A stretch of 64,000 bases of DNA, from the NCBI GenBank assembly GCA_013152945.1, contig JAADFL010000078.1, positions 1-64,000 on the forward strand. The letters run 5' to 3'. Below the pieces are notes generated by a model that was not told where the DNA came from, searched no databases, and worked only from the letters and a program-made list of their open reading frames with translations. Below are positions 1-64,000 of the stretch, piece after piece; positions within the stretch are counted from its first letter, which is position 1, and the number at the start of each line of letters is the position of its first letter. Source of the stretch: Deltaproteobacteria bacterium (GTDB lineage: Bacteria; Myxococcota_A; JAADFL01). The translations under genes were made by a program, and so were the position numbers.

Positions 1-93
1 TTTGAATTCGAGTTGCAGTAACATGGTATTTGAGCTATTAGATTATTGCTTGGAAAACATTCGGCTGCCTATGGCTTGTTAGTGGAGGTGGAT

Positions 94-1596
94 ATGTCAT
101 TCAGTAAGGTTCTGTGGATGTCAATCGGACTATTTCTTGTGTCCTGCGCTGGAACGACTGACAATGCAGTCAGAACTACGAAGATTGCCGGCAAGGAAAA
201 AACCATGCAGCCTGATGCTGTAATTGCCGCCATCAAGGCGATAGATGCAGCAAAGGCAGAGAAAAAAGGAGGCGCCTTACTGGCCAAGTACAAGAAGGAA
301 AGCGAAGAGCATCCCAAGGACAGGTACTTGAAATTTCTCTATTACTATTCAATAGGCGACAAGGACGAGTCATGGCAACGATTGAATGGTATGACCTATA
401 TGGAACCCGGTTTTCCGTGGCCGTACCTGGGCAGGGGCCTGATATATGATTCCTGGGGCTCCACAATGGACAAGGCCGAACAGGACTATCGGAAATTCAC
501 AACCATGTTGCCCGGTGTAGCCTTCGGCCACCAGAAGCTCGGCGATCTTCTGGTGAAAAGCAAGCGTTTCAAAGAGGCTGTAGCTGAATATGAAAAGGCT
601 ATTTCGGTTGATTCCAAACTGGCGGAGGCCTATTACGGCATGGCCCTGGCCAAGTGGTACATGAACGATCTCGATGGTGCCCAGGAGTCGTTCGCCAAGG
701 CCATCAAAGTCCGGAAAGACTACTTCGACGCATGGTTCCAGCTTGGAATGCTCAAGCAGAGGAGAAAAGATTCGAAGGGAGCTTTGGAAGCTTTTCTAAA
801 GGCTGCATCCATCAACCCTGACAGCTACGAGGCACATAAGTACTCCGCCGATATGCTTCTTGCAAAGGGAGATAAGCAATCCGCCATATCCGAGTACGAG
901 GCGGCATTGAAGGTAAAACCCAACGACATAAAGACGGATCTCAAGCTGGCGAAACTCTATGAAGAGATTGGCAATCTCAAGGGAGAGATCCGGACCTATG
1001 AACGTGCAAAAAAGACGGATCCAAGGAACGCAAAAATTCTGGTGCACCTGGGAATGCTTTACATGAAGAACGGTGACAAGGAAAATGCCGAGGTAAACTT
1101 CAAGGAGGGACTCAAATTAGAACCTAAAAACGTAGATGCCAGGCTCTATCTTGCCAGGATAGCAGTGTCACGACAGGACTGGATACCTGCAATCGACAGG
1201 TACTTGCTGTTACTGGAAGAAGATCCGAATAACGGGCAGGGAAAACAAGAATTTGCCAAGCTACTCGAGGAGCTGCATGTTCCAGCCGATGGATTCAGTT
1301 GCAGTTTGAGAAGGAAAACATTCAGTGCCTGTCTTGAGAATGTGTTGAACAGGAAAATCCGTCCCTTCCTCTCCAGGCGATACAGGGAGCTCGTAAAGAA
1401 GACCCCGGAGCTGAAGGGTGGAGTGGAACTCGAGATTCGTATAGACAAGGCAGGGAGAGTCCGTGGCGTAAGATTCGTCGAAAACCAGTTGAAAGGACAG
1501 GGATTCGATGCGGTAATATATGCCTGCTTCTGGGTTGCCCACTTTCCAAAAGGACCTGGCGGTAAATGGAATTATGCCATGGAGTTTGAGCCATAG
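94..1596 (+). CDS. TPR-repeat lipoprotein with AgmX/TonB-like C-terminal domain
   Basis: 500 residues. The chosen ATG has GGAGG at 84-88, which places a signal sequence with lipobox LVSC (Cys18) at the N-terminus, so this is a predicted lipoprotein. Residues about 150-390 hold consecutive 34-residue TPR units (for example AVAEYEKAISVDSKLAEAYY), a protein-interaction scaffold. The last ~100 residues (from FSACLENVLN) carry the pattern of the AgmX/PglI TonB-like C-terminal domain: an amphipathic start, a G-x-V-x-G-V strand, then a Cys before the final strand. An upstream ATG at 46 lacks an SD. The stop lies 8 nt before the next gene, suggesting co-transcription. Function is inferred from architecture only. 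Confidence 0.85.
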   Translation: MSFSKVLWMSIGLFLVSCAGTTDNAVRTTKIAGKEKTMQPDAVIAAIKAIDAAKAEKKGGALLAKYKKESEEHPKDRYLKFLYYYSIGDKDESWQRLNGMTYMEPGFPWPYLGRGLIYDSWGSTMDKAEQDYRKFTTMLPGVAFGHQKLGDLLVKSKRFKEAVAEYEKAISVDSKLAEAYYGMALAKWYMNDLDGAQESFAKAIKVRKDYFDAWFQLGMLKQRRKDSKGALEAFLKAASINPDSYEAHKYSADMLLAKGDKQSAISEYEAALKVKPNDIKTDLKLAKLYEEIGNLKGEIRTYERAKKTDPRNAKILVHLGMLYMKNGDKENAEVNFKEGLKLEPKNVDARLYLARIAVSRQDWIPAIDRYLLLLEEDPNNGQGKQEFAKLLEELHVPADGFSCSLRRKTFSACLENVLNRKIRPFLSRRYRELVKKTPELKGGVELEIRIDKAGRVRGVRFVENQLKGQGFDAVIYACFWVAHFPKGPGGKWNYAMEFEP

Positions 1597-1604
1597 GAGC
1601 CACG

Positions 1605-3143
1605 ATGGCTGTTTCAGATATCCCTGCAAGACGACCGATGATTAGAATTCCGGCGGCTCTTGTTCTTATTCTTGTCATCGGTTGTGCCGGCAACATAACT
1701 ATTCAAGACGTCAAGTCCATGAAGAAGGCCAGGGATGTCAGGGCATTGATCGGTGTAATTCTCGATGAACCGGGCAATGGCAAGAGAAGCGACCAAGTGA
1801 AATTTCTTAGGGCCAGGGATGAGGCAGGTAAGGCATTGGTCGATCTGGGGCAGGTATCCGTGCCTTCGCTGGTATTGGCCCTAAAGAACTCCAAATCCAA
1901 AAAAAGAACGAGAGTGGCTTGGGTCCTTTCAAGGATACGCCCGCAGGGCGCTTTGGCCTTGGTTACCTGGGCACAAGGCCACGCAACCGACTTGGACATA
2001 GAACTTGGGAAAGTGATTTCGGATACCGGCATCAAAGCCGCTGTTTCTCCTCTACTTGAGGCATTCAATAGTAGCTTGCAGACTTCCCCGGGCAAGGCAG
2101 CGGTTTTCGCCAGGCTGATCGGCAAGGTGGGTGTTGATAATGCCGGTGATGTGCTGGCCGGTCTGTGGGGAAAAGCCGAATCACCGAAGTTGAAAACAGC
2201 TATCTTGAACGGCTTGGGATTTTCCCATTCCAAAGCAGGAATAAGGCTGGCCTCGGCTGCATTGGCCGATCCCGATCCCGAGGTTAGACAATCTGCTGCC
2301 AGGGCGCTTGGCAGAATGGGCGGGAAAGGCGTGGAAGCGGTTGTCAGGCTGTTTTACTCGGCCAGACCAAGCGACCGGGTCATGGGTGTTACAGGCGTCC
2401 TTGCTGCAGGAAAAAAGGCGGCGATTCCCCTGGTTGCATGGCTGGGCCCGATACAAAATATCAGTATTGACACTCTTGAACGCCTTGCAGACGCCATTGC
2501 CCTCGCAGTCATGGACAGAGGCGGGAAGCACCAACTCCAGAGCAGGCTTGGAAGAGTCGCCTTGATCTTGGCTCGCGGCCTGCCTGAAACAGCCATTGGT
2601 TTGTTGGGAGCATTCAACAGCAGAAATCCGGTTATTCGAAGAGAGGCGGCTCTGGTTCTTGGCCTCATGCAATCGCTTGATGGGTTGCCTTCACTCGCAC
2701 ATGTTGTAGTGGAAGATCCGGATCCCATGGTCCGTGCCGAGGCGACCAAGGCCATGGCCCTTGTGTGCGATGAAAGCAGCGTGGTCGTGGATATGTGCAA
2801 GGCCAGGAGAGAAGCAGGCACAGGAGAAGATGTGTATTCAGGACCTGACATCGAGATAAGGATGGCGGCACAAGGCAAGGCTGGGAAAAAGCTCGAATGT
2901 GACAAGAGAAAGGTGTTGGCCAATTGCGAAGGAGTTGCCTTGCCCGCTCTTTCCGCTGCGGCCCGGGATCGTTCCGTTAAGGTAAGACTTGCCTGCGCAA
3001 AGGCATTGGTCCAATTGACCCTTGGTGGGGACTTAAGGAGAGATCCTCTTTTGGCCGATGCCTTGAGACTGCTCGCCAGGGACGATAACGAGGATGTTCG
3101 TTTCGAGGCCCGGCAAGGAGCGCGGACACTGGATGGATTATAG
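1605..3143 (+). CDS. HEAT-repeat lipoprotein
   Basis: 512 residues. AGGAG overlapping the previous stop sits 5 nt before this ATG; a second ATG at 1638 would also keep the signal peptide. The N-terminus ends in lipobox VIGC (Cys27). The body is alpha-solenoid with HEAT-like units of ~30 residues, e.g. DPDPEVRQSAARALGRMG, DPDPMVRAEATKAMALV and DRSVKVRLACAKALVQL. Such repeats bind partner proteins; no enzymatic motif is visible. It is sandwiched between two proteins with AgmX-like ends and is likely part of the same envelope complex. The specific role is unknown. Confidence 0.83.
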   Translation: MAVSDIPARRPMIRIPAALVLILVIGCAGNITIQDVKSMKKARDVRALIGVILDEPGNGKRSDQVKFLRARDEAGKALVDLGQVSVPSLVLALKNSKSKKRTRVAWVLSRIRPQGALALVTWAQGHATDLDIELGKVISDTGIKAAVSPLLEAFNSSLQTSPGKAAVFARLIGKVGVDNAGDVLAGLWGKAESPKLKTAILNGLGFSHSKAGIRLASAALADPDPEVRQSAARALGRMGGKGVEAVVRLFYSARPSDRVMGVTGVLAAGKKAAIPLVAWLGPIQNISIDTLERLADAIALAVMDRGGKHQLQSRLGRVALILARGLPETAIGLLGAFNSRNPVIRREAALVLGLMQSLDGLPSLAHVVVEDPDPMVRAEATKAMALVCDESSVVVDMCKARREAGTGEDVYSGPDIEIRMAAQGKAGKKLECDKRKVLANCEGVALPALSAAARDRSVKVRLACAKALVQLTLGGDLRRDPLLADALRLLARDDNEDVRFEARQGARTLDGL

Positions 3144-3222
3144 GATCACGGGTGTTTCTTGCTCGGCTGTTATGTTTCAATGCGTTTAGGTTCAGACCGT
3201 CAAAATCTGTAAGGAGGTCGAA

Positions 3223-3795
3223 ATGAAGACTTCAGGCAAACTCGTAAGTGTGGTTTGGTTACTATCCTTTGTTCTGGCTGTTACCCTTGTATTTGCCGCT
3301 GTTGCCGGAGGCGGCAAGTCATCGAAGGCCAATCTCAAAAAAAGGTTTGAAGGCCTGAAATCAAAGGGCTTGTTGATTAATATCAAGGTCGATCCTGCCG
3401 AGAAATTCGACGAGGTCCAACTCGAGATGGAAGCCGCTTCCATGCCCGGATTAATCCAAGTGGCCAAGAAACCCAAGCCCAAGCTTCCGGACCCGAAAGA
3501 TGTTGTTAAGGTGGTCAAGCACCATCTCAAGGAAATAAAGCATTGCTTCAAGAAACAGGTTACTGCTATGAACTATGGAGAAGATGAACTCATTCTCGAA
3601 CTGACCATAAAGAAGACCGGAAAGCTGCAAGAGGTGTCTGTGGACCCCGAGGAATTCGGAGAGGGACCTTTTGGAAAATGCATGGCCAGGTGGACGAAAA
3701 GATGGAGGTTTCCCGGTTTCACCGGTGAAGTTGACAAGGGAATCTTCCAGGAGAACGTCAGCATGGCACTTCCATTGAGGTTTTCCGTCAAATAA
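3223..3795 (+). CDS. exported protein with AgmX/PglI-type TonB-like C-terminal domain
   Basis: 190 residues behind a very strong SD (AAGGAGG at 3210-3216). An N-terminal signal peptide (VWLLSFVLAVTLVFAAVA) predicts export. Residues ~85-190 match the AgmX/PglI C-terminal pattern: helix HLKEIKHCFKKQ, then LILELTIKKTGKLQEVSV, then FGKCMARWTKRWRFP with the paired cysteines and W-R-F-P ending typical of the family. There is no transmembrane anchor beyond the signal. In known systems such domains act like TonB, linking an inner-membrane motor to periplasmic or outer-membrane parts. No ExbB/ExbD is adjacent here; the ones in this window lie at 41522-43512. Confidence 0.82.
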   Translation: MKTSGKLVSVVWLLSFVLAVTLVFAAVAGGGKSSKANLKKRFEGLKSKGLLINIKVDPAEKFDEVQLEMEAASMPGLIQVAKKPKPKLPDPKDVVKVVKHHLKEIKHCFKKQVTAMNYGEDELILELTIKKTGKLQEVSVDPEEFGEGPFGKCMARWTKRWRFPGFTGEVDKGIFQENVSMALPLRFSVK

Positions 3796-3807
3796 TCGGG
3801 GTTACTG

Positions 3808-5067
3808 ATGAGTTTCGACACTCGTCCCAAGAACGGCAAAATCGTATTTGTCAACCTATCGAGTTTAGCCACCCTGAATCCTGCGCTCGTTGAGCTTCAT
3901 AACCCGATGGGGACGATAAAAGGGGCTGCAATAGCAGTCCGGTCAGGGAAAGTCGAGTGGGTTGGAAAGGAAAGCAGGTTGCCCGGTGAATACAGCGGAT
4001 ATGAAAGATTCGACTGTACGGGCATGCTTGGTGTTCCGGGGCTCGTCGAATGCCATACACACCTTGTCTTTGCCGGGCAAAGATCCGAGGAATTTCAGAT
4101 GCGAAACGCAGGAGCCGGGTACGGCGAGATCCTGCAAGCAGGCGGTGGATTACTGTCCACTGTCAAAGCTACCAGAAGCGCCGGGGAGGACGAACTCGTA
4201 CAGGCTGCCCTTCCAAGGTTGCAGAGATTCCTGGAGCAAGGAGTAACGACTTGTGAAATAAAGAGCGGATACGGACTTAACCTCGAAAACGAGTTGAAGA
4301 TACTTCGCGTGGTAAATAAGCTTAAGGCTCTGACACCCATAACCCTGGTTGGAACTTTTCTGGGAGCTCATGCAATCCCCTTGGAATACAGATCAAAAAG
4401 AGAGTACTATATCGACCTCGTAACCAAGGAAATGATACCTGCCGTGGCGGAGCAGAACCTTGCTGTCTTTTGTGATGTCTTCTGCGAGCGGGTCGCCTTC
4501 AACCTGAAAGAAGCGGAAAAGATTCTTCGGGCCGGCCGGGACGCGGGACTGGCCGCCAAGATACATGCAGACCAGCTCTCATCCTTCGGCGGATGCAGGT
4601 TGGCCGCCGACATGGAAGCTGTATCCGCGGACCATTGTGACAAGGTTACTTCCGGAGATGCCTCGGCCATGGCCGAAAAGGGGGTCACCGCCGTGCTGCT
4701 CCCCGGTGCGACGTTCTTCCTTGGGGAGCGACAGTACGCACCTGCCAGGATGTTGCTGGACAAGGGCGTGCACGTTGCACTTTCCACTGATTGCAATCCC
4801 GGGTCGGCAATGACTGAAAATATTCAGCTCATGACAACATTCGGCGGATCCATGATGAATATGAATACGGCCGAGTTGCTGAAGGCCGTAACCATTGAAT
4901 CAGCAAGGGCATTGAACATGGATGACAGCGTGGGAACCATTGAAAGCGGCAAGGACGCGGATATTGCGCTGATGGATTGCCCGGATCCCGGATACATACC
5001 CTATCACTTCGGCACGAGCCACGTGGCGGCCGTGATCAAGAGAGGAAATGTGGTCTTTGCAAGATAG
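3808..5067 (+). CDS. hutI: imidazolonepropionase (HutI)
   Basis: 419 residues, normal for the family. It hydrolyses 4-imidazolone-5-propionate to formiminoglutamate, the third step of histidine degradation. It shows amidohydrolase features: metal-ligand pair H83-T-H85, the HutI signature after it (VFAGQRSEEFQMRNAGAGY), H253 in KIHADQLSSFGG, H276 and D328 in STDCNPGS. No hutH, hutU or hutG lies next to it, so the rest of the pathway must be elsewhere. It starts 12 nt after the preceding AgmX-type gene with only a weak SD and may be read through from it. Family assignment is secure. Confidence 0.96.
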   Translation: MSFDTRPKNGKIVFVNLSSLATLNPALVELHNPMGTIKGAAIAVRSGKVEWVGKESRLPGEYSGYERFDCTGMLGVPGLVECHTHLVFAGQRSEEFQMRNAGAGYGEILQAGGGLLSTVKATRSAGEDELVQAALPRLQRFLEQGVTTCEIKSGYGLNLENELKILRVVNKLKALTPITLVGTFLGAHAIPLEYRSKREYYIDLVTKEMIPAVAEQNLAVFCDVFCERVAFNLKEAEKILRAGRDAGLAAKIHADQLSSFGGCRLAADMEAVSADHCDKVTSGDASAMAEKGVTAVLLPGATFFLGERQYAPARMLLDKGVHVALSTDCNPGSAMTENIQLMTTFGGSMMNMNTAELLKAVTIESARALNMDDSVGTIESGKDADIALMDCPDPGYIPYHFGTSHVAAVIKRGNVVFAR

Positions 5068-5176
5068 GTTTTCCGGTCATCCTGTTTACCCGGTGACATG
5101 TGCTCGGTGGCATTTATAAATCAGGACCGCTCCCGACAACATCCCAACCTTGGCGAACTTTATCAGCGATGACGGA

Positions 5177-6139
5177 TCAGTCGAATTGGATCCTGCCGGT
5201 AGGTTTGTATCCCAAGATCTTTCTTGCCCTGGAATCGTCCAGGATACCAGTGTATTTCTGCCTCTCGGCATCGACCCTGTAATAGTACCTGGTCATGCCT
5301 AAAGCCCTTTGGATTGCATTGACAGGACCGAGTAAGGGCTCCGGCAACGGGATGACCCTGGCGCCGGCCAGCTCGGCGATTGTACGAAGGGGGGCAGTGT
5401 CGAGTCCGCCGATGTTGAAGACCCCATGAACATTCTTGAATATGGCGAGAACCAGGGCATGAAGCACATCACGCATGTGAATCAGGTTAATCAAGGGGTT
5501 GAAGCCCATGGGCGCGAAAATGACCCGGTCATTGAAGTAGGCATTGAAATGCCCGGCAACTCCCCTGCCGATAATATTGGAGAATCTCAATACAACTATC
5601 TTTGTTTTCTTGTTGTCCATCCTGGAACGACAAATCATGTCCGCGTCAACGCGGTCTTTAATCCACTGGTCGGCTTGTGTATCAAAGTTGAGATCCGTCT
5701 TTTCATCAAGGTACACCGGGTTGTGAGGTTTGAGCTTGTAAACCACATCACTGCTCTTGAATACGAACTTGCGCACCTGCCCGGATTCGATGCACCTGTC
5801 CAGCAAATATTTTGTTCCATCCACATTGAGCCTGTGGACGTTCCTGCCCTTTGCCATGGGACTGGAAATAAAGGCCAAGTGGACGACCGTATCAATTTCC
5901 GCTTTCTTGAAGGCATCAGACCTGAACAGGTTATTGAGATCTCTGTATTTTAATATGTCATGCCGTCCGTATAAAAAGCGCTCTTTGTCGAATTCGTTGA
6001 AGTAATAGGGACGGTCAACATGGGCCACACCCATTATCTTGCCCACACGCTTGTCCGCCAGGAGATGCTCGGTCAGGTGTCTGCCTACAGTACTCGTCAC
6101 CCCGGTTACCAATATATTGCGGCGTTTACGACGAGGCAT
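5177..6139 (-). CDS. NAD-dependent epimerase/dehydratase (extended SDR family)
   Basis: 320 residues. Start chosen at the ATG preceded by GGAGGAGGTGG, one base after the upstream stop. The N-terminus has the Rossmann motif in ILVTGVTSTVGRHL, followed by an Asp-containing beta-4 region and VVHLAFISSP. The expected YxxxK pair is not obvious in the usual place, so the catalytic type is uncertain. Members act on nucleotide sugars or are atypical SDRs that bind NAD(P) without epimerase activity. It is co-transcribed with the acyltransferase upstream, which hints at lipid or envelope glycolipid work; that is inference. Confidence 0.85.
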   Translation of the reverse strand: MPRRKRRNILVTGVTSTVGRHLTEHLLADKRVGKIMGVAHVDRPYYFNEFDKERFLYGRHDILKYRDLNNLFRSDAFKKAEIDTVVHLAFISSPMAKGRNVHRLNVDGTKYLLDRCIESGQVRKFVFKSSDVVYKLKPHNPVYLDEKTDLNFDTQADQWIKDRVDADMICRSRMDNKKTKIVVLRFSNIIGRGVAGHFNAYFNDRVIFAPMGFNPLINLIHMRDVLHALVLAIFKNVHGVFNIGGLDTAPLRTIAELAGARVIPLPEPLLGPVNAIQRALGMTRYYYRVDAERQKYTGILDDSRARKILGYKPTGRIQFD

Positions 6140-6140
6140 T

Positions 6141-7049
6141 TCAACCACCTCCTCCCATGTCAACCGAAAGACCGCCGTTGAAAATGCCGGTCCTTTCCTC
6201 GACCAGCCTGTCTACGCGATCCTGCACTGCCAATCTGACCCTGTCGGCCAGGGATCGCATCAATCCCGGATCCTCTATCGCCTCCGGCCCGTATTCTTCA
6301 TAGAATCGTATCGGGTCACCGTACTCGATGAAGTACTTGACCGGCATCGGCAGAATTCCGATTGGCCCCAGGAAGGGAAAGAACGGCGTTATGGGAAAGT
6401 AGGGAAAATTCAACAACCTTGCTACAGATTTGAGATTGTATAGCAATGGGGCCTGCTCTTCGGCTCCTACAGTAGCCACGGGAACTATTGGTGCCTTATA
6501 TTTCAATGACAATTCCACGAAGCCGACGTTGAAGTTCTGGAGCCTGTACCTCATCTTGTACGGTTTGCCCAGGCCCTTTGTCCCTTCGGGAAATACTCCA
6601 ATGTATTCCTTGTCACCCAGGAGATCTTCGAAGTTGCGCCTTGCACCCACCACCTGCCCGCCGCGAGTGAACAATACGTTGACAAAGGGCAGAAAACCGC
6701 TGAAATTATCTACCACCGCCCGCAACAGGAGGGGCTTTTCAGGCCTTGTAATTAGGTCGACCCATTGCATGGCGGCATCCATGGGTATCACGCCGGAATG
6801 ATTTCCTGCAAAGATGACCGGTCCCTGCAATGGTATCCTTTCATGGCACCTGCTTTCCACCCTGAAGTAGTAGGAATATAAAAAATATGTCAAGCAATAG
6901 CCCAGGACAGCCGTCTCCTTCTCGTAACCATAAGGATCATATCCAAAGCCGGTATCTCTGATGGGAAGCTTCTCCAACCTTTCCACGATATCAGGAGGCA
7001 GCAATTTCTTTGCAATACGCCACGCCAATTCGCGTTGTGCCTTGTTCAT
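6141..7049 (-). CDS. lysophospholipid acyltransferase-family protein (PlsC/LPLAT fold)
   Basis: 302 residues. It has the acyltransferase signature NHSGVIPMD (83-91), the His-Asp catalytic motif in the longer spacing seen in the MGAT/DGAT-like LPLAT subgroup, and block III FPEGTKG (153-159). Hydrophobic stretches around 50-62 and 114-126 suggest membrane association. Such enzymes move acyl chains from acyl-CoA or acyl-ACP to lysolipids. The substrate is not determinable. The stop is one base from the epimerase start, so the two form an operon. ATG start with a modest upstream purine tract. Confidence 0.87.
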   Translation of the reverse strand: MNKAQRELAWRIAKKLLPPDIVERLEKLPIRDTGFGYDPYGYEKETAVLGYCLTYFLYSYYFRVESRCHERIPLQGPVIFAGNHSGVIPMDAAMQWVDLITRPEKPLLLRAVVDNFSGFLPFVNVLFTRGGQVVGARRNFEDLLGDKEYIGVFPEGTKGLGKPYKMRYRLQNFNVGFVELSLKYKAPIVPVATVGAEEQAPLLYNLKSVARLLNFPYFPITPFFPFLGPIGILPMPVKYFIEYGDPIRFYEEYGPEAIEDPGLMRSLADRVRLAVQDRVDRLVEERTGIFNGGLSVDMGGGG

Positions 7050-7223
7050 TCTTTCACTCGTCCTTCTTTTTTTTTACCAGTACTCCCTTGCCAATATTCC
7101 AATTACAAGAAAACAGAGGTCATGGTCAACAAGAGATGGAAATGGTATTGCAGTGTTCGATGTGTACTTGATTTTTTTGACCGGATCGGATTGTGTCCCG
7201 GATCAAAGGAAGTGGTTGTCGAT

Positions 7224-8162
7224 ATGTTTGTCGTGGGAATAGATGAAAACGGTTATGGCCCCTTGATAGGGCCGCTTGTAGCGACTGCAGCAGCATTTGA
7301 GGTGCCGGATTACGAGCCTGAAAAGATGGCGGCAGCCTTGTCTCAAGGCACAAGGGTTGCGGACAGCAAGTCGTTTCTGTCTCATTCAAACATGGAAAAA
7401 GGTGAAATAACCACCCTGGCGTACCTGGCTTGTTCGGACCAAGGAGCGCCGGATAATTACGCCTCTTTGCTCGAAAACCTCCTTGTGCCCTCTCCCGTCG
7501 ATGGACCGGCCTGTCCAAAACCTGCCCGGGAAATGTGCTTCGGCGGCATTGAAGGGCTTCCGATCTTTTCAAAACCGGAGGATGTGGAAAAGGCTGCTTC
7601 AACACTGCCCAACCTGCTTGCTTCACATAATATACGATTCGTGGGAGCTCGCTGTGTAATGCTGTGCGCCGGCAACTTCAACATCCTTTACAAGGCTATA
7701 AGCGGCAAGGCCCTGCTGGACCTGTTTCTCTTCGAACTGTTGATAACCGGGATGAGTACCGTTCTTCAAAGCGAGGCCCTGTACCTGTGCGGCAAGGTTT
7801 CGGGCATGAAGAGATATTCCGACAGGTTTGTGCTACTGGGCGCCGGAATCGAAACCAAGGGAATCGAAGCCATGATCGAAGAACCGGCCCTGTCCGAATA
7901 CAAAATCCAAGGCATTGGAACCGTGCGTTTCGTGAGGTCGGGTGATTCCATTCATCCTCCGACAAGTCTTGCATCCGTAATTGGGAAATACTTGAGAGAA
8001 CTCTCGATGAGTGCAATCAATGGGTTCCTGAAAAGGCAGTTCGGAATCGAGGATGGAATCAGCGGATACAGGGACAAGAAAACAAAAGAGGCTGTGGCAC
8101 GCGTACTTCCGGGTATCGAGGTCGTGGGCATTCCAAGGCATTGCTTGTTGCGCGATGCCTGA
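7224..8162 (+). CDS. RNase HII-like (RNase H fold) protein
   Basis: 312 residues, longer than the ~200 of RNase HII. Starting at ATG 7224 puts the fold at the very N-terminus: GIDENGYGPLIGPLV mirrors the RNase HII opening (catalytic D7-E8), VADSKSF the D-S-K motif and GDSIHPPTSLASVIGKYLREL the fourth-carboxylate helix (D241). Residues ~55-165 look like an insertion. At the place where RNase HII has a catalytic Asp before a Gly the sequence reads LYLCGKVSGMKRY, i.e. Cys189. The protein may therefore be a divergent or inactive nuclease. An in-frame ATG at 7122 and a GTG at 7212 are alternative starts. Divergent from the acyltransferase. Confidence 0.72.
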   Translation: MFVVGIDENGYGPLIGPLVATAAAFEVPDYEPEKMAAALSQGTRVADSKSFLSHSNMEKGEITTLAYLACSDQGAPDNYASLLENLLVPSPVDGPACPKPAREMCFGGIEGLPIFSKPEDVEKAASTLPNLLASHNIRFVGARCVMLCAGNFNILYKAISGKALLDLFLFELLITGMSTVLQSEALYLCGKVSGMKRYSDRFVLLGAGIETKGIEAMIEEPALSEYKIQGIGTVRFVRSGDSIHPPTSLASVIGKYLRELSMSAINGFLKRQFGIEDGISGYRDKKTKEAVARVLPGIEVVGIPRHCLLRDA

Positions 8163-8187
8163 TTGCCAGCCTGTCTAGTCGAAAAGA

Positions 8188-9366
8188 TCAGTTTCCAAAC
8201 TGTTTCAATACTGATTCTATCCTGGAAATCCCCTTTAAAAATGCATCGACCACTTGCGGGTCGAAGTGCCTGCCCCTTTCTTCCTTTACAATGGACACTA
8301 CCTTTGTAAAAGGCATGGCTTCCTTGTAGCACCTCTTGCTGGACAATGCATCGAAAACGTCGGCCAGGGCCACTATTCTGCCGAACAATGGTATTTCTTC
8401 ACCCTTTAGGCCGTTTGGATAACCTGTTCCATCAAATTTTTCGTGATGTGTGCCTGCGACGGATTCGGACACCTTCAGCACATTCGATTCGGATTGTGAA
8501 AGAAGCTTTGCGCCGATCGAGGCGTGGGTTTCCATTACTTCCCGTTCTTCCTTGGTCAATCTTCCGGGCTTCAATAGGATTGCATCCGGGATGCCGATCT
8601 TGCCGACATCGTGCATCGGGCTCGAATAACGGATGAGTTCGATTTCCGACTTATTCAAACCCATTTCTTCGGCTACTATCGAAGAATACCTGCTCATTCT
8701 CTTGAGATGCAGCGCAGTATCCGGGTCCCTGTACTCTGCTGCTGCGGCCAGCCTGAAAATCGTATCAAGGTGAGCGTTCTTTATCTGGGCGGTCAACCTG
8801 GCGTTGTTGATTGCAACTGCAGCCTGAGATGCCAGGGACAGGACGAGGTCCTCTGTCTGTGAGTCAAAGGCAATGGCTTCGTTCTTTTCGTTCATCGAGT
8901 TTATCAATTGGAGCACGCCGATGATTTCGTCTCGATGATCCTTCATGGGAACGGCCAATATCGACTTGGTCCTGTAGCCGAGATTTTCATCAACCTGCCT
9001 AGAATGTTTGTACGGCACGTCGCCAGGCATGTTGTACGCATCGTGGATGTTAACCGTTTCACCTGTCATGGCTACGTAACCCGCAATGCTCGTCTTGCTC
9101 ATTTTTACGGTCTGCCGTCCCAGGTTTATTTCATTCTGCGAATGATGGGCCCGCTTTTTCAGTGTATCGTTCTGACTCACCATAAAGCGCAGCCTGTCTT
9201 CCTCGACTATGTACAGGCTGCCGGCATCAGCCAGTGTGAAACGCCTGGCCTCTTTCAATATCATCTCCAGGAGAGTTGACAGGTCATGAACGCTCGTCAG
9301 TGCTATGCCGATACGATTCAGGCGTAAGAGTTGTTCGCGAAAGGCACCTGTGTTGCTGTTCTCCAA
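8188..9366 (-). CDS. GAF domain / HD-GYP cyclic-di-GMP phosphodiesterase
   Basis: 392 residues from a TTG start with GGAGGT 5 nt upstream. Residues ~20-190 form a GAF sensor domain (SILAVPMKDHRDEIIGVLQLIN). Residues ~200-390 are an HD-GYP domain: H251-independent HD pair at 252-253 (MHDVGKIGIPDAIL), HHEKFDGTGYPNGL with the GYP at 315-317, and ALADVFDAL. HD-GYP enzymes hydrolyse c-di-GMP to pGpG or GMP. There is no receiver or membrane segment, so it is a cytosolic sensor-effector. The last residues converge closely on the RNase HII-like gene, leaving 25 bp. Confidence 0.93.
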   Translation of the reverse strand: MENSNTGAFREQLLRLNRIGIALTSVHDLSTLLEMILKEARRFTLADAGSLYIVEEDRLRFMVSQNDTLKKRAHHSQNEINLGRQTVKMSKTSIAGYVAMTGETVNIHDAYNMPGDVPYKHSRQVDENLGYRTKSILAVPMKDHRDEIIGVLQLINSMNEKNEAIAFDSQTEDLVLSLASQAAVAINNARLTAQIKNAHLDTIFRLAAAAEYRDPDTALHLKRMSRYSSIVAEEMGLNKSEIELIRYSSPMHDVGKIGIPDAILLKPGRLTKEEREVMETHASIGAKLLSQSESNVLKVSESVAGTHHEKFDGTGYPNGLKGEEIPLFGRIVALADVFDALSSKRCYKEAMPFTKVVSIVKEERGRHFDPQVVDAFLKGISRIESVLKQFGN

Positions 9367-9389
9367 CTTACCTCCAATTTTAAAAAAAC

Positions 9390-9417
9390 AATATACTACT
9401 CAATCGAGGCTGAACAA
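9390..9417 (-). promoter_or_regulatory. possible promoter of the GAF/HD-GYP gene
   Basis: Read on the minus strand: TTGTTC, 16-nt spacer, TATATT, about 25 nt before the TTG start codon. The -10 is good and the -35 is poor, so this is tentative. Confidence 0.3.
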
Positions 9418-9465
9418 TGTTATTGAAAATATCAATTCGGCAAATCGACCATCAAAGGAATTTCC

Positions 9466-9900
9466 CTACTCGCAACAGGGATGGCCGAGCTCCCTGGACA
9501 CCATTTCGATAACTTCGGCCAACGACATGCCGTCGAGGTATTCGGCGATGCGCCTTTCCAAGTCGCTCCACAATGGAAGCAATGTCTGGTCCTGTTTTTT
9601 TGCACAGCCCCCGGGCCTTCTCTTACACGGAATTTCGAATATCTTGCCTTCCAACGCCCTTATCACGTCTCCTACCCCGACATCCTCGGGTTTCCTGGAA
9701 AGCTTGTAACCTCCCTGAACCCCCCTGGTGGAACGGACTATTCCGGCCCTGCGAAGTCGCAGCAGGAGTTGTTCAACATAATCTCTTGATAAGTCCTCTT
9801 CCCCGGCCAATGTACTCACCGAGATGGGCTTATCTCCCTTGTTTGCAGCAAGCCTTGCGAGGCACCTCAAGCCATACTCTCCCTGCGTGGTTACCCTCAT
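9466..9900 (-). CDS. Rrf2-family transcriptional regulator (IscR/CymR-like)
   Basis: 144 residues, typical of Rrf2 proteins. The opening MRVTTQGEYGLRCLARLA and winged helix with DYVEQLLLRLRRAGIV and RSTRGVQGGYKL are diagnostic. Cysteines C92 and C99 in the cluster-binding loop (IPCKRRPGGC), plus C142-C143 at the end, could hold an iron-sulfur cluster as in IscR or NsrR, although the third loop cysteine is not at the usual site. Strong SD (GAGGAGA). No Isc/Suf genes are adjacent. The likely target is its own AT-rich promoter and possibly the HD-GYP gene 99 bp downstream. Confidence 0.93.
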   Translation of the reverse strand: MRVTTQGEYGLRCLARLAANKGDKPISVSTLAGEEDLSRDYVEQLLLRLRRAGIVRSTRGVQGGYKLSRKPEDVGVGDVIRALEGKIFEIPCKRRPGGCAKKQDQTLLPLWSDLERRIAEYLDGMSLAEVIEMVSRELGHPCCE

Positions 9901-9952
9901 GTTATCTCCTCTGGAATCTCCCCTCTCAACCCAAATAAGTTTTCACCGAATT

Positions 9953-9980
9953 ATGATATTATTATAAACAAATATTTCAA
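9953..9980 (-). promoter_or_regulatory. promoter of the Rrf2 regulator gene
   Basis: Minus strand: TTGAAA, 16-nt spacer, TATCAT, in a markedly AT-rich stretch (9951-9976) some 55-80 nt upstream of the ATG. AT-rich elements of this type are common Rrf2 autoregulation sites; the operator itself is not resolved. Confidence 0.45.
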
Positions 9981-10128
9981 CCTAAAAGTCTTGCAGGGTG
10001 ATGCTTGAAATTTTTCAGGTTCTTTCGGCAATTCTGAATTTCAGACAATCTTGTGAAAAATACGGCCTTGCCGGGATTGTGCAACCCGCCTTGAACATGG
10101 CATAGTCTGGGCTGCAATCGGAGGCGCC

Positions 10129-11529
10129 ATGCGAGTCTTGCTGGTAAAACCGCCTGGTACAAGCGACAGTGTTCAGCCACCACTGGGGCTTGCCTACATT
10201 GCAGCCGTACTGTCCGCCGACGGTCATGAAGTGGCCGTCCTTGACGGCCTGCTGGAAAACATGGACAAACGATCGTTCCAGGAACGTCTGTGGTCATTGC
10301 AACCCGGCCTTGTGGGATTCCAGTGCCTTTCACATGACATTGCCTCTGTAAAGCAACTTGCCGAATCAACCAGGAATTATTCAGGCGATTGCAAGGTGGT
10401 CGTAGGAGGGCCGCATCCAACCTGCACCAAGCATGGGGGCCTCGACTACTTCGGCGACCTTGTCGATTACGCCTTCCGCGGAGAGGCCGAGCCTGGGTTT
10501 CCCATGCTTATAAAAATCCTGGAATCCGGAAATGAACAAGGTCGCGATCTTCGCACTGTTCCCGGGCTGGCCTACAGGGAAGGCGGCGCGGTCAGGGTCA
10601 ATGCAGTGCATAGGCCTGACTTGAAAGATCTTCCCCTGCCGAGATGGGACCTGTTGAAACCGGAAACCTACCCTCCTTCACCGAATGCCGCCTTTTTCCA
10701 GAAATGGCCCACGGCTCCGATAATAACATCGCGTGGTTGTAACCATCATTGTTCTTTTTGCGCTGCTTCAATAATTTCCGGATCAAAGGTAAGATATCGC
10801 CCAATCGAAAGCGTATTGGAAGAGATCGGCGTATTAAGAGAACGGGGCATCCAAGAAATACACATTGAAGACGATTCGTTCACCAGTGATCGGAATTATG
10901 TGGAAACGTTCTGCGATGCAATATCGTCAACATTTCCAGATCTTGCATGGGCATGCCCGAACGGTGTCAGAATAGACACGCTTGACCTGGAACTTCTAAA
11001 GCTCATGAAAAAGAGCGGGTGCCACGAAGTTTCACTCGGTGTAGAATCAGGTTCGCAAAGGATCCTGGACCGGGTTGGAAAAGGACAGACCCTCGGGGAG
11101 GTAAGAGCAGCGGTCGAAAAGATAAACAAGGCAGGAATGGTTGCAATCGGATTTTTCATTATAGGATTTCCGGGCGAATCCATAGAGGAGGCGGAAGAGA
11201 CAATCAGGTTTTCCCTGTCTCTACCCCTTAGAAGAGCCAACTTCATGTTGTTTCGTCCTTTGCCCGGAACAGGATCATGGGTACAAGCCGGCAAGCCTTT
11301 GCCGGATACATTGCCCCCTTCTTTCGCCGAGGTATCATACGTTCCGGCCGGATGGTCGGCCCGGGGATTGAAAAAGATGCAGAGAAAAGCCTTCCTGAAA
11401 TTCTACATGAGGCCTGGTGCGGCATTGCACCTGGTTACCGACATCCGTTCGCCGGGCCATTTTCTTTGGATTGCAAAGAGAATCTTCAGATGGATGATTT
11501 CGACAGGACAAAAAGGTTCGCAATCGTGA
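10129..11529 (+). CDS. B12-binding-domain radical SAM protein (1 of 3)
   Basis: 466 residues; GGAGG precedes the ATG. Residues 1-150 resemble the cobalamin-binding Rossmann domain (MRVLLVKPPG, PPLGLAYIAAVL, VVVGGPHPT), but the DxHxxG cobalt-ligand motif is absent. The radical SAM core follows with C204-N-H-H-C208-S-F-C211, which binds the 4Fe-4S cluster, and EIHIEDDSF and SLGVESGSQ strands. The family does methylations, ring contractions and other radical reactions, often on lipids or pigments. First gene of a four-gene set; it overlaps the next in a GTGA if the GTG start there is used. Confidence 0.9.
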   Translation: MRVLLVKPPGTSDSVQPPLGLAYIAAVLSADGHEVAVLDGLLENMDKRSFQERLWSLQPGLVGFQCLSHDIASVKQLAESTRNYSGDCKVVVGGPHPTCTKHGGLDYFGDLVDYAFRGEAEPGFPMLIKILESGNEQGRDLRTVPGLAYREGGAVRVNAVHRPDLKDLPLPRWDLLKPETYPPSPNAAFFQKWPTAPIITSRGCNHHCSFCAASIISGSKVRYRPIESVLEEIGVLRERGIQEIHIEDDSFTSDRNYVETFCDAISSTFPDLAWACPNGVRIDTLDLELLKLMKKSGCHEVSLGVESGSQRILDRVGKGQTLGEVRAAVEKINKAGMVAIGFFIIGFPGESIEEAEETIRFSLSLPLRRANFMLFRPLPGTGSWVQAGKPLPDTLPPSFAEVSYVPAGWSARGLKKMQRKAFLKFYMRPGAALHLVTDIRSPGHFLWIAKRIFRWMISTGQKGSQS

Positions 11530-12938
11530 AAAGACATTCGCCTCGCATACGCAATTCGGGATTGGTGAAGAAAGAAGTTGTTCTGCTTTTGAACCCACCT
11601 GCGAGATTCCCTGTCTTAAGGGACTACTATTGTTCCACCAGGTCCAAGGCAGGTTACCTTTGGCACCCGATCGACCTGCTTGCGCTGTCGGGCGTCCTTG
11701 GTGACATCTTCAATGTTGCAATCCTGGACTGTGTGGCACTCGGGCTGGATCCGGCCCAATCCGTGCGGAGAATCGCATCGATAGCTCCCGGTGCGGTCAT
11801 AATGCTTGTTTCAGGTATTACATTGGTTGAAGACCTGGCATTTGCAAGGATGATAAAGAGGAATGTAAAACCGAAGAAAATCCTTGTGCTCGGCGAACCC
11901 GTGCTGTCCAGGGCAAGGCAGCTTATCGAGGCGGAAACTTGCCTGGACGGCGCTCTCTTCGATTTCCTGGGCCTTGATGCAATAGCTATATTGAAAGACA
12001 GATTTCATGACGTACGAAATGCGGCATACCGTGCAGGCAGGGACATTTTATTAAGGAGAAAAAGGCCGGATTCATTTTTCAGCCTTGGCAGGATTCGTCA
12101 CGATCTGCTGGATCAAGGCATGTACAGGTTGCCCCCGTTGATGACCCCGCCTTTTGCAAGCGTTCTTTGTTCGTTCGGTTGCCCTTATTCATGCGCATAT
12201 TGCAACAGCGGCAGAAATAGCCTTGGTTATGCAATCAGGGACAAGGATGATTTGGCAAGGGAACTGGAGGACATCAAGAAAAACGGTATCAGCAAGGTGT
12301 TCTTCAGGGACATGAATTTCCCGGCCGATGGACAGGCAGGTCAATTGCTCGAGGTGATACGTTCAAAGGGACCTTTCAAATGGACCTGCTATGCAAGGCC
12401 GGACAAGGTGAGCGAAGATCTCTTGATGGAGATGGCTGCTTCGGGTTGCAAGCTGGTACAATTCGGAGTGGAATCCAAGAGCCCGGAATTACTGGGCAGG
12501 CTTGACCGGTTCCTTGGTCCAAGAAGTATCGAGACGGCATTCGAAGCTGTAAAAAAGGCAGGCATGGAGGCCGGGGCGCATTTCGTGCTCGGTCTTCCCG
12601 GCCAGAGTGAACAAGAAGTAATCGAGACACTGAAATGGGCCCAATCCCTTGACCCGGCCTATGTATCATTCAATCTGTTCCAATACCGCTCAGGCTCGAA
12701 ACTCGACAGGCTTGATGAACATGCTTACCCTTCCAATAATAAAGGGTCTTCAAGGGGACGGGTTCCTTTGAAGAGGCTGATGACCTTGAAAAAAAGGGCT
12801 TATGCAAATATCTACTTGCGGCCCGGTTACATCTTCAAGAGAATTTCGAAAGCCGGGTCCATTCAGGAAGTTGCAGAGCTGTCAAGGGCTGCTTTGTTCC
12901 TGCTTGGAGGATTGATGAAAGAACGGATGAATAACTGA
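11526..12938 (+). CDS. B12-binding-domain radical SAM protein (2 of 3)
   Basis: 470 residues from a GTG that overlaps the previous stop (GTGA) with AAGG upstream; an in-frame ATG at 11490 is an alternative. Residues ~15-165 form a B12-binding-like domain (VVLLLNPPARFPVLRDYY). The radical SAM motif is C219-P-Y-S-C223-A-Y-C226. Later strands KVFFRDMNFPADG and LVQFGVESKSPELL are typical of the TIM-barrel core, and MEAGAHFVLGLPGQSEQE of the SAM-binding part. The substrate is unknown. Strong coupling to its neighbours suggests one pathway. Confidence 0.88.
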   Translation: MKRHSPRIRNSGLVKKEVVLLLNPPARFPVLRDYYCSTRSKAGYLWHPIDLLALSGVLGDIFNVAILDCVALGLDPAQSVRRIASIAPGAVIMLVSGITLVEDLAFARMIKRNVKPKKILVLGEPVLSRARQLIEAETCLDGALFDFLGLDAIAILKDRFHDVRNAAYRAGRDILLRRKRPDSFFSLGRIRHDLLDQGMYRLPPLMTPPFASVLCSFGCPYSCAYCNSGRNSLGYAIRDKDDLARELEDIKKNGISKVFFRDMNFPADGQAGQLLEVIRSKGPFKWTCYARPDKVSEDLLMEMAASGCKLVQFGVESKSPELLGRLDRFLGPRSIETAFEAVKKAGMEAGAHFVLGLPGQSEQEVIETLKWAQSLDPAYVSFNLFQYRSGSKLDRLDEHAYPSNNKGSSRGRVPLKRLMTLKKRAYANIYLRPGYIFKRISKAGSIQEVAELSRAALFLLGGLMKERMNN

Positions 12939-12940
12939 AA

Positions 12941-14407
12941 ATGGCGCAAGTGGTCTTGATGCAACCGTCTGTTGGAGACATGGATGAGCTCCGTGACGCC
13001 CCTCATCTGCCACTTGGCCTTCTTGCAACGGCTGGAAATGCCGTGGAACGATGGGAAACAGTTCTTGTCGATCAGAGATTGGACGGAAATTGGAAAGAAA
13101 GCCTTGAAAAAGCAATAGGCACGGACACCTTGTGCACGGCAATCACCTGCATGAGCGGTCCCCAGGTGCGATTTGCTCTGGAAATGGCCAAAGAGGTCAA
13201 GCAATTGACCGACGCTCCCGTAATATGGGGCGGCATGCATCCCAGCCTCATGCCCGGCCAGGTCCTGGCAAGCAGTCTTGCAGACATTGTTGTGCGGGGA
13301 GAAGGGGAGATTACTTTTTACGAGCTGTTGAAAGTCCTGGAAAAGAAGCGATCACTCGAAGGCATACTTTCAGTGAGTTTCAAGGATGGGGGAGGCGCTA
13401 TTCGTCACAACGAGTCGAGGCCGCTTGCAAACGACCTGGCAGGATTGCCCGAACCTGCCTGGAACCTGGTGGACCTGGACTTGTACCGGCCGGGTTTCCT
13501 GGATCGCAGGTCCTTGAACATAGAACTTTCCAGGGGATGTACCAGGAAATGCGCCTATTGCTACAACCATGCATTGTCCAGGTCCAAGTTACGTACGCTT
13601 TTGCCTGAAGCAGCGGCAAAGAGGCTGTTTGATCTCCATGACCAAAGAGGTGTCGACTCGTTTTACGTTGTAGATGACAACCTTTTTTTAAACAAGGGAA
13701 TGGCCCTGGGCTTTGCGCAGATACTTAAGGAATGCAAGCGGGATATTAGGTGGCAGAGCCAGGGCATGGACATTCGTACAATTTTATCATTGAAACATAC
13801 GGAACTGGAACTGCTGGTCGAAAGCGGGCTGAACAGGATTTCCGTTGGCGCCGACTCGGGTTCGCAGCGTATCCTTAAAATACTGCGAAAGGCGTACACC
13901 GTGGAAGAAGTGCTGGAGGCAAACAGGAAGCTGGCCCGTTTTCCGATAATCGTTTATTATTCTTTCCTATCCGGTATTCCGGGAGAAAGCGAGGAGGACC
14001 TGGAGCGTACGCTGGACCTAATGCTGGAACTCACGGACCAAAACAGCCTGGCAAGGACATCCCCTGTATACAACTACTTTCCGTTGCCCGGCACCGAGCT
14101 ATGGCAAAGGCTCATTGCCGAGTACGGTTTCAGGCCGCCGGCCACGCTCGATGAATGGGCATCAGTGGACTATGCATGCACCAACGTGGATTACCTGTCC
14201 GGCCCCATGAAGAAAAAACTTGGTCTTGGTTACTTTCCGACATTGTTCCTGGACAGAAAATTCGACGAGTACGGCGCTCCATCCTGGATCAAGCTGGTGG
14301 CTGATTTTTACAGACCCGTTGCACGTTTCAGGGTGAAACACAAGTTTTTCAGGTTTCCCGTGGAAACAGTACTCGGCAAGATCCTCCGTACAAGGTGGTC
14401 CACATGA
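12941..14407 (+). CDS. B12-binding-domain radical SAM protein (3 of 3)
   Basis: 488 residues, starting 2 nt after the previous stop. N-terminal B12-binding-like domain (MAQVVLMQPSVGD, HLPLGLLATAGNAV, VIWGGMHPSLMP). Radical SAM motif C200-T-R-K-C204-A-Y-C207. The core strands FYVVDDNLFLN and RISVGADSGSQRILKIL match BchE-like/rSAM-B12 relatives. All three copies are clearly different from each other, so they are not recent duplications and probably act on successive steps. Overlaps the next gene by ATGA. Confidence 0.89.
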   Translation: MAQVVLMQPSVGDMDELRDAPHLPLGLLATAGNAVERWETVLVDQRLDGNWKESLEKAIGTDTLCTAITCMSGPQVRFALEMAKEVKQLTDAPVIWGGMHPSLMPGQVLASSLADIVVRGEGEITFYELLKVLEKKRSLEGILSVSFKDGGGAIRHNESRPLANDLAGLPEPAWNLVDLDLYRPGFLDRRSLNIELSRGCTRKCAYCYNHALSRSKLRTLLPEAAAKRLFDLHDQRGVDSFYVVDDNLFLNKGMALGFAQILKECKRDIRWQSQGMDIRTILSLKHTELELLVESGLNRISVGADSGSQRILKILRKAYTVEEVLEANRKLARFPIIVYYSFLSGIPGESEEDLERTLDLMLELTDQNSLARTSPVYNYFPLPGTELWQRLIAEYGFRPPATLDEWASVDYACTNVDYLSGPMKKKLGLGYFPTLFLDRKFDEYGAPSWIKLVADFYRPVARFRVKHKFFRFPVETVLGKILRTRWST

Positions 14408-15474
14408 AGGAAAGCGCTATAATGCCGTTCACCGACATCAAGAGGCTGGCAGGCAAACATATCAGGTACATGTACAAGTGGCCCCTGCTCCTTCCAAGAG
14501 TGGCTGCAAACTATGCAGAGCTGCTGCTGCTCAAGAGACCGAGATTGCGGGCCGTGGAATTTGCCGTGACCTATAGGTGCAATGCCGCCTGCAAGCATTG
14601 CTCGGCCGTCGGGCTAGAAGACAAGAGTCGCAAAGAGCTCGGGGCTGGAGAAATAATCCGGATAGCCGCAGAGGCGAGGAAACTCGGGGCGCTCAATATC
14701 AATTACACCGGGGGAGAGGCGCTGTTGAGAGATGATTTGGAGGAAATCATAGCAGCCAGCAGGCCGGAGAGCACTGTTGTCTCTGTTGCAACGAACGGCA
14801 AGCTTTTTACTGCAAAGAGGGCCGAAGGCCTTGCCAGGGCCGGTCTTAAAATAGTGTCCATAAGCCTGGATTCCAGGGTTCCGAGTGAGCACGATGATTT
14901 CAGAGGGACAAGAGGCATGTTCAGGGCGGCCCTGCAGGCAGTGGAAATTGCAAAGGGGTTTGGAATAGAGCCGTTCCTTTGTACCACCGTAACTTCGAAG
15001 AGCATCAATAATGGGGGTACAAGGGCCTTGATCGATCTTGCAGATCGCCTGGATGTCACGATTACCCTGCAAACCGCTTGCCCGGTAGGTAATTGGGCCG
15101 AAGAAAACGAGCAGCTCCTGGCTCCTCGGGACCGGGGTATATTTTACAAGTTGACCAGGTTGCCTCATGTTAGGTGGGAAGGGATATCCAACTACTTGAA
15201 GGAGGGGTGCCCTGCAGCGGTGGAGAAACTTGCAATAACACCTTACGGAGAGGTAATGCCCTGCGTTTTCTTTCATGTTTCATACGGCAACCTTAGGGAA
15301 GAATCCCTTCAAAGCATATGGACGAGGATGCTCCAAAAAGGGCCCTTTTACAAAATAAGAAAAGGATGCCCTGTAGCGGAAGATCCGGATTTCAGGGAAA
15401 AATGGCTTCCTCCCGGCAGGGATTCGATTCACAAACCTGTGCCCATAGACGAGCTTGAGGCATTTGACGATTAG
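14404..15474 (+). CDS. radical SAM protein with SPASM-like C-terminus
   Basis: 356 residues. Start at the ATG overlapping the previous stop (ATGA), with AGGTGG upstream. There is no B12 domain. Radical SAM motif C59-N-A-A-C63-K-H-C66 with VEFAVTYRCN, then GGEALLRDDLEEII. C-terminal cysteines C226, C269, C287 and C322 around YGEVMPCVFFHVSYGNLREESLQSIW match the SPASM/twitch auxiliary-cluster region found in peptide- and cofactor-modifying enzymes. Its presence beside three B12-type enzymes suggests a multi-step modification pathway, the product of which is unknown. Confidence 0.9.
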   Translation: MKESAIMPFTDIKRLAGKHIRYMYKWPLLLPRVAANYAELLLLKRPRLRAVEFAVTYRCNAACKHCSAVGLEDKSRKELGAGEIIRIAAEARKLGALNINYTGGEALLRDDLEEIIAASRPESTVVSVATNGKLFTAKRAEGLARAGLKIVSISLDSRVPSEHDDFRGTRGMFRAALQAVEIAKGFGIEPFLCTTVTSKSINNGGTRALIDLADRLDVTITLQTACPVGNWAEENEQLLAPRDRGIFYKLTRLPHVRWEGISNYLKEGCPAAVEKLAITPYGEVMPCVFFHVSYGNLREESLQSIWTRMLQKGPFYKIRKGCPVAEDPDFREKWLPPGRDSIHKPVPIDELEAFDD

Positions 15475-15707
15475 CAGGGAACAAAGAAAGTGTACTGCTT
15501 TAAAAGCAGTTGTCGATAGTAAAATCCGGAAACAGGCAAGCAAGAGGAGGGCCCAATAAGGTGCACCGACCAAGAAGGCAAAGCTCGGGTACTTTCAGGA
15601 GACGGTACGTAACCACGTGCTTAAAAGGCAAAACCGGAAACAGACATCATTATGAAAAGCCGTCCTAAATAAAGCAGGCTCCATGCAGTCCCGGTGCTAT
15701 CCCGCCA
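15475..15707. other. gene-free region with inverted and direct repeats
   Basis: No gene seen. A perfect 8-bp inverted repeat with a 1-nt centre (ACTGCTTT/AAAGCAGT) lies at 15494-15510, 20 nt past the radical SAM stop, but lacks a following T-run. The 10-mer CCGGAAACAG occurs at 15526-15535 and 15634-15643. Between the copies is a G-rich stretch that could fold. It separates two convergent units. Confidence 0.4.
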
Positions 15708-15893
15708 CTACCGGCCACCCGTTGGAAATGCCATTTCATCACAACGCCAACATCCCTGCTCCAGCAGGTCCCTGTCAGGATCGATGTTCTTGTCACAAAG
15801 CCATCCGTTTCCATTCTTGTCTTTGAAGAATTTCAACGGCCTTGCAGGTTTGTGAGTATCGGTCGTAGCTTCCAGCCTTTCATCTTCACTCAT
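15708..15893 (-). CDS. small Cys-containing protein, function unknown
   Basis: 61 residues, acidic and soluble, with no signal peptide. The strong SD (GGAGGAGG) 5-6 nt before the ATG argues that it is translated. The C-terminal half holds WLCDKNID and GCWRCDEMAF, three cysteines in a C-x15-C-x2-C arrangement that could bind a metal or be a modification site. A sigma-54-like promoter lies upstream and the gene follows a sigma-54 activator gene on the same strand. The radical SAM cluster lies just beyond on the other strand, so a substrate or partner role can be imagined but is not shown. Confidence 0.68.
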   Translation of the reverse strand: MSEDERLEATTDTHKPARPLKFFKDKNGNGWLCDKNIDPDRDLLEQGCWRCDEMAFPTGGR

Positions 15894-15916
15894 GGTTTCC
15901 TCCTCCTTTTTCCAAG

Positions 15917-15931
15917 AGCAGCAAAGCTGCT
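15917..15931 (-). promoter_or_regulatory. leader hairpin of the small Cys protein gene
   Basis: AGCAGC and GCTGCT separated by three bases form a 6-bp hairpin within the presumed 5' leader, ending about 23 nt before the ATG and just upstream of the SD. It may stabilise the mRNA or modulate initiation. Confidence 0.3.
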
Positions 15932-15951
15932 TTGTTACCTATTCCAGGAAA

Positions 15952-15967
15952 AGCAGGAAATATGCCA
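15952..15967 (-). promoter_or_regulatory. sigma-54-type (-24/-12) promoter candidate
   Basis: Minus strand reads TGGCATATTTCCTGCT: GG and GC are exactly 10 nt apart and the sequence agrees with TGGCACG-N4-TTGCW at 9 of 12 fixed positions. Predicted transcription start is ~47 nt upstream of the small protein's ATG. The neighbouring gene encodes a sigma-54 activator, which supports the call. An alternative extended -10 (TGCTATAAA) lies at 16007-16015. Confidence 0.45.
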
Positions 15968-16127
15968 ATCAGCGCTTCATAGAAGAACTAACCGTTATTA
16001 CAATGATTTATAGCATAAAAAATAACACATGCACTGAAGTCCAATCTTGTTTTGAATTTTTCGGGTCGCAATAATAAGACCCTTCCCGGTGATCTTGTCG
16101 CTATTTTGCAACTAGTTCTTTGACCCG

Positions 16128-17516
16128 TCAATCAGCATTGGTCTTCAATGTGGAGAGATCGATTCCCAATCGCTTCACTTTTCTGAAAAAAGTAGACTTG
16201 TGCATTCCAAGCAGCCTGGCTGCTTCGAGCCGGCTGTTGTTGCTTTTCTTGAGTGCGTCGAGAATAACCTTTCGCTCGCAATCAGACAGGCTTTCAGCTT
16301 TTTCCGCGGCCCCGGATTGGGCCAAGAGTTTTTCCGGAATATGTTTCAGGCCGATATATGCACTTGAACTAAGCACATAGCCATGCTCAATGATGTTTTC
16401 CAGTTCCCTCACGTTTCCCGGGTATTGGTAGCTCATGATCAACTTCATGGCCTTGGGGCTCACTCCCTCGATGAACTTGTCATGCATGACATTGAGCTTT
16501 CCAATAAAGTGCCTGACCAATAAGGGAATGTCTTCTATACGTTCTCTCAATGGAGGAATATCCAACCTGATCACATTGATTCGATAAAAGAGATCTCTTC
16601 TGAAGGAGCCTTCACCTACCATGGTTTCGAGGTTCCTGTTGGTAGCCGATACTATCCTGGCATTTGTTTTTTCGAAACTATCCGAACCCAGGGGTTCGTA
16701 TATCTTCTCCTGGAGCACCCTCAACAGCTTTGCCTGGGTGGTTTGAGGCAAGTCGCCGATTTCGTCCAGGAAAAGTGTCCCATCCTGGGCCCGTGCGAAA
16801 CGTCCCTTGTGAGTCTTGACAGCACCTGTGAACGCACCTTTTTCATGGCCGAAGAGTTCCGAGTCAATCAAGGTATCCGGATAATTGGCGCAGTTGAAAG
16901 CAATAAAAGGACCGTTCTTTCGTTTGCTCAAATTGTGTATGGCCCTTGCAAAAAGCTCCTTGCCTGTCCCGCTTTCTCCGCACAACAGCACATTGCTCCC
17001 ACTCTCCGCTACAGTAGGCAGGATGTCGAGCAGCCTCCTCATCTGGACGCTCTTGCCGATGATGTCCTCGAAGCTGTACTTAAGATCCACTTCTTTACGC
17101 AGTATTTGAATCTGGCGTAGATCCCGGAACGTCTCCACGCCGCCGATAACCGCACCCTGCCTATCCTTGAAAAGAGCAGTAGATATACTTACAGGCACGG
17201 CAGTTCGTTCCTTGGATGTCAGTTGAACCACCAGTCCTGTCACAGGTCGGCCTGTATCCATGGTATATCGCATTGCGCATGCATCCGGACAAATATTGGA
17301 TTGGAGTACTTTGTAGCACTGTTTTCCCATGACTTCATCTCTTGCGTAGCCCGTTATTTCCGATGCAGCACGGTTAAAACAGGTTATCCGCCAATCCTTG
17401 TCGATCGTAAAAACGCCATCCGTTATACTTGCCAACACTGCTTCGAATCGTTCCGGTGATGGTTCCTTTAGAAACCCTTGTATATTTTTTTTGGGATCAT
17501 CATGGTTTCCAGGCAT
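16128..17516 (-). CDS. PAS-domain sigma-54-dependent transcriptional activator
   Basis: 462 residues; the ATG two codons inside the longest frame is preferred because AAGGG lies 6 nt before it. PAS domain at ~28-140 with C67, C76 and C80 (QCYKVLQ, NICPDACA), a Cys set often seen in PAS sensors of such regulators. AAA+ domain with Walker A GESGTGKE (~180-187), the sigma-54 loop GAFTGA (~227-232), Walker B TLFLDEIGD (~247-255) and the arginine-finger region. A Fis-type HTH (SRLEAARLLGMHKSTFFRKVKRL) ends the protein. No receiver domain, so it senses directly. The likely target includes the small gene downstream. Confidence 0.95.
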   Translation of the reverse strand: MPGNHDDPKKNIQGFLKEPSPERFEAVLASITDGVFTIDKDWRITCFNRAASEITGYARDEVMGKQCYKVLQSNICPDACAMRYTMDTGRPVTGLVVQLTSKERTAVPVSISTALFKDRQGAVIGGVETFRDLRQIQILRKEVDLKYSFEDIIGKSVQMRRLLDILPTVAESGSNVLLCGESGTGKELFARAIHNLSKRKNGPFIAFNCANYPDTLIDSELFGHEKGAFTGAVKTHKGRFARAQDGTLFLDEIGDLPQTTQAKLLRVLQEKIYEPLGSDSFEKTNARIVSATNRNLETMVGEGSFRRDLFYRINVIRLDIPPLRERIEDIPLLVRHFIGKLNVMHDKFIEGVSPKAMKLIMSYQYPGNVRELENIIEHGYVLSSSAYIGLKHIPEKLLAQSGAAEKAESLSDCERKVILDALKKSNNSRLEAARLLGMHKSTFFRKVKRLGIDLSTLKTNAD

Positions 17517-17611
17517 ACCCAACCCTTTTAATCAAATATATATTCTGAAAAATTGCGTCCGTCAAGCCGGTTGCATTTTTGCGACTCTTGAAATCATTTT
17601 AGCCGGTTCGT

Positions 17612-17635
17612 AAAAAAGAGGCTCAACCGGAGCCT
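17612..17635 (-). terminator. intrinsic-terminator-like element in the activator gene leader
   Basis: On the minus strand AGGCTC, a 5-nt loop, GAGCCT, one base, then TTTTTT. No minus-strand gene lies upstream that it could end. It sits ~95 nt before the sigma-54 activator start, so it may be an attenuator. The stem is only 6 bp. Confidence 0.35.
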
Positions 17636-17720
17636 GAGTTGACCGGCCTTGCTTTGATGTGCGATCTTGCAAAACCGGCGGATCAATGAGCGGTCGGCCT
17701 AATCGTATTGGAGGGAAATG

Positions 17721-19427
17721 ATGAGCCGAGAAAAACCGACAGCCAATGCACCCAGACTGGCTGGTAATTCGTTGAAAGTTGTTGCTGGAGTGGTGGATAC
17801 AAGACTCTTGGGCGATATAATATTGTCGACCATGCTCGAGCAGGCAGGTGTCAATTGGCTGCGTGACATGTTTCCAAAAGCACCACTTCCTGTAAAGTCA
17901 CAGATCATGCTCGGCAAAAACGACCAAGGTGGTCTTTCGGCTAGGCCCGGGGCAGAACAACTATGTTCCAAGGTCAGCAGCACCATTTCAGGGAAGAGCA
18001 GTAAAAAACCAAAGTTTTCCATGATATCCGATATTGTTTCAGCCTATAGGAACGGCATAACCGGCCCGGTGGACCTTGCCCAAAGGCTTATCGAAAATTT
18101 GAAGAAAGCCGATTCCATGGAGCCCGTACTGGGAGCTGTCACGTCTTGGAAAGAAACAGACATCCTGGCCCAGGCTTCCGCTTCTGCAGAGAGACTGAAG
18201 GCAGGAAGGCCAAGGTCCGTGCTCGATGGTGTTCCCCTGGTGGTAAAGGAAGAGCTTGATGTTGCCGGTTTTCCGACCACTGTCGGCACGTCCTTTCTCG
18301 GTAAAGAACCTGCTCTCGAGGATGCCGTGACCGTAGCAAGGCTTCGGCGGGCAGGCGCTGTCATCCTTGGAAAATCCAATATGCATGAAATAGGAATGGG
18401 AGTGACCGGACTGAACCCGCACCACAAATCCGCCAGAAATCCTTATGATGTTTCACGGGCCACCGGTGGTTCATCGAGCGGGTCCGCATCTGCGGTTGCA
18501 TCCGGTCTTTGCCCGGTCGCCATCGGCGCTGATGGAGGGGGCTCCATCAGGATACCTTCCGCCCTTTGCGGCGTAGTCGGGCTAAAGCCTACTTTTGGAA
18601 GAGTGAGCGAGAAAGGTGCGGCGCCCTTGTGTTGGAGCGTTGCGCACATAGGACCGCTTGCATGGAATACGATTGACGCGGCTTGTGTGTACGCGGCGAT
18701 TGCTGGCCCTGATCCGGGTGATCCCAACAGCATGGAACAACCCGCTCCTTCCTTGTCACGATTATTATCAGGTATCGGAATATCCAGAGTAAGGCTCGGC
18801 CTGTGTTCTTCCTGGCTCGACAGGAGTTCCAATGATGTACGAATGCGATGCGAAGAAACCATACAAGCCTTGGCAAACCAGGGAGCCGACATAGTTCAGA
18901 TCGATGAACCGGTTGACCTCGACCTGGTATTGACAACGCACCTCGTCACCATTGTTTCCGAAATGGCTGCGGCCCATGCCCAGTACTATAATGAGCACAA
19001 GGCTGATTATTCCCCGGAAACCAGACTTAATCTGGCATTGGCCCGGAGACTCACTGCCGTGGATTACATTCAGGCCCAACGCCACAGGGTTGAAATATCC
19101 AGGGCCGTCATGTCTTTGTTTGATGAAATCGACGCTTTATTGATGCCGTCAACCGCCATTACCGCTCCAAGGCTTGCAAGAGATTCGCTAAAGACCGGGG
19201 AATCCAACCTGGACGTTACCAAGGAGATAATGAAGTTCTCTCCCCTGGCCAATCTCACAGGTCTTCCCGCCATAAGCTTTCCTGCAGGATATGATGTCAA
19301 TTCCATGCCAATAGGCCTGCAGGCAATCGGAAAACCCTGGTCAGAGGACTTGCTGCTCACCATTGCAATGGAAGCTGAAAAAGTTCAAAAAAGACGCCTT
19401 CCAGGGGTACGCTTCAATCTCCTGTAG
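17721..19427 (+). CDS. amidase-signature family hydrolase
   Basis: 568 residues. GGAGG precedes two adjacent ATGs (17718, 17721); the second has the better spacing. Amidase signature enzyme with the Ser-cisSer-Lys triad: K176 (PLVVKEELD), the GGSSSGSAS loop (249-256) and nucleophile S275 in GADGGGSIRIPSALCGVVGLKPTFGR. Around 100 residues precede the domain, somewhat like FAAH-type amidases. It lacks other GatCAB genes nearby and so is more likely a catabolic or detoxifying amidase than a tRNA amidotransferase subunit. The tail overlaps the convergent SGNH gene by 14 bp. Confidence 0.9.
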   Translation: MSREKPTANAPRLAGNSLKVVAGVVDTRLLGDIILSTMLEQAGVNWLRDMFPKAPLPVKSQIMLGKNDQGGLSARPGAEQLCSKVSSTISGKSSKKPKFSMISDIVSAYRNGITGPVDLAQRLIENLKKADSMEPVLGAVTSWKETDILAQASASAERLKAGRPRSVLDGVPLVVKEELDVAGFPTTVGTSFLGKEPALEDAVTVARLRRAGAVILGKSNMHEIGMGVTGLNPHHKSARNPYDVSRATGGSSSGSASAVASGLCPVAIGADGGGSIRIPSALCGVVGLKPTFGRVSEKGAAPLCWSVAHIGPLAWNTIDAACVYAAIAGPDPGDPNSMEQPAPSLSRLLSGIGISRVRLGLCSSWLDRSSNDVRMRCEETIQALANQGADIVQIDEPVDLDLVLTTHLVTIVSEMAAAHAQYYNEHKADYSPETRLNLALARRLTAVDYIQAQRHRVEISRAVMSLFDEIDALLMPSTAITAPRLARDSLKTGESNLDVTKEIMKFSPLANLTGLPAISFPAGYDVNSMPIGLQAIGKPWSEDLLLTIAMEAEKVQKRRLPGVRFNLL

Positions 19428-20538
19428 AGAGCCGCTTGCCGAAAAGCAGCCGGACGGCAAACGGCGCCGTGGTCTTGGCGGCCAATATGTGTCCCTTGGG
19501 ACCCCAGTGGTCCAGGTCACCTGCATGCTCCGGCCCCAGGGTGAGATCCAATTTCGGATCATCGAACACAGGTCGCAGATCAAGTACGCTTGCCCCTGCG
19601 TTGCTGAACAATCTCTTCATGCGGTCCAACCTCAAATCGTCCGCGCTGCATCGAAGCCTGAAACGATCCGGGTTCCATGAAGGACCAAGCCTGCATTTTC
19701 CATACGTGGCGCTGGGCGCCAAAATGACACCGAAAGGTATTTGGGCCAGGGATGAAGCTTTTACTTCGCTCTCTATAAGATCGCTTAATTCCCTTTCACT
19801 CCGGTCCGTGGGAATATCATCGGCCGGCATGACCTGAAGCCACAATGACAGTGCCCGCCAGCGGACTTCCTGGTAAAGGTAAGAATTGGATTCCAGAAAA
19901 GATCGCACATTTTCCGGCAACCAGGACATAGGCCCGAATTTTTTACCTTCCTTTGTAACCATGGCCGCGTAACCATCCGTGTCTTCCCTGTTGCCCGGAC
20001 TGGTGAGAAATGTCCTGCCGTCGTCATTTACGAAATGCAAGGCCAAGATCAGGTCAGGCTTACGGGGAACCGCAACCTTTTTCATCACAGATGAAATTTC
20101 AGGCAGGTCAAAGGCCCCGACACAAAAGCTGAATACTTTTATCTTGGTTACGGCATGCGTCTTTTCGCCGGACAGGGTAAAGCCCGACAGAGCTTGCTCC
20201 AATCTTGCGGGAAAGGTCTTTTCGTAAGGCAGTGAATAACCGGCGCAGACAGAGTCGCCCAATACAAAGATCCTGATAAGGCCTCTCGCCGGAGGCAATG
20301 GGTCTGGCCCGGGGAATCCGAGAGAGTTTGTCCTCGGCATGCAAATGGAACAATTCGGCTTATGAATATAGGCTGGTTCTATATCCGGCCTTTCCCTGAA
20401 ACCCAGGATGCGCATGGCTCGCTTTTGGGCAGGCATGTCATATGCCACTCTTAAAACAGCCTCGGCTGTAAAGAGCCCGGTTACAAGACCCAGCAAGATG
20501 AGGAAAAAGACTGTTGCGCCTTTCTTGATGATCTTCAA
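19414..20538 (-). CDS. membrane-anchored SGNH/GDSL-family hydrolase
   Basis: 374 residues from TTG with AAGGTG upstream. One N-terminal membrane segment (residues ~8-25) anchors the enzyme outside the membrane. Block I is FVLGDSVCAGYSLPY (GDS at 94-96) and block V is DLDHWGPKGH near residue 345, giving the Ser/Asp/His set. Blocks II and III are less clear. The relatives deacetylate or deacylate polysaccharides and lipids. It lies 45 bp after a co-directional ASH-like lipoprotein gene. Confidence 0.8.
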   Translation of the reverse strand: MKIIKKGATVFFLILLGLVTGLFTAEAVLRVAYDMPAQKRAMRILGFRERPDIEPAYIHKPNCSICMPRTNSLGFPGPDPLPPARGLIRIFVLGDSVCAGYSLPYEKTFPARLEQALSGFTLSGEKTHAVTKIKVFSFCVGAFDLPEISSVMKKVAVPRKPDLILALHFVNDDGRTFLTSPGNREDTDGYAAMVTKEGKKFGPMSWLPENVRSFLESNSYLYQEVRWRALSLWLQVMPADDIPTDRSERELSDLIESEVKASSLAQIPFGVILAPSATYGKCRLGPSWNPDRFRLRCSADDLRLDRMKRLFSNAGASVLDLRPVFDDPKLDLTLGPEHAGDLDHWGPKGHILAAKTTAPFAVRLLFGKRLSTGD

Positions 20539-20583
20539 TCGGCACCTTTATCTTCAAACTTTTCCAACAAGTGCCTGAATCGT

Positions 20584-21807
20584 CTAGTTATCGCAAAGCC
20601 AGGTAATGATCATGGTATGGCAACCTGCATCGGTCCAGTACCCCCCGTTGTCATAGTTTACCCTGTCCACTTCATAACCTCTGACTGTTACCTTGTCCCA
20701 CAGCTCGAGCCTGCGTATCCATGTCTCTACTGTATCCGAAAACGGGATGGCATGCACGTTTATGAAAAGATCGTCCTGAGATCCGACGCAGGCCTGGCCT
20801 TTCCAGTATGCAGTGTGCCCGTTTTGTCCCACCTCGCAATCCGGATCCGCCTTGGATCCGCTGGTTACCAGCACATCTCCTATCATCGGGGGCTGGTCGT
20901 CATAGAACCAAAACGATCGCACCACACCGGGGTATGAAGAAATCGCATCCGCAGGCGTGTCACCTTCGAGCAAGATGGTGTATCCATCACCCCTGAGCAC
21001 TGGTTCCGGATCAGATGGAAATCCATCGGAACAAAGAGGCCTTGCCCTGTCAGCCTCACCTTTTAACGGCAGATCCATTGATCCGGATTCAAGGTCCAAG
21101 GTCACCATGCCTTGGTGTGTTCCTGGTTGCGGCGGAACATAATGCACGTTGAACTTTACCGAATCACCGACTTTCAGAGATGCAGAATGAGAAGGAATTA
21201 CATCGGTAATTGAAAAAGAACCATCGCCATCATCTGTTACGCCGACCTTTTCAAGCATCCTGTCCTTACCAGGATCCACGTTGAAACATTCGACAGGATC
21301 CTCGTACACAAAGTCAACAACCGCTTTGCCGAAATCTATTGCACCCGGAACACATCGCAACGGATCATCACAAGCTCCACGGACAACCAGAGGAATTTTT
21401 ACCACCCCGGGAGCCGGCCGCAGTACCAGGTTGAGAAACGCCACGGCATGACAAGCACATCCGGCTTCAACCGAATCATCAGGCTTGAAACTCAGGGTAA
21501 GAGTTGTTGAACCGCCGGGCGGAACATTCTTCCTGGGTATTTCATCCACCAGTTCAAAAGCTCCGCAGGCGGTATCAAGGTTGTTCAAGGTGGCTTGTGT
21601 CAGCCATGCATCCCTGCCGCCTGTATTGGACAGCGTCAATTTTGCCTGGATGGCGCCGTTACCGGGCTCTATGTCTCCCAGGTCAATATACTCGGGTGAG
21701 ACGGTCACGAACCCGTCCGAGGCCGTATCACCTGAGCCGCAAGCGGGCATGCTCGCCCACAGGATACATAAAAGAAGAAAAATCAACTTATTTTTAAAAA
21801 CCCTCAA
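20584..21807 (-). CDS. lipoprotein with ASH/choice-of-anchor-D-like repeats
   Basis: 407 residues from a TTG start with a weak SD. Signal peptide with lipobox MPAC at residues ~20-23. Two Ig-like units of the ASPM/SPD-2/Hydin type are visible: VSPEYIDLGDIEPGNG... LTLSNTGGRDAWL and CVPGAIDFGKAVVD... PSHSASLKVGDSVKFNVHYVPPQPG. The C-terminal ~170 residues are unassigned, with several Cys. Such proteins are common secreted or surface components in deltaproteobacteria. Probably co-transcribed with the SGNH hydrolase. Confidence 0.78.
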   Translation of the reverse strand: MRVFKNKLIFLLLCILWASMPACGSGDTASDGFVTVSPEYIDLGDIEPGNGAIQAKLTLSNTGGRDAWLTQATLNNLDTACGAFELVDEIPRKNVPPGGSTTLTLSFKPDDSVEAGCACHAVAFLNLVLRPAPGVVKIPLVVRGACDDPLRCVPGAIDFGKAVVDFVYEDPVECFNVDPGKDRMLEKVGVTDDGDGSFSITDVIPSHSASLKVGDSVKFNVHYVPPQPGTHQGMVTLDLESGSMDLPLKGEADRARPLCSDGFPSDPEPVLRGDGYTILLEGDTPADAISSYPGVVRSFWFYDDQPPMIGDVLVTSGSKADPDCEVGQNGHTAYWKGQACVGSQDDLFINVHAIPFSDTVETWIRRLELWDKVTVRGYEVDRVNYDNGGYWTDAGCHTMIITWLCDN

Positions 21808-21967
21808 TACGCACCCCGCAATTATTGCAGATCCGGCCGTGCTTCAATGGTACGGCATACCTTTTTCTCGATCAAGCAATACTGAAAAAAATCTTGCAAG
21901 CAAATCGATTCAACCATGAAGCAAAATACGTACAAACAAACAACATGAATTTTTCTGATGTATTGCC

Positions 21968-21996
21968 TTGACAGTAGATGTATGGTAATGTAATTT
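21968..21996 (+). promoter_or_regulatory. promoter of the 77-residue protein gene
   Basis: Perfect -35 TTGACA, 17-nt spacer, TAATTT as -10 preceded by TG; about 25 nt before the start codon region at 22027. Confidence 0.45.
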
Positions 21997-22026
21997 AATA
22001 TCAAATTGCGAAGCATGGGGGTTCTC

Positions 22027-22260
22027 ATGTCTGATAATGAGGACAAAAAAAAGCAGGAAGAACTTATGAGAACCATGGCCCTTTTAAAGGTGGCCTTTGA
22101 TATGAAACATAAGAAATATCATGGATTTGAATACTTGGTGGACTCGGCTTTGAAAGATTTGCACATCGATCCCCTGGACTTCGCTAAATTTACTCAAGAA
22201 AACCGGGAGCCGCTGGAGCAAACCGTCAAGAAACACGGATACAACCAAGACGATAAGTAG
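22027..22260 (+). CDS. small hypothetical protein
   Basis: 77 residues, charged and helical, without signal peptide or cysteines. Start at the ATG with GGGGG 5 nt upstream; an ATG at 22015 and a TTG at 22006 are alternatives. It contains an MRTMALLKVAFDMKHKKYHGFEYLVDSALKDL segment like a helical adaptor and ends in polar residues. A good -35 lies upstream. I recognise no family. Confidence 0.65.
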   Translation: MSDNEDKKKQEELMRTMALLKVAFDMKHKKYHGFEYLVDSALKDLHIDPLDFAKFTQENREPLEQTVKKHGYNQDDK

Positions 22261-22400
22261 GACCGTACCACCATCAAGGCTCGAAGGGTTTTACCAAGCC
22301 GGACGATCAAATAAACAAGGGAGCGATTACCAGCAGGATGTTTCCCATGAGATCTTAATCTTGCTTCCCTATCTTCGGGTGTGTTACTTATTGCTGCGTA

Positions 22401-23963
22401 ATGAAAAAGCATGGATATCGGCTATTAAGTAAATTATTCATACTGGTGTGGTCTTTTGTCTTGCTGGGATCTTTTTCGTCCTTTGGTAAGGGCTTTGGCA
22501 AGGGAGGTGGAGCCAGCAGGTTCCGGGAAGCCCTGGCAGACGTACTTTGCAGTGTGGACTTGTTGGACGTGCGCGTTGGTGCGGTCGTCATTGACCTGGA
22601 AACAGGGCGTTTGCTTTTCGGCCATAACCAGGATGAGCTGTTTAACCCGGCTTCCGTGAGCAAGTTGTTTACAGTAGCAGCTGCTCTGGACATCCTTCGA
22701 CCGGAATACAAGTTTCCGACCATATTCAAGTCCGTGAGCAAGCCGGATAAGGACGGTGTGTTGCATGGCAACCTCTATGTTATCGGAAGAGGTGATCCAA
22801 GTCTTGTAAGCGAAAGCATGTATACCATGGTCAGATCTTTGAGGGAAATAGGCTTGAAGCGAGTCACCGGGAGGCTCATTGTCGATGAATCCTATTTCGA
22901 CGAAGTAAAGGAGAACACGGGTTGGAATTGCGACGATTCGTCCGCCGCTTACAGGGCAAGGGCCGGGGCGTTCAGCTTGAACTTCAATTCCATTAGAATG
23001 ATGGTGAGGCCCGGAGCAAGGCCCGGCCTATTGGCACAGGTTGTGGTCAGTCCGGATTGCTCATACGTGAAGCTGGAAAATCATGTTACCACGAGTAGGC
23101 GGAGGACCTGGATAAAATATTCAAGCCATGATGATGGCAAAAAGACAGTGATCCAGCTCAAAGGCAGGATTTATTACCGTTCAGGTCCGAGAAGGATCTA
23201 TGCGCGAGTGATGGATCCGGCTGCGTATGCAGGAAGTGTACTGGCTGAAATGATGAACCGCCAGGGGATTCGAATAAAGAGGAATCCTCTTGTGCGACCC
23301 GTTCCAAATGATGCGAACAATACCATACTCGTAGTAAATTCACCCCCCCTGGGGCAATTGGTGCGTAACTTGTTCAAGAAATCAAACAACTTCCAGGCCG
23401 AGCAACTCCTGAAAGTGCTGGGCGCTCACAGCGCAGGCGCGCCGGGCACATGGGAAAACGGCATGCGTGCCGTACAAGGCTTCCTTGCCGGAATAGGCAT
23501 AAGGCCGGGCTCCTATAGGTACAGAAACGGGTCCGGTCTCGGGGATGCAAACCTGTTTACCCCGATGCAGATAACCAAGTTAATTAGGTGGGTGGTCTTG
23601 TCGAGCGGCATCAGTCCCGAGTTTCTTTCGGCATTGCCTATTGCGGCTGCAGATGGAACTATCAGGTCGAGGATGGCGGACACATCCGCCGATCGTAACG
23701 TAAGAGCAAAGACAGGCTCGTTGGAGAGTGTCAGTGCTCTTGCAGGAGTGGTGGGTGGTCCGGGCAGGGGAGGCTTGGTGTTTGCCATGATAATGAACGG
23801 CAGGCTGCGAGGCAGGATTAGGCAGATGTGGAAATTCCAGGATGCCTTTGCAGCAATTTTAGCACGAAAAAGTAATATCGGGACCGAGGAAAACAAGAAA
23901 AATAAAGACCATTCATCCGGTCACAACATGTTCACAGGGAATGTGGAACATGCCAACCATTGA
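22401..23963 (+). CDS. dacB: D-alanyl-D-alanine carboxypeptidase/endopeptidase (PBP4 family, DacB)
   Basis: 520 residues with an N-terminal signal/anchor (LSKLFILVWSFVLLGSFSS). Penicillin-binding active site motifs: S85-V-S-K88, S328-N-N330 and K437-T-G439, with the PBP4-family insert between motifs 1 and 2 (~110-320). It trims peptidoglycan stem peptides in the periplasm. The C-terminus carries an extra polar tail after the last domain. SD is weak. It faces the TPR lipoprotein gene with a terminator-like element between. Confidence 0.93.
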   Translation: MKKHGYRLLSKLFILVWSFVLLGSFSSFGKGFGKGGGASRFREALADVLCSVDLLDVRVGAVVIDLETGRLLFGHNQDELFNPASVSKLFTVAAALDILRPEYKFPTIFKSVSKPDKDGVLHGNLYVIGRGDPSLVSESMYTMVRSLREIGLKRVTGRLIVDESYFDEVKENTGWNCDDSSAAYRARAGAFSLNFNSIRMMVRPGARPGLLAQVVVSPDCSYVKLENHVTTSRRRTWIKYSSHDDGKKTVIQLKGRIYYRSGPRRIYARVMDPAAYAGSVLAEMMNRQGIRIKRNPLVRPVPNDANNTILVVNSPPLGQLVRNLFKKSNNFQAEQLLKVLGAHSAGAPGTWENGMRAVQGFLAGIGIRPGSYRYRNGSGLGDANLFTPMQITKLIRWVVLSSGISPEFLSALPIAAADGTIRSRMADTSADRNVRAKTGSLESVSALAGVVGGPGRGGLVFAMIMNGRLRGRIRQMWKFQDAFAAILARKSNIGTEENKKNKDHSSGHNMFTGNVEHANH

Positions 23964-24089
23964 CTCCAGAGTCGTTGGCGATATTTTTACCTATATACCA
24001 CTGGAGCATCGGGGTGACCGGCAAGGCTCGATGACGAAATAATATCCGCAGGTATTTCGAGGAAGAGCAATGCAACAAGGCGCTTCTAG

Positions 24090-24150
24090 GGCCGGCGTGA
24101 TGCGGGAATTACTTTTGTAACGGCTCAAAATCCCGGCCTTTATTTTTTTT
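24090..24150 (+). terminator. probable rho-independent terminator after dacB
   Basis: GGCCGG (24090-24095) can pair with CCGGCC (24133-24138) across a long loop, immediately followed by TTTATTTTTTTT. An inner CGGGA/TCCCG alternative exists. The large loop lowers confidence. The remaining 23964-24228 holds no gene. Confidence 0.4.
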
Positions 24151-24228
24151 GGGGGCGGGTCAGGTTGATTTGCCTTAGTGAACAGGAAACCGGATTCGGT
24201 TATCAGGACCGTGCATGGTCCGAAACAA

Positions 24229-25014
24229 TTACTTCTGCGGGTGCGCCAGTTCGAACACATACCTGGCAAGCTTTTCGGCTGTTATACCTACTTTTACGCC
24301 GTAGAGTTTTCTTGGTTTCAGCCAATTGGCTGAAACAGCCCTGGCATCTTTGATTGGGCCTTCCGGCATCTTTACCGGAGCCTTGCCGCAGAGTTTTTTC
24401 GCAATCTCCTTCAACTTGTTCATTCCGTTTTCGAAAGCCTTTTTCTTGAGTTCCTCTTCTTTCGGCTTATGTCTTGGAGCCTTTGCCTCACCCTGGACCA
24501 AGAGGATTTTCTTGGTCTTGTCATATCCATCGATCTTTTCCAATTTCGAAGGCAAAGCAGCGAAGAATGCCTGGAACCTGCATTCCCTTGCCTTTGCCAT
24601 GGTTATCTTCTTTCTATCCTGCGGCACCCTCAGGGTTGCCACTTTGTCGTACCATTTTGCAGCTTCCATGAATTTTTTCTGCTTGTATAGATCTTTTCCC
24701 CTCTCGGTATACATGGTAGCCAAGCTGTCGTATGCATCACCCAAGTCCGGTTTTTTCTGAATCGCTTTTTTATACCATTTCTCGGCTTCAGCGTATTCCC
24801 CTTTTCCGTCAAGGGCCTTCGCCTTACCCAGGATTGCGGAGACATAGTTCGGATCTTTTGCAAGAGCCTTATCATAGCTCTTGATAGCCTGGTCGAACTT
24901 GCCGAATGCAGCAGCGGTATCGCCCGTGGACGTCAATTTTTCCGCAGTTTCACACCCGGCAAGGAAAGCAAACAATGCCAGTACAGTGATTGGAAAAAGG
25001 AATCTCTTGAACAT
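24229..25014 (-). CDS. TPR-repeat lipoprotein
   Basis: 261 residues. Start chosen at the ATG with GGAGG 6-7 nt upstream, giving signal peptide MFKRFLFPITVLALFAFLAGC (lipobox Cys21). Two to three TPR units follow (~38-125; KYDQAIKSYDKALAKDPNYVSAIL-like), then a polar region and a C-terminal domain of unknown type. Likely an envelope scaffold. It has its own promoter at 25091-25119. Confidence 0.85.
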   Translation of the reverse strand: MFKRFLFPITVLALFAFLAGCETAEKLTSTGDTAAAFGKFDQAIKSYDKALAKDPNYVSAILGKAKALDGKGEYAEAEKWYKKAIQKKPDLGDAYDSLATMYTERGKDLYKQKKFMEAAKWYDKVATLRVPQDRKKITMAKARECRFQAFFAALPSKLEKIDGYDKTKKILLVQGEAKAPRHKPKEEELKKKAFENGMNKLKEIAKKLCGKAPVKMPEGPIKDARAVSANWLKPRKLYGVKVGITAEKLARYVFELAHPQK

Positions 25015-25090
25015 CTCATTCCTCCTTTTGATAGAAGTATCAATCTTACCCAAACGCACTACTCCCTTGGATTCACACTTGTTCGAATGA

Positions 25091-25119
25091 GCTATACCTG
25101 TCATGCAATCAGGTGTCAA
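25091..25119 (-). promoter_or_regulatory. promoter of the TPR lipoprotein gene
   Basis: Minus strand TTGACA, 17-nt spacer, TATAGC, ~75 nt before the ATG at 25014. Full consensus -35 and good spacing. Confidence 0.6.
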
Positions 25120-25216
25120 GGTTACAATAAATAAACGTGATAGCCGAATTAGAATGTCGGTTGTACTGCCGAATGAATATGTCAGTAGGAAGGGGATTCG
25201 TCCCATACGGGTTCGG

Positions 25217-25240
25217 GAACCTGCTGGTGAACCTGCTGGT
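25217..25240. repeat. 12-bp tandem duplication
   Basis: GAACCTGCTGGT occurs twice head to tail directly after the stop codon of the CC-module gene. No function is evident; a replication-slippage product is likely. Confidence 0.9.
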
Positions 25241-25243
25241 GAG

Positions 25244-28200
25244 CTATTGGCAATACGGATACAAGGTGACGTGGGTATCCCCCGTGCCGCACCAATAGGC
25301 CCACTTTCCAGGCCCAGCATTATCGGTCAACTCGACCTTCTTGTCGGTATAGCATTCATCCGCGGCGATGCAGTCGTGGCCGGGGTTGGCATCATACCAC
25401 GCGATGTACGTGTGGACGGTATCGCCCGCCTCCACGTGTCCGGTCACGGTGTAGTCCCCGCAAGAGGCCGTGTACAGACCCGCCGGATCGCCGCCCTGGT
25501 GATACAACTTGAGCTGTGGCAGGATATCCTGCTGCATCTGCAATATAAAGCCGGCGACCGCCGTGCCCGCGGGGCACCAGCAGAGTCCCCAGTCAGAGAC
25601 CTCGGCATTGGTCACGATCTTGGCATTGCCGGACTCACACTTGAACTTCTGCAACTGTTGGTATTGGTCCCAGGCGTATTTTTCGCCACCGGTCACGCAG
25701 CAGACTGTATCGCAATCACCGGCCGGGTGAACGATTCCGCCGTTTGATTTGCACCGTAGTCGAATCATCGTCGAGCCCGTTCCGTTCTGTTCGCAGCAAA
25801 CCGTGTCACACGCAGTTTCGTCCCAATCCACGATGGTGGCCGCGATTGTGCAAAGCTGTGCTTGTGTGGTCCCGTAATTGTCGTTGCCGTAATCGCAACA
25901 CACAATGTCCGTGCATACTTCATCGGGCACGGGCGTACCGCCGCCCGTTTTGCAGACCGCCTTGATGACATTCCCCTTGTACACTTCGCCCGTATGGCAA
26001 CAAGATTTGAAGCAATGGTCGTTGTCGGCGGCTTCGCCGCCCTGGGCCTGGCACTCCGACAGTGTCTCGATCCACTGGTACGTGTCGTCGGTCTTGTGAC
26101 AGCACGTGTACGTTGGTTCACACTTTCCCCCGTTGCAGACCTGCTCGACCTGGTTCACGGGACACGTCCCGCAACTGCCGCCGCAGCCATCGTCCCCGCA
26201 TTCCCTGCCGGTGCAATCAGGGGTACATTCATGTCCACAGGTCCCCTTATTGCACACTTGGTCCCCGGGGCAATTCCCGCAACTTCCCCCACACCCGTTA
26301 TCGCCGCACTCCAGGTCCAGGGCCTTGCACGGGTCCTGTCCGCCCAGATTGTAGCACTCGTACTCGCTCAGGAACTCGGTCTTTTTGTCGTGCAGGCAGC
26401 AGACCCCAACACAAGCGGCCTGCGGTGCGTCCAGCGGCATGCCCGCGTCATCCTGGCATTCGCCCTCGGTCATTGTCTGGTAGTCGGCGGCGAGTTTGCA
26501 GCATACATCCATGCATAGATGCTTGTCTGCCCGGACCTCGCCCAAAATGCACTCATCTTCGGTCGACAGCTTGTATCCTGCGTCCGTCTTGCAGCACACC
26601 TTGTCGCAGAACTCCATGTCCAGGGTCTTGAACCCCAGGTCGGCGCAATAGCCCCGGGCCATCTTGTCGATGCCCCCACTAGCATCGCAACATGCGAGCT
26701 CGCACAGGGACTCGTCAGTCTGCATCTCTCCCTGCGCTGCGCATGCCCCCGCCGCGATCGTCACGTAATCGCTGCCCACCTTGCAGCACACGTCACCGCC
26801 CTCGCACTTGGACGCGTCTGGTTCCACCTGGCCAGTGACATGGCAATCGCCTTCGGACATCTTCTCGTAGGCGTCGCCCACCCTGCAGCATACATCCATG
26901 CACAGGGCCTTGTCCTGCTGAGGCTCGCCCTGATTGTCGTTGCATTCCTTGGCGCTCATGAATGCGTATCCACTGGCATCATTACAGCACACGTCGTCGC
27001 AGTACTTCATGTCGAGGGTCTTGTATCCAAGGTCGTTGCAATACCCCTTCGCCACCTTTTCAATCCCATTGCTGGTATCGCAACACACGGTTTCGCACTT
27101 CGTGTCGTCGAGCTCCACCTCCTGCCCCGCACCCTCACACTCCCAGGACTGGACGAAGCGGTAGTCGCCGGATTCCCCGCAGCACACGCGGCACTTGGAG
27201 GAATCCGCCTCCTTTCCTCCTTGGTCCTTGCATTCGCCCAGCCTAATCCCCTCGAAACCCCCGCCGATATTGCAGCACTTCATCACGCACAGGGAGGAAT
27301 CAACAATCTCACCGCCCTTTGCGTCCTCGCAGATATCGGAAGGCAGGGATAAGTACTTTCCATCCGGCAGCTTGCAGCAATCGACGCACAGTGCGTCGTC
27401 CACCTCTTGGCCGTGAGTGCCAGCGCAGACCCCCCGCGGTACCCTGATATCGATTCCCAACTCGTCCTGGCAGCAAACCATGATGCAGTAGCTCTCCTCG
27501 ACCTCCTTGCCGCTGTGGAGTTTGCAGTTTCCCACAGGAATCATCCCGTAGTCGTCATCGGCCAAGGCGCAGCAGACATTCTTACACAAACCCGCGTCCA
27601 CCTTTTTCCCTTCTAGCTTCCGGCACTTTCCCATGTCCGGGAGGGTTATGAAAACCTCCCCGCTGTTTAATTCGTACTGGCAACAAAGCGGTTCACAATC
27701 AGAATCAGGGCTGACTTCCCCCCACTCGTGTCTGGCAAGGCAATCGTCGATGTCCAGGAACTCGTACTTGAAGAGGTCCGTTCGGCAGCACACCGTGCCT
27801 GGGACCCCTGCAGCACCTTTGGAAAAGTGCGTGACCGCAGCATCCACCGTCCCCTGACCGGAGTCCACCGAGGATTCCAGGGCATGAAAGGCGCCCTCCG
27901 CGTCGGTCCAGAACACGCGCAGAGCGTACCCGTACGACTCATGCGGAAGCCGGACGGGATGGTAGAAGAACCGTACGGTGGCCTGGACCGCGAACTCCAG
28001 GCCCTCCGGCTTGAACAGGTACACATCCGAGGCCAGTGTCAGCCCCTTTGGATGCTCGCCGGTGGCAGTGATGGTAAGAGTGGTGGGTACATCCAGGGCG
28101 CCCTTCGGCACAGTAAGTATCACTTTGCCCGGGATCGCCACCTTCCCTCCTTCCGGTCCGATCATCCCGGACGCGGTCACACCGCCCGATCCTCCCCCCC

Positions 28201-28309
28201 CGCATCCTGCTGTTACAGCGATGCCGACGATGAGTGCGATCCATCGTATCGCGGTTCCAAGTCCAACAACATTCATACCTGACTTGTCGTGCTCGCCAAC
28301 CAGTTTCAT
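25244..28309 (-). CDS. secreted lipoprotein with ~20 tandem four-cysteine (CC) modules
   Basis: 1021 residues from the ATG with GGAGGG 10 nt upstream; ATG 28276 would also keep the signal peptide (lipobox TAGC). A ZU5-like domain follows (GPEGGKVAIPGKVILTVPKG). Then, at DNA 27790 to ~25633, come 20 modules of ~33 residues of form CC-x(~15)-C-x(~13)-C-x2-3. Between modules 15 and 16 two CGD(D/N)GCGGSCG segments intervene. A ~120-residue C-terminal domain with six Cys ends it. Modules 8-11 and 12-15 look like a block duplication. The gene is visibly GC-richer than its neighbours. I know no named family for this module; all disulfide-type roles are inference. Confidence 0.88.
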   Translation of the reverse strand: MKLVGEHDKSGMNVVGLGTAIRWIALIVGIAVTAGCGGGGSGGVTASGMIGPEGGKVAIPGKVILTVPKGALDVPTTLTITATGEHPKGLTLASDVYLFKPEGLEFAVQATVRFFYHPVRLPHESYGYALRVFWTDAEGAFHALESSVDSGQGTVDAAVTHFSKGAAGVPGTVCCRTDLFKYEFLDIDDCLARHEWGEVSPDSDCEPLCCQYELNSGEVFITLPDMGKCRKLEGKKVDAGLCKNVCCALADDDYGMIPVGNCKLHSGKEVEESYCIMVCCQDELGIDIRVPRGVCAGTHGQEVDDALCVDCCKLPDGKYLSLPSDICEDAKGGEIVDSSLCVMKCCNIGGGFEGIRLGECKDQGGKEADSSKCRVCCGESGDYRFVQSWECEGAGQEVELDDTKCETVCCDTSNGIEKVAKGYCNDLGYKTLDMKYCDDVCCNDASGYAFMSAKECNDNQGEPQQDKALCMDVCCRVGDAYEKMSEGDCHVTGQVEPDASKCEGGDVCCKVGSDYVTIAAGACAAQGEMQTDESLCELACCDASGGIDKMARGYCADLGFKTLDMEFCDKVCCKTDAGYKLSTEDECILGEVRADKHLCMDVCCKLAADYQTMTEGECQDDAGMPLDAPQAACVGVCCLHDKKTEFLSEYECYNLGGQDPCKALDLECGDNGCGGSCGNCPGDQVCNKGTCGHECTPDCTGRECGDDGCGGSCGTCPVNQVEQVCNGGKCEPTYTCCHKTDDTYQWIETLSECQAQGGEAADNDHCFKSCCHTGEVYKGNVIKAVCKTGGGTPVPDEVCTDIVCCDYGNDNYGTTQAQLCTIAATIVDWDETACDTVCCEQNGTGSTMIRLRCKSNGGIVHPAGDCDTVCCVTGGEKYAWDQYQQLQKFKCESGNAKIVTNAEVSDWGLCWCPAGTAVAGFILQMQQDILPQLKLYHQGGDPAGLYTASCGDYTVTGHVEAGDTVHTYIAWYDANPGHDCIAADECYTDKKVELTDNAGPGKWAYWCGTGDTHVTLYPYCQ

Positions 28310-28376
28310 GACACCGAATCCCTCCACACAGAAAATATAAACGTAACCGTTCACCCGGTCCCTAATAACCTATGTG

Positions 28377-28400
28377 ATATCCTAACGAGTTGTATATCCT
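28377..28400 (-). promoter_or_regulatory. direct-repeat operator candidate
   Basis: Two copies of AGGATAT (minus strand) at 28377-28383 and 28394-28400, 17 bp apart, lie just downstream of the predicted transcription start of the CC-module gene. Could be a repressor site. Confidence 0.3.
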
Positions 28401-28409
28401 AGTCTATTA

Positions 28410-28437
28410 ATGATACGCTCAATACCAGGGGTGTCAA
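28410..28437 (-). promoter_or_regulatory. promoter of the CC-module protein gene
   Basis: Minus strand TTGACA, 16-nt spacer, TATCAT, ~100 nt before the start codon. Both hexamers are near consensus. Confidence 0.6.
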
Positions 28438-28631
28438 GTGAATACGCAGCATTTCAGGGGCTCCGCCCCAAGGGACCGAATCAGCAGAGCACAGCATCGC
28501 AGCCGGGCCTCAGGCGGTCGCCGGGTGGCAGAGGCTTTTGTGCGGGAACTCATCTTGCATGACCATAAATACATTTCATGCCGGAGCACGAGAAAAAATG
28601 CACTCGGGAATCTACGGCCCTCTCATCAGCG
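28438..28631. other. gene-free region upstream of the CC-module promoter
   Basis: The 322 bp between the CC-module gene and mpl hold the promoter above and, here, no gene. A compact hairpin GGGGC-TCC-GCCCC is at 28457-28469, without a T-run on either side. No other structure seen. Confidence 0.5.
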
Positions 28632-30146
28632 CTAGCTATTAGTTGTTTCAGAGGATTGGCGAAGTAAGGCTGGGCCCCTGTCACGAAGCTCTCTTAACAG
28701 CTTATGCGACATTCCGCCGAAATCGCCGTTGGACATGAGTAGTAATATGTCACCCGGTTGAGCCAGTTTTCCAACCTCCCCGGCGGTTTCGTCCACGTCT
28801 TCAATTACTGCTGCATCAATGCCCTTTTTCCGAAGACGTTCGGCAAGCTCATGTACCTGTAAAAGACGGCTTTCGGGCAGATTCCTGGGGTTGTAGGGCT
28901 TGGCGATCCTGACGTGGTCGGCTTTGGACAGGCTTTCCAGGTATTCCTGTTGGTGTATGTTCGTCCGGGCCGTGTTGCTCCTGGGCTCGAAAATTGCCCA
29001 CAGCTTGCCTCTGGAATGGCCTTCGCCTGAATAGAAAGATCTTACAGCCTCGATAGTGTGGGCAACAGCAGTCGGATGGTGGGCAAAATCGTCCACTAAA
29101 AAAACCTTGTTTTCACTGGTCAACAGTTCCTGTCGCCTTGCCACCCCGTGGAAGGAAGACAGAGTTCCCGCTCCCTCTTCGAGTGGAACCCCGAGGAAAC
29201 GGGCCAGGCCAAGTGCTGCAAGGGCGTTCAATGCATTGTAACGACCGGGAATGTTCAGCTCGGCCTTGATATTTTTCCCGGTGCCCTTTTCGGCCACGGT
29301 AATCCTGCTCTTTCCCCTGCCGGTTTGAAAATCAACCAGGCGGATATCGCAGTCCGCATCTTCTCCATAACGCAAGGTCTTGCAAGGCGCCTTTCCGGCA
29401 ACCCCGGCAGCACGCGAGGCCCCGCCCCAGAACAATAGTTGCCCCTCCTTTGGCATGCCAGCAGCCAGCTCGACAAATGATTTTTCAATGCTTTTCACGT
29501 CGGCATAGATGTCCGCATGGTCGAACTCCAGGCTGGTGATCACCGATACTTCGGGCCTGTAATGAACGAACTTGGGCCTCTTGTCGAAGAAAGCCGTATC
29601 ATACTCGTCGCCTTCGAGCACAAAAATCCGGCCATGCCCGAGCTTGAAGGTGCTGTTGTAGTCTTTGAGTACGCCCCCTGCGAGAAAAGAAGGATCTTCT
29701 CCCAGTGTTATCAAGATGTGAGCCAATATCGAAGTGGTGGTCGTCTTGCCGTGTGTTCCGGTGACAACTGCTACCCGTTTGCCTTTGAGAAAGAATTTGT
29801 AAAGTGTCTCGGGCATGGAGAGGAATGGAATCTTGTCCATCCATAACTTGATTACCTCCGGATTTTCAGGTGTACATGCATTGCCTACAACGACCAGGTC
29901 GGGCCTTGGCTCCAGGTTGGATGCTTTGTAACCTTCCAGAACACGTATCTGCAGGTCATGGAGTATCTTGTTCATGGGCGGGTACAATGCTTGGTCACTT
30001 CCATAAACATCGTACCCCGCATGCTTGAGCAATCCGGCCAGGGAGCCCATGGCAGTGCCTCCGATTCCGATTAAATAGATGTGCTCCACCTTTTCGGGCA
30101 AGGCAGGTCTTTCGAGATTCCTCGGCGCCTGTTTGGGCAGAGTCAT
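28632..30146 (-). CDS. mpl: UDP-N-acetylmuramate:L-alanyl-gamma-D-glutamyl-meso-DAP ligase (Mpl)
   Basis: 504 residues from the ATG with GAGGAGA upstream. Mur ligase layout: N-terminal Rossmann LIGIGGTAMGSLAGLLKHAG (24-43) with YGSDQALYPPM (48-58), typical of Mpl; central ATP-binding P-loop TGTHGKTTTTS (129-139), EGDEYDTAFFDKRPKF and EFDHADIY; C-terminal domain with FEPRSNT. It rejoins recycled murein tripeptide to UDP-MurNAc. Overlaps the serine hydrolase gene by ATGA, so the two are coupled. Confidence 0.95.
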   Translation of the reverse strand: MTLPKQAPRNLERPALPEKVEHIYLIGIGGTAMGSLAGLLKHAGYDVYGSDQALYPPMNKILHDLQIRVLEGYKASNLEPRPDLVVVGNACTPENPEVIKLWMDKIPFLSMPETLYKFFLKGKRVAVVTGTHGKTTTTSILAHILITLGEDPSFLAGGVLKDYNSTFKLGHGRIFVLEGDEYDTAFFDKRPKFVHYRPEVSVITSLEFDHADIYADVKSIEKSFVELAAGMPKEGQLLFWGGASRAAGVAGKAPCKTLRYGEDADCDIRLVDFQTGRGKSRITVAEKGTGKNIKAELNIPGRYNALNALAALGLARFLGVPLEEGAGTLSSFHGVARRQELLTSENKVFLVDDFAHHPTAVAHTIEAVRSFYSGEGHSRGKLWAIFEPRSNTARTNIHQQEYLESLSKADHVRIAKPYNPRNLPESRLLQVHELAERLRKKGIDAAVIEDVDETAGEVGKLAQPGDILLLMSNGDFGGMSHKLLRELRDRGPALLRQSSETTNS

Positions 30147-31255
30147 GCTGATTCTCCTCTTGTCATGGAACTCCCCGCTTTCCAGAGGGCATTGTGTATT
30201 TCGATCCTGGCCTTGGCCATACCCCGGTCCTTTCTGTCCGGGTGCACGCGGTTGGTCAATAGCACGGCAATCATTTTGGTCTCCCTTGAAATCCACACGG
30301 ATGTGCCTGTAAACCCGAGGTGGCCGAACGCGCTTTGTGTGCCTGGAATGGAGCCTGCCCTGGAATCTTGTTCACTCGGACGGTCCCATCCCAGTAACTT
30401 CCCGCTCGGGGTTTGAACGAATTTCTTTGAGCAGGCACTTAATAGTCCCTTGTCTTCCAGTCCTTCCAGCCATATCCTGGAAAGGCGCAGCACCGACATG
30501 GCGGTACCGAACAAACCTGCGTGACCCTCCACCCCTCCTGCGGCCCACGCGTTTTCATCGTGAACCTCTCCTCTCAAGACCCGGTTTCTCCAGGAACATT
30601 TTTCAGTGGGAGCGACATCTCTTCCTTGTGCCTGCGGCCTCGATTGTTTCAAGAGATTGAAGAACATTGCACCGTCTATGTCCAAAGGTTTGAAAAGATG
30701 TTTTTGGGCCAGTACGTCGAGGGGAGAGCCTTCCAAAACTTCGAGCAGTCTGCCGAGTATGATGAAATCGAGGTCGGAGTATACGTATTTCTCCCCCGGC
30801 TCATTTTCAAGAGGCTCTGATAGAACCATTTCCAACAGTGCCTTCCTGCTTTCCGCTGATGGCACGGGAAGTCCATTTAGTATCAGTCGTCTGAAGAAAG
30901 GTCGCCATGACGGTAAGCCGGATGTATGGTCCAAAAGTTGCCTGATTTTCAATCTTCCGATTGATTTTCCATTAGTGTCTGGAAAGTACTGCGACAGAGA
31001 AGAATCCAGATCCAGGATTTTTTTGGATACCATGATACAGGTAAGAGCGGCGGTCACCAGGGGCTTTGTCAGCGATGCCAGATCATACAATGTCGTATCC
31101 GGATTTGGTACAGGAGAGGACGGCTCATAGTCCAATCGGCCGAATCCCTTTGACATGAGTATTTGTTTCGAGTCTCCGAGAACAAGTGTACCGCCCGGAA
31201 AAACCCTTGAACGGACTGCCGTGGATATACCTTCCTGGAGCTTGGGAATGTTCAT
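30143..31255 (-). CDS. serine hydrolase of the beta-lactamase/PBP-like family
   Basis: 370 residues, no signal peptide. Class C beta-lactamase/DD-peptidase fold: S61-L-T-K64 with DLASLTKPLVTAAL, HTSGLPSW (110-117), Y159-S-D161 in the place of YxN, and HLGFTG (312-317). Several relatives are esterases or peptidases acting on peptidoglycan fragments. The position between mpl and an LD-carboxypeptidase gene suggests it cleaves recycled muropeptides in the cytoplasm. The substrate is inferred from context. Confidence 0.88.
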   Translation of the reverse strand: MNIPKLQEGISTAVRSRVFPGGTLVLGDSKQILMSKGFGRLDYEPSSPVPNPDTTLYDLASLTKPLVTAALTCIMVSKKILDLDSSLSQYFPDTNGKSIGRLKIRQLLDHTSGLPSWRPFFRRLILNGLPVPSAESRKALLEMVLSEPLENEPGEKYVYSDLDFIILGRLLEVLEGSPLDVLAQKHLFKPLDIDGAMFFNLLKQSRPQAQGRDVAPTEKCSWRNRVLRGEVHDENAWAAGGVEGHAGLFGTAMSVLRLSRIWLEGLEDKGLLSACSKKFVQTPSGKLLGWDRPSEQDSRAGSIPGTQSAFGHLGFTGTSVWISRETKMIAVLLTNRVHPDRKDRGMAKARIEIHNALWKAGSSMTRGESA

Positions 31256-31258
31256 GCT

Positions 31259-32191
31259 TCAAAACACCGCAGGTTCGTCAATGGTCAGTGTCAGGGAAGA
31301 TGTGTCCAGTGTCGCAAGAGCTCCTATCGGCACTGCCAGGTTATCCTTCCTGTGACCAATCTCGAGTCCGGTCAGCACGGGCACATCCAGGTCTGAAAGA
31401 CGTTCTCTTGTCACCCTGACCAATTCGTCTTCCGGTTCGACTTCCGAAGAAAGGTGGCCGACGGCTATGCCTGCGGCTTGGCCCAGGATGCCGGCAAGCC
31501 GGAGTTGGGTCAGCATCCTGTCCAGCCTGTAAGGTTTTTCTCCGATATCCTCGAAGAACAGGATTCTGCCGCGGGCGCAAACCTCGAGAGGAGTTCCCAA
31601 GGTGCTGCATATAAGTGACAGATTGCCGCCGCACAGTCTGCCCGTGGCCTTGCCTTCAACGACTGCTGATTCGCCGGTCAATTGCAAGCCACCGTCTCCC
31701 CTGAATAAAAGCCGCCTAAGGTGGCGCATGCTTTTCTTTGACAGCCCGGCCAGGCTGCTCAAAGTCGGCCCGTGGATTGTTATCAAATTGAAAAGCCTGG
31801 AGAAATGGTTCAGCAGCACGGTTAAATCCGAGAAACCGACAATGAGTTTTGTAACTGTTTTGGGCAGAAGCTGTTCCATTGTCTCCAATGTTCTCATGGT
31901 GCCATAGCCCCCGCGGGCAAACCATAGACAATCGTATGAAGTATCAGAAAGGTATTGCAAGAGTTCGGATCTTCTTCTTTGGTCGTTTCCGGCAAGGTAA
32001 CCTTGTTTGGACATTATTCCGTCGGGTATCTCCAAATCGAGACCCAGGGATTCGAGAACCTGGATGCCGGCTCTCAACGAAGCAGGGTCTACCGGCCCCG
32101 CAGGTGCCGTGGTGACGACTTTGGACCCCGGTTTCAAGCGTGGAGCACGATGCATAAGCAACAATTTAACACCAGGGCTTTCGTTCCTCAA
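31259..32191 (-). CDS. ldcA: LD-carboxypeptidase (peptidase family S66)
   Basis: 310 residues. S66 signatures: RGGYGTMR (93-100), nucleophile S121 in IVGFSDLTVLLNHF, E214 in LFFEDIGEKPYR, and H280 in IGHRKDN, the Ser-Glu-His triad. The enzyme removes the terminal D-Ala from tetrapeptides before Mpl recycles the tripeptide, so it fits the next two genes. Start is TTG; an ATG 12 codons in (32155) is possible. First gene of a three-gene recycling operon. Confidence 0.92.
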   Translation of the reverse strand: MRNESPGVKLLLMHRAPRLKPGSKVVTTAPAGPVDPASLRAGIQVLESLGLDLEIPDGIMSKQGYLAGNDQRRRSELLQYLSDTSYDCLWFARGGYGTMRTLETMEQLLPKTVTKLIVGFSDLTVLLNHFSRLFNLITIHGPTLSSLAGLSKKSMRHLRRLLFRGDGGLQLTGESAVVEGKATGRLCGGNLSLICSTLGTPLEVCARGRILFFEDIGEKPYRLDRMLTQLRLAGILGQAAGIAVGHLSSEVEPEDELVRVTRERLSDLDVPVLTGLEIGHRKDNLAVPIGALATLDTSSLTLTIDEPAVF

Positions 32192-32265
32192 GACAAACTT
32201 GACCTTGAATTTTCAAAATAGTATGTTCTGATACGTTTGATGGCGCTACAGGGATTCTTTGGGGT

Positions 32266-32294
32266 TTGACACTGGTGGTTCCTTGGAGTATTTT
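32266..32294 (+). promoter_or_regulatory. promoter of the large envelope operon
   Basis: TTGACA, 17-nt spacer, TATTTT. Predicted leader ~60 nt. It is the only strong promoter seen before a run of co-directional genes reaching 51348. Confidence 0.6.
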
Positions 32295-32362
32295 ATCTGT
32301 CTTGCTGTTCTTTCAGCTTTCGACAAGTTGTTTTTTCTTCCGGCAGGACCGGGAGGTGGGGA

Positions 32363-33199
32363 ATGGAAATGCCAAGAAAACTGATGGTTGTGGCTATTTT
32401 TTTTGTTGTTTTAGGGTTTGGAGCATTTTCGGTGTCAGTCATGGCTGCCGACAGTGATGGAAAGCAGTCGGACAAGAGTAGTTCCGAGAAGGAACAGCCT
32501 TCAAAGAACAAGGATGCCAAGGCCGCGAGTGAACAGAAGAAGTTGGAAAAACCTGCCCAGTCTGTCGATTCCTTGAAGACATCCAAAGATGTGTACGGCT
32601 TGAAGATCAGAGATCTGGAACAAAGAGTAAATGAATTGAAAGAAAAGATCTTCCGAAGTAAAGCCAGGCTGATGTTGCTTCGTGAGACGGTGTTGACCGG
32701 GGTTATTTCCGGAGCAAAGGCCCGAATAGTTCACAGCAATGAAATGGGTGGTTCTTTCAAACTCATATCCGCTTCATATTACCTTGATGGCGCCCCCATT
32801 TACAAAAAGGTCGATACCGAAGGCAAACTCGACAAAGAGAAATCTTTGCAGGTATTTGCCGGCAATGTGGTTCCCGGTCCCCATCTCATCTCTGTTCAGC
32901 TTCAATATGTCGGGTATGGGTATGGCATTTTTTCTTACCTTAACGGGTACAAGTTCAAGATAAAATCAAGTTACAGCTTTAATGCCGAAGAAGGTAAGAT
33001 AACGAATATCAAGGTCGTGGGCTATGAGAAAGGTGGACTCGCGGTCGACATCAAGGATAGACCTTCTGTGCGGTACGATGTCCAGATAAAGAGGGAGTCA
33101 ACTGTTGACACATCTCTCCAAAAGAAAGCCAGTACAGCAGACTCCACCAATGCCGAATCATCCGGCAATGAGCAAGGGGAGGGCAACAGTAGTGAATAG
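32363..33199 (+). CDS. exported protein, PEGA/myxobacterial envelope type, function unknown
   Basis: 278 residues; GGGAGGTGGGG precedes the ATG. Signal peptide MVVAIFFVVLGFGAFSVSVMAA. Low-complexity Ser/Lys linker (30-65), a coiled-coil helix (~75-105, LKIRDLEQRVNELKEKIFRSK), then a beta-sandwich-like region with SYYLDGAPIYKK and VFAGNVVPGPHLISVQLQYVGYG, and a polar tail. In related bacteria such genes sit with TPR and TolQ/R genes. First gene of the operon; overlaps the next by 8 bp. Confidence 0.82.
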   Translation: MEMPRKLMVVAIFFVVLGFGAFSVSVMAADSDGKQSDKSSSEKEQPSKNKDAKAASEQKKLEKPAQSVDSLKTSKDVYGLKIRDLEQRVNELKEKIFRSKARLMLLRETVLTGVISGAKARIVHSNEMGGSFKLISASYYLDGAPIYKKVDTEGKLDKEKSLQVFAGNVVPGPHLISVQLQYVGYGYGIFSYLNGYKFKIKSSYSFNAEEGKITNIKVVGYEKGGLAVDIKDRPSVRYDVQIKRESTVDTSLQKKASTADSTNAESSGNEQGEGNSSE

Positions 33200-35867
33200 G
33201 AGCAGGTTCGGTTTGACCGGCCCTCTTCTCCTGTCCATGGTTTTGTCGGTTTGTTGGGGAGGAGAGGCATTCGCCGCCGGCGGCAAAAATTTGGACGTAA
33301 GTGCCGCGCTCAATATGACAGAGCAGAAGGTTACACAACTGATGGAAAAGTTGCAATTTCTCCAAAAAGAATACGGAGAAAAGAACGCGGGCATTAATGA
33401 AAGAAGCATAAGTATCGAGAGACGAACAAATGAAGGGCAGGTTTTCTTTTTTACAGGCGATTATGTGCGTGCGGCCATTATTTTCTACGATTTGGTCGAG
33501 AATCCGAAATATGCCCACCTGCCCGGACAGGACGAGCGAATTTTTTATCTTGCCGAATCCATGTTCAAGAATCGAAATTACCTGGGAGCAAGAAAATACT
33601 ATATGCAACTCGCAGACAAGGGACCATCGAATCAATTCTTTTTCAAGGTGCTTCCCAGGTTGGTGACGGTAGCTGCGAGTCTCGATGAATACATGGGAAT
33701 AGATAAATACTTTGCAATGCTGGAAAACCGGCCCAGGAAAGAGGTAGGCGAAAATATCTATTATATACATGCCAAATCATTGTTCGACAGGGGCAAGCTG
33801 AAGGAAGCGGACAAGGAGTTTTCCGCATTTCCGGATACCAGTCCGTTCGCCCGTAGGGCTCGCTATTTCAGAGGGGTGATAGCAGTAAGCCGGGGCCCTA
33901 AGCATTACAAGGAGGCTATCGACTATTTCAGGAGCATTGCTTCCATCAAGGCGTCTTCCGATGAGGAAAAATCCATCAAGGATCTTGCAAAGCTTGCAGA
34001 GGGCAGAGTATTGCTCGAAATGGGTAAGATTGATGATGCATTGGATGCATACCAGGCAATAGATCGGTTTTCTCCGTATTTTGCAGAATCACTTTACGAG
34101 ATTGCATGGTCTTGGATCAGGGAAGCCAATAACACAAAAGGGGAAAGGAAGCAGAAAGAATTATTCAATAAGGCATTGTCCACCATCGATATCTTACTTG
34201 CCGCTCTGCCGGAAGGAAAATTGTTGCCAAAGGTAAAACTTCTCAAAGGTGATCTGCTGTTGAGACTCCAATCACTGAATAAGGCGGAGAGGAGCTATAA
34301 TGGCGTTATCAAACAGTTCGAGCCTGTGAAGTTGGAGTTGGAAAAGATAATTGCAGAGCATGAGGACCCGAAACGTTATTTCCACGAGATAATGGGCAGC
34401 AACCTCGACAAATTCGATGTTTCCAGCTTTTTACCTCCTTTAGCGGTCAAATGGGCGAAAAAAAGCGATCGAGTCAAGCGGGCGCTTTTGGCATTGAAGG
34501 ACTTGAAGGCCAGCAAGAATATGCTTCAAGATGCTGAGAGGATTGCTGAACAATTGAAAACAGCAGCCGAAGAGAGTTCGGAGCAAGGTATAATGCCAAG
34601 ACAAAAGGAAGCCCGGGAGAAGGCTCTTGCTTTAAATGCACAGGCATTGGACCTAAAGCGCAAGCTTGCCGAGATCGAAACTGAGATCCTGCTTCGTTCG
34701 AGGATAAAGAGCAGCGGCTTGGCCAAGGTTGAGGAGGAAAACAAGATCGTGAAAATGCAACGTGAACTCCCCGAACTGGGTGGTGAGCTCGAGGCAATAT
34801 CAGTGTTGTTGAAGGCGGCAGCCAAATGGTGTTCCGATACTGAAATGGAACGAGGCCTGTCAAAGGACGAGAAAAAATTTTGCCGGGATCGTGTATTCAA
34901 CGAGATGAAAAAGCTGAAAAGCCTTGGTGCGGAGACAGAGGGTACAAAGAACGCCCTGAAAAAGACGCTTGCGAATAAGGGATTGGAAGACTGGGTTCGT
35001 TACGAAGATGCCAGGGCCAAGCGCAGGAGATTGGAAAAGTTGGTTCAAAAACTTCCAAAGACGGTCAAGGGACTGGAAGATATCGACCGGGAAGCTATGG
35101 AACGCCTGCATGACGTGCAAAAAGAAAATTTAAGACTTGGCTATGAACTGGATAGCATGCTGGAGCAGCTCAAGGCAATAGAACGTTGGAGGAGGGACAC
35201 CTATTCGAAACGCAGGATTTCAGAAAAGCATGAAAAGGAATTCAAGGAAAGAATCGCGCGGGAACTGACTGTCGTAAAAGAAATGAAGGGTGTACAGAAA
35301 GAAATATCCGACAAGCTCAATGAAGAAATTACAAAGGTATCCGTCATTGGAACAGGCGGCGTGGGTGATAATCAGGCGATAAGGGCCTCTTATGAGAAGG
35401 CGCTTGTCAAGGAAAAGGAGCTTTTTCACAAGCTTCGCAGAAATCTCGATCCGGATGGCCAACGCAAGGTGGCAGAGATAGATGCTCTACGTTCCAGGTT
35501 GGAGGAATTGAATAGTGGCGTGAGGGAATTCCTTGCACAGATGGAACAGAAGACAGGCAAAAAGGCGGGTAAACTCGCATCAGAGGTCGATCAGATTGGC
35601 AAAGAACTCGAAAAGTACATGGCGCAGGTGAAAAAAATCAAGGAAGATGCCGAGATGACTGCAGGTAGCGTGGCCTATGCTTCGTTCAAAGACGTAAGGG
35701 AGCAATTTTATAAGCTTGTCTTAAGGGCGGACGTAGGGCTCATAGATGTGGCCTGGGCCAGGACGGAGAGCCAAAATAAAAAGCGGGAGGAGTTAGTGAA
35801 GAAGAAGTCTGAAGAAATGAGAGCCCTCTACCAGAAATACCAGGAAATAACAGAGGAGCTCCAGTAG
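33192..35867 (+). CDS. large exported TPR/coiled-coil protein
   Basis: 891 residues from GTG at 33192, chosen because GGGGAGG sits 7 nt upstream and it yields signal peptide VNRSRFGLTGPLLLSMVLSVCWGGEAFA. Residues ~90-330 hold degenerate TPR-like helices (YFTGDYVRAAIIFYDLV-type). From ~390 onward it is highly charged and predicted coiled coil (for example LEEENKIVKMQRELPELGGELE-like heptads). Likely a periplasmic spacer or scaffold. Followed one base after its stop by the 1213-residue TPR gene. Confidence 0.82.
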   Translation: MNRSRFGLTGPLLLSMVLSVCWGGEAFAAGGKNLDVSAALNMTEQKVTQLMEKLQFLQKEYGEKNAGINERSISIERRTNEGQVFFFTGDYVRAAIIFYDLVENPKYAHLPGQDERIFYLAESMFKNRNYLGARKYYMQLADKGPSNQFFFKVLPRLVTVAASLDEYMGIDKYFAMLENRPRKEVGENIYYIHAKSLFDRGKLKEADKEFSAFPDTSPFARRARYFRGVIAVSRGPKHYKEAIDYFRSIASIKASSDEEKSIKDLAKLAEGRVLLEMGKIDDALDAYQAIDRFSPYFAESLYEIAWSWIREANNTKGERKQKELFNKALSTIDILLAALPEGKLLPKVKLLKGDLLLRLQSLNKAERSYNGVIKQFEPVKLELEKIIAEHEDPKRYFHEIMGSNLDKFDVSSFLPPLAVKWAKKSDRVKRALLALKDLKASKNMLQDAERIAEQLKTAAEESSEQGIMPRQKEAREKALALNAQALDLKRKLAEIETEILLRSRIKSSGLAKVEEENKIVKMQRELPELGGELEAISVLLKAAAKWCSDTEMERGLSKDEKKFCRDRVFNEMKKLKSLGAETEGTKNALKKTLANKGLEDWVRYEDARAKRRRLEKLVQKLPKTVKGLEDIDREAMERLHDVQKENLRLGYELDSMLEQLKAIERWRRDTYSKRRISEKHEKEFKERIARELTVVKEMKGVQKEISDKLNEEITKVSVIGTGGVGDNQAIRASYEKALVKEKELFHKLRRNLDPDGQRKVAEIDALRSRLEELNSGVREFLAQMEQKTGKKAGKLASEVDQIGKELEKYMAQVKKIKEDAEMTAGSVAYASFKDVREQFYKLVLRADVGLIDVAWARTESQNKKREELVKKKSEEMRALYQKYQEITEELQ

Positions 35868-35868
35868 G

Positions 35869-38800
35869 ATGGAAGACATAGGCTTGGTGTTGGCTCGAAA
35901 CAGGTCGATCCATACGATAATTCTGTCGCTTCTATTGTTTTATTTGGTGGTTGCTCCTTCTTTCGTCCGGGCCGCACAGGATGATGAAGATAGTGTGGAA
36001 GAAAGTACACAGGAAGATACGGGCGAGGAAAAACCGGTGAAAAGTCCGGACAAGCCCGCCAAAGCAATCGAGAATTCAAAAAAAGAGACAGTGGTAACTC
36101 CCGAGGCATTGGAGGAATACAAAGAGGTAAAAAAACTTCAAGAGGATTATGAGAATGTGGTAAAAGAATACCGTGATGATATTTTTCAAATGGTTGAGCA
36201 CACCAGGGCCAGGCGTGAAAGAGAAATTAACCGCAGCTATGATTCAGCGATAGACAACCTTGAAAAAACAGAAGAGCTGATGCGAAATGATGCAATTGCC
36301 AAGTTTGAGAAGTTCCTTGAAAAGTATCCTGATGATCCTCATTATTCGCCTGATGCGATGTACAGGCTGGCCGAACTTTATTTCAGGAGTGCACAAGACA
36401 AATACCTTTCCGCCCTTGATGTGTACGATGAAGAGTACACGAAATATGAGCAGGGCGTAATTGCGTCGGAACCGGCGGAACCAACCAAGGATTTCAGCAA
36501 GTCGATTGCCCTGTACCAAGATCTTATTGGTAGTTTCCCTCATTACAGGTTTGCAGACGGCGCCTTGTACCTGCTGGGGTATTGCTTGAAACAACAAGGA
36601 GAAAACAAAGAGGCCAAGGAGAGCTGGGACAGGCTGGTCAAGAGTTATCCAAAGAGCAGGTTCGTACCAGAAGCACTCACCAGGATAGGAGAATATTACT
36701 TTGATTCGAATGAGCTTGAAAGTGCTATTGCAACATATAGAAGGGCAAAAAAATTCAAAGACAGTCCATGGTACGATAAAATTTTGTATAAACTGGGTTG
36801 GACATATTACCGGTTGGACCGATTCCAGGAGGCAGTGACCACTTTTGGAGAGTTGCTGGATCTATATGAAAAAATGAGTAAAAAGGAATTGGCTGAACGG
36901 GGTGATTTGAAAAAGGAGGCTATTGAATATACAGCCGTATCCTTCAGCGAACCGGAATGGGGAGGACAGACCTTTACCGAGTTGGAGGCCCAGGGTGGGG
37001 GATTGGATCTCGAGAAAAATATCGAACGGACAAGGGAATTCTTCAAAAAGCAGTTCCCCAACAGGAAATGGGAACGTGATGTGTGGAAGAAATTCGCCGA
37101 AGTTTTATATAAGAAAACCAGGTACAGGGAAGCAATTATTGCATACAAAAAAGCCCTGGCGCTGAATCCCCTGGCAAAGGATGCTCCTTTACTTCAAGAG
37201 CAGATTATCAACGCGTACACCGAGCGTAGGGAAATGGACAAGCGGGCGGAAGAAATGGAGAGACTTGTAAAGGATTACAGCGAGGGTTCTCCATGGTGGA
37301 AAGCAAACGAGAACGACCCGGACACGTTACGAAAGGCAAGGAGAACCACCCAGGAGAAGCTTCTCGGTGCTGCCGTATTTCACCACGAGACAGCCCAAAA
37401 ACTGGCAGCCAGTCCCGAACCCGAAAATCAGGCCAAGGCCTTCGAAGAATATAAGAAGGCAGCTACCGGATATGCGGAATATTTGAAGCGATTTCCTCAC
37501 GATGAGCGTGCCTATGAACTTACATACTATTTGGGTGATGCGCTTTATTTTTCCAAGCAGTATGAAAAGGCAGCCAAGGTGTTTGCAAAGGTCAGGGATT
37601 CGAGGTTCAGTGATAAATACAGGGTTGATGCAGCCAAGTCGGTGTTGTTTTGCGTGAGGGAAATCATCAAGGCACAGGAAGCCAGCGGAAAGCTGGCAAA
37701 GATGAAAGCGCACAAGGACCCGAGTGAACTTCCAAAGGAACCCCTTGATATCCCGCCGATTAGAATGGAACTAGTCAAAGCCGGGGATAAATTTTTAGAA
37801 TACGAGCCTCAACACAAGGATGCCGCGGTAATAGGTTACAATGCAGCCCTGGTTTTTTATAGGTTCGGGCATTTCGATGAGGCCGAGCGCAGGTTGAAAT
37901 TGCTCATCAACAGGTATCCAAAGTCCAAGTATGCAATGGATTCCATAAAGTTGTTGATTGATAGGTATATTGCGGCAAAGAACTACGAGATGGTCGCAAA
38001 ATGGGCAACTAAACTCACGGAATTGGCAAGTGTTGGTGGTGAAGGCGACAGGACCAAGGATGCCGAGGAAGGCAAGGCTCTGTTTGTCGGTGCAAGGTTC
38101 AACGTGGCGATGAAATGGATGAAGGAAGGGAAGTATGAAAAAGCGGCGAATGAATTCCTGCGGATAGTCGATGAAAATCCAAAATACGAGAAGGCGGATG
38201 TCGGGATAAACAACGCAGCCGTATGTTTCACAAAGGCCAAGCGTTATATTACATCCATGAAAACCTATGAGAGATTGGTGCGGGATTATCCAAAATCCGG
38301 GTTGGCAGCCAATGCGACATGGTACATCGCAACCAATGCCGAGCAGGGATTCGACTTCAACAAGGCGATAACCTATTATGAAAAATTAGTTGAGAAATAT
38401 CCGACACATGAACACAGGGCTGATGCGGCGTACAATGCAGCCCTGTTGCGGGAAAAGAATGGAGACTATAAAGGCGCGGCAAAGGGTTATGAAAGGTATG
38501 CACGGATGTTTCCTGATAGGGATGATGCTGCATCCGTTTTTTTTCAGGCCGGCCGTGTATATGAGAAGGCACATGATATCCGGAACATGACGAGAGTATT
38601 CAAGACATTCATCAAGAAATACGGCAAGGCCCCTCAAAATTATAGATATGTCATGGAAGCGCTGGTCAAAATCGGCGACTATTACTATGAAAAGAGCAAG
38701 AAGGCCAGGAACTGGCGTGTGGCCCGGGATACCTTGAAGACCGCCAAGAAGTTCTATTCCGATGCAGTGGATTTCTTCGACAGTCACAAGTTGCCTCCGG

Positions 38801-39510
38801 GTAATATCGAAGCGGAATTCGCTGCAAAGGCGGCATTTCTGCTTGCAGAATTCAGGCTTCCCGAGTTTGAAAAGATCAAGATTTCCGGAGGCAGGAACAA
38901 GAGGAAATTTCAGAAAGTGCTGAAGGCTCAGATGACCAAGAAGATGGAAAAGATAAAAGAACTGCGCGTACTCTACGAGAATGTTTTAAAATACAGTAGG
39001 GCAGATTGGTTCCTGGCTGCAAAGTACAGGCTGGGGTATCTTCCTCAGGCTTTTGCAAAGGCTATTATGGATGCCCCTGCGCCTCCGGATGTTGCCAGAG
39101 ACGAAGAGGCTATGTCCGTATATCAGGAGATGCTGTACCAGGCTGCAGAACCCATTGAGGAGAAGGCAATCGAAAGCTACAAGTTGGTTGTCGAGACATC
39201 CGAGCGATTCAACTATACTAATGAATGGGTTACAAAGGCGAAATTGGCGATGGCAAAGCTGCGTCCTTCAGAGTATAAAATAGACAAGCCGCCCAAGATG
39301 GAATTGATCTGGAAAGATGCACTGTACACTTCATTGGTAGGACAGGAAAAGAAGACTCCCCCATCGGACAAATCATTGGGCGGGGAAGAAAAGGGGAACA
39401 AGGCAGAAAATAATAAAAATATCGATAATACGAAGAAAAATGATACTGGAGCGGAGGACCAGGAAGAAGAGCCTGCTGAATCCGAGGACAAGGTCGGGGG
39501 TGAGAAGTGA
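35869..39510 (+). CDS. giant exported TPR-repeat protein
   Basis: 1213 residues. Signal peptide IHTIILSLLLFYLVVAPSFVRAA. Acidic linker 25-70, then many tandem TPR/Sel1-like units over ~75-1150, such as YPKSRFVPEALTRIGEYYF and FPDRDDAASVFFQAGRVYE, with an acidic tail. Solenoids of this size occur in the Myxococcus gliding apparatus and in YbgF/BamD-type envelope proteins. No enzymatic motifs. The stop overlaps the next start (GTGA). Confidence 0.85.
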   Translation: MEDIGLVLARNRSIHTIILSLLLFYLVVAPSFVRAAQDDEDSVEESTQEDTGEEKPVKSPDKPAKAIENSKKETVVTPEALEEYKEVKKLQEDYENVVKEYRDDIFQMVEHTRARREREINRSYDSAIDNLEKTEELMRNDAIAKFEKFLEKYPDDPHYSPDAMYRLAELYFRSAQDKYLSALDVYDEEYTKYEQGVIASEPAEPTKDFSKSIALYQDLIGSFPHYRFADGALYLLGYCLKQQGENKEAKESWDRLVKSYPKSRFVPEALTRIGEYYFDSNELESAIATYRRAKKFKDSPWYDKILYKLGWTYYRLDRFQEAVTTFGELLDLYEKMSKKELAERGDLKKEAIEYTAVSFSEPEWGGQTFTELEAQGGGLDLEKNIERTREFFKKQFPNRKWERDVWKKFAEVLYKKTRYREAIIAYKKALALNPLAKDAPLLQEQIINAYTERREMDKRAEEMERLVKDYSEGSPWWKANENDPDTLRKARRTTQEKLLGAAVFHHETAQKLAASPEPENQAKAFEEYKKAATGYAEYLKRFPHDERAYELTYYLGDALYFSKQYEKAAKVFAKVRDSRFSDKYRVDAAKSVLFCVREIIKAQEASGKLAKMKAHKDPSELPKEPLDIPPIRMELVKAGDKFLEYEPQHKDAAVIGYNAALVFYRFGHFDEAERRLKLLINRYPKSKYAMDSIKLLIDRYIAAKNYEMVAKWATKLTELASVGGEGDRTKDAEEGKALFVGARFNVAMKWMKEGKYEKAANEFLRIVDENPKYEKADVGINNAAVCFTKAKRYITSMKTYERLVRDYPKSGLAANATWYIATNAEQGFDFNKAITYYEKLVEKYPTHEHRADAAYNAALLREKNGDYKGAAKGYERYARMFPDRDDAASVFFQAGRVYEKAHDIRNMTRVFKTFIKKYGKAPQNYRYVMEALVKIGDYYYEKSKKARNWRVARDTLKTAKKFYSDAVDFFDSHKLPPGNIEAEFAAKAAFLLAEFRLPEFEKIKISGGRNKRKFQKVLKAQMTKKMEKIKELRVLYENVLKYSRADWFLAAKYRLGYLPQAFAKAIMDAPAPPDVARDEEAMSVYQEMLYQAAEPIEEKAIESYKLVVETSERFNYTNEWVTKAKLAMAKLRPSEYKIDKPPKMELIWKDALYTSLVGQEKKTPPSDKSLGGEEKGNKAENNKNIDNTKKNDTGAEDQEEEPAESEDKVGGEK

Positions 39511-41129
39511 AGCGCCTGGTTTGGTCCAAGTTACCCCTTATCAGTTGTTTTTTAATCCTGCTGTTTCTATTTGTTTCCGGATGTGGCGGCGCTCAAGAAA
39601 AAGAAACTGCATCGGCTGTTGTGTCTCAAAAAAATGGAACGGAAACAGGACCTGCGGTGTCTAAAGAAAAGCCGAAGAAAGACAAGGAGCAGGAGAAACC
39701 GGGTAGACCAAAAACAGAGTCCCCTGCCAAAAAAGAGGCTGGTGAACAAGGTGGCAAGACAGGTATGGGAAAGGGCCTGGAGAAAAGCGAAACAGTCGAG
39801 AGTAAAAGTAAAATTGAGAAAAAAGATGAACGAGGAAAAGTCGATACCGGTCCCAGGTTGCCTCCTGGTTTCAAGGAAGCGGTAGCCTTGGCCGAACACA
39901 ATCCGGCTCAGGCGAAAGCAAGGTTCAAGGCTTTTTTACGGCAAACTCCGAACCTGTATCAGGCCCAGGTGAACCTTGCAATATTGGCTGACAGGGAAGG
40001 CAACTTGGGAGAGGCGGAGAGAGAATTGAAGGCGGCGTTGGCAATTGCTCCACAAAACAAGGAAGCATTGTATACTCTTTTGCGAGTGCTCAAAGAGCAA
40101 GGCCGAATCAATGAGGCGGTCTCGATAATCGAAAGAACTTCGGCAAGTGATCCGGAGAATAATGATCTGAAAAACGTGCTGGCTTCCGCATTGATACAAA
40201 AAGGAGATTTGTCCAGGGCCGAGAAATTGACCAAGAGCGTTTTGAAAGACGATGAAAGAAACGTGGATGCCATGATGAATTTAGGGGACATCTATGCCAA
40301 GGAAGAAAAGCATGAACTTTCATCATTCATCTATGAAAAAGCAGCGGAATTGGATCCTTCGAATGCGGATATCTGGTATCGGCATGCCAGGGAACTAATG
40401 AAATTGTTTAAACTCACCGGTTCCAAGGCTATGCGTGCAAAGGCGATCCTCTCTCTAAAGAAGGCGGTTGCAGTTGATCCGAGTCATGCGCTTGCACAGA
40501 ATAATCTTGGAGTGATGCTGTTGAAGAGCGGTGATTCTGCAGGAGCATTACAGGCGCTCAAGGCGGCGGCGATGGCTATGCCCAATTCATTCGATATTCA
40601 TTTGAATCTTGGGGATGCATTTCGGGCGGCGCGGATGTACAAGGAGGCGGATCAGGAATACAAGAAGGCTTTGAAATTGAAGCCTGATAATCCCAAGGCA
40701 TTGTTCAACTTGGGCCTGTTGTACCTGGACAATAATGTCCCGGGGTACGATGACCTGGTGAAACGTTTAAGCCTGGCAGTCGATTATCTCCGGAAATACA
40801 AGGATGCAATGGGCCCGAGATTGGCCGCCGATGATCCTGCACAGGGTTACCTCGAAGATGCGGAGAAGTTGAAAAAGAGGGAAGTGAAAAGAAGGGAGCA
40901 CGCAGAGAAACGAAGATTGAGAAGGCTCAAGAGGCAAGAGGAAGAACGAAAACGTAAAGAAGAAGAGCGCAAGAAAAAAGAAGAAGAAGAAAAAGAAAAG
41001 AAAATAGAAGAAGCCAAAAAGGCTGACCTTATCAAAAAGGAGACTCCTGCAGTGAAAACAGAAAAAAAGGCGACAAATCAGGATGACAGTGAAGATGAAG
41101 AAAAGCTTGATGAGGGCGAAGAAAAATGA
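39507..41129 (+). CDS. TPR-repeat lipoprotein, AglT/GltE-like
   Basis: 540 residues from GTG overlapping the upstream stop. Lipobox VSGC (Cys26). Lys/Glu-rich linker ~30-105, TPRs ~115-400 (PNLYQAQVNLAILADREGN, PSHALAQNNLGVMLLKSGD), then a long KKEEEE-type charged helix (~430-510) that may bridge the periplasm. The combination lipobox+TPR next to TolQ/TolR genes resembles AglT/GltE of M. xanthus, but homology is not proven by eye. Confidence 0.85.
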   Translation: MKRLVWSKLPLISCFLILLFLFVSGCGGAQEKETASAVVSQKNGTETGPAVSKEKPKKDKEQEKPGRPKTESPAKKEAGEQGGKTGMGKGLEKSETVESKSKIEKKDERGKVDTGPRLPPGFKEAVALAEHNPAQAKARFKAFLRQTPNLYQAQVNLAILADREGNLGEAERELKAALAIAPQNKEALYTLLRVLKEQGRINEAVSIIERTSASDPENNDLKNVLASALIQKGDLSRAEKLTKSVLKDDERNVDAMMNLGDIYAKEEKHELSSFIYEKAAELDPSNADIWYRHARELMKLFKLTGSKAMRAKAILSLKKAVAVDPSHALAQNNLGVMLLKSGDSAGALQALKAAAMAMPNSFDIHLNLGDAFRAARMYKEADQEYKKALKLKPDNPKALFNLGLLYLDNNVPGYDDLVKRLSLAVDYLRKYKDAMGPRLAADDPAQGYLEDAEKLKKREVKRREHAEKRRLRRLKRQEEERKRKEEERKKKEEEEKEKKIEEAKKADLIKKETPAVKTEKKATNQDDSEDEEKLDEGEEK

Positions 41130-41216
41130 ACCTTCTATTTTTTAAAAAAAACTGTTGCCAAGTGCCCCGTATCTTGTGGTATAGAATAATAACTCTTCGG
41201 TAAAGGGAGGTGCCCG

Positions 41217-41477
41217 GTGCGCCGTAGTAAATGGGTGGCCTTGCTATGTAGTACCGTGATGTTTCTCGGTGTTGCGGGTGCGGCCGGAGCCAGGGCCAAG
41301 AAGAGGAAGAGGATGGGACGGGCGATACATATGCACGCAGTAAAAGTAAAGGGCAAGGTACAGTTGCCACAGGCATTTTATGTATTGCCCCGTTCATCAT
41401 TGAACTTCAGGGTATTGAAATTGAAAGAGAGTTTTATTCCGAAGTTGCTTGATAGTGTGAGTAAGAAGCCATTTTAG
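41217..41477 (+). CDS. small exported basic protein
   Basis: 86 residues; GTG start with GGGAGGTG upstream. Signal peptide WVALLCSTVMFLGVAGAAGA, then a Lys/Arg-rich stretch (RAKKRKRMGRAIHM) and a C-terminal half VQLPQAFYVLPRSSLNFRVL. Lies in the operon between a TPR lipoprotein and the ExbB/TolQ gene and probably belongs to the machine. No family recognised. Confidence 0.78.
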   Translation: MRRSKWVALLCSTVMFLGVAGAAGARAKKRKRMGRAIHMHAVKVKGKVQLPQAFYVLPRSSLNFRVLKLKESFIPKLLDSVSKKPF

Positions 41478-41521
41478 GTAAAGGTAAGGGCTAGGACTTT
41501 TAGAGGTTCAAGGAGGTTTCC

Positions 41522-42175
41522 ATGGGTGCGATTGCGAAATTCTACGAAGAAGGTGGACCCTTTATGCATGCAATCGCCTTGGTCTCTGTTTTGGGACTGG
41601 CGGTTGCGATTGAAAGATTCATTTTCCTGTACTTTAAGTACAACATCAATGCAACGGCCTTTATGGCGCAGATTCAGAAATTGGTTATGGCAAACAACAT
41701 CGACAGGGCAATAAAACTTTGTAATGCCGCCCCTTCTGCTGCGCTGCCCAAGGTCATCAAGGCGGGTCTAACAAGGGCGAACAAGGGCCAACTCGAGGTT
41801 CAAAATGCTGTCGAAGAGGCAACCCTTGAAGTGGTGCCCTTGGTCCAGAAGCGGACGAACAGCTTGTTGGCCTTGGCCAATATAGCGACGTTGCTTGGAC
41901 TGTTGGGAACCATCTTCGGCATGATCGCAGCATTCGAAGCCGTGGCCCATGCACCGCCCGATCAGAAGGCAAATGCGCTGGCCGGCGCTATTTCGATTGC
42001 AATGAACACCACTGCTTTCGGACTTCTAGTTGCAATTCCACTTCTAGCTGTACATATTTTCTTGGACAACGTTACCAAGAAAATCATTAACGAGATTGAC
42101 CAATATTCCGTGAAGCTGGAGAATCTCTTGGCATCCCGGAGTAAAGGCGAAACCAGTCCGCTCGACAGGCGTTAG
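41522..42175 (+). CDS. MotA/TolQ/ExbB-family proton channel
   Basis: 217 residues behind AGGAGG. Three membrane helices: ~15-38, ~112-137 and ~150-176 (LANIATLLGLLGTIFGMIAAFEAV is the family hallmark). The second and third helices with the AMNTTAFGLLVAIP segment line the proton path. Works with ExbD/TolR to energise a partner in the periplasm. Closest in arrangement to AglR/AglQ of the myxobacterial gliding motor. Not motA proper, as no PomB-like gene is present. Confidence 0.95.
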   Translation: MGAIAKFYEEGGPFMHAIALVSVLGLAVAIERFIFLYFKYNINATAFMAQIQKLVMANNIDRAIKLCNAAPSAALPKVIKAGLTRANKGQLEVQNAVEEATLEVVPLVQKRTNSLLALANIATLLGLLGTIFGMIAAFEAVAHAPPDQKANALAGAISIAMNTTAFGLLVAIPLLAVHIFLDNVTKKIINEIDQYSVKLENLLASRSKGETSPLDRR

Positions 42176-42229
42176 GTCGGGTATTAGGATACCCTTTTTC
42201 CACAGGGTATCCAGTAATAGGAGGTAGCG

Positions 42230-42790
42230 ATGGCCCGGAAACCATCCGAGCGAAGGCATGTTGAAGAGGGAGATAGTAGTCTTAATATCATCCCCATGAT
42301 GAATCTTATCTGCCTCTTGATTCCTTTTCTGTTGCTTTCAGCGGAGTTCATCAAGATTGCAGTGATAAATGTGTCATCACCGCAACTGGGTACCGGACCA
42401 TCACCAACAGCCCAGAAGAAGGAAAAGCAGGATAAACAGCCGTTGAACCTTACTATCGCCATTACTGATCAGGGGTTTACAATTGCCGGTTCCGGGGCGG
42501 TTTTGGGTGCGGAAGATAATTCCGGGGGACCTACTATTCCACTCAAGGAGCGGTATGACAAGGACCTTCGTAAAAATGTGCTCGATTACGATTACGAGGC
42601 TCTAACCAAGAAATTGGATGACATCAAGAAAATAGCCCCTGATGAAACTCAGGTCATTATCAGTGCAGAACCGGATATCAAGTATAAAGTATTGATAAAA
42701 ACCATGGATGCAAGCAGAGAAACCAAGGATGAAGAGGGCGGAACGAAATTCTTGTTTCCAGACGTAGTGCTTAGTGCAGGTATCGTCTAG
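42230..42790 (+). CDS. ExbD/TolR-family protein lacking the membrane Asp
   Basis: 186 residues, strong SD (AGGAGGTAGCG). Short cytoplasmic N-terminus, one membrane helix (~22-40, IIPMMNLICLLIPFLLLSAEF) and a periplasmic domain. The usual ExbD/TolR motif is LvD at the helix start; here the position reads M-M-N25-L, so the protonatable Asp is replaced by Asn. The second ExbD gene downstream retains it. It may be a regulatory or structural partner in a heteromeric stator. Confidence 0.88.
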   Translation: MARKPSERRHVEEGDSSLNIIPMMNLICLLIPFLLLSAEFIKIAVINVSSPQLGTGPSPTAQKKEKQDKQPLNLTIAITDQGFTIAGSGAVLGAEDNSGGPTIPLKERYDKDLRKNVLDYDYEALTKKLDDIKKIAPDETQVIISAEPDIKYKVLIKTMDASRETKDEEGGTKFLFPDVVLSAGIV

Positions 42791-42900
42791 ATTGAAATTT
42801 TTTCGAGGCATTGGGAACCGGCGTACAAAGCCGGTGGTCTAAGAAATAAATGCCTTGTGGCAAGTGGGCCGAGAATCGCCGCCGGGTATGGAGAGAGTAG

Positions 42901-43512
42901 ATGACGGATAAAAACAAAAAGGGCAATGGTAATCCGGGTAGCGAAGATGTAAATGCAATGCCGCCTGCTTTGACTGCGGAAGAACAGGCATGGTTGGACG
43001 AGAAGAAAGCGGGCCGCAAGCGACGGGTACCTGAAAAGCCGTATCCATTCCAGATGAACTCGATGCTGGATATTCTCACCATCATCTTGGTGTTTTTGCT
43101 GAAAAGCTATTCAACCAACCCGGTAAACATCACGCAGAGCAATGATCTTACATTGCCAATATCAACCAGCACCTTAAAACCGGAGCATACTGTTACAGTA
43201 GCGATTTCGAAGAAAGATATTATGGTGGATAACAATGCTGTGGTTGAAGTGAGAGACGGCAAGGTCGATGCAAGCGCCAAGAGAGACGGAGAACATAGTT
43301 ATTTTATTACACCGTTATATGATGCGTTGTTCGACAAAGCTGAAAACGCCAGAAATGTGGCAAAATATAATCCGGACGTGGAGTTCAAGGGGAGGTTGAC
43401 GGTAATCGCCGATGAAGAGACACCCTTCAGGTTGCTTTCTGAGGTGATGTACACGGCCGGACAAGCTGAGTACAGCCAGTATAAATTTGCTGTAATACAA
43501 GGAAGCGAATAG
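42901..43512 (+). CDS. ExbD/TolR-family protein with the membrane Asp
   Basis: 203 residues. A longer hydrophilic N-terminus, then a membrane helix MLDILTIILVFLLKSY (55-70) with D57 in the canonical proton-carrying position, then a periplasmic domain (DLTLPISTSTLKPEHTVTVAISKKDIMV). Together with the ExbB and the Asn-variant it would form the motor. GAGAGAG precedes the ATG. Confidence 0.93.
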   Translation: MTDKNKKGNGNPGSEDVNAMPPALTAEEQAWLDEKKAGRKRRVPEKPYPFQMNSMLDILTIILVFLLKSYSTNPVNITQSNDLTLPISTSTLKPEHTVTVAISKKDIMVDNNAVVEVRDGKVDASAKRDGEHSYFITPLYDALFDKAENARNVAKYNPDVEFKGRLTVIADEETPFRLLSEVMYTAGQAEYSQYKFAVIQGSE

Positions 43513-43607
43513 GTGGATTGTTAGGATATAGAAGGTGTCATGAATTACTATATGCTGAAATTTGACTTGCTGGGGTCTGCAAGGAATTGGGGTGAGGGGT
43601 CTGCGGT

Positions 43608-45002
43608 ATGGCTGTAAAAGCGGATCAAAAGATCCTGCGTATAGGAATAATTCAAAGTGGAAAGATAATAGAGGAGCGTCTCCTTAGGAAAAGGGAGGCA
43701 ATAACCGTCGGAGAGTCTACAAAAAATACCTTTTCTCTTCCTATTCCGGGGTTAGGCAAAAGGTACACCCTTTTCCCGATGAAGGGTGGGAAATACGAGC
43801 TTGCATTTACAGAAAAAATGCAAGGAAAAATCACGAGTAAGGGTGGTGGAGTCGTTGATCTCCAGTCCCTGAAAAGTCAGAAATTAGTAAGGAAAAAAGG
43901 GGGCGTTTTCTATTATTCCCTGACGCCGGATACAAGGGGTAAAATACAGATCGGCGAGGTGATTTTTCTCTTCCAGTTCGTGAAGCCGCCTCCGCTTCCG
44001 GCCAAACCGAAATTGCCTGCAGTGGCAAGGGGTGGCTTAATAAGAAGTATCGATTGGGTGTTTGCAACCATTGTGGTGATATCTTTTTTGGCCCATACCG
44101 GAGTTATTGCTTATGCGAAATCGCAGCCAAAGCCTCCGGAACCAACCCTCGAGGATCTGGGCGAACGTTTTATGCGTGTAATAATGCCGAAGAAACCAAA
44201 AAAGAAGCCAAAGGTTGAAAAGCCCGGCGGCAAAAAAGGCGGAACAAAGGCCAGGAAAAAGACGAAGAATAAATCCAAAAAGGAGGGCGAGGCAGGGAAA
44301 AAGGCCGGCGGCAAGAAAAAAGCCATGAGCGCGGAAGAAGCGGCCAGGGCCGCTGCCCAGAGAAGGGCTGAATTGAGAAAAAAGATGGCATCAAAGGGTG
44401 TTCTCGGAATACTCGGTTCTCTGGGAGGTGGAAGAAATAGTAATGGAATGAAAGTGGCCGATGTCTTTGGGACAGGACACATCACCGGCGACCTGGATGC
44501 AGCGTTTCGAGATGTCTCGGGCGTCGACATAGCTTCCGAAGGCGGGGCGAGAACTTCACGTGGCGGTGGTGGAGCTGCCGGAGATGGGCAAATTGCCAAT
44601 ATTGCCAGTTTGAAGGCCTCCGGGGTGAGTGGTGGTGGCGGCCTTGGCAGAAAAAAAGCTGCTACAGTGCGAGGATCCATTAAATCCGCTGCTCCGGAGA
44701 TTGATGGCGCTTTGGATAGTGGCGCCTTGCAGAGAGCGGTAAGAAGAAAGATGTCGGCTGTCAAGGCGTGTTATGAAAAACAATTGAAGAGGAATCCCAA
44801 CCTCTCGGGTAAGATCGTAATCTATTTTGTTGTGGGTGGCAACGGTCGTGTAACGGAAGCCTCAATTGAGCAAAATACAATGGGCAACAAAGAGGTAGCG
44901 GCTTGTATACTGGTGAAAATAAAACGTTGGATATTCCCAAAGCCCGAGGATGGAGAGGAGGCCCCGGTTACTATCCCGTTTGTGTTTGCCCCGGTAAAAT
45001 GA
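43608..45002 (+). CDS. FHA-like / transmembrane / AgmX (TonB-like) protein
   Basis: 464 residues. Residues ~1-125 resemble a cytosolic FHA-like beta-sandwich (AITVGESTKNTFSLPIPGLG). One membrane helix at 150-170 (WVFATIVVISFLAHTGVIAYA) leads into a Pro/Lys/Ala/Gly-rich extended region (~172-350) and the C-terminal AgmX/PglI TonB-like domain (~365-464: VKACYEKQL, GRVTEASIEQNTM, CILVKIKRWIFPKP). This is the layout of M. xanthus GltG/GltJ (PglI/AgmX). It would couple motor strokes in the inner membrane to the TPR proteins. Confidence 0.92.
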   Translation: MAVKADQKILRIGIIQSGKIIEERLLRKREAITVGESTKNTFSLPIPGLGKRYTLFPMKGGKYELAFTEKMQGKITSKGGGVVDLQSLKSQKLVRKKGGVFYYSLTPDTRGKIQIGEVIFLFQFVKPPPLPAKPKLPAVARGGLIRSIDWVFATIVVISFLAHTGVIAYAKSQPKPPEPTLEDLGERFMRVIMPKKPKKKPKVEKPGGKKGGTKARKKTKNKSKKEGEAGKKAGGKKKAMSAEEAARAAAQRRAELRKKMASKGVLGILGSLGGGRNSNGMKVADVFGTGHITGDLDAAFRDVSGVDIASEGGARTSRGGGGAAGDGQIANIASLKASGVSGGGGLGRKKAATVRGSIKSAAPEIDGALDSGALQRAVRRKMSAVKACYEKQLKRNPNLSGKIVIYFVVGGNGRVTEASIEQNTMGNKEVAACILVKIKRWIFPKPEDGEEAPVTIPFVFAPVK

Positions 45003-45093
45003 GAAAGTGCCCAGGTAATCTTTATCATCGGGGGAGTGTGGACTCGTCGAAACGCGGTAAAAAGCTTGGAATTACTGCTGGAGTAGCTTGAGC

Positions 45094-46032
45094 ATGAAAG
45101 CAAAATGGCATAAAGAAGTAAGAGAATTGCTTAGCTCCGTGGAATTCAAGCAATGGTGGGATGAACTGAATAAAACTGAAAAGGATATCGAAGGGACGAA
45201 TCAGAAGTTGGAAGAAGAGTTGGCTCAAGTGACTTTGCTTGAATTTCGTTCCGAGTTTACCCAAAAGAAAGGAATAGATACACTGGACAAGGCAAATGAT
45301 CACGAGTTTACAGCCGAGAGCATGCAGGCTGAGGCGAGTGAATTGGAAAATAAGGCCTTGGAAGCGGTGGCAAGGTTCGAGGAATTGAGGTTCTTGGTGT
45401 CTGACCTTTGGTCCAAGCTCGGTGCAAGAGAGCATCAACTCGAGGTTGCCAGGACATCCGGAGAAAAAGCAAAGGTCAAGTCATTGGAGCGGGAAGTAAA
45501 ACTGGCCAGGGAAGAGTACGAAAGAGAAATGGCTAAAAAGGTTCGGGCTTGGGATGACGTGGAACGCATGTGGGGAAGAGCACTCGAAATCAACCTGGTA
45601 ATCGCAGAAAACAGGGTGAGGGCAAGGAAGGTAAGGAGACAGTCCGAGCAATTTTTCCAGGAAGCCGAAAGGCACAGAAGAAATGCCATTAAGCTTAAGG
45701 AAGAGGCAAAAGATACGGAGAAAAAGCTAAAAGAACTGGGAGAAAAAACAGAGGGATTATTTCTGAAAGTATCCAAGAGATTAGACTGTATTGTAGAGAA
45801 AGAATTTCTTTATTGGCAACAAAGGGAAAACAATAAGCTTGTGTGGGCGGTACCCTTGGTAGAGGACAGATCCAGCTATAACATAGAGGTAACTCCGCTG
45901 GAGGTGTATCAGGTAGACCGTGTAAGGGGCGTCGAATTTGTCGAACCGGTACCCGAACGTGTTATTCCCGAGCAGGATGACACAAGGATAGATGATTTTT
46001 TTAACGCCGGACCGAGGCGCCAGAGCGGATAA
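45094..46032 (+). CDS. coiled-coil protein, function unknown
   Basis: 312 residues, no signal peptide. GGAG lies 10 nt before the ATG; a TTG at 45088 is an alternative. Nearly all of 20-235 is charged helix (for example EVARTSGEKAKVKSLEREVKL), followed by a ~70-residue C-terminal part (FLYWQQRENNKLVWAVPLVEDRSS). Co-directional with the motor genes and likely a cytoplasmic or peripheral component. Confidence 0.75.
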   Translation: MKAKWHKEVRELLSSVEFKQWWDELNKTEKDIEGTNQKLEEELAQVTLLEFRSEFTQKKGIDTLDKANDHEFTAESMQAEASELENKALEAVARFEELRFLVSDLWSKLGAREHQLEVARTSGEKAKVKSLEREVKLAREEYEREMAKKVRAWDDVERMWGRALEINLVIAENRVRARKVRRQSEQFFQEAERHRRNAIKLKEEAKDTEKKLKELGEKTEGLFLKVSKRLDCIVEKEFLYWQQRENNKLVWAVPLVEDRSSYNIEVTPLEVYQVDRVRGVEFVEPVPERVIPEQDDTRIDDFFNAGPRRQSG

Positions 46033-46062
46033 AATCAAGCCGCTGTTGCAGGAGCAGGAACG

Positions 46063-46512
46063 ATGGAGAAACTGGCAATATTAGAAAAATCGCCTCTGTT
46101 CGTCAGCTTGCATCCAGAAGAACTGGACATGCTTGCCGAACTTTCACAGGAGCGAAAATTTACCGCCGGCGAGGTTGTGTTCAACGAGGGTGATGTGGGA
46201 GATTCTCTTTACGTCATCGTATCCGGTGCAGTGAATATACTTCGTAAGGACAAAAATGGAAAACAACGCAGTATCGCGGTACTCAAGGAGGGAGAGTTTT
46301 TTGGGGAGATGTCATTGATTGACAAGGAATACAGATCAGCTACATGCAGTGCAATGACCGACGTCGAATTATTGAAATTGACTAATGAAAACCTACATTC
46401 TTTTGCAAGAGTGTACAAGAACGGTTTTACATTGGTAGTAATCAACATCGCGAGGGTATTGAGCCTTCGTCTAAGGGAGACGAGCGAGAAGCTTGCCGAG
46501 TGCATTCAGTAG
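46063..46512 (+). CDS. cyclic nucleotide-binding domain protein
   Basis: 149 residues; CAGGAGCAGG precedes the ATG. A single cNMP-binding (CAP-type) jelly roll: GEVVFNEGDVGDSLYVIVSG and FFGEMSLIDKEYRSATC, with the phosphate-binding-cassette Glu and Arg present, so cAMP or a related ligand is expected. There is no DNA-binding domain, so it is a stand-alone sensor. In the envelope operon it may gate the machine. A candidate cyclase is at 59955-62921. Confidence 0.92.
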   Translation: MEKLAILEKSPLFVSLHPEELDMLAELSQERKFTAGEVVFNEGDVGDSLYVIVSGAVNILRKDKNGKQRSIAVLKEGEFFGEMSLIDKEYRSATCSAMTDVELLKLTNENLHSFARVYKNGFTLVVINIARVLSLRLRETSEKLAECIQ

Positions 46513-46581
46513 TGACCGGGTACCGATTGTGAGCCTGTCTAAATGGCTTCGCAGAAATCTACAACAAAAAGGAAAAATAGG

Positions 46582-49500
46582 ATGATCATGAAAATCAACA
46601 CGTTAGCAACGTACTCCCTATACCTCTTTGTTTTTTGTTTATTTGCCGTGTTTTCTTTTCCGGCCGATCTTTATTGTGCGGAGTTGTTTCAGGGATTTCC
46701 TAAAAAATTCGCCTCGAGTGCCGGGTTGAATTCTCCTGCGGTAGGTGACGTGGATGGAGACAAGAGCCCTGATATTGTATTGACCGTAGGAGCTGAAATA
46801 CATGTGCTTACAGCAGAGGGTGAGCCAAGTTATGCAGTTCCCGTAAAAGGAGGGAGCATAACGGCTTCTCCGACTTTGCACGATCTGGATGGAGATGGCG
46901 CCCTTGAGATTGTTATTGGAGATCTAACAGGGAAGCTGCACGTCATTTCGGGAGGTACTACAGAGGAGAAAGGTTTCCCAAAGCAACTAAAAGGGGGAAT
47001 AACTTCGACTGCCTTGGTTGCGGATATCGACCTGGATGGCCGGCCGGAAATTGCGGTAGGCACGAAAGCAGGGCTGTTATATGTTCTTAAAAGCAACGGC
47101 AGTATACTCCATGGCTTTCCAAAGAAACTGGGGTCAGCCATAAAGGGGAACCTGGCTCTCGGAGACTTGACAGGAGATGGTCGTCCGGAATTGGTAGCGG
47201 CCACTCAATCCGGGTCTGTATTCGTAATAACGTCAAAAGGCCGTATTCTGAAGGGGTGGCCAAAGAAGGCGCGCTTCGAGGTGTCCGGAGGTGTATCCCT
47301 GGGAGACGTTGACGACGACGGCATGTTCGAAGTTGTATTCGGTTCACAGGACTTTAAACTATATGCTTTTAATGGTGATGGAACCTCGGTAAAGGGTTTC
47401 CCTCTCAAAACCCCGTACCGGATTTATGGTGCACCGGCATTAGCGGATCTCGATGGAGATGATGTTACCGATATTGTCGTAGCCATAGGAGATGGAAAGG
47501 TTTGGGCGATAAACGGTTCCGGACAAATGTTGAGGGGATGGCCGAGGCGTGTCGGCAAGAGGATTAGCGGCGGACCGGTAGTGGCTGACGTGGATCGTGA
47601 TGGTGATCTTGAGGTGGTCGTTGCAAGTGGAGATGCTGGTTTGGCGGTCTTTCATCACAATGGCAAGCTGATGGCCGGTTTTCCGGTCGAACTGGGCGGA
47701 GCGACGTACGCGACACCCACGGTGGCTGACCTGGACAGGGACGGCGCCATGGATATACTGGTGGGTACTGTCGAGAAGGAGCTTTATTGCTTTCGTGTTC
47801 CACCGGAGGACAAGGAAGGAGTGGCTCCGCCGTCCTGGCCCACGATGGGTCGGGATTTTTCGAGAGTGGGACATACCTATCCCAATCGTCCCAGGTTCAA
47901 GAACCTGAAAATTCTGCCGGAAAAACCGGGCACACGCGATACCTTGAAAGCAGACTACGAGTACTTCGACCTGGATGGCGAACCGGAGAGGGATACACAG
48001 GTTAGGTGGTATCTGGCCGGCAAAGAAGTAAAGGAGTTGAATGGAAGCAAGGAAGTCTCTCCTGAAATGACGAAAAAGGGCCAGCATTGGCGAGTGGAGA
48101 TCCAGGGTGGTGACAATTTCAAACGATTCGGCCGCTCGGGCAAAGGGGCCAAGGTATACCGGAGTCGTGTCGTAATAATCAGGAATAGCCCGCCCGGGGC
48201 TCCTGAAATTTCCATTGCTCCAAATAACCCGAAAACAGGAGATGACCTCCTGGTGAAAATATTGAAGGACGCACCTGATCCGGATGGGGAAAAGGTAAGC
48301 TATACTTTCAGGTGGATCAGGAATCACAAACCGGTAAAAATATCACTGCATAGCATGAAGATATCATCCAGACGGACACGGAAAGGAGACCACTGGATAG
48401 TTGTAGTAACGGCGTCGGACGGCAAAGAAGAGGGCAATCCGGCAAGGGCCGAAACAAAGATCGAGAATACGCCGCCAGGCCCTGCCGAATTTGAACTGGT
48501 ACCCAAAAAACCAAAAACCACGGATGAGATCAAGGTGCGGATTAAGAGGCATGCAAAGGATCCTGACGGTGACAAGGTTCATTATGATGTGACCTGGAAA
48601 ATAGACGGTAAGCAAGTTCCAAGCCCTCCGGATAAACTTGTCCTTGCGCCCCATTTTGCCGTAAAGGGACAGGAGGTGACGGCAAGATTGACTTCTCTTG
48701 ATGATAAGGAACGGGGAGCTGTCGCAGAGGCAAAAACGGCCTTGTTCAACAGCAGGCCGAGACCGCCCAGGGTGATCATCAAGCCGGATAAGCCGGATAC
48801 AGAGAACCCACTCTCCGTGTTTCTGGCGGATGAAGGGGAAGATGATGATCAAGATACATTGAGTTACCATTACAGGTGGTTCAGGGATGGAAAAGTGATC
48901 AAGGGATTTTCTGCATCTACAGTGCCTCCAAGTATGACCAAGAGAGGACAGGTGTGGAAAGTAGAAGTGAAGTCTGATGACGGATTCTTGAAATCAAAGC
49001 CTTCTTTTGCCGAAGTCAAGGTAGGCAATGCTCCTCCCGTGCCACCCGGGATCTCCTGGAAATCAGGAGGTACAAAGACGACCGAACCACTGGAGGTGAT
49101 AATCGACAAGCCTGCCACGGATCCTGATGGAGATAAGGTGAGATTGAATTTCCTGTGGAGCCGTGATGGTAAGACGGAGAAAGGAGCTGTTGGCCCGGTT
49201 CTATCTCCAGGTATGACAAAGAAAGGGGATTGTTGGTCAGTGGAGGTGACTCCATATGACGGCAAGGACAAGGGAAAGCCAGTTCGCATGACAAGGTGTA
49301 TCGAAAACACTCCGCCGGGTCCTCCGGGCATCGAGTTGGAACCCAAGAACCCATTTACAACCGATGACTTGGTTTGCAAGGTGGCCCATGGTTCCAAGGA
49401 TCCGGATAATGACAAGATTACCTATTCATTTCAGTGGTTCAGAAACAATGATGTGTTTCGAGTTCCGAAATCGAGCAGAGCGATGGGGAAAAAGGGCAAG

Positions 49501-51348
49501 AAGCAAAGTGGGAGTAATAATAAAACATCAGCGGTATTGAGTTCGAGTTATACAACCAAGGGCGACGAATGGACCTGCAAGGTTATCCCGAACGATGGTC
49601 AGGCAAATGGCACTCCTTTTGAGGCAAAGGTGAAGATAGCCAATCGTGCGCCTACCGCTCCGATTGTAACTATTGAGCCACGGAACCCAAAGACAGGTGA
49701 CAGGCTTGTTGCGCACATTGAGAAACCTTCATCCGACAGTGATGGAGATGGAATTTCGTATGAGTACCATTGGTTCAAGTCGGGTAATGAGCAAAAAGAT
49801 TTGAAAGGACGGGCAGATGTCCCTCCGGGTAGAGTTGTCAAGGGCGCTATGTGGTCATTGGAAGTTATTCCAAATGATGGCTTGGCTTATGGAAAGCCGG
49901 GCAAGGCGAGTGTACAAATTGGCAATACCAGTCCATCTCCACCGGTTATTGCAATAACTCCCCAGCATCCGAGGACAAAGGATGACATTAGGGTGGTGAT
50001 AAGAAAGAAAGCGGTCGATCCGGACAAGGATAAATTAACATTTGTTTACAGGTGGTACTTAAACGGCAAATTGGTACCGGCCAAGGAAGGCCTGGATGCA
50101 ACCCTGTTGCCGTCGGGCGAGACTTCTTCAGGTCAAAACTGGCGTGTCGAGGCCATGGCAAAGGATGATTCGTCATCGTCCAAGCCTGGTTTCGTAGAAT
50201 TTACGATAGGGAACACCCCTCCAGCAAAACCATCAATAGAGATCGTCCCCAAGCATCCAAAAACCAATGACAATATACAATGCAAAGTGTTGTCACAGCC
50301 GCAAGACCCTGATGGTGACAAGGTGAGTTATCGCTATTCGTGGTTGAAAGACTCCAAGCCGATTGGCAGGTCCGGAAAAAAACCTTTCATTGATGCCAGG
50401 CTGACGGCGAAAGGCCAGGTGTGGACTTGCGAAGTTGCTCCTTTTGACGGCAGTGCTGTTGGACCGCGTGCACGAAAATCTGTTGAAATCACGAATAGTG
50501 CACCGACGCCTCCGGCCATTGTTGTTCAACCGCAGGCTCCGACACGGTTGGATCGATTGACGTGCAAGAATGTGAAGAAGGCCGTTGATCCGGACAAGGA
50601 TAACCTCGAAGTAAAGTACTATTGGTTACGTAATGGGAAAAAGGTGGATTTTGCACCTGATGCAGCCATATTACCGGCCGGCAGTCAAAAGGAAGGGGAG
50701 AAGTGGTCCTGCATGGTGGAGGTGACTGATGGGGAATCTGTTGCAAAGGCACAGAGTAAGGTCGTGGTCATCGGAAATGCTCCGCCGTCCGCCCCAAGCG
50801 TTATTGTCGAACCGTCGAGACCGGAGACAGGAGATGACTTACATTGCTGGGTTTCGTCGCCAGCCATAGATCCCGACATGGATCCGGTTGCGTACAGGTA
50901 CAAATGGTATCTGGGGAACAAGCATGTAAAAAAACTGGATGGCAAGGATTTGGTGCAATCCGGCATGACCAGGAAACGGCAAAAATGGACTTGTATGATA
51001 AAAGCCGTCGATGATCAGGGCGCCTCGGGTCCTGATGGTTCGTCAAGCGTGCAGGTGGTCAATGCGCCGCCTGGAAAAGCCAAGGTGATGGTGCAGCCTG
51101 AATCACCAACATCGAGACAGGATTTGCATTGCAAAGTGGTGGAGCCAAGCTTGGATCCGGATGGAGACAAGGTCTCTTATGACTATTACTGGTATAAGGA
51201 TGATATTTTGCAGAAGAGCTTGAAGGGCCGTGCCCGGGTTCCTTCAAGATTGACAAAGAGTGCTGATATCTGGAGATGTGAGGCTGTGCCGAAGGCTGCG
51301 GGATTGGAAGGACCCAGGGCGGTAAGTTCTGACGTAATTGTGCGCTAG
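46582..51348 (+). CDS. giant exported protein: FG-GAP repeats plus 12 Ig-like repeats
   Basis: 1588 residues from ATG 46582 (AAAGGA upstream; ATGs 46543 and 46588 are alternatives). Signal peptide TLATYSLYLFVFCLFAVFSF. Residues ~35-410 hold eight FG-GAP/VCBS-like units with DxDGD calcium-binding loops (VGDVDGDKSPDIVL, LADLDGDDVTDIVV), probably a beta-propeller. From ~420 come 12 units of ~95 residues with a DPDGDK loop and a W-x-V/C-x-V core (for example FELVPKKPKTTDEIKVRI), Ig/cadherin-like. No membrane anchor. Likely a surface adhesin or ligand of the upstream machine; that is inference. Confidence 0.9.
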   Translation: MIMKINTLATYSLYLFVFCLFAVFSFPADLYCAELFQGFPKKFASSAGLNSPAVGDVDGDKSPDIVLTVGAEIHVLTAEGEPSYAVPVKGGSITASPTLHDLDGDGALEIVIGDLTGKLHVISGGTTEEKGFPKQLKGGITSTALVADIDLDGRPEIAVGTKAGLLYVLKSNGSILHGFPKKLGSAIKGNLALGDLTGDGRPELVAATQSGSVFVITSKGRILKGWPKKARFEVSGGVSLGDVDDDGMFEVVFGSQDFKLYAFNGDGTSVKGFPLKTPYRIYGAPALADLDGDDVTDIVVAIGDGKVWAINGSGQMLRGWPRRVGKRISGGPVVADVDRDGDLEVVVASGDAGLAVFHHNGKLMAGFPVELGGATYATPTVADLDRDGAMDILVGTVEKELYCFRVPPEDKEGVAPPSWPTMGRDFSRVGHTYPNRPRFKNLKILPEKPGTRDTLKADYEYFDLDGEPERDTQVRWYLAGKEVKELNGSKEVSPEMTKKGQHWRVEIQGGDNFKRFGRSGKGAKVYRSRVVIIRNSPPGAPEISIAPNNPKTGDDLLVKILKDAPDPDGEKVSYTFRWIRNHKPVKISLHSMKISSRRTRKGDHWIVVVTASDGKEEGNPARAETKIENTPPGPAEFELVPKKPKTTDEIKVRIKRHAKDPDGDKVHYDVTWKIDGKQVPSPPDKLVLAPHFAVKGQEVTARLTSLDDKERGAVAEAKTALFNSRPRPPRVIIKPDKPDTENPLSVFLADEGEDDDQDTLSYHYRWFRDGKVIKGFSASTVPPSMTKRGQVWKVEVKSDDGFLKSKPSFAEVKVGNAPPVPPGISWKSGGTKTTEPLEVIIDKPATDPDGDKVRLNFLWSRDGKTEKGAVGPVLSPGMTKKGDCWSVEVTPYDGKDKGKPVRMTRCIENTPPGPPGIELEPKNPFTTDDLVCKVAHGSKDPDNDKITYSFQWFRNNDVFRVPKSSRAMGKKGKKQSGSNNKTSAVLSSSYTTKGDEWTCKVIPNDGQANGTPFEAKVKIANRAPTAPIVTIEPRNPKTGDRLVAHIEKPSSDSDGDGISYEYHWFKSGNEQKDLKGRADVPPGRVVKGAMWSLEVIPNDGLAYGKPGKASVQIGNTSPSPPVIAITPQHPRTKDDIRVVIRKKAVDPDKDKLTFVYRWYLNGKLVPAKEGLDATLLPSGETSSGQNWRVEAMAKDDSSSSKPGFVEFTIGNTPPAKPSIEIVPKHPKTNDNIQCKVLSQPQDPDGDKVSYRYSWLKDSKPIGRSGKKPFIDARLTAKGQVWTCEVAPFDGSAVGPRARKSVEITNSAPTPPAIVVQPQAPTRLDRLTCKNVKKAVDPDKDNLEVKYYWLRNGKKVDFAPDAAILPAGSQKEGEKWSCMVEVTDGESVAKAQSKVVVIGNAPPSAPSVIVEPSRPETGDDLHCWVSSPAIDPDMDPVAYRYKWYLGNKHVKKLDGKDLVQSGMTRKRQKWTCMIKAVDDQGASGPDGSSSVQVVNAPPGKAKVMVQPESPTSRQDLHCKVVEPSLDPDGDKVSYDYYWYKDDILQKSLKGRARVPSRLTKSADIWRCEAVPKAAGLEGPRAVSSDVIVR

Positions 51349-51418
51349 ATCACGGAAAGTTCCTGTTTTTCTGGTACACTAAAATCGTGTGGTTCTTATA
51401 GAAGTTGTGCGAATTGTG

Positions 51419-51448
51419 TTGACATAAAATGTGAAGAAAAAATATAGT
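51419..51448 (+). promoter_or_regulatory. promoter of the 185-residue exported protein gene
   Basis: TTGACA, 18-nt spacer, TATAGT, ~35 nt before the start at 51484. Confidence 0.55.
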
Positions 51449-51483
51449 TGAATCGGTGTCTAGTGGGAAGGGAGGATAAGGGA

Positions 51484-52041
51484 ATGAAAGGACTGATATC
51501 GGTAGTGGTCATGGGTATGGCCCTTGCTATAACACCGGTTAATATGGCCAAGGCGTCATCCGACAAGCAAGCGGATGAATTACGCAAGGCAGTGAAGCTT
51601 TCCATGAAAGATAAAGTGAACTCTGCCGAAAAGATGACGGCAGAGATGAAAAGCTTGTTGAAGCAGGTGTTCGATACCATGGGAGAAGCAAGGGCGGAGA
51701 AGGATGTTGTCAGGATAAATTGCTTGAGAGATAAGACAACAGCGATAAAGGGATTGCTACGAATAAGCGAACAGGCAGTGGTAAATCTTCAGGAAGCTGC
51801 CGCCAAAAAAGATGAAGAAGCTGCGGAACATGAATACATCAAGGTTACGATAGCCCGGCAAAAGGTACAACAGCTTACTGCCGAAGCACAGACTTGTGCG
51901 GGTGAAGTGGGAAAATATGCCGGAGAGACAGAAGTCGAAGTCGAAGTGGATGAACAGGTGGAGAAGTTCAACCCGGATAAGGCTTTCGAAGAGGAGCCGC
52001 CCGAATATGAGCGGCCCCAGCAATCGAGCCCTTATGAATAG
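51484..52041 (+). CDS. exported helical protein, function unknown
   Basis: 185 residues. GGAGG 8 nt before the ATG. Signal peptide MKGLISVVVMGMALAITPVNMAKA, then a helical, charged domain (KMTAEMKSLLKQVFDTMGEARAEK) and an acidic tail rich in Glu/Pro. Two Cys in the helices (MRINCLRDKT-like, TCAGEV). Probably a periplasmic factor of the next operon. No known family recognised. Confidence 0.8.
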   Translation: MKGLISVVVMGMALAITPVNMAKASSDKQADELRKAVKLSMKDKVNSAEKMTAEMKSLLKQVFDTMGEARAEKDVVRINCLRDKTTAIKGLLRISEQAVVNLQEAAAKKDEEAAEHEYIKVTIARQKVQQLTAEAQTCAGEVGKYAGETEVEVEVDEQVEKFNPDKAFEEEPPEYERPQQSSPYE

Positions 52042-52220
52042 AAAACAGGCCAGGTGATTCAGCGGTCATCTGAATTTCTCTGTATTCGGATGGTTAAGTA
52101 TAATATGGAGGTATCTATCCGGATTGTCTTGGATATTATGTTGATGTAGAAGAGAAGGAGAAAAACTTGCGTTCAAGTTATGGTTGTGATATTTCGAGAC
52201 TCTATTGGAGGGGACAGCTG

Positions 52221-53465
52221 TTGAATATGTTGAGAAGAAGTACAAGTGTCGCCATAGTGGTATTTGCATTGACCTTGTTTATTACAGGGCAAGTACTTGC
52301 TGTAGGACCTGGTTTGGGACTTGGTGGTAATGCCAAACTTCATCCGTACCTGGATGTTGAGGGAAGATATAACTCCAACGTGAACAACCTGGCGGACAAT
52401 GCAAAAGGAGATTTCATCCTTTCCTTTCATCCCGGTCTTGATTTGGCTGTGCCTGCAAGTTTTATTGACCTGCGATTGGATGGGAAGTTCGGCTATTCAA
52501 GGTATTTCGGATTAGAGGACAGCAGGCTCAAGAGAAATGTATTGACAGGCAATGCAGGCCTTGATTTGACAATCAATCCGAAGGGTGCTTTTCAACTAAA
52601 GATTTCGGACTCGTTTCAGCGGACAGAAGAGCCCAGAGATTATGTCGTTTCGTATTTGGCCGGCAGGTACGGCAATCTGGCAAAGGCTATTGTTATTGTC
52701 CAACCCGGCGGGGGTGCCTTGCGTATCGGCGCAGGCTATGGATTCGATTTTTCATACTATGATAGCGACTCGGGGTTGAAGGCTGCCAGTAACCAGAGCC
52801 ACAACTTCTATTTCGACACGCGTTGGCGATTTCTGCCAAAGACATCTTTCATGATTCATTTCAATATGGCCTTGTTGGATTACCCTTATAAGGGAGCGAA
52901 TTTCCAAGATATTGGCGGAAAGCCATTGAATGCCTGGATTGGTTTGAGCGGTCTCCTGACCAGGAGCCTGGCCTTCAATGTTCATGTTGGTTATGGAGAT
53001 TCCCTTTTAGACAAAGGTACAGGGTTTCGCAATGCCATAGCCGAAGTGGAGATACTCCAGAGATTTCCAACGAACACTACCATATCCGGTGGTTACAATC
53101 GTGACTTCAGGGCTGCGCACCTTTTCAGGTATTATGGCGAAGACAGGGTATTCCTGAAGATTTCACAGTCATTGCTCGATGACAAGTTGGACTTGTCCGC
53201 CAAGGTAGGCTATGCGTATATTGCTTTTGGCGCGCCTGTACAACCAACGAGTGGTGGAACTTCACCAGGCAGCCGTTATGACAGCAGGGTCAGGATAAAT
53301 GCATCGATAAACTATGACATCCTCAAGTTTCTTTCATTGAATGTACAATACATGCTTGTAATGGACATCACGGATTACGAATGGAAGGATACCACTCTTA
53401 ATGTCACTACTCCGGCCAAGTACAACAACCACCAGGCGTGGTTGTCTATAATCTTCCATTATTGA
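52221..53465 (+). CDS. outer-membrane beta-barrel protein (exopolysaccharide cluster)
   Basis: 414 residues from the TTG at 52221 (GGAGGGG 7 nt upstream); a TTG at 52167 with AAGGAG is also plausible and would add 18 residues. Signal peptide ending AGQVLA-like (LFITGQVLAVG). Alternating polar/hydrophobic strands and a final aromatic residue (IIFHY) fit a porin-like barrel. The pattern YNSNVNN near the start is common in proteins beside EPS genes in myxobacteria and vibrios. Likely an EPS-associated barrel. A consensus -10 (TATAAT) lies at 52099-52104. Confidence 0.82.
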   Translation: MNMLRRSTSVAIVVFALTLFITGQVLAVGPGLGLGGNAKLHPYLDVEGRYNSNVNNLADNAKGDFILSFHPGLDLAVPASFIDLRLDGKFGYSRYFGLEDSRLKRNVLTGNAGLDLTINPKGAFQLKISDSFQRTEEPRDYVVSYLAGRYGNLAKAIVIVQPGGGALRIGAGYGFDFSYYDSDSGLKAASNQSHNFYFDTRWRFLPKTSFMIHFNMALLDYPYKGANFQDIGGKPLNAWIGLSGLLTRSLAFNVHVGYGDSLLDKGTGFRNAIAEVEILQRFPTNTTISGGYNRDFRAAHLFRYYGEDRVFLKISQSLLDDKLDLSAKVGYAYIAFGAPVQPTSGGTSPGSRYDSRVRINASINYDILKFLSLNVQYMLVMDITDYEWKDTTLNVTTPAKYNNHQAWLSIIFHY

Positions 53466-53530
53466 GAAGAACGTGCTATAAAATCTTTTCGTTCCGTGCA
53501 AAGGCCGGAAGAGAAGGGAAGACTTTAGGC

Positions 53531-54145
53531 TTGCGTGTATATAGACCGGTAATTTTGTTGTTGTTGTATCTTGTCGCAGGATGCGCCTGGAATAAGCCAC
53601 AAGACCAGCATAGAATTATACCTGAACAGCAGATTCTGTCAGCGGGAAAATCTTTTTCTTCCGACCTGGGCCCTGGAGATGTATTCGAGGTGAAGGTTTT
53701 CCAGGAAAAGGATCTTTCCGGTGTCTATCGGGTGTCATCAGCCGGTAAGATAAACTTTCCTTTGATCGGTTATGTGGATGTAGCCGGTTTGACTCCCTCG
53801 GAGGTAGCAAACAAGCTGGCCGCCCTTTTGAAGAAGGATTACCTTCGAAATCCACAAGTGGATGTTTTCGTAAAAGAGTTCAATAGTAAAAAGATTTATG
53901 TCTTCGGACAGGTCAAAAAGCCGGGTACATTCAAATATGACAATGGGATGACTATTGTCCAGGCAATTACATTGGCTGGCGGTTTTACTCCGGTTGCAGC
54001 TCCAAACAAGACGAGTGTTACCCGTGTGATGGGCAAGAAGGAGGTTCGTTTTACCTTGGCGGTGGAGAAAATCGGAGAGGGAACCGCCAAGAATTTCAAG
54101 CTGTTACCCGGCGATATCATCTTTGTCCCCGAGTCCCTTTTTTGA
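53531..54145 (+). CDS. polysaccharide export lipoprotein (Wza/OPX family)
   Basis: 204 residues. TTG start with AAGGGAAG upstream is chosen because it gives signal peptide RPVILLLLYLVAGC (lipobox). Poly_export domain (LGPGDVFEVKVFQEKDLSGVYRV-SAG-INFPLIG) then one SLBB domain (SKKIYVFGQVKKPGTFKY). Forms the outer-membrane or periplasmic conduit with the Wzc-like kinase that follows 14 nt later. Only one SLBB, so a short OPX form without the Wza C-terminal helix. Confidence 0.9.
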   Translation: MRVYRPVILLLLYLVAGCAWNKPQDQHRIIPEQQILSAGKSFSSDLGPGDVFEVKVFQEKDLSGVYRVSSAGKINFPLIGYVDVAGLTPSEVANKLAALLKKDYLRNPQVDVFVKEFNSKKIYVFGQVKKPGTFKYDNGMTIVQAITLAGGFTPVAAPNKTSVTRVMGKKEVRFTLAVEKIGEGTAKNFKLLPGDIIFVPESLF

Positions 54146-54159
54146 CGCGGGAGCCGTGA

Positions 54160-56301
54160 ATGGAAGAAACAAAAGATTTTGAAATTTCCGTTGAACTCCG
54201 TGAATACTGGAGACTTCTGCTAAAGAGAAAATGGACGATTTTTTTATTTATGGGGGCTTGTGTTATTCTTGTTACCCTCTATACGCTGAAGCAGCCCAAG
54301 ATCTACCGGGCTAAAACCCTGGTTCTTATAGATAGAGAAACTCCGTCCGTGCTTTCCCGGGTTAAAGAAGTCGTAAAACTCGGCGAAACCGGTTTTTGGG
54401 GGCAACTACAATACTTGAATACCCAGATGAAAATAATCAAGAGCAGACACATAGCAGGAAAAGTGGTGGATTACCTGAACCTCGAGGATAGCCCTGATTT
54501 TTCCGGCCCGGATCCCATAGGGACGCTTCTGGGAATGATAGATGTCAAATTGATAAAGGACAGTAGACTTGTCGAGATCGATGTCGAGAACAAGAAACCC
54601 GAGATGGCTCAAAAATTGGCGAATGCGGTAGCCGAGGAATATAGGAAAGCCAATCTGGAACGAAAGACAAAGGCCACGGATGATGCAACCAAGTGGCTGG
54701 CGGTGCAACTTGACAATATGCTGGTCAAGTTGAAGGAATCTGAAATTGCATTGTACAAGTTCAAACAAGAGCACAACATAGTTACGACATCGCTCGAAGA
54801 CAAGGTGACAATGATATCCAGGAAGTTGGATGCAGTTAGTGAAGAGTTGACAAAGGCTGAATCCAAGAGACGTGTGCTGGAAATAAGGTATGAACAGCTA
54901 AGGAACCTGGCTGAATCAAAGAATATCCAGACATTGGCACAGGTACTTACGAGTCCCTTGATTGAAAAATTGAGGGAGACAGAAGCGGAATTGTCCAAGG
55001 AGCGTGAAGGGCTGCTGAAGAGATACAAGGAGAAACATCCTGCTGTACAGGAAGTGGATGCCAAGCTGGAAACAGTCAGGGAAAAGATATTAAAGGAGGT
55101 CCAGGATGTTATCCTGTCGGTACAGTCCGATCTGGAAGCAGCCAAGGAGACCGAGAAAAAGATACGCCAGACATTGCAAAAGACCAAGAATGAGGCCCTT
55201 ACCCTGTCCAAGTACGAAATAGATTACGGCCGGTTGAAAAGGGAGGCGGACAACTACCAGAGGCTTTACAAATTATTGCTGCAACGGCAAAAGGAGTCGG
55301 ATCTAACCAGGCTCTTACATGTAAATAATATAAGTATCATTGACAAAGCCGAGCTTCCCAAAAACCCTGTCAAGCCCAGGGTCGGCCTGAATATCCTGTT
55401 GGCCTTTATCATTGGATTGCTTGGAGGGGTCGGGCTGGCATTCTTGATGGAACACCTGGACAACACCCTGAAGAGTCAGGAAGATGTCGAAAATGTCGTA
55501 GGCTTGCCGTTTCTCGGGCTTGTACCAAGTATCAAGAATGTTAACAAGGGTAATAAACACCTTCCCGGAAAGGTGGATTTATATGTCCATGAACATCCGA
55601 AGTCGTCCATGGCAGAATGCGCCAGGACAATCAGGACAAGCCTATTGTTCACCACCCAGGGCAAGTCACCCCTTAAGTTGCTCGTCACAAGCGCCGGGCC
55701 CCAGGAGGGCAAGACATTAATCGCTACCACGCTCTCTGTTACCATGGCCCAGGCGGGTAATGATACAGTATTGATAGACACCGACATGAGAAGACCGAGG
55801 GTGCACAAGATATTCGAAATGGAAACCGGGAGTAAAGGTCTTTCCGCTGCTTTGGTCGGCGAATGTTCTCTGGACGAGGCAATTATGAAGACTCCGGTGT
55901 CCAATTTGGACATAATTCCCTGCGGACCCATTCCTCCAAACCCTGCCGAACTTATAGGTTCGGAAGCCTTCAGGGAACTTGTAAGGAAATTGGAAGGACG
56001 TTACCAAAGATTGGTTTTCGATTCTCCTCCGGTAGTAGCGGTGACGGATGCCATGGTGTTGTCCGATGTCGTAGACGGAGTAGTCCTGGTTTTGAAGAGC
56101 GGAAGAACAACAAGGGAATTGGCCAAGCAAGCCAAGAAGCAACTTGATGATGTGGATGCGAAGCTACTGGGCTGTGTTATGAATGACGTGGACCTGGATT
56201 CCAGGGACTATGGCTACTATCATTACTATTATTATCACAAGTACGGTTATTACTACGGTGATAAAAGCGGAGAAAAGGCCGATACCGGCACGGAAGCTTG
56301 A
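54160..56301 (+). CDS. Wzc/GumC-type polysaccharide co-polymerase and BY-kinase
   Basis: 713 residues. N-terminal membrane helix (~27-47), Wzz domain and coiled coils (~60-400), second helix (~410-430), then cytosolic BY-kinase: Walker A SAGPQEGKT (~510-518), Walker A' DTDMRRPR (~539-546), Walker B LVFDSPPV (~618-625). The tail DYGYYHYYYYHKYGYYYG (~682-700) is the tyrosine cluster autophosphorylated in this family. It controls chain length and export of a capsule or exopolysaccharide. Immediately upstream of an ECF sigma gene. Confidence 0.95.
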   Translation: MEETKDFEISVELREYWRLLLKRKWTIFLFMGACVILVTLYTLKQPKIYRAKTLVLIDRETPSVLSRVKEVVKLGETGFWGQLQYLNTQMKIIKSRHIAGKVVDYLNLEDSPDFSGPDPIGTLLGMIDVKLIKDSRLVEIDVENKKPEMAQKLANAVAEEYRKANLERKTKATDDATKWLAVQLDNMLVKLKESEIALYKFKQEHNIVTTSLEDKVTMISRKLDAVSEELTKAESKRRVLEIRYEQLRNLAESKNIQTLAQVLTSPLIEKLRETEAELSKEREGLLKRYKEKHPAVQEVDAKLETVREKILKEVQDVILSVQSDLEAAKETEKKIRQTLQKTKNEALTLSKYEIDYGRLKREADNYQRLYKLLLQRQKESDLTRLLHVNNISIIDKAELPKNPVKPRVGLNILLAFIIGLLGGVGLAFLMEHLDNTLKSQEDVENVVGLPFLGLVPSIKNVNKGNKHLPGKVDLYVHEHPKSSMAECARTIRTSLLFTTQGKSPLKLLVTSAGPQEGKTLIATTLSVTMAQAGNDTVLIDTDMRRPRVHKIFEMETGSKGLSAALVGECSLDEAIMKTPVSNLDIIPCGPIPPNPAELIGSEAFRELVRKLEGRYQRLVFDSPPVVAVTDAMVLSDVVDGVVLVLKSGRTTRELAKQAKKQLDDVDAKLLGCVMNDVDLDSRDYGYYHYYYYHKYGYYYGDKSGEKADTGTEA

Positions 56302-56302
56302 G

Positions 56303-56896
56303 GTGACCGATCTAAAAGAACGCCTCTTGATCAGGCGACTGAAACGAGGCAACCCGGAAGCTTTCAGGACTCTAATCGACTTGTATCAACAGAGAATTTA
56401 CAACCTGTGTTTTAGGTTCATGGGTAATCGTGCAGATGCGGAAGACGTTGCCCAGGATGTTTTCTGTACAATATTTTTAAAGGTTGGAACGTTCCGTGGT
56501 GATAGCAGCCTATCGACTTGGATATACCGAATTGCGATCAATCATAGCAAGAACAAGTTGAAATATCTTGCCAGGAGGAAAACCGAATCCCTGGATAACA
56601 TGAGGGCTGCGGGCACAGGGTTGAATAATCCTGATTCGTCCAATATGGGCGGCCCTGCCAAGATGCTGGAGAGCAGTGATTTGAAGAACATTGTCCAGGA
56701 AGAAATCTTGTATTTGGATGAAGAACGCAGGCTTGTATTGATATTAAGAGATATTCAGGAATTGTCCTATTCAGAGATAACGCGAATAACCGGGCTCCCA
56801 GTTGGAACAGTGAAGTCGCGCCTTCACAGGGCCAGGATGGCTCTTAAGGATCGACTTGATAGGAGATTGAAAGGGGCTGGTCAAGATGAGGCATGA
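56303..56896 (+). CDS. ECF-type RNA polymerase sigma factor
   Basis: 197 residues from a GTG 1 nt after the kinase stop. Sigma2 region (EAFRTLIDLYQQRIYNLCFRFMG, DAEDVAQDVF), sigma4 with EERRLVLILRDIQELSYSEITRITGLPVGTVKSRLHRARMALKD. No sigma3. Start is uncertain since any good SD is absent; translational coupling to the kinase is likely. Adjacent anti-sigma gene overlaps by 11 bp. Confidence 0.95.
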   Translation: MTDLKERLLIRRLKRGNPEAFRTLIDLYQQRIYNLCFRFMGNRADAEDVAQDVFCTIFLKVGTFRGDSSLSTWIYRIAINHSKNKLKYLARRKTESLDNMRAAGTGLNNPDSSNMGGPAKMLESSDLKNIVQEEILYLDEERRLVLILRDIQELSYSEITRITGLPVGTVKSRLHRARMALKDRLDRRLKGAGQDEA

Positions 56897-57644
56897 TGAA
56901 GCACGTAAGCTCTTCAGCAGGCATGCCGACAACGAGTTGAATGAAAGGGAACTCGCTGAATTCGAGGCTCACCTTGCAGAATGCGTTATCTGCAGGGAGG
57001 AATGGGAGCGTTTCAAGGGAGCACTCGATATGGTGAAAAGCCTTGATGAAGAACCTGTTCCGGATAAATTCGTCGAAGGAGTATTGCTGAAGCTGAAAAG
57101 CAGGAACAAGGGAGCATACCTACGGCTCAAGTCCGGTGGAATTCCATATTACTTCAGGGTGCCGTTCGAATTGTTTTCCTTCTTGATGATTATTATATTG
57201 GCTTCACTGATTTTGATTCAGAATCTTTCACATAGAATAAAACCCATGGAAGATAAGCAGATACACCTGGAAAAGACGGGAGGAGAATCAACCGGTCATG
57301 ATAATGTCCTGAAAGTCCGGTCAAACAAGTCTCTTCGTATTGATTTGAAGCGGGAGGTTCTTAAGTACAAGTTGATATTGCAGCAACCATCCAGGAATAT
57401 TGAAAAAGGAGTAATCGACCTGGCCAAGTCTTTCGGTGCCGAATTGAAGAAAGGCACTTCTGAAAAAGAGAGCAATGTTAAAAACGGCAGGCCGTTGGTA
57501 TTTATTATACCAAAGGCCCGTTTCAAGGGCTTCATGTCTCAGTTACTGAAGGGTGTCAAGGTAAAGGTCGAGAGAGAAAGCTATTTTTCGAAGAAGACTT
57601 TGAACGGCGTGGAAGTACAAATCGCGTTTGAACACCCCAGGTAG
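56886..57644 (+). CDS. anti-sigma factor with zinc-finger (ZAS) motif
   Basis: 252 residues. N-terminal ZAS motif H29-L-A-E-C33-V-I-C36, a membrane helix at 94-113 (FELFSFLMIIILASLILIQN) and an extracytoplasmic domain (115-252). It would hold the ECF sigma at the membrane until a signal arrives. The outer domain resembles none I know; a helix-strand-rich domain (VLKYKLILQQPSRNIEKGVIDLAKSFGAELK) suggests a stress or ligand sensor. Overlaps the sigma stop. Confidence 0.92.
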   Translation: MRHDEARKLFSRHADNELNERELAEFEAHLAECVICREEWERFKGALDMVKSLDEEPVPDKFVEGVLLKLKSRNKGAYLRLKSGGIPYYFRVPFELFSFLMIIILASLILIQNLSHRIKPMEDKQIHLEKTGGESTGHDNVLKVRSNKSLRIDLKREVLKYKLILQQPSRNIEKGVIDLAKSFGAELKKGTSEKESNVKNGRPLVFIIPKARFKGFMSQLLKGVKVKVERESYFSKKTLNGVEVQIAFEHPR

Positions 57645-57855
57645 AAGGGTGGATCGTAGGATTCAGGCTGTCCTGTTTGCAAGATGCGACATTGATTTGG
57701 GGGAAATAGAAATGGAAATAGAAAAGAGTTATTGAAATTGATTCTGCTTGATCAGGCTGAAGCGGATACTGCCGACTTTTTCCCCATCTACGATCATACC
57801 AATCAAATGATCCAATCCCGCCAGGATCTAAAAGACAGGCCCCTACGGTTGAATA

Positions 57856-58509
57856 TTACTTTTGGTCTGATACCGGTTGTTCCGGTGAACCGGCATTTGA
57901 ATTAGTATCGACTCTTTCTACTATTGTACCCTCGGGCGGGGGCGCTGAAGTCAGGTGTCGAATTTTTCTTTCCCTCTGTGTTGTCAATTTCAAAATTATT
58001 TCTTTGAGTTCTTCGTTGTTGAGTTTGGAAAGAGCCTGGATGGTTTCATCGAGGATATCTTTGTCACGAGTAGCTTCATCTCTCAATGAGGTGACCAGTT
58101 CATTGAAGGGCTCCACCAAGTCCTTGAGTTCATCCTTTTTACGAAGCCGGCCTACTTCCTTGAGGTGACCTGCCGCCAGGTCCATCAGGCTCCTGCGGAT
58201 CCTATACATGGGCCCGGCGATTCGATGGGTCATGAGGACTCCCACCAGTATAACGCTTAATGCCTGAACCAGAATGAATAAGCCAAGGTAGATTAGTAAT
58301 CTCTGGTCCCCCCAGGCCACCATGTCCTTCAGCTCGGGATTAGTAATGTTCATGATCTCTGTTGCTTCCCGGGCCTTGTCATAGACCATGTAACCCAGGA
58401 TGCAGGAAATCGCCGTACTCATCAAGAGTACTGAACCTACATACTTGAGTTGAAACCGCTTGTCGATCAAGTAGGTGCGTTGAAAAAATCCAGGCCTTTT
58501 CTCGGCCAT
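57856..58509 (-). CDS. HAMP-domain membrane protein
   Basis: 217 residues; ATG with GGGAG 8 nt upstream. Two membrane helices (~23-43, 71-93), a short periplasmic loop (~44-70, KAREATEIMNITNPELKDM), a HAMP domain starting at IAGPMYRIRRSL (98-109) and a short coiled helix. No kinase or MCP signalling domain follows, so it is a truncated-looking or stand-alone HAMP adaptor. Polar, Pro-rich tail. Confidence 0.85.
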   Translation of the reverse strand: MAEKRPGFFQRTYLIDKRFQLKYVGSVLLMSTAISCILGYMVYDKAREATEIMNITNPELKDMVAWGDQRLLIYLGLFILVQALSVILVGVLMTHRIAGPMYRIRRSLMDLAAGHLKEVGRLRKKDELKDLVEPFNELVTSLRDEATRDKDILDETIQALSKLNNEELKEIILKLTTQRERKIRHLTSAPPPEGTIVERVDTNSNAGSPEQPVSDQK

Positions 58510-58578
58510 ATTGTACTCTCCCATTCACAAATAGAACGAATTACTTTGAAAGTAATTATCCATCAGATGTCCGGTATG

Positions 58579-59955
58579 TCAAGCTTTTTCATTACCATCA
58601 TCATCCGGAATATCCATGTCTTTTTCTCGAAAAACTTTAGCAAACTTTTTTTTGACCATCTCTATGGCCTGGTTTCTGCCGGTTATTGTTCCCTCAAGGC
58701 GGCCGTCTTCCACAAAGGCGAGGATTTTTCCAAAAATGGGCCCCGGGTCTAAACCAATTGAGATCAAGTCATGGCCCGTGATCAATGGTTTTTCCAAAGC
58801 CGGCGTGTTTTTAAACTCGGCCCGCTTGGCTATGCAGTATTCATAGTTTTCAAGGTTTCCATGGCTTGCAAGGCAGTCGGCCTTGTGCAATTCGAGGAGG
58901 TCGAAAATATCCTCTCTTGCCAGGAATTTTTTTAATTTTGCCTCTCTCATGTGCACTGTATCGCCTATCCGCATATGATCCTTCACAAGGCCGACCAACC
59001 TGTTGGTCTGCGAGTTGGAAAGTCTGAGCCTCCCGGCTATTCGTGCTGCTATTTCCGCCCCTTTTTTAGCGTGGCCATTGAATCTTATTCTGTCCGATTC
59101 AGAATATGTACTTGGTTTACCGATGTCATGGATTAAAGCGGCAAGGCGAAGGACCGGGTCGTCGCTCTCTATGTTTTTCAATGTCAGCAAGGAATGGAAA
59201 TAGACATCTCCCTCGGGATGGAACTCTTTGGGTTGGGCTGTTTCTTTCATACTTTCGACCTCGGGAATAACATGTTTCAAGATCCCCAGGTCATCCAGTA
59301 GTTTAATGCCATAGCTCGCATTGTCGGCGCCGAGTAACTTGAATAGTTCCTCTCTTATCCGTTCTGCACTAACCGAAACAATTTTAGTGGAAGAACGCCT
59401 GATGGCATCAGCCGTATTTTCATCTATGCTGAAATCCAAGACTGTGGCGAACCTGACGGCCCTGAATATGCGCAGCCTGTCTTCTTCGAACCTGGCATTG
59501 GGATCGCCGATGGCCCGGATAGTCCGGTGGTTCAAATCCTCGATGCCGCCTACGAAGTCTAAAATTTTATTTTTGACAGGATCGAACATGAGCCCGTTTA
59601 CCGTGAAATCGCGCCTGTTGGCGTCTTCTTTCGGATCAACAGTGAACACAACTTTGTCAGGCCTCCTCTTGTCCGAGTAGCTGCCGTCACGTCTGAATGT
59701 TGCCAAATCGAAGGCAAAACCGTTTTCAATGACACGAACGACGCCGAAGGATCTGCCCACGGGAATTGTGTGCCTGAAAAGAGATTCAATATTCTTTGGA
59801 GTGGCCGAAGTGCCGATATCGAAATCAAAGGGCTCTCGATTGAGCATCATGTCCCGCACAGCTCCGCCTACGAACAGACCTATGTATCCTGCCTCCTGTA
59901 ATTTTCTTACTATGAGTTCGGCAGTCTCTTTTTTGTTCAATGCAGGTTCTGTCAT
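58579..59955 (-). CDS. CCA-adding/poly(A) polymerase-type nucleotidyltransferase with HD domain
   Basis: 458 residues. Class II nucleotidyltransferase head: LFVGGAVRDMMLNREPFDFDIGTSATP (28-53; G30-G-A-V-R-D35 and metal Asp D44/D46), RRDGSYSD and RRDFTVNGLMFDP. Later HD-type metal phosphohydrolase motif LAALIHDIGKPSTYS and HAKKGAEIAARI. The HD part occurs in bacterial CCA enzymes and in relatives. CCA-adding versus A-adding versus poly(A) activity cannot be told by eye. Start overlaps the previous stop (TGATG). Confidence 0.93.
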   Translation of the reverse strand: MTEPALNKKETAELIVRKLQEAGYIGLFVGGAVRDMMLNREPFDFDIGTSATPKNIESLFRHTIPVGRSFGVVRVIENGFAFDLATFRRDGSYSDKRRPDKVVFTVDPKEDANRRDFTVNGLMFDPVKNKILDFVGGIEDLNHRTIRAIGDPNARFEEDRLRIFRAVRFATVLDFSIDENTADAIRRSSTKIVSVSAERIREELFKLLGADNASYGIKLLDDLGILKHVIPEVESMKETAQPKEFHPEGDVYFHSLLTLKNIESDDPVLRLAALIHDIGKPSTYSESDRIRFNGHAKKGAEIAARIAGRLRLSNSQTNRLVGLVKDHMRIGDTVHMREAKLKKFLAREDIFDLLELHKADCLASHGNLENYEYCIAKRAEFKNTPALEKPLITGHDLISIGLDPGPIFGKILAFVEDGRLEGTITGRNQAIEMVKKKFAKVFREKDMDIPDDDGNEKA

Positions 59956-62921
59956 CAATGTCGTTTTTTCCCGGCAGGCCGGCGCCTGGCCCCAAGGGCG
60001 GAAAGTATTTGTTTGAATGATAAAATAGAGCCGCCTGCCGGGCTCTCCAGGGCTATGCCGTAATTATCGGACCGTCCCATTATTATCCATCCGTCAACAA
60101 GAGGCGTATGTTTGAGACGCTGGCGCTCATCTTTCTCCAGCCTGTTGAGGTTTGTGGTTAAATTGTTCAATGTTGCGCCGCTTTTACCGTCGAGACTTAT
60201 CAATGTCCTTTTGGGCCTGGTATAATTGACGACCAGAAGGGCCGGAGGTTTTTCACCCGGCTTGCCCGGATCCGCATTATGGCGGATCCATTGAACCATT
60301 GGAGATGGGTCCGACAGGTGAAGGCAAGTAACTTCTTTCTTTTTTTTCCCGGTCCTCGACGGCAATCTCACAAAGGACTTTTTGGAATATCGCATGTCAT
60401 TCGCCATCATTTCCTGGAACCGGTTGCGGAATATTTCCCCTTCTCTCTCAAATGGGTTTGCTTTCAAGATCAAGCTTGCGTCAGGTTTGCATCCCATTTC
60501 TTCTACAAGAGCGCAGGTGTATTCGCACAGGTACATCCCTCTCTTTAGAAGATAGAGATCCCCCTCACTTCTCGGTGTGCCGTGCATCCGGTTACGCTCG
60601 CATAATCCAATAAAGATCCCCAAGGGGGTGTTCCAGGGTTCACTTGTAACAGGCAGCAGCATCATCGAGCATAATTCAGTATATGAGGCAAGCCAGGGCG
60701 CTCCCCGGGGCAAAACCCCGTGCTCTATCAGTTCCTGGGAGAAAAAGGCCGAAACAAGGTGGTCGAATGAAAGCGGGCTTGGCAAAGTAATAGCGGTATG
60801 TCTGATGTTCATGTTTTGAATATTGTTTAATACCAGAGATGGCCGCATGTAGATCAGGGCCGCAGTAGAAGCGGTTTCCTGTCTGAATGATCTCCGGTCG
60901 ATGGATCCGGACTCTTCGCCGGGGCCAAGCCCGATGGTCAAATGACTGTATTTTACTCCTTTGCTGTCTGGATAATGGAATTTCGGCCTGAACCTGACCA
61001 GATCTCTTTCACCAAGTATGACATAAGGTGAAATTTCCCTGTTGAATCCTTTAGGGACAAACGGGGCCTCTTTTCGGGTGTTGAAATGCCCGCCAAGATG
61101 CCTATAGGTCGCAGGGCCGGCAAGTATGGCATTTGTTGGAGCCTGATCTTCCAGCCTGAAGGCGAGGTTTACGGTTGAGCCAACGGCAGTCAACTGCATT
61201 CTTTCATATGTCCCGGTATTGCCGACGACCGCTTCTCCCGTGTTGATGCCTATCCTGGTTTCAAGTGGGGGAAGGCTTTTTGCCAAGCGCCTGTTCTTAT
61301 TGAACTTATCCAGTTCACCAAGCATGGCCAGGGCGGCCTTTACAGCTCTATATGGATGATGACCGCCCGAATCACCGCGAAACAGTACCATCAGGCCGTC
61401 GCCCAAGTACTTGTCCACGAGTCCGTTATATTCGCGAATTACTTCACCTAATGCTCCAAAATAGTCATTGAGCGTATCAAGGACTTCTTTTGGATCCCGG
61501 TCCGCTGAATAGGCTGTGAAACCCTGCAAGTCTGCCACTAATATCGTGAGTACTTCTTTGCGTCCTCCAAGAACAGCAGCCTTGGATTCCTGCTCACGAC
61601 CTGCAATGAAAGCAACGTGCCTTTTTACGGCCGCATCCAGGTTGGCATTTTCCAAAAGTGAATTGATTCGCTCAATCAACCTGTTGTCCGCGAGGCTCCT
61701 GGCCAGTCCCAGAGCTTCGTCAAGGAGACTGGTGGTTTTTTCAACAAGTTCGGTATTACCAGGTTCCCTGCGTAGCCTGTCCCCAAGGAGTTTTGCCCTG
61801 TCATACTTTGTCGTAGCAACTTGCCGCAATGCATCGACAGCCTCGAAATCGTTTTGGGCCAGGCCAAAGGCTTCAGCAGCTCTTTTTTCTGCTCCCATAT
61901 CGCGGAGAATTCTGCCCCGTAGCCTGGATGCTACCGCAAGTCCGAACTTGTTGTTGAGCCGCGTGAAGCTTGGAAGTGCCACGTTGTCCAGCATGTCCAA
62001 GGCATTGCCAAGCTCACCTTTTCGCCATGTGATTTTCGCCAGGTTCTTTATTGCAAATGCTTCTACAAGCTTAAGCCCCGAAGCCCTGCTTATCTGAAGG
62101 CATTCCTCAAAAAGGGAAACTGCGGTTTCTTCGCGTCCAAGACCTGCATGTGCTCGCCCAAGATCATTGAGAATATGAGCGAGTTGATATTGATCCGTGA
62201 GTTTCCTGGCTGCAGCCAGACCTCGTTTGAGTATGCCCAATGCGGCATCGTGGTTGCCTTGATCCAGTAACAAACGTCCGAGTTCACCGCATGCCCGGGC
62301 CTGACCGTAATAGTCCTTTTCAGTGACATAGAGTTCAAGAGCGATTTCAAACCATTTGCCGGCCTGCTCCGTACGACCTATTGCGCCGAAGAAGAGGCCT
62401 ATACTTCTTGCAGCAGCAGCCCTCTCGCTTTTTCGGGAACCGGCCAGACTGTATGCCGCTTTCAACCTTTCGTATGCATCGAGGTACTCACGTCTCTCCA
62501 GGAGAATTCTTCCCTCGGCCAGTGCCAATCTGCATTTTGCCAAGCCATATCGTCTCGTTTGTCGCTTGTCGGCTTCACGAAGCAGTTCCAAAGCCATTTG
62601 TTGATTCTGATCACCTCTTTGGCGCCTCAGGTTTTCAGCGATGGCAGCAGCTGAAAGAGCGATAAAGGTCTGGTTCTGTTCGGCAAGGAAGAATTGGTAA
62701 GATGCTTCCAGTATTGCCTCTGCTTTTTCGTGCCTTCCCGTGTCCGATAGCACCTCTCCGAGCATAAGATTGATAACGGCTGATTCTTCACCTTGTGTGT
62801 TTTCAGCCGCGCTTTCAAGAACTGAAATCGCTTTTTCGTGCCTTCCGTTACGCCTCAGGGAAGTGATGTCCTTTTTAATTTGATCCCTGTTGTTCTGTTT
62901 TGTAGTTCTCGTTGTTCCCAC
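59955..62921 (-). CDS. TPR-linked class III adenylate/guanylate cyclase
   Basis: 988 residues from GTG at 62921 (GGAG 8 nt upstream); TTG 62927 overlapping the previous stop is possible. TPRs over ~10-420. Cyclase domain ~455-640: metal Asp in LTILVADLQGFTAYSADRD and in DKYLGDGLMVLF, and GSTVNLAFRLE. Ser at the site that is Asp in adenylate-specific IIIa enzymes leaves nucleotide choice open. The C-terminal ~340 residues (QEELIEHGVLPRGAPW...) are of unknown type. No membrane helix. Likely makes cAMP for CNB proteins. Confidence 0.9.
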   Translation of the reverse strand: MGTTRTTKQNNRDQIKKDITSLRRNGRHEKAISVLESAAENTQGEESAVINLMLGEVLSDTGRHEKAEAILEASYQFFLAEQNQTFIALSAAAIAENLRRQRGDQNQQMALELLREADKRQTRRYGLAKCRLALAEGRILLERREYLDAYERLKAAYSLAGSRKSERAAAARSIGLFFGAIGRTEQAGKWFEIALELYVTEKDYYGQARACGELGRLLLDQGNHDAALGILKRGLAAARKLTDQYQLAHILNDLGRAHAGLGREETAVSLFEECLQISRASGLKLVEAFAIKNLAKITWRKGELGNALDMLDNVALPSFTRLNNKFGLAVASRLRGRILRDMGAEKRAAEAFGLAQNDFEAVDALRQVATTKYDRAKLLGDRLRREPGNTELVEKTTSLLDEALGLARSLADNRLIERINSLLENANLDAAVKRHVAFIAGREQESKAAVLGGRKEVLTILVADLQGFTAYSADRDPKEVLDTLNDYFGALGEVIREYNGLVDKYLGDGLMVLFRGDSGGHHPYRAVKAALAMLGELDKFNKNRRLAKSLPPLETRIGINTGEAVVGNTGTYERMQLTAVGSTVNLAFRLEDQAPTNAILAGPATYRHLGGHFNTRKEAPFVPKGFNREISPYVILGERDLVRFRPKFHYPDSKGVKYSHLTIGLGPGEESGSIDRRSFRQETASTAALIYMRPSLVLNNIQNMNIRHTAITLPSPLSFDHLVSAFFSQELIEHGVLPRGAPWLASYTELCSMMLLPVTSEPWNTPLGIFIGLCERNRMHGTPRSEGDLYLLKRGMYLCEYTCALVEEMGCKPDASLILKANPFEREGEIFRNRFQEMMANDMRYSKKSFVRLPSRTGKKKKEVTCLHLSDPSPMVQWIRHNADPGKPGEKPPALLVVNYTRPKRTLISLDGKSGATLNNLTTNLNRLEKDERQRLKHTPLVDGWIIMGRSDNYGIALESPAGGSILSFKQILSALGARRRPAGKKRH

Positions 62922-62923
62922 TT

Positions 62924-63481
62924 TCAAAGCTCCAAATCACCGGATATTCTTTGCATGGATGCCAATGTCCTGGATAAAAATTCATCCAAACCGAATCCAA
63001 GGTCGATGCAGGAAGATATCTGCCGTCTGTCGGCGCCTGCGGCAAACCTTTTTTCCTTGAATCGTTTTTTGAGAAAAATAAGGTCCACGGCTTTCAAGCT
63101 TTTCTCCGGATGCATTAACGCAGATGCTACAATCAAGCCGGTTGTAGGATCCACTGCGTATAATGCTCTGTCGAGGTTGGATTTTCTCTCGGCCTTATTG
63201 CAATGAGCAAGGATCGCGTTTGTAAAATCCTTGTCAAAGCCTTCCTGTCCCAATATTTCCACAGCCACGATTGCATGTTTTTCAGGGTTTTGTTTCGTAA
63301 GTTCGACATCCAGGTCATGGAGCAAACCCGCGAGGCCCCATGTTTCCGGCTCTTCGCCGAATTCCGGCGCCAGGTCCTCGAGTGCAGCTTCACAGGCGAG
63401 GCAGTGCTTCCTCAAGTTCTTGTTTTTCACGTATTTCGTGAGGAGAAGCCAAGCATCTAACCGGTTCACCTGGACCTCCAT
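62924..63481 (-). CDS. HD-domain hydrolase
   Basis: 185 residues. His-Asp metal pair in LLHDLDVELTKQNPEKHA and an upstream His (RKHCLACEAAL) give the HD fold. GLIVASALMHP lies in the C-terminal half. The family hydrolyses nucleotides or cyclic nucleotides; it is coupled to the cyclase gene, so a role in the same signalling unit is possible. Start ATG, with GAGG nearby; stop overlaps the next gene's possible TTG. Confidence 0.83.
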   Translation of the reverse strand: MEVQVNRLDAWLLLTKYVKNKNLRKHCLACEAALEDLAPEFGEEPETWGLAGLLHDLDVELTKQNPEKHAIVAVEILGQEGFDKDFTNAILAHCNKAERKSNLDRALYAVDPTTGLIVASALMHPEKSLKAVDLIFLKKRFKEKRFAAGADRRQISSCIDLGFGLDEFLSRTLASMQRISGDLEL

Positions 63482-63721
63482 GAGCCTCTACTTTTTTTTG
63501 ATTTTGGTTGTTCATTGAACAGGGATAGTTGGGAGCACTTCAGGCAGGTACTCGATTTTGAAGAGGCTATCTTGTACCTGCACGCATCCATGGGTGACCA
63601 TGCATCCTTTAATGTACACCAGACATATTTCGAATTTTGCGATTTGAAATCTGCCTGTTTCATGGCAACAAAGAGTACCAGAGCATTGGACTGTTGCCAA
63701 TAATATTTATTGGCGTCGGCC
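63482..63721. other. gene-free region with several inverted repeats
   Basis: No supported gene. Inverted repeats: GCAGGTAC/GTACCTGC at 63544-63551 and 63574-63581 (22-nt loop), and GCCAATAA-TAT-TTATTGGC at 63696-63714, a perfect 8-bp stem just past the GAF gene's stop. No T-run after the latter on either strand. Confidence 0.55.
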
Positions 63722-64000
63722 TTAACTTTGGAGAAATTCTGACAGTCTGTCGGCGACTATTCCAACAAAGTCCGCATCATTTTTCGCGAATCCTCCAGGC
63801 TTGTTCAGCAATTGAATTACAGCCATTACAGGGTTGCGGCCCACAGGAGCAGTAAGGAGGTTCTCGGTTTTATAACCGGTCAATTCATCTATCTGGGGAT
63901 CGAAATGGGGTGAGGAATATGCATTGTCCAGGATGGTTATTTCCCCTGTCCTGGCTGTTCTGCCGGCTACGCCTTTTCCCATCGGCAGGGACAAGCCTTC
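63722..64000 (-). CDS. GAF-domain protein, C-terminal end (truncated by the window)
   Basis: The frame runs off the window edge; 92 residues seen. GAF signatures: PMGKGVAGRTARTGEITILDNAY, then TENLLTAPVGRNPVMAVIQLLNKPGGF and an end helix DADFVGIVADRLSEFLQS. Likely a sensor domain; whatever precedes it is outside the window. Similar to the GAF region of the HD-GYP protein at 8188-9366, but no effector is visible at this C-terminus. Confidence 0.83.
   Translation of the reverse strand, partial: EGLSLPMGKGVAGRTARTGEITILDNAYSSPHFDPQIDELTGYKTENLLTAPVGRNPVMAVIQLLNKPGGFAKNDADFVGIVADRLSEFLQS

Follow-up and report, generated by a model that had tools for sequence, protein, structure and literature searches.

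An array of four-cysteine modules in a lipoprotein-like bacterial protein belongs to an unlabelled family that is probably related to a domain of iRhom

INTRODUCTION

Tandem cysteine-rich repeats of exported proteins are known from TraA of the Myxococcales, whose repeats (TIGR04201) have been proposed to form a rigid surface stalk (PMC3325183). The array described here shares that general trait with TraA, whereas the TIGR04201 repeat is described with three invariant and two weaker cysteines and has no CC module. Another system enters the comparison through sequence and structure searches, namely the iRhom homology domain (IRHD) of iRhom1 and iRhom2, which is inserted in a membrane pseudoprotease between TM1 and TM2. 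All 16 cysteines of the IRHD are engaged in eight disulfides, and the domain was reported as a unique fold for which published searches gave no structural relative (PMC11248996, PMC10148629). The IRHD binds protein and contacts ADAM17 (PMC11248996), and iRhoms are described as metazoan only (PMC3149277).

Here we analyze a gene in a 64,000-nucleotide stretch of a Deltaproteobacteria contig from a relative of the myxobacteria (JAADFL010000078.1, positions 1 to 64,000; hereafter, the window). An earlier note on this DNA had read the product as a possible surface-located rod of about 20 tandem four-cysteine modules between a lipobox- and ZU5-like N terminus and a C-terminal domain. The array is real and more general than that note held, and its interest lies mainly in an unnamed family and a probable relative in iRhom: the window module is no orphan and is the four-Cys variant of a large bacterial family that carries no label.

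RESULTS AND DISCUSSION

Architecture of the CC protein

The CC gene is a minus-strand open reading frame (25244-28309) encoding a lipoprotein-like product. Its longest frame, 25244-28354 on the minus strand, begins with GTG at 28354 and has 1036 codons, and residue numbers are counted from that GTG; the true start is probably the ATG at 28309, which agrees with the coordinates of the earlier note and is favored by a GGAGGG just upstream. Plus-strand open reading frames across 25862-27352 were set aside as apparent shadows of the coding strand. The features of the protein, all on the minus strand and in the order of the chain, are as follows.

28202-28309, minus strand: signal peptide with a lipobox-like VTAGC (Cys 51), read by eye from the translation
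27809-28183, minus strand: ZU5-like domain, from phmmer and profile matches
26327-27790, minus strand: CC array block 1, 15 four-Cys modules, residues 189-676, from the Cys pattern, shuffles, homologous arrays, and AlphaFold2
26114-26308, minus strand: two CGDxGCGGxCGxC linker units, from the sequence and similar units in relatives
25580-26104, minus strand: CC array block 2, 5 modules (the last one atypical), residues 751-925, from the Cys pattern and profile A1 matches
25247-25579, minus strand: C-terminal domain of about 110 residues, no family found

We regard this domain order and the repeat itself as established. The protein has 20 CC pairs, mostly spaced by 31-37 residues, and the pattern CC-x13/14-C-x12/13-C fits 17-19 units depending on strictness. 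Under the definition CC-x12-16-C-x10-14-C, 17 units are counted, while shuffled residues gave a mean of 0.14 and a maximum of 3 in 20,000 shuffles, so that the four-Cys pattern of the earlier note is borne out. The count of about 20 modules stands as well, with the correction that the two CGDxGCGGxCGxC units split the array into a block of 15 and one of 5. The second half of module 15 is short, and the first half of module 20 is long. The 69% identity of modules 8 and 12, against 20-45% for most other pairs, indicates that block duplication gave rise to part of the array.

At the N terminus, the proposed lipobox is plausible and less than ideal, with T at -3, and the CC protein is most likely an outer-membrane lipoprotein, as predicted from its sequence; a surface location is likely. 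The ZU5-like domain was joined by phmmer to similar domains in five relatives (L031, L012, L016, L010, and L021). A profile of six domains of this kind matches ankyrin ZU5 structures at an E value of 8e-9, and all six match Pfam ZU5 (best E value, 1.7e-8), the window domain by itself at 0.023, below Pfam's cut-off. By these profile matches, the ZU5 assignment is real at the family level and tentative for the window domain alone. The resemblance to the ZU5 domains of ankyrin, ZO-1, and UNC5 concerns the N-terminal domain of the CC protein, which, unlike those, is joined to a CC array within a bacterial protein that is exported. CGxxGCGG-type units similar to the linker are frequent in relatives and in L077 are placed after the CC array. 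A search of 284 genomes of the phylum gave no clear relatives of the C-terminal domain, with weak matches at best at an E value of 0.002.

Genomic neighborhood

A Mur ligase gene lies upstream of the CC gene, with beta-lactamase-family and LD-carboxypeptidase genes beyond it, and a TPR gene lies downstream; because about 320 bases separate it from the Mur ligase gene, we take the CC gene to stand alone. Cell-wall genes are found around it within 22401-32191 of the window (a D-Ala-D-Ala carboxypeptidase of family S13, the Mur ligase, the beta-lactamase family, and the LD-carboxypeptidase). At 20584-21807 on the minus strand lies another gene for a lipoprotein-like product, which has several cysteines and a HYDIN/VesB-like Ig domain. 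Directly behind the CC stop codon, at 25217-25242, is a perfect 12-base tandem repeat of 2.2 copies, GAACCTGCTGGT. The G+C content at 26001-28000 is 0.60, compared with 0.46-0.54 in the remaining window, which may reflect amino acid content (Cys, Gly, Asp, and Ala) or foreign origin.

Oxidative folding is available to this organism, as indicated by DsbA-type genes elsewhere in its genome. VKOR and DsbA domains are adjacent, in frames of equal length, at G000:C148:16992-18068, apparently one 419-residue frame that is likely a fusion, and a 709-residue frame at G000:C96:15377-17023 contains three further DsbA domains.

The CC module lies outside named families

No model of Pfam or NCBIfam covers the whole CC protein, 50 single four-Cys modules, or 84 six-Cys modules (see below), consistent with the earlier remark that no such named repeat family was known. 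Searches of Pfam, NCBIfam, and the PDB with the whole protein gave chance matches only; CitF was one of these and was rejected as an identity. TIGR04201 was likewise dismissed as the parent family, its NCBIfam model being absent at E values up to 10 for the whole protein and up to 1 for single modules. The Pfam and NCBIfam matches of relatives are to their other domains only: FGE-sulfatase, MYXO-CTERM, dockerin, DUF7901, TSP_3 (weak), and ZU5 (weak, below cut-off). No CC modules were found in the plasmids searched, and two pattern matches in viral contigs showed no CC-module frame on follow-up.

Relatives were sought by a protein search of 58 genomes and with profile A1 in 379 genomes belonging to the window's phylum. 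These searches found a recurrent family: homologous CC modules occur in 21 of the 379 genomes, in several families, and in the window's own genome profile A1 matched the CC protein only. The window array has the pattern by which we define the family from these relatives (CC, Cys at about +14/15, G or GG, and Cys about 12-13 residues further on, repeated), and we consider the family established. Array length ranges from 3 to 66 modules. The longest array, in one open frame of L076 (1060-7776, minus strand), begins right behind a lipoprotein-like start, and the frame encodes hardly any other domain; L077 reproduces the window order, with a lipobox LPAC, a ZU5-like domain, 16 modules, and a CGxxGCGG linker. 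L031 combines ZU5 and CC modules with FGE-sulfatase, and L035 and L069 have 12-13 modules and a C-terminal domain common to both. Proteins of L032, L034, L066, L070-L073, and L083 consist of an N-terminal domain without a Pfam match, a TSP_3-like stretch, 13-20 CC modules, and a MYXO-CTERM-like tail; MYXO-CTERM passed the curated cut-off in L034 and in one protein of L032, and the other tails were recognized by eye. Two genes of this architecture often lie side by side, and their N-terminal domain resembles by eye terpenoid-cyclase-like repeats, a candidate likeness.

A six-Cys sister form

GTDB genomes were scanned with the pattern CC-x0/1-LPDG-x9-C-x3-GG, which selects LPDG/GG modules, so that the sample is biased to them and includes out-of-frame chance matches. 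Among the matches listed, the six-Cys pattern is mostly from Planctomycetota (Phycisphaerae) and also from Eisenbacteria, Zixibacteria, Acidobacteriota, and Myxococcales. The consensus of this form is GACCLPDGxC-x7-C-x3-GG-x-C-x4-C, with cysteines numbered C1 to C6. Four-Cys modules that were collected without an LPDG/GG filter likewise have LPDG and GG as their most frequent residues. Six-Cys modules occur in 11 of 141 genomes of the window's phylum, and three genomes (G037, G067, and G123) contain both forms.

Alignment of the four-Cys and six-Cys profiles with hhalign gave 94-95%, and two-module profiles gave 95% with an E value of 2e-8. The single-module score of 27.9 stands above all 100 controls in which the cysteines were fixed and the other columns permuted (9.6 ± 2.5; maximum, 18.4), which shows a kinship beyond Cys spacing. 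The CC start, the LPDG turn, C4 after 13-14 residues, GG, C5, and the predicted secondary structure are common to both forms. In contrast to the six-Cys module, window modules hold only C1, C2, C4, and C5, often with Y, F, or I at the place of C3, and follow each other closely, with 1-5 residues from C5 to the next CC; with neither C3 nor its presumed partner, which is C6 or else C4′ (a further Cys next to that of the helix), the window array lies outside the six-Cys subfamily. On these alignments, the four-Cys unit is a reduced form of the six-Cys module.

The cysteines missing from the window modules show a pattern that suggests a pairing. Among 269 modules with C3, C6 is missing in 50 of the 54 that have C4′ and present in 183 of the 215 without it, tallies that count modules and not independent events. 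Since C4′ and C6 replace one another, the most straightforward interpretation is that either of them can be the partner of C3. With C3, C4′, and C6 missing, the four-Cys modules are left with C1, C2, C4, and C5 for two disulfides, and we infer pairing among these four.

Predicted fold

The fold prediction called for in the earlier note was run with AlphaFold2 on four modules of the window, supplied with ten additional rows, and gave a confident hairpin-plus-helix unit (mean pLDDT, 89.9; pTM, 0.54), built in the order strand (CC), turn, strand, helix (C4), and short helix (C5). Two six-Cys modules were predicted with the same order of elements (pLDDT, 87.7), and we take the predicted secondary structure as established. 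Of the disulfide rod once envisaged, a disulfide-stabilized extracytoplasmic module is likely; the straight rod does not follow, since pTM values of 0.54-0.57 leave module orientation open. Foldseek with the four-Cys model found nothing significant in the PDB or BFVD.

A probable link to iRhom

When the six-Cys profile from Planctomycetota and others was compared with the PDB, iRhom1 and iRhom2 were matched at E values of 0.0087-0.011, the next match being at 2.3. A second six-Cys profile, built from modules of the window's phylum only, matched iRhom at 0.002-0.0036 and nothing else up to an E value of 10. All six cysteines of the profile align with iRhom, and a partial second copy lies earlier in iRhom1. 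The iRhom module concerned spans about residues 570-606 of chain 8snl_B. The four-Cys profile A6 had no match in the PDB up to an E value of 10, iRhom included, so that the link of the window protein to iRhom is transitive, via the six-Cys form. The six-Cys form agrees with the IRHD (8snl, 9o58, 9q7y, and 9xy4) on all six cysteines and on the fold; the IRHD, however, forms no array, whereas the window protein is an array in a single exported chain without a rhomboid core and without a placement between TM1 and TM2.

Judged by sequence and models, a module of the IRHD is a probable homolog of the six-Cys form. The fuller proposal, that the IRHD and an ancient extracellular CC module of bacteria, strung into arrays there, have a common origin, with the reduced four-Cys form of that module in the window protein, we hold to be evenly poised. 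Its rival is a convergence of small CC-hairpin-helix modules on a similar fold in unrelated families, which is a real possibility if a somewhat doubtful one. Convergence would suit an iRhom match that is short (37 residues), dominated by cysteines, and just at 0.002-0.011, the metazoan-only description of iRhoms (PMC3149277), and the lack of intermediates between bacterial modules and the IRHD in this analysis. Against it, iRhom is the sole PDB match below an E value of 2 with one profile and the sole match up to 10 with the profile from other genomes, and further positions align besides the six cysteines. At 27.5 and 31.0 bits, the iRhom segments lie above all of 200 Cys-fixed column shuffles (6.5-7.4 ± 4.2; maximum, 25.5). 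Foldseek with the six-Cys model also placed iRhom chains at ranks 1 to 3 of 350,542 (probability, 0.82-0.95), although at E values of 0.2-0.6 and with a method that also uses sequence. We found no report of a relation between bacterial CC modules and iRhom in the literature searched.

Possible role of the array

We somewhat favor the view that the CC protein is an outer-membrane lipoprotein whose roughly 20 disulfide-closed modules form a chain that acts as a stalk or spacer, in the four-Cys form of an iRhom-related family. Each module would be a beta-hairpin with CC on its first strand, followed by a helix with the third Cys and a short helix with the fourth. Two disulfides, from C1 and C2 to C4 and C5, would keep it rigid, and the third disulfide of the six-Cys form would be gone, an aromatic or aliphatic residue often taking the place of C3. 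The chain would then most likely serve as a stable stalk or spacer that keeps the ZU5-like and C-terminal domains clear of the membrane. This role is proposed by analogy with the TraA repeats (PMC3325183) and is the best-supported idea; a length varying from 3 to 66 modules is as expected of a spacer, and export of the family is supported by homologous arrays in proteins with lipobox-like or MYXO-CTERM signals.

The main rival is recognition by the modules, in which the array itself would be a surface of diversified modules that bind glycans, matrix, or proteins of other cells, its length and sequence tuned by block duplication. We consider this unlikely, if well worth bearing in mind. The modules are diverse (20-45% identity) in a kept frame, yet neutral drift of a spacer gives such diversity too, and there is no conserved surface motif besides Cys, G, and LPDG. 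That the IRHD of iRhom contacts ADAM17 as a protein-binding domain (PMC11248996) and that some relatives, such as the 66-module protein of L076, have very few other domains would suit recognition, while variable copy number fits a spacer better. Metal binding in a zinc-ribbon-like or metallothionein-like manner, instead of disulfides, seems very improbable. Four cysteines per unit are a common number for a metal site; however, the protein is exported and the genome encodes oxidizing machinery, the existence of a six-Cys form and the way in which C4′ and C6 alternate agree with paired cysteines, and weak single-member matches to zinc-binding families are at chance level. Disulfides are further favored by iRhom, the one solved relative, in which all 16 cysteines are so engaged.

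The CC-module family thus lies outside the curated libraries searched, even though exported arrays are present in the window's phylum and Planctomycetota commonly carry the six-Cys form. If the link to iRhom is true, an extracellular domain that controls ADAM17, and with it the release of TNF and EGF-family ligands, gains bacterial relatives where published searches had none, and the origin and disulfide logic of the IRHD would become open to study in small bacterial modules.

Some relatives carry additional cysteines. The early modules of L066, L070, L071, L072, L073, and L083 contain mini-units such as CCPDV, CCDEEL, and CCASDM at a fixed early position of the array, with the fourth Cys of the module doubled there, possibly forming an extra disulfide. 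In L075 (G166:C71), the LPDG turn of three consecutive modules contributes a fifth Cys (CCLLPCG and CCTLPCG), which may provide a link between modules.

Follow-up and report, generated by a model that had tools for sequence, protein, structure and literature searches.

The locus under study raises the question of what an Agl/Glt-type motor does outside gliding. According to Luciano et al. 2011 (PMC3169522) gliding grew from a core complex, the function of which in non-gliding bacteria was left unknown. The window, i.e. the whole analysed stretch of 64,000 nucleotides of contig JAADFL010000078.1 (C78) of a deltaproteobacterium, had been described in an initial annotation as carrying an operon that recalls the Myxococcus gliding machinery and might be a gliding motor, a polysaccharide or protein transport machine, or something new. 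The likeness to Agl/Glt was borne out: the operon encodes an ExbB of the AglR type and two ExbDs, together with a GltG-like transducer and TPR proteins resembling GltC/D/E.

The annotated co-directional run at 32363-51348, all on the + strand, was confirmed, with intergenic gaps of at most 110 nt. The first gene, g1 (32363..33199), encodes an exported 278-aa protein with a coiled-coil stretch and a conserved domain of no known family; in relatives, too, the unit opens with this conserved gene, and the protein contains no TPR by Pfam and gave nothing useful against solved-structure profiles. The 920-aa gene g2 (33192..35867), whose start is most likely at 33192, encodes an exported TPR/coiled-coil protein that is GltC-like by position and distant homology; it matched the genome's own GltC (locus L054) with E=6e-16, and no match to NF033756 (GltC) was obtained at E 1. 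It is followed by g3 (35869..39510), an exported GltD-like TPR protein of 1213 aa, and by g4 (39507..41129), a GltE-like TPR lipoprotein with the lipobox VSGC (NF033758 83 bits, cut-off 225). Large exported TPR/coiled-coil proteins thus number three instead of the four annotated, as the 278-aa protein has no TPR and a 314-aa coiled-coil protein (g9, see below) has no export signal. A conserved gene between g4 and the motor, gF (41217..41477), was missing from the annotated gene list. It encodes an exported GltF/CglF-like protein of 86 aa ending in PF and was found in 56 of 67 loci at the position expected for GltF; its score against NF033764 was 12.4 bits (cut-off 90), and alignment with the genome's own CglF by hhalign gave E 4e-5 and a probability of 69.

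The annotated set of one ExbB and two ExbDs was likewise recovered. AglR (41522..42175), a channel protein of the ExbB/MotA type, was assigned by PF01618 (80.5 bits) and by alignment, and two PF02472 matches (53.9 and 36.4 bits) identified the ExbD genes, one in the AglQ position (42230..42790) and one in the AglS position (42901..43512). The GltG-like transducer (43608..45002) has a cytoplasmic N-terminus, one transmembrane segment (143-162) and a C-terminal AgmX domain (NF033768, AgmX/PglI domain, 104 bits, cut-off 40), and its best match is GltG (NF033760, 191 bits, cut-off 650). The transmembrane and AgmX parts of the protein annotated as FHA-TM-AgmX were thus found, but an FHA domain was not detected by Pfam at E 0.1. 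Next come g9 (45088..46032), the 314-aa coiled-coil protein with neither signal peptide nor membrane helix, present in a sublineage; g10 (46063..46512), a stand-alone cyclic-nucleotide-binding domain (PF00027, 93 bits); and g11 (46543..51348), an exported 1601-aa protein with an FG-GAP propeller (PF13517/PF01839) and some twelve Ig-like repeats, each ~95 aa long. Neither Rfam families nor tRNA genes were found in the stretches searched, and viral contigs gave no relatives.

The order g1-g2-g3-g4-(gF)-AglR-Q-S-GltG-d1-d2-d3 was kept across many families at ~25-45% protein identity (55-76% for AglR), and since it recurs in distant relatives the run is not a product of chance. Lujinxingia vulgaris and Plesiocystis pacifica are among the cultured relatives that carry the locus. 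The conserved unit extends past 51348. Downstream of GltG, distant relatives carry genes for a small conserved protein, for an outer-membrane beta-barrel and for a short polysaccharide-export (OPX) protein, and the counterparts of these genes lie here at 51.4-56.3 kb, together with a Wzc-type kinase. The cyclic-nucleotide-binding protein and the huge repeat protein are therefore present as annotated, but they do not end the unit, to which genes as far as 56301 belong. The gene d1 (51484..52041, +) encodes an exported 185-aa protein conserved directly 5' of the barrel gene. The latter, d2 (52227..53465, +), encodes a candidate outer-membrane beta-barrel of the Wzp/EpsX/EpsL type with a signal peptide, an aromatic C-terminus, a match to TIGR03016 (E 8e-7) and similarity to EpsL; solved-structure profiles gave nothing useful for it. 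A short Wza-like OPX lipoprotein is encoded by d3 (53438..54145, +; PF02563 and SLBB); no second OPX gene was detected in the genome. At 235 aa, with the end ...GDIIFVPESLF and no C-terminal helix, the lipoprotein lies within the limit for translocon OPX proteins (at most 280 aa), and among solved structures it matched PDB 9n9a (8e-55) and also Wza. Finally, d4 (54160..56301, +) encodes a polysaccharide co-polymerase of the Wzc type with a tyrosine autokinase (PF02706, PF13807); its Wzz, GNVR and BY-kinase domains and a TIGR01007 score above the cut-off are those of a PCP/Wzc partner. The polysaccharide transport option is thus kept, on the strength of the OPX and beta-barrel genes, the strongest functional clue at the locus, which had been overlooked.

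A promoter-like site (TTGACA-17-TATTTT, 10/12 matches) was found 5' of the first gene at 32266..32294 (+), where one good promoter had been annotated. However, 27 such sites were observed against 21 +/- 6 expected, and neither promoters nor terminators were more numerous than chance predicts, so that this site is weak evidence; a better match (TTGACA-18-TATAGT, 11/12 matches) lies at 51419..51448 (+), 5' of the export genes. It is to be noted that d1-d4 are thereby preceded by a promoter-like site of their own.

Of 24 genomes, 16 have an OPX gene within 12 kb downstream of the window-type GltG; in the same genome set none was detected near the 57 loci with other GltG/AgmX paralogues. As the counted loci share kinship, significance values overstate their independence. 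In 10 of the 16 genomes this neighbour was the only OPX gene detected, and in six of the eight genomes without a nearby OPX gene the barrel gene was still there. Of the named loci, 49 extend 4.5 kb or more beyond GltG; d2 was present in 41 of these and d3 in 39 (in two further loci d3 lay just outside the retrieved stretch), while eight had no exporter nearby. In most relatives no sugar-synthesis genes stand beside OPX; in one locus (L042) OPX is followed by glycosyltransferases and a Wzy polymerase. This link between core and exporter, which the other GltG paralogues do not share, provides the first concrete candidate found for the function of the core. A conserved neighbourhood is in itself no proof of a single machine.

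The same genome contains a gliding-type Glt cluster, separate from the window, on contig C25 (L054, L162, L163). Here GltC (480, cut-off 450) and CglF exceeded the NCBIfam cut-offs and GltG did not (500, cut-off 650); GltD/E/G/I/J-like genes and an OMP_myx_plus barrel were also found, and motor genes were not. A triplet of AglR-Q-S with its two ExbDs turned up at only two places in the genome, C78 (the window) and C212. The annotated lack of an MglA-type GTPase holds for the window, but an mglB-mglA pair is located on a third contig, C110. Comparison with the Glt HMMs, proposed as a check in the initial annotation, yielded GltG- and GltE-like matches, and none of the window proteins reached any NCBIfam Glt cut-off. 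NF033761 matched nowhere in the class of G085, which is uninformative. GltI, GltJ and OMP_myx-type barrels were not found in the run with NCBIfam and Pfam profiles, and the window's proteins gave no NCBIfam match to Nfs families. In the GltG tree the window-type GltG formed its own group with 100/100 support, apart from the gliding-type. The cluster is not the gliding machine proper, and a gliding motor was rejected as the main reading, given the missed cut-offs, the separate cluster on C25 and the different GltG group.

The proton-carrying Asp is kept by one ExbD and not by the other in 81 of 84 pairs, and in no pair was it missing from both. In the window it is replaced by Asn25 in the AglQ position and retained as Asp57 in the AglS position. 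The gliding-type motors of L176, L182 and L184, from genomes that are probably Myxococcaceae, differ in carrying Asp in both ExbDs. In three loci the Asp-bearing partner is reversed; a swap in gene order was rejected as the cause, HMM scores showing that gene identities were unchanged. The one-Asp rule and these three natural reciprocal swaps bear on whether AglQ pairs with AglS or each forms homodimers, a question called open in a review of 5:2 motors (PMC9389320).

Like the core complex of Luciano 2011 (Group B, PMC3169522), whose clade takes in Gammaproteobacteria, Geobacter and Fibrobacter, the window has AglRQS and homologues of GltC/D/E/G in one cluster, GltC and GltD being assigned by homology to C25 and by position. 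It differs in adding d1, the barrel and OPX downstream, the GltF-like gene and the conserved g1, and the available part of Luciano 2011 describes no exporter link. With the Agl-Glt machinery of M. xanthus the window shares the motor, the GltG-type transducer, the GltC/D/E-like TPR proteins and, as a candidate, the GltF-like small protein, whereas GltA/B/H/I/J/K were not detected, one ExbD has lost its Asp and GltG falls into another group. Agl-Nfs, which transports Exo polymer on M. xanthus spores (Wartel 2013, PMC3858216), likewise combines an Agl-type motor, a Glt-like complex and Wza-type polymer export. There, however, motor, nfs and exo genes are reported to lie apart from one another, with no motor genes in the Nfs locus, whereas in the window motor, transducer and exporter adjoin and the locus carries its own motor. 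As in the EpsY/EpsX and WzaX/WzpX translocons (PMC9601211, PMC9603273), whose barrel has 18 strands, a short OPX lipoprotein without C-terminal helix, a candidate barrel and a Wzc-type PCP occur together; in the available part of these papers no link to an ExbB/ExbD motor is given.

It is unlikely that the gliding-type Glt of C25 draws its power from AglRQS of the window, be it as a second or as the main task of that motor, which would make the window part of the gliding apparatus. M. xanthus AglRQS is documented as common to Glt and Nfs (PMC3858216), mglB-mglA is present in the genome, and C25 has GltC/D/E/F/G/I/J-like genes yet no motor, the only triplets found being those of C78 and C212. 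Against this, the window motor owns a GltC/D/E/F/G set conserved together with it, the C212 motor is equally available, and the window pair does not have the two Asp residues of the probable Myxococcaceae gliding motors. That two operons without a functional connection merely stayed side by side, one for a motor with a task of its own and one for exporting polysaccharide, is still less to be expected: the adjacency has survived in many families at low identity and is never seen with other GltG paralogues, and in one relative (L157) AglRQS lies directly 5' of barrel-OPX-Wzc without Glt genes. Separation would accord with the distinct promoter-like site at 51419, with the lack of a nearby OPX gene in about a third of genomes and with the occurrence of export genes without the core complex in some genomes. 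A system akin to TonB/Tol that moves proteins or lipids or maintains the envelope, without sugar cargo, appears highly improbable. AglR is closest to TolQ/ExbB among solved structures, the C-terminus of GltG is TonB-like, and protein and lipid cargo were listed as possible by Wartel 2013 (PMC3858216), but TonB-dependent receptor, TolB and Pal genes were not identified within the run, and the conserved outer-membrane partner is the OPX/barrel pair.

The explanation favoured here, with some reserve, is that the window encodes an ancestral-type Agl/Glt core complex (AglRQS and GltC/D/E/F/G-like proteins) coupled to an OPX/beta-barrel polysaccharide translocon, suggesting that the motor originally served to propel or distribute a polymer undergoing export and not to move the cell. 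Computation established the gene content, the conserved linkage, the separation from the gliding-type Glt of the genome and the one-Asp pattern; the force path, cargo and direction of such a machine are inferred. Protons would pass AglR around an ExbD heterodimer with the proton-binding Asp in one partner only, and the movement of the motor would be passed to the GltG-like transducer, the AgmX/TonB-like end of which may reach into the periplasm. The exported GltC/D/E-like TPR proteins and the small GltF-like protein would relay the force to the outer membrane, where it might act on or beside the polymer exiting via OPX (d3) and the barrel (d2), polymerisation being helped by the Wzc protein (d4); the polymer would thereby be driven, spaced or wrapped on the cell surface, much as Agl-Nfs moves Exo on M. 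xanthus spores. We put forward more tentatively, as a possibility that may well prove wrong, that this is a proton-driven machine spanning the envelope, in which a Glt-type transducer is itself the power source for exporting polysaccharide, or for transporting it on the surface, via OPX and beta-barrel, with an obligate ExbD heterodimer and one proton site per motor, and that gliding is a later use with both sites active. The cyclic-nucleotide-binding, coiled-coil and large propeller/Ig proteins are additions of a sublineage, and might perhaps represent a regulator and a surface part.

The contig (C78) belongs to a 4.84-Mb draft genome that is 94% complete, and the co-directional run proposed at 32363-51348 was confirmed, all of its genes being located on a single strand. 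Pfam and NCBIfam assigned no family to its first gene (g1), identified g2 and g3 as exported TPR proteins and g4 as a TPR lipoprotein with GltE as its best gliding match (NCBIfam), and recovered the motor genes, i.e. one ExbB/MotA protein (AglR) and two ExbD proteins (AglQ and AglS). The run further encodes a GltG-like protein with an AgmX/PglI domain at its end, a coiled-coil protein (g9), a cNMP-binding domain protein (g10) and a 1601-aa propeller/Ig-repeat protein (g11). The FHA domain that the initial annotation had attributed to the GltG-like protein was not detected with Pfam. Nor does the run stop at 51348, where its end had been placed: four genes continue from 51484 to 56301, encoding a small exported protein (d1), a beta-barrel candidate (d2), a short polysaccharide-export (OPX) lipoprotein with Poly_export and SLBB domains (d3) and a Wzc-type co-polymerase kinase (d4). 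Since these genes have a promoter-like site of their own (51419-51448, 11/12 match), no claim is made that they are co-transcribed with the motor genes.

Gene order was compared in distant relatives, with the phylum as the sole rank common with the source genome, and in 80 loci from named genomes, retrieved via an AglR alignment. The order g1-g2-g3-g4-AglR-AglQ-AglS-GltG-d1-d2-d3 recurred in both sets, e.g. in Lujinxingia vulgaris, Plesiocystis pacifica and Enhygromyxa salina, and also in a MAG labelled Anaeromyxobacter dehalogenans. In 49 of the named loci, GltG was present and followed by at least 4.5 kb of sequence; of these 49, 41 contained the barrel, 39 OPX and 36 d1; the OPX gene was located just past the fetched end in two further loci. 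As a control, window-type GltG was compared with all other GltG/AgmX matches of at least 68 bits in one set of 37 genomes. An OPX gene was found on the same strand within 12 kb downstream of 16/24 window-type GltG genes and of 0/57 others (Fisher p ~2e-11, which overstates independence, as the genomes are akin and some contigs short). This nearby OPX was the only one detected in 10 of the 16 genomes, including the source genome, whose single detectable OPX gene is d3, and in 8/10 genomes accessed via named loci; one of these genomes and one of the 16 may belong to a single species. In locus L157 (G042:C18), a second AglRQS triplet directly precedes barrel-OPX-Wzc, and Glt genes are absent. In one lineage (L042) the OPX gene is followed by glycosyltransferases, a Wzy polymerase and a sugar aminotransferase; unrelated genes occupy this position in other relatives, indicating that barrel and OPX accompany the motor and not the synthesis genes. 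The genes g9-g11, located between GltG and d1, are an addition of one sublineage. The insertion, whole or in part and with d1 and d2 after it, was observed in L114/L151, L118/L152, L185, L189 and L190, and g9/g10 were present without a nearby exporter in some sublineage members (L058, L065, L104, L127).

In ExbD-type proteins, a membrane Asp takes the proton. The residues at the two sites were read from automatic alignment columns for 84 AglR-adjoining ExbD pairs, which are akin to one another and include those of the window and of contig C212. They were N/D in 67, S/D in 6, A/D in 3, G/D in 2, D/D in 3, D/G in 2 and D/A in 1; exactly one Asp was present in 81/84 pairs and zero Asp in 0/84. 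In L114, L118 and L126 the Asp was located on the other ExbD paralogue, with gene identity unchanged. A few more D/D pairs occurred among later-fetched loci, e.g. L189, and motors from genomes of 9-13 Mb, probably Myxococcaceae judging by size, carried Asp in each of the two ExbDs, whether gliding-type or second motor. In M. xanthus, AglQ D28N paralyses the motor (PMC3858216); a review reports Asp in both AglQ and AglS, with hetero- versus homodimer unknown (PMC9389320). The one-Asp pattern is best explained by an obligate ExbD heterodimer with one proton site.

Because of the gene linkage, the sugar genes of L042, the movement of Exo polymer by Agl-Nfs (PMC3858216) and the OPX/barrel translocons of myxobacteria described in PMC9601211 and PMC9603273, the motor probably works on OPX/barrel or its polymer; force path, cargo and direction are what we infer. 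The proton-driven motor would act on the GltG-like transducer, TPR proteins would span the periplasm, and at the outer membrane the target would be either the OPX/barrel translocon itself or the polymer exiting through it. The Agl/Glt core complex (Luciano 2011) and the OPX/barrel translocon (2022) are already known; no description of their conserved linkage or of the one-Asp rule was found among the open-licence papers searched, and an earlier description elsewhere is possible.

A gene at 41217-41477, overlooked in the initial annotation, encodes an 86-aa exported protein with PF at its C-terminal end and had counterparts in the same position in 56/67 loci. The protein matched NF033764 (CglF) weakly (12.4 bits) and the genome's own CglF with E 4e-5 and probability 69 (hhalign); the profile also matched small genes adjoining other GltG paralogues. 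The gene is putatively assigned as GltF-like.

Further Glt genes were found on other contigs of the genome. C25 carries GltC (480 bits, above the cut-off of 450), CglF/GltF (100.5, above the cut-off of 90), GltE-like (124 bits), GltG-like (500 bits), CglD-like, GltD-like and GltJ-like genes, an OMP_myx_plus barrel and a giant TPR gene. In the GltG tree, window-type and Glt-type proteins split with 100/100 support. A third Glt-like cluster, on C212 (L164), includes a motor (AglR-AglQ-AglS, with the same Asn/Asp asymmetry as the window pair), an 837-aa FHA/AgmX protein and GltC- and GltD-like genes. C110 carries an mglB-mglA pair with a RecA-like gene behind it (L174, 576-1700). Since no motor genes were found on C25, one motor may serve several clusters, as AglRQS does for Glt and Nfs (PMC3858216). 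In the gliding-type Glt cluster of C25 (L054, L162), GltJ is apparently divided between two genes, a zinc-finger N-terminal one and one with the AgmX domain, and a type III secretion SctV-like gene is located near the cluster.

In the window, an ECF-type sigma factor and a zinc-finger anti-sigma gene (56183-57644) lie immediately 3′ of d4 and are possible regulators of the export genes. A protein that combines TPR with an adenylate/guanylate cyclase domain (PF00211; 59955-62927, minus strand), ~13 kb from g10, might be its signal source. Peptidoglycan-recycling-like genes (Mur ligase, beta-lactamase family, LD-carboxypeptidase) occupy 28632-32191 on the minus strand; in L117/L191, Mur ligase and beta-lactamase-like genes are placed after d4 instead. 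An ORF of 1036 aa (25244-28354, minus strand) is cysteine-rich and lipoprotein-like, with many repeats that contain CC; it had no Pfam match, and the stretch around it has a higher GC (0.60).
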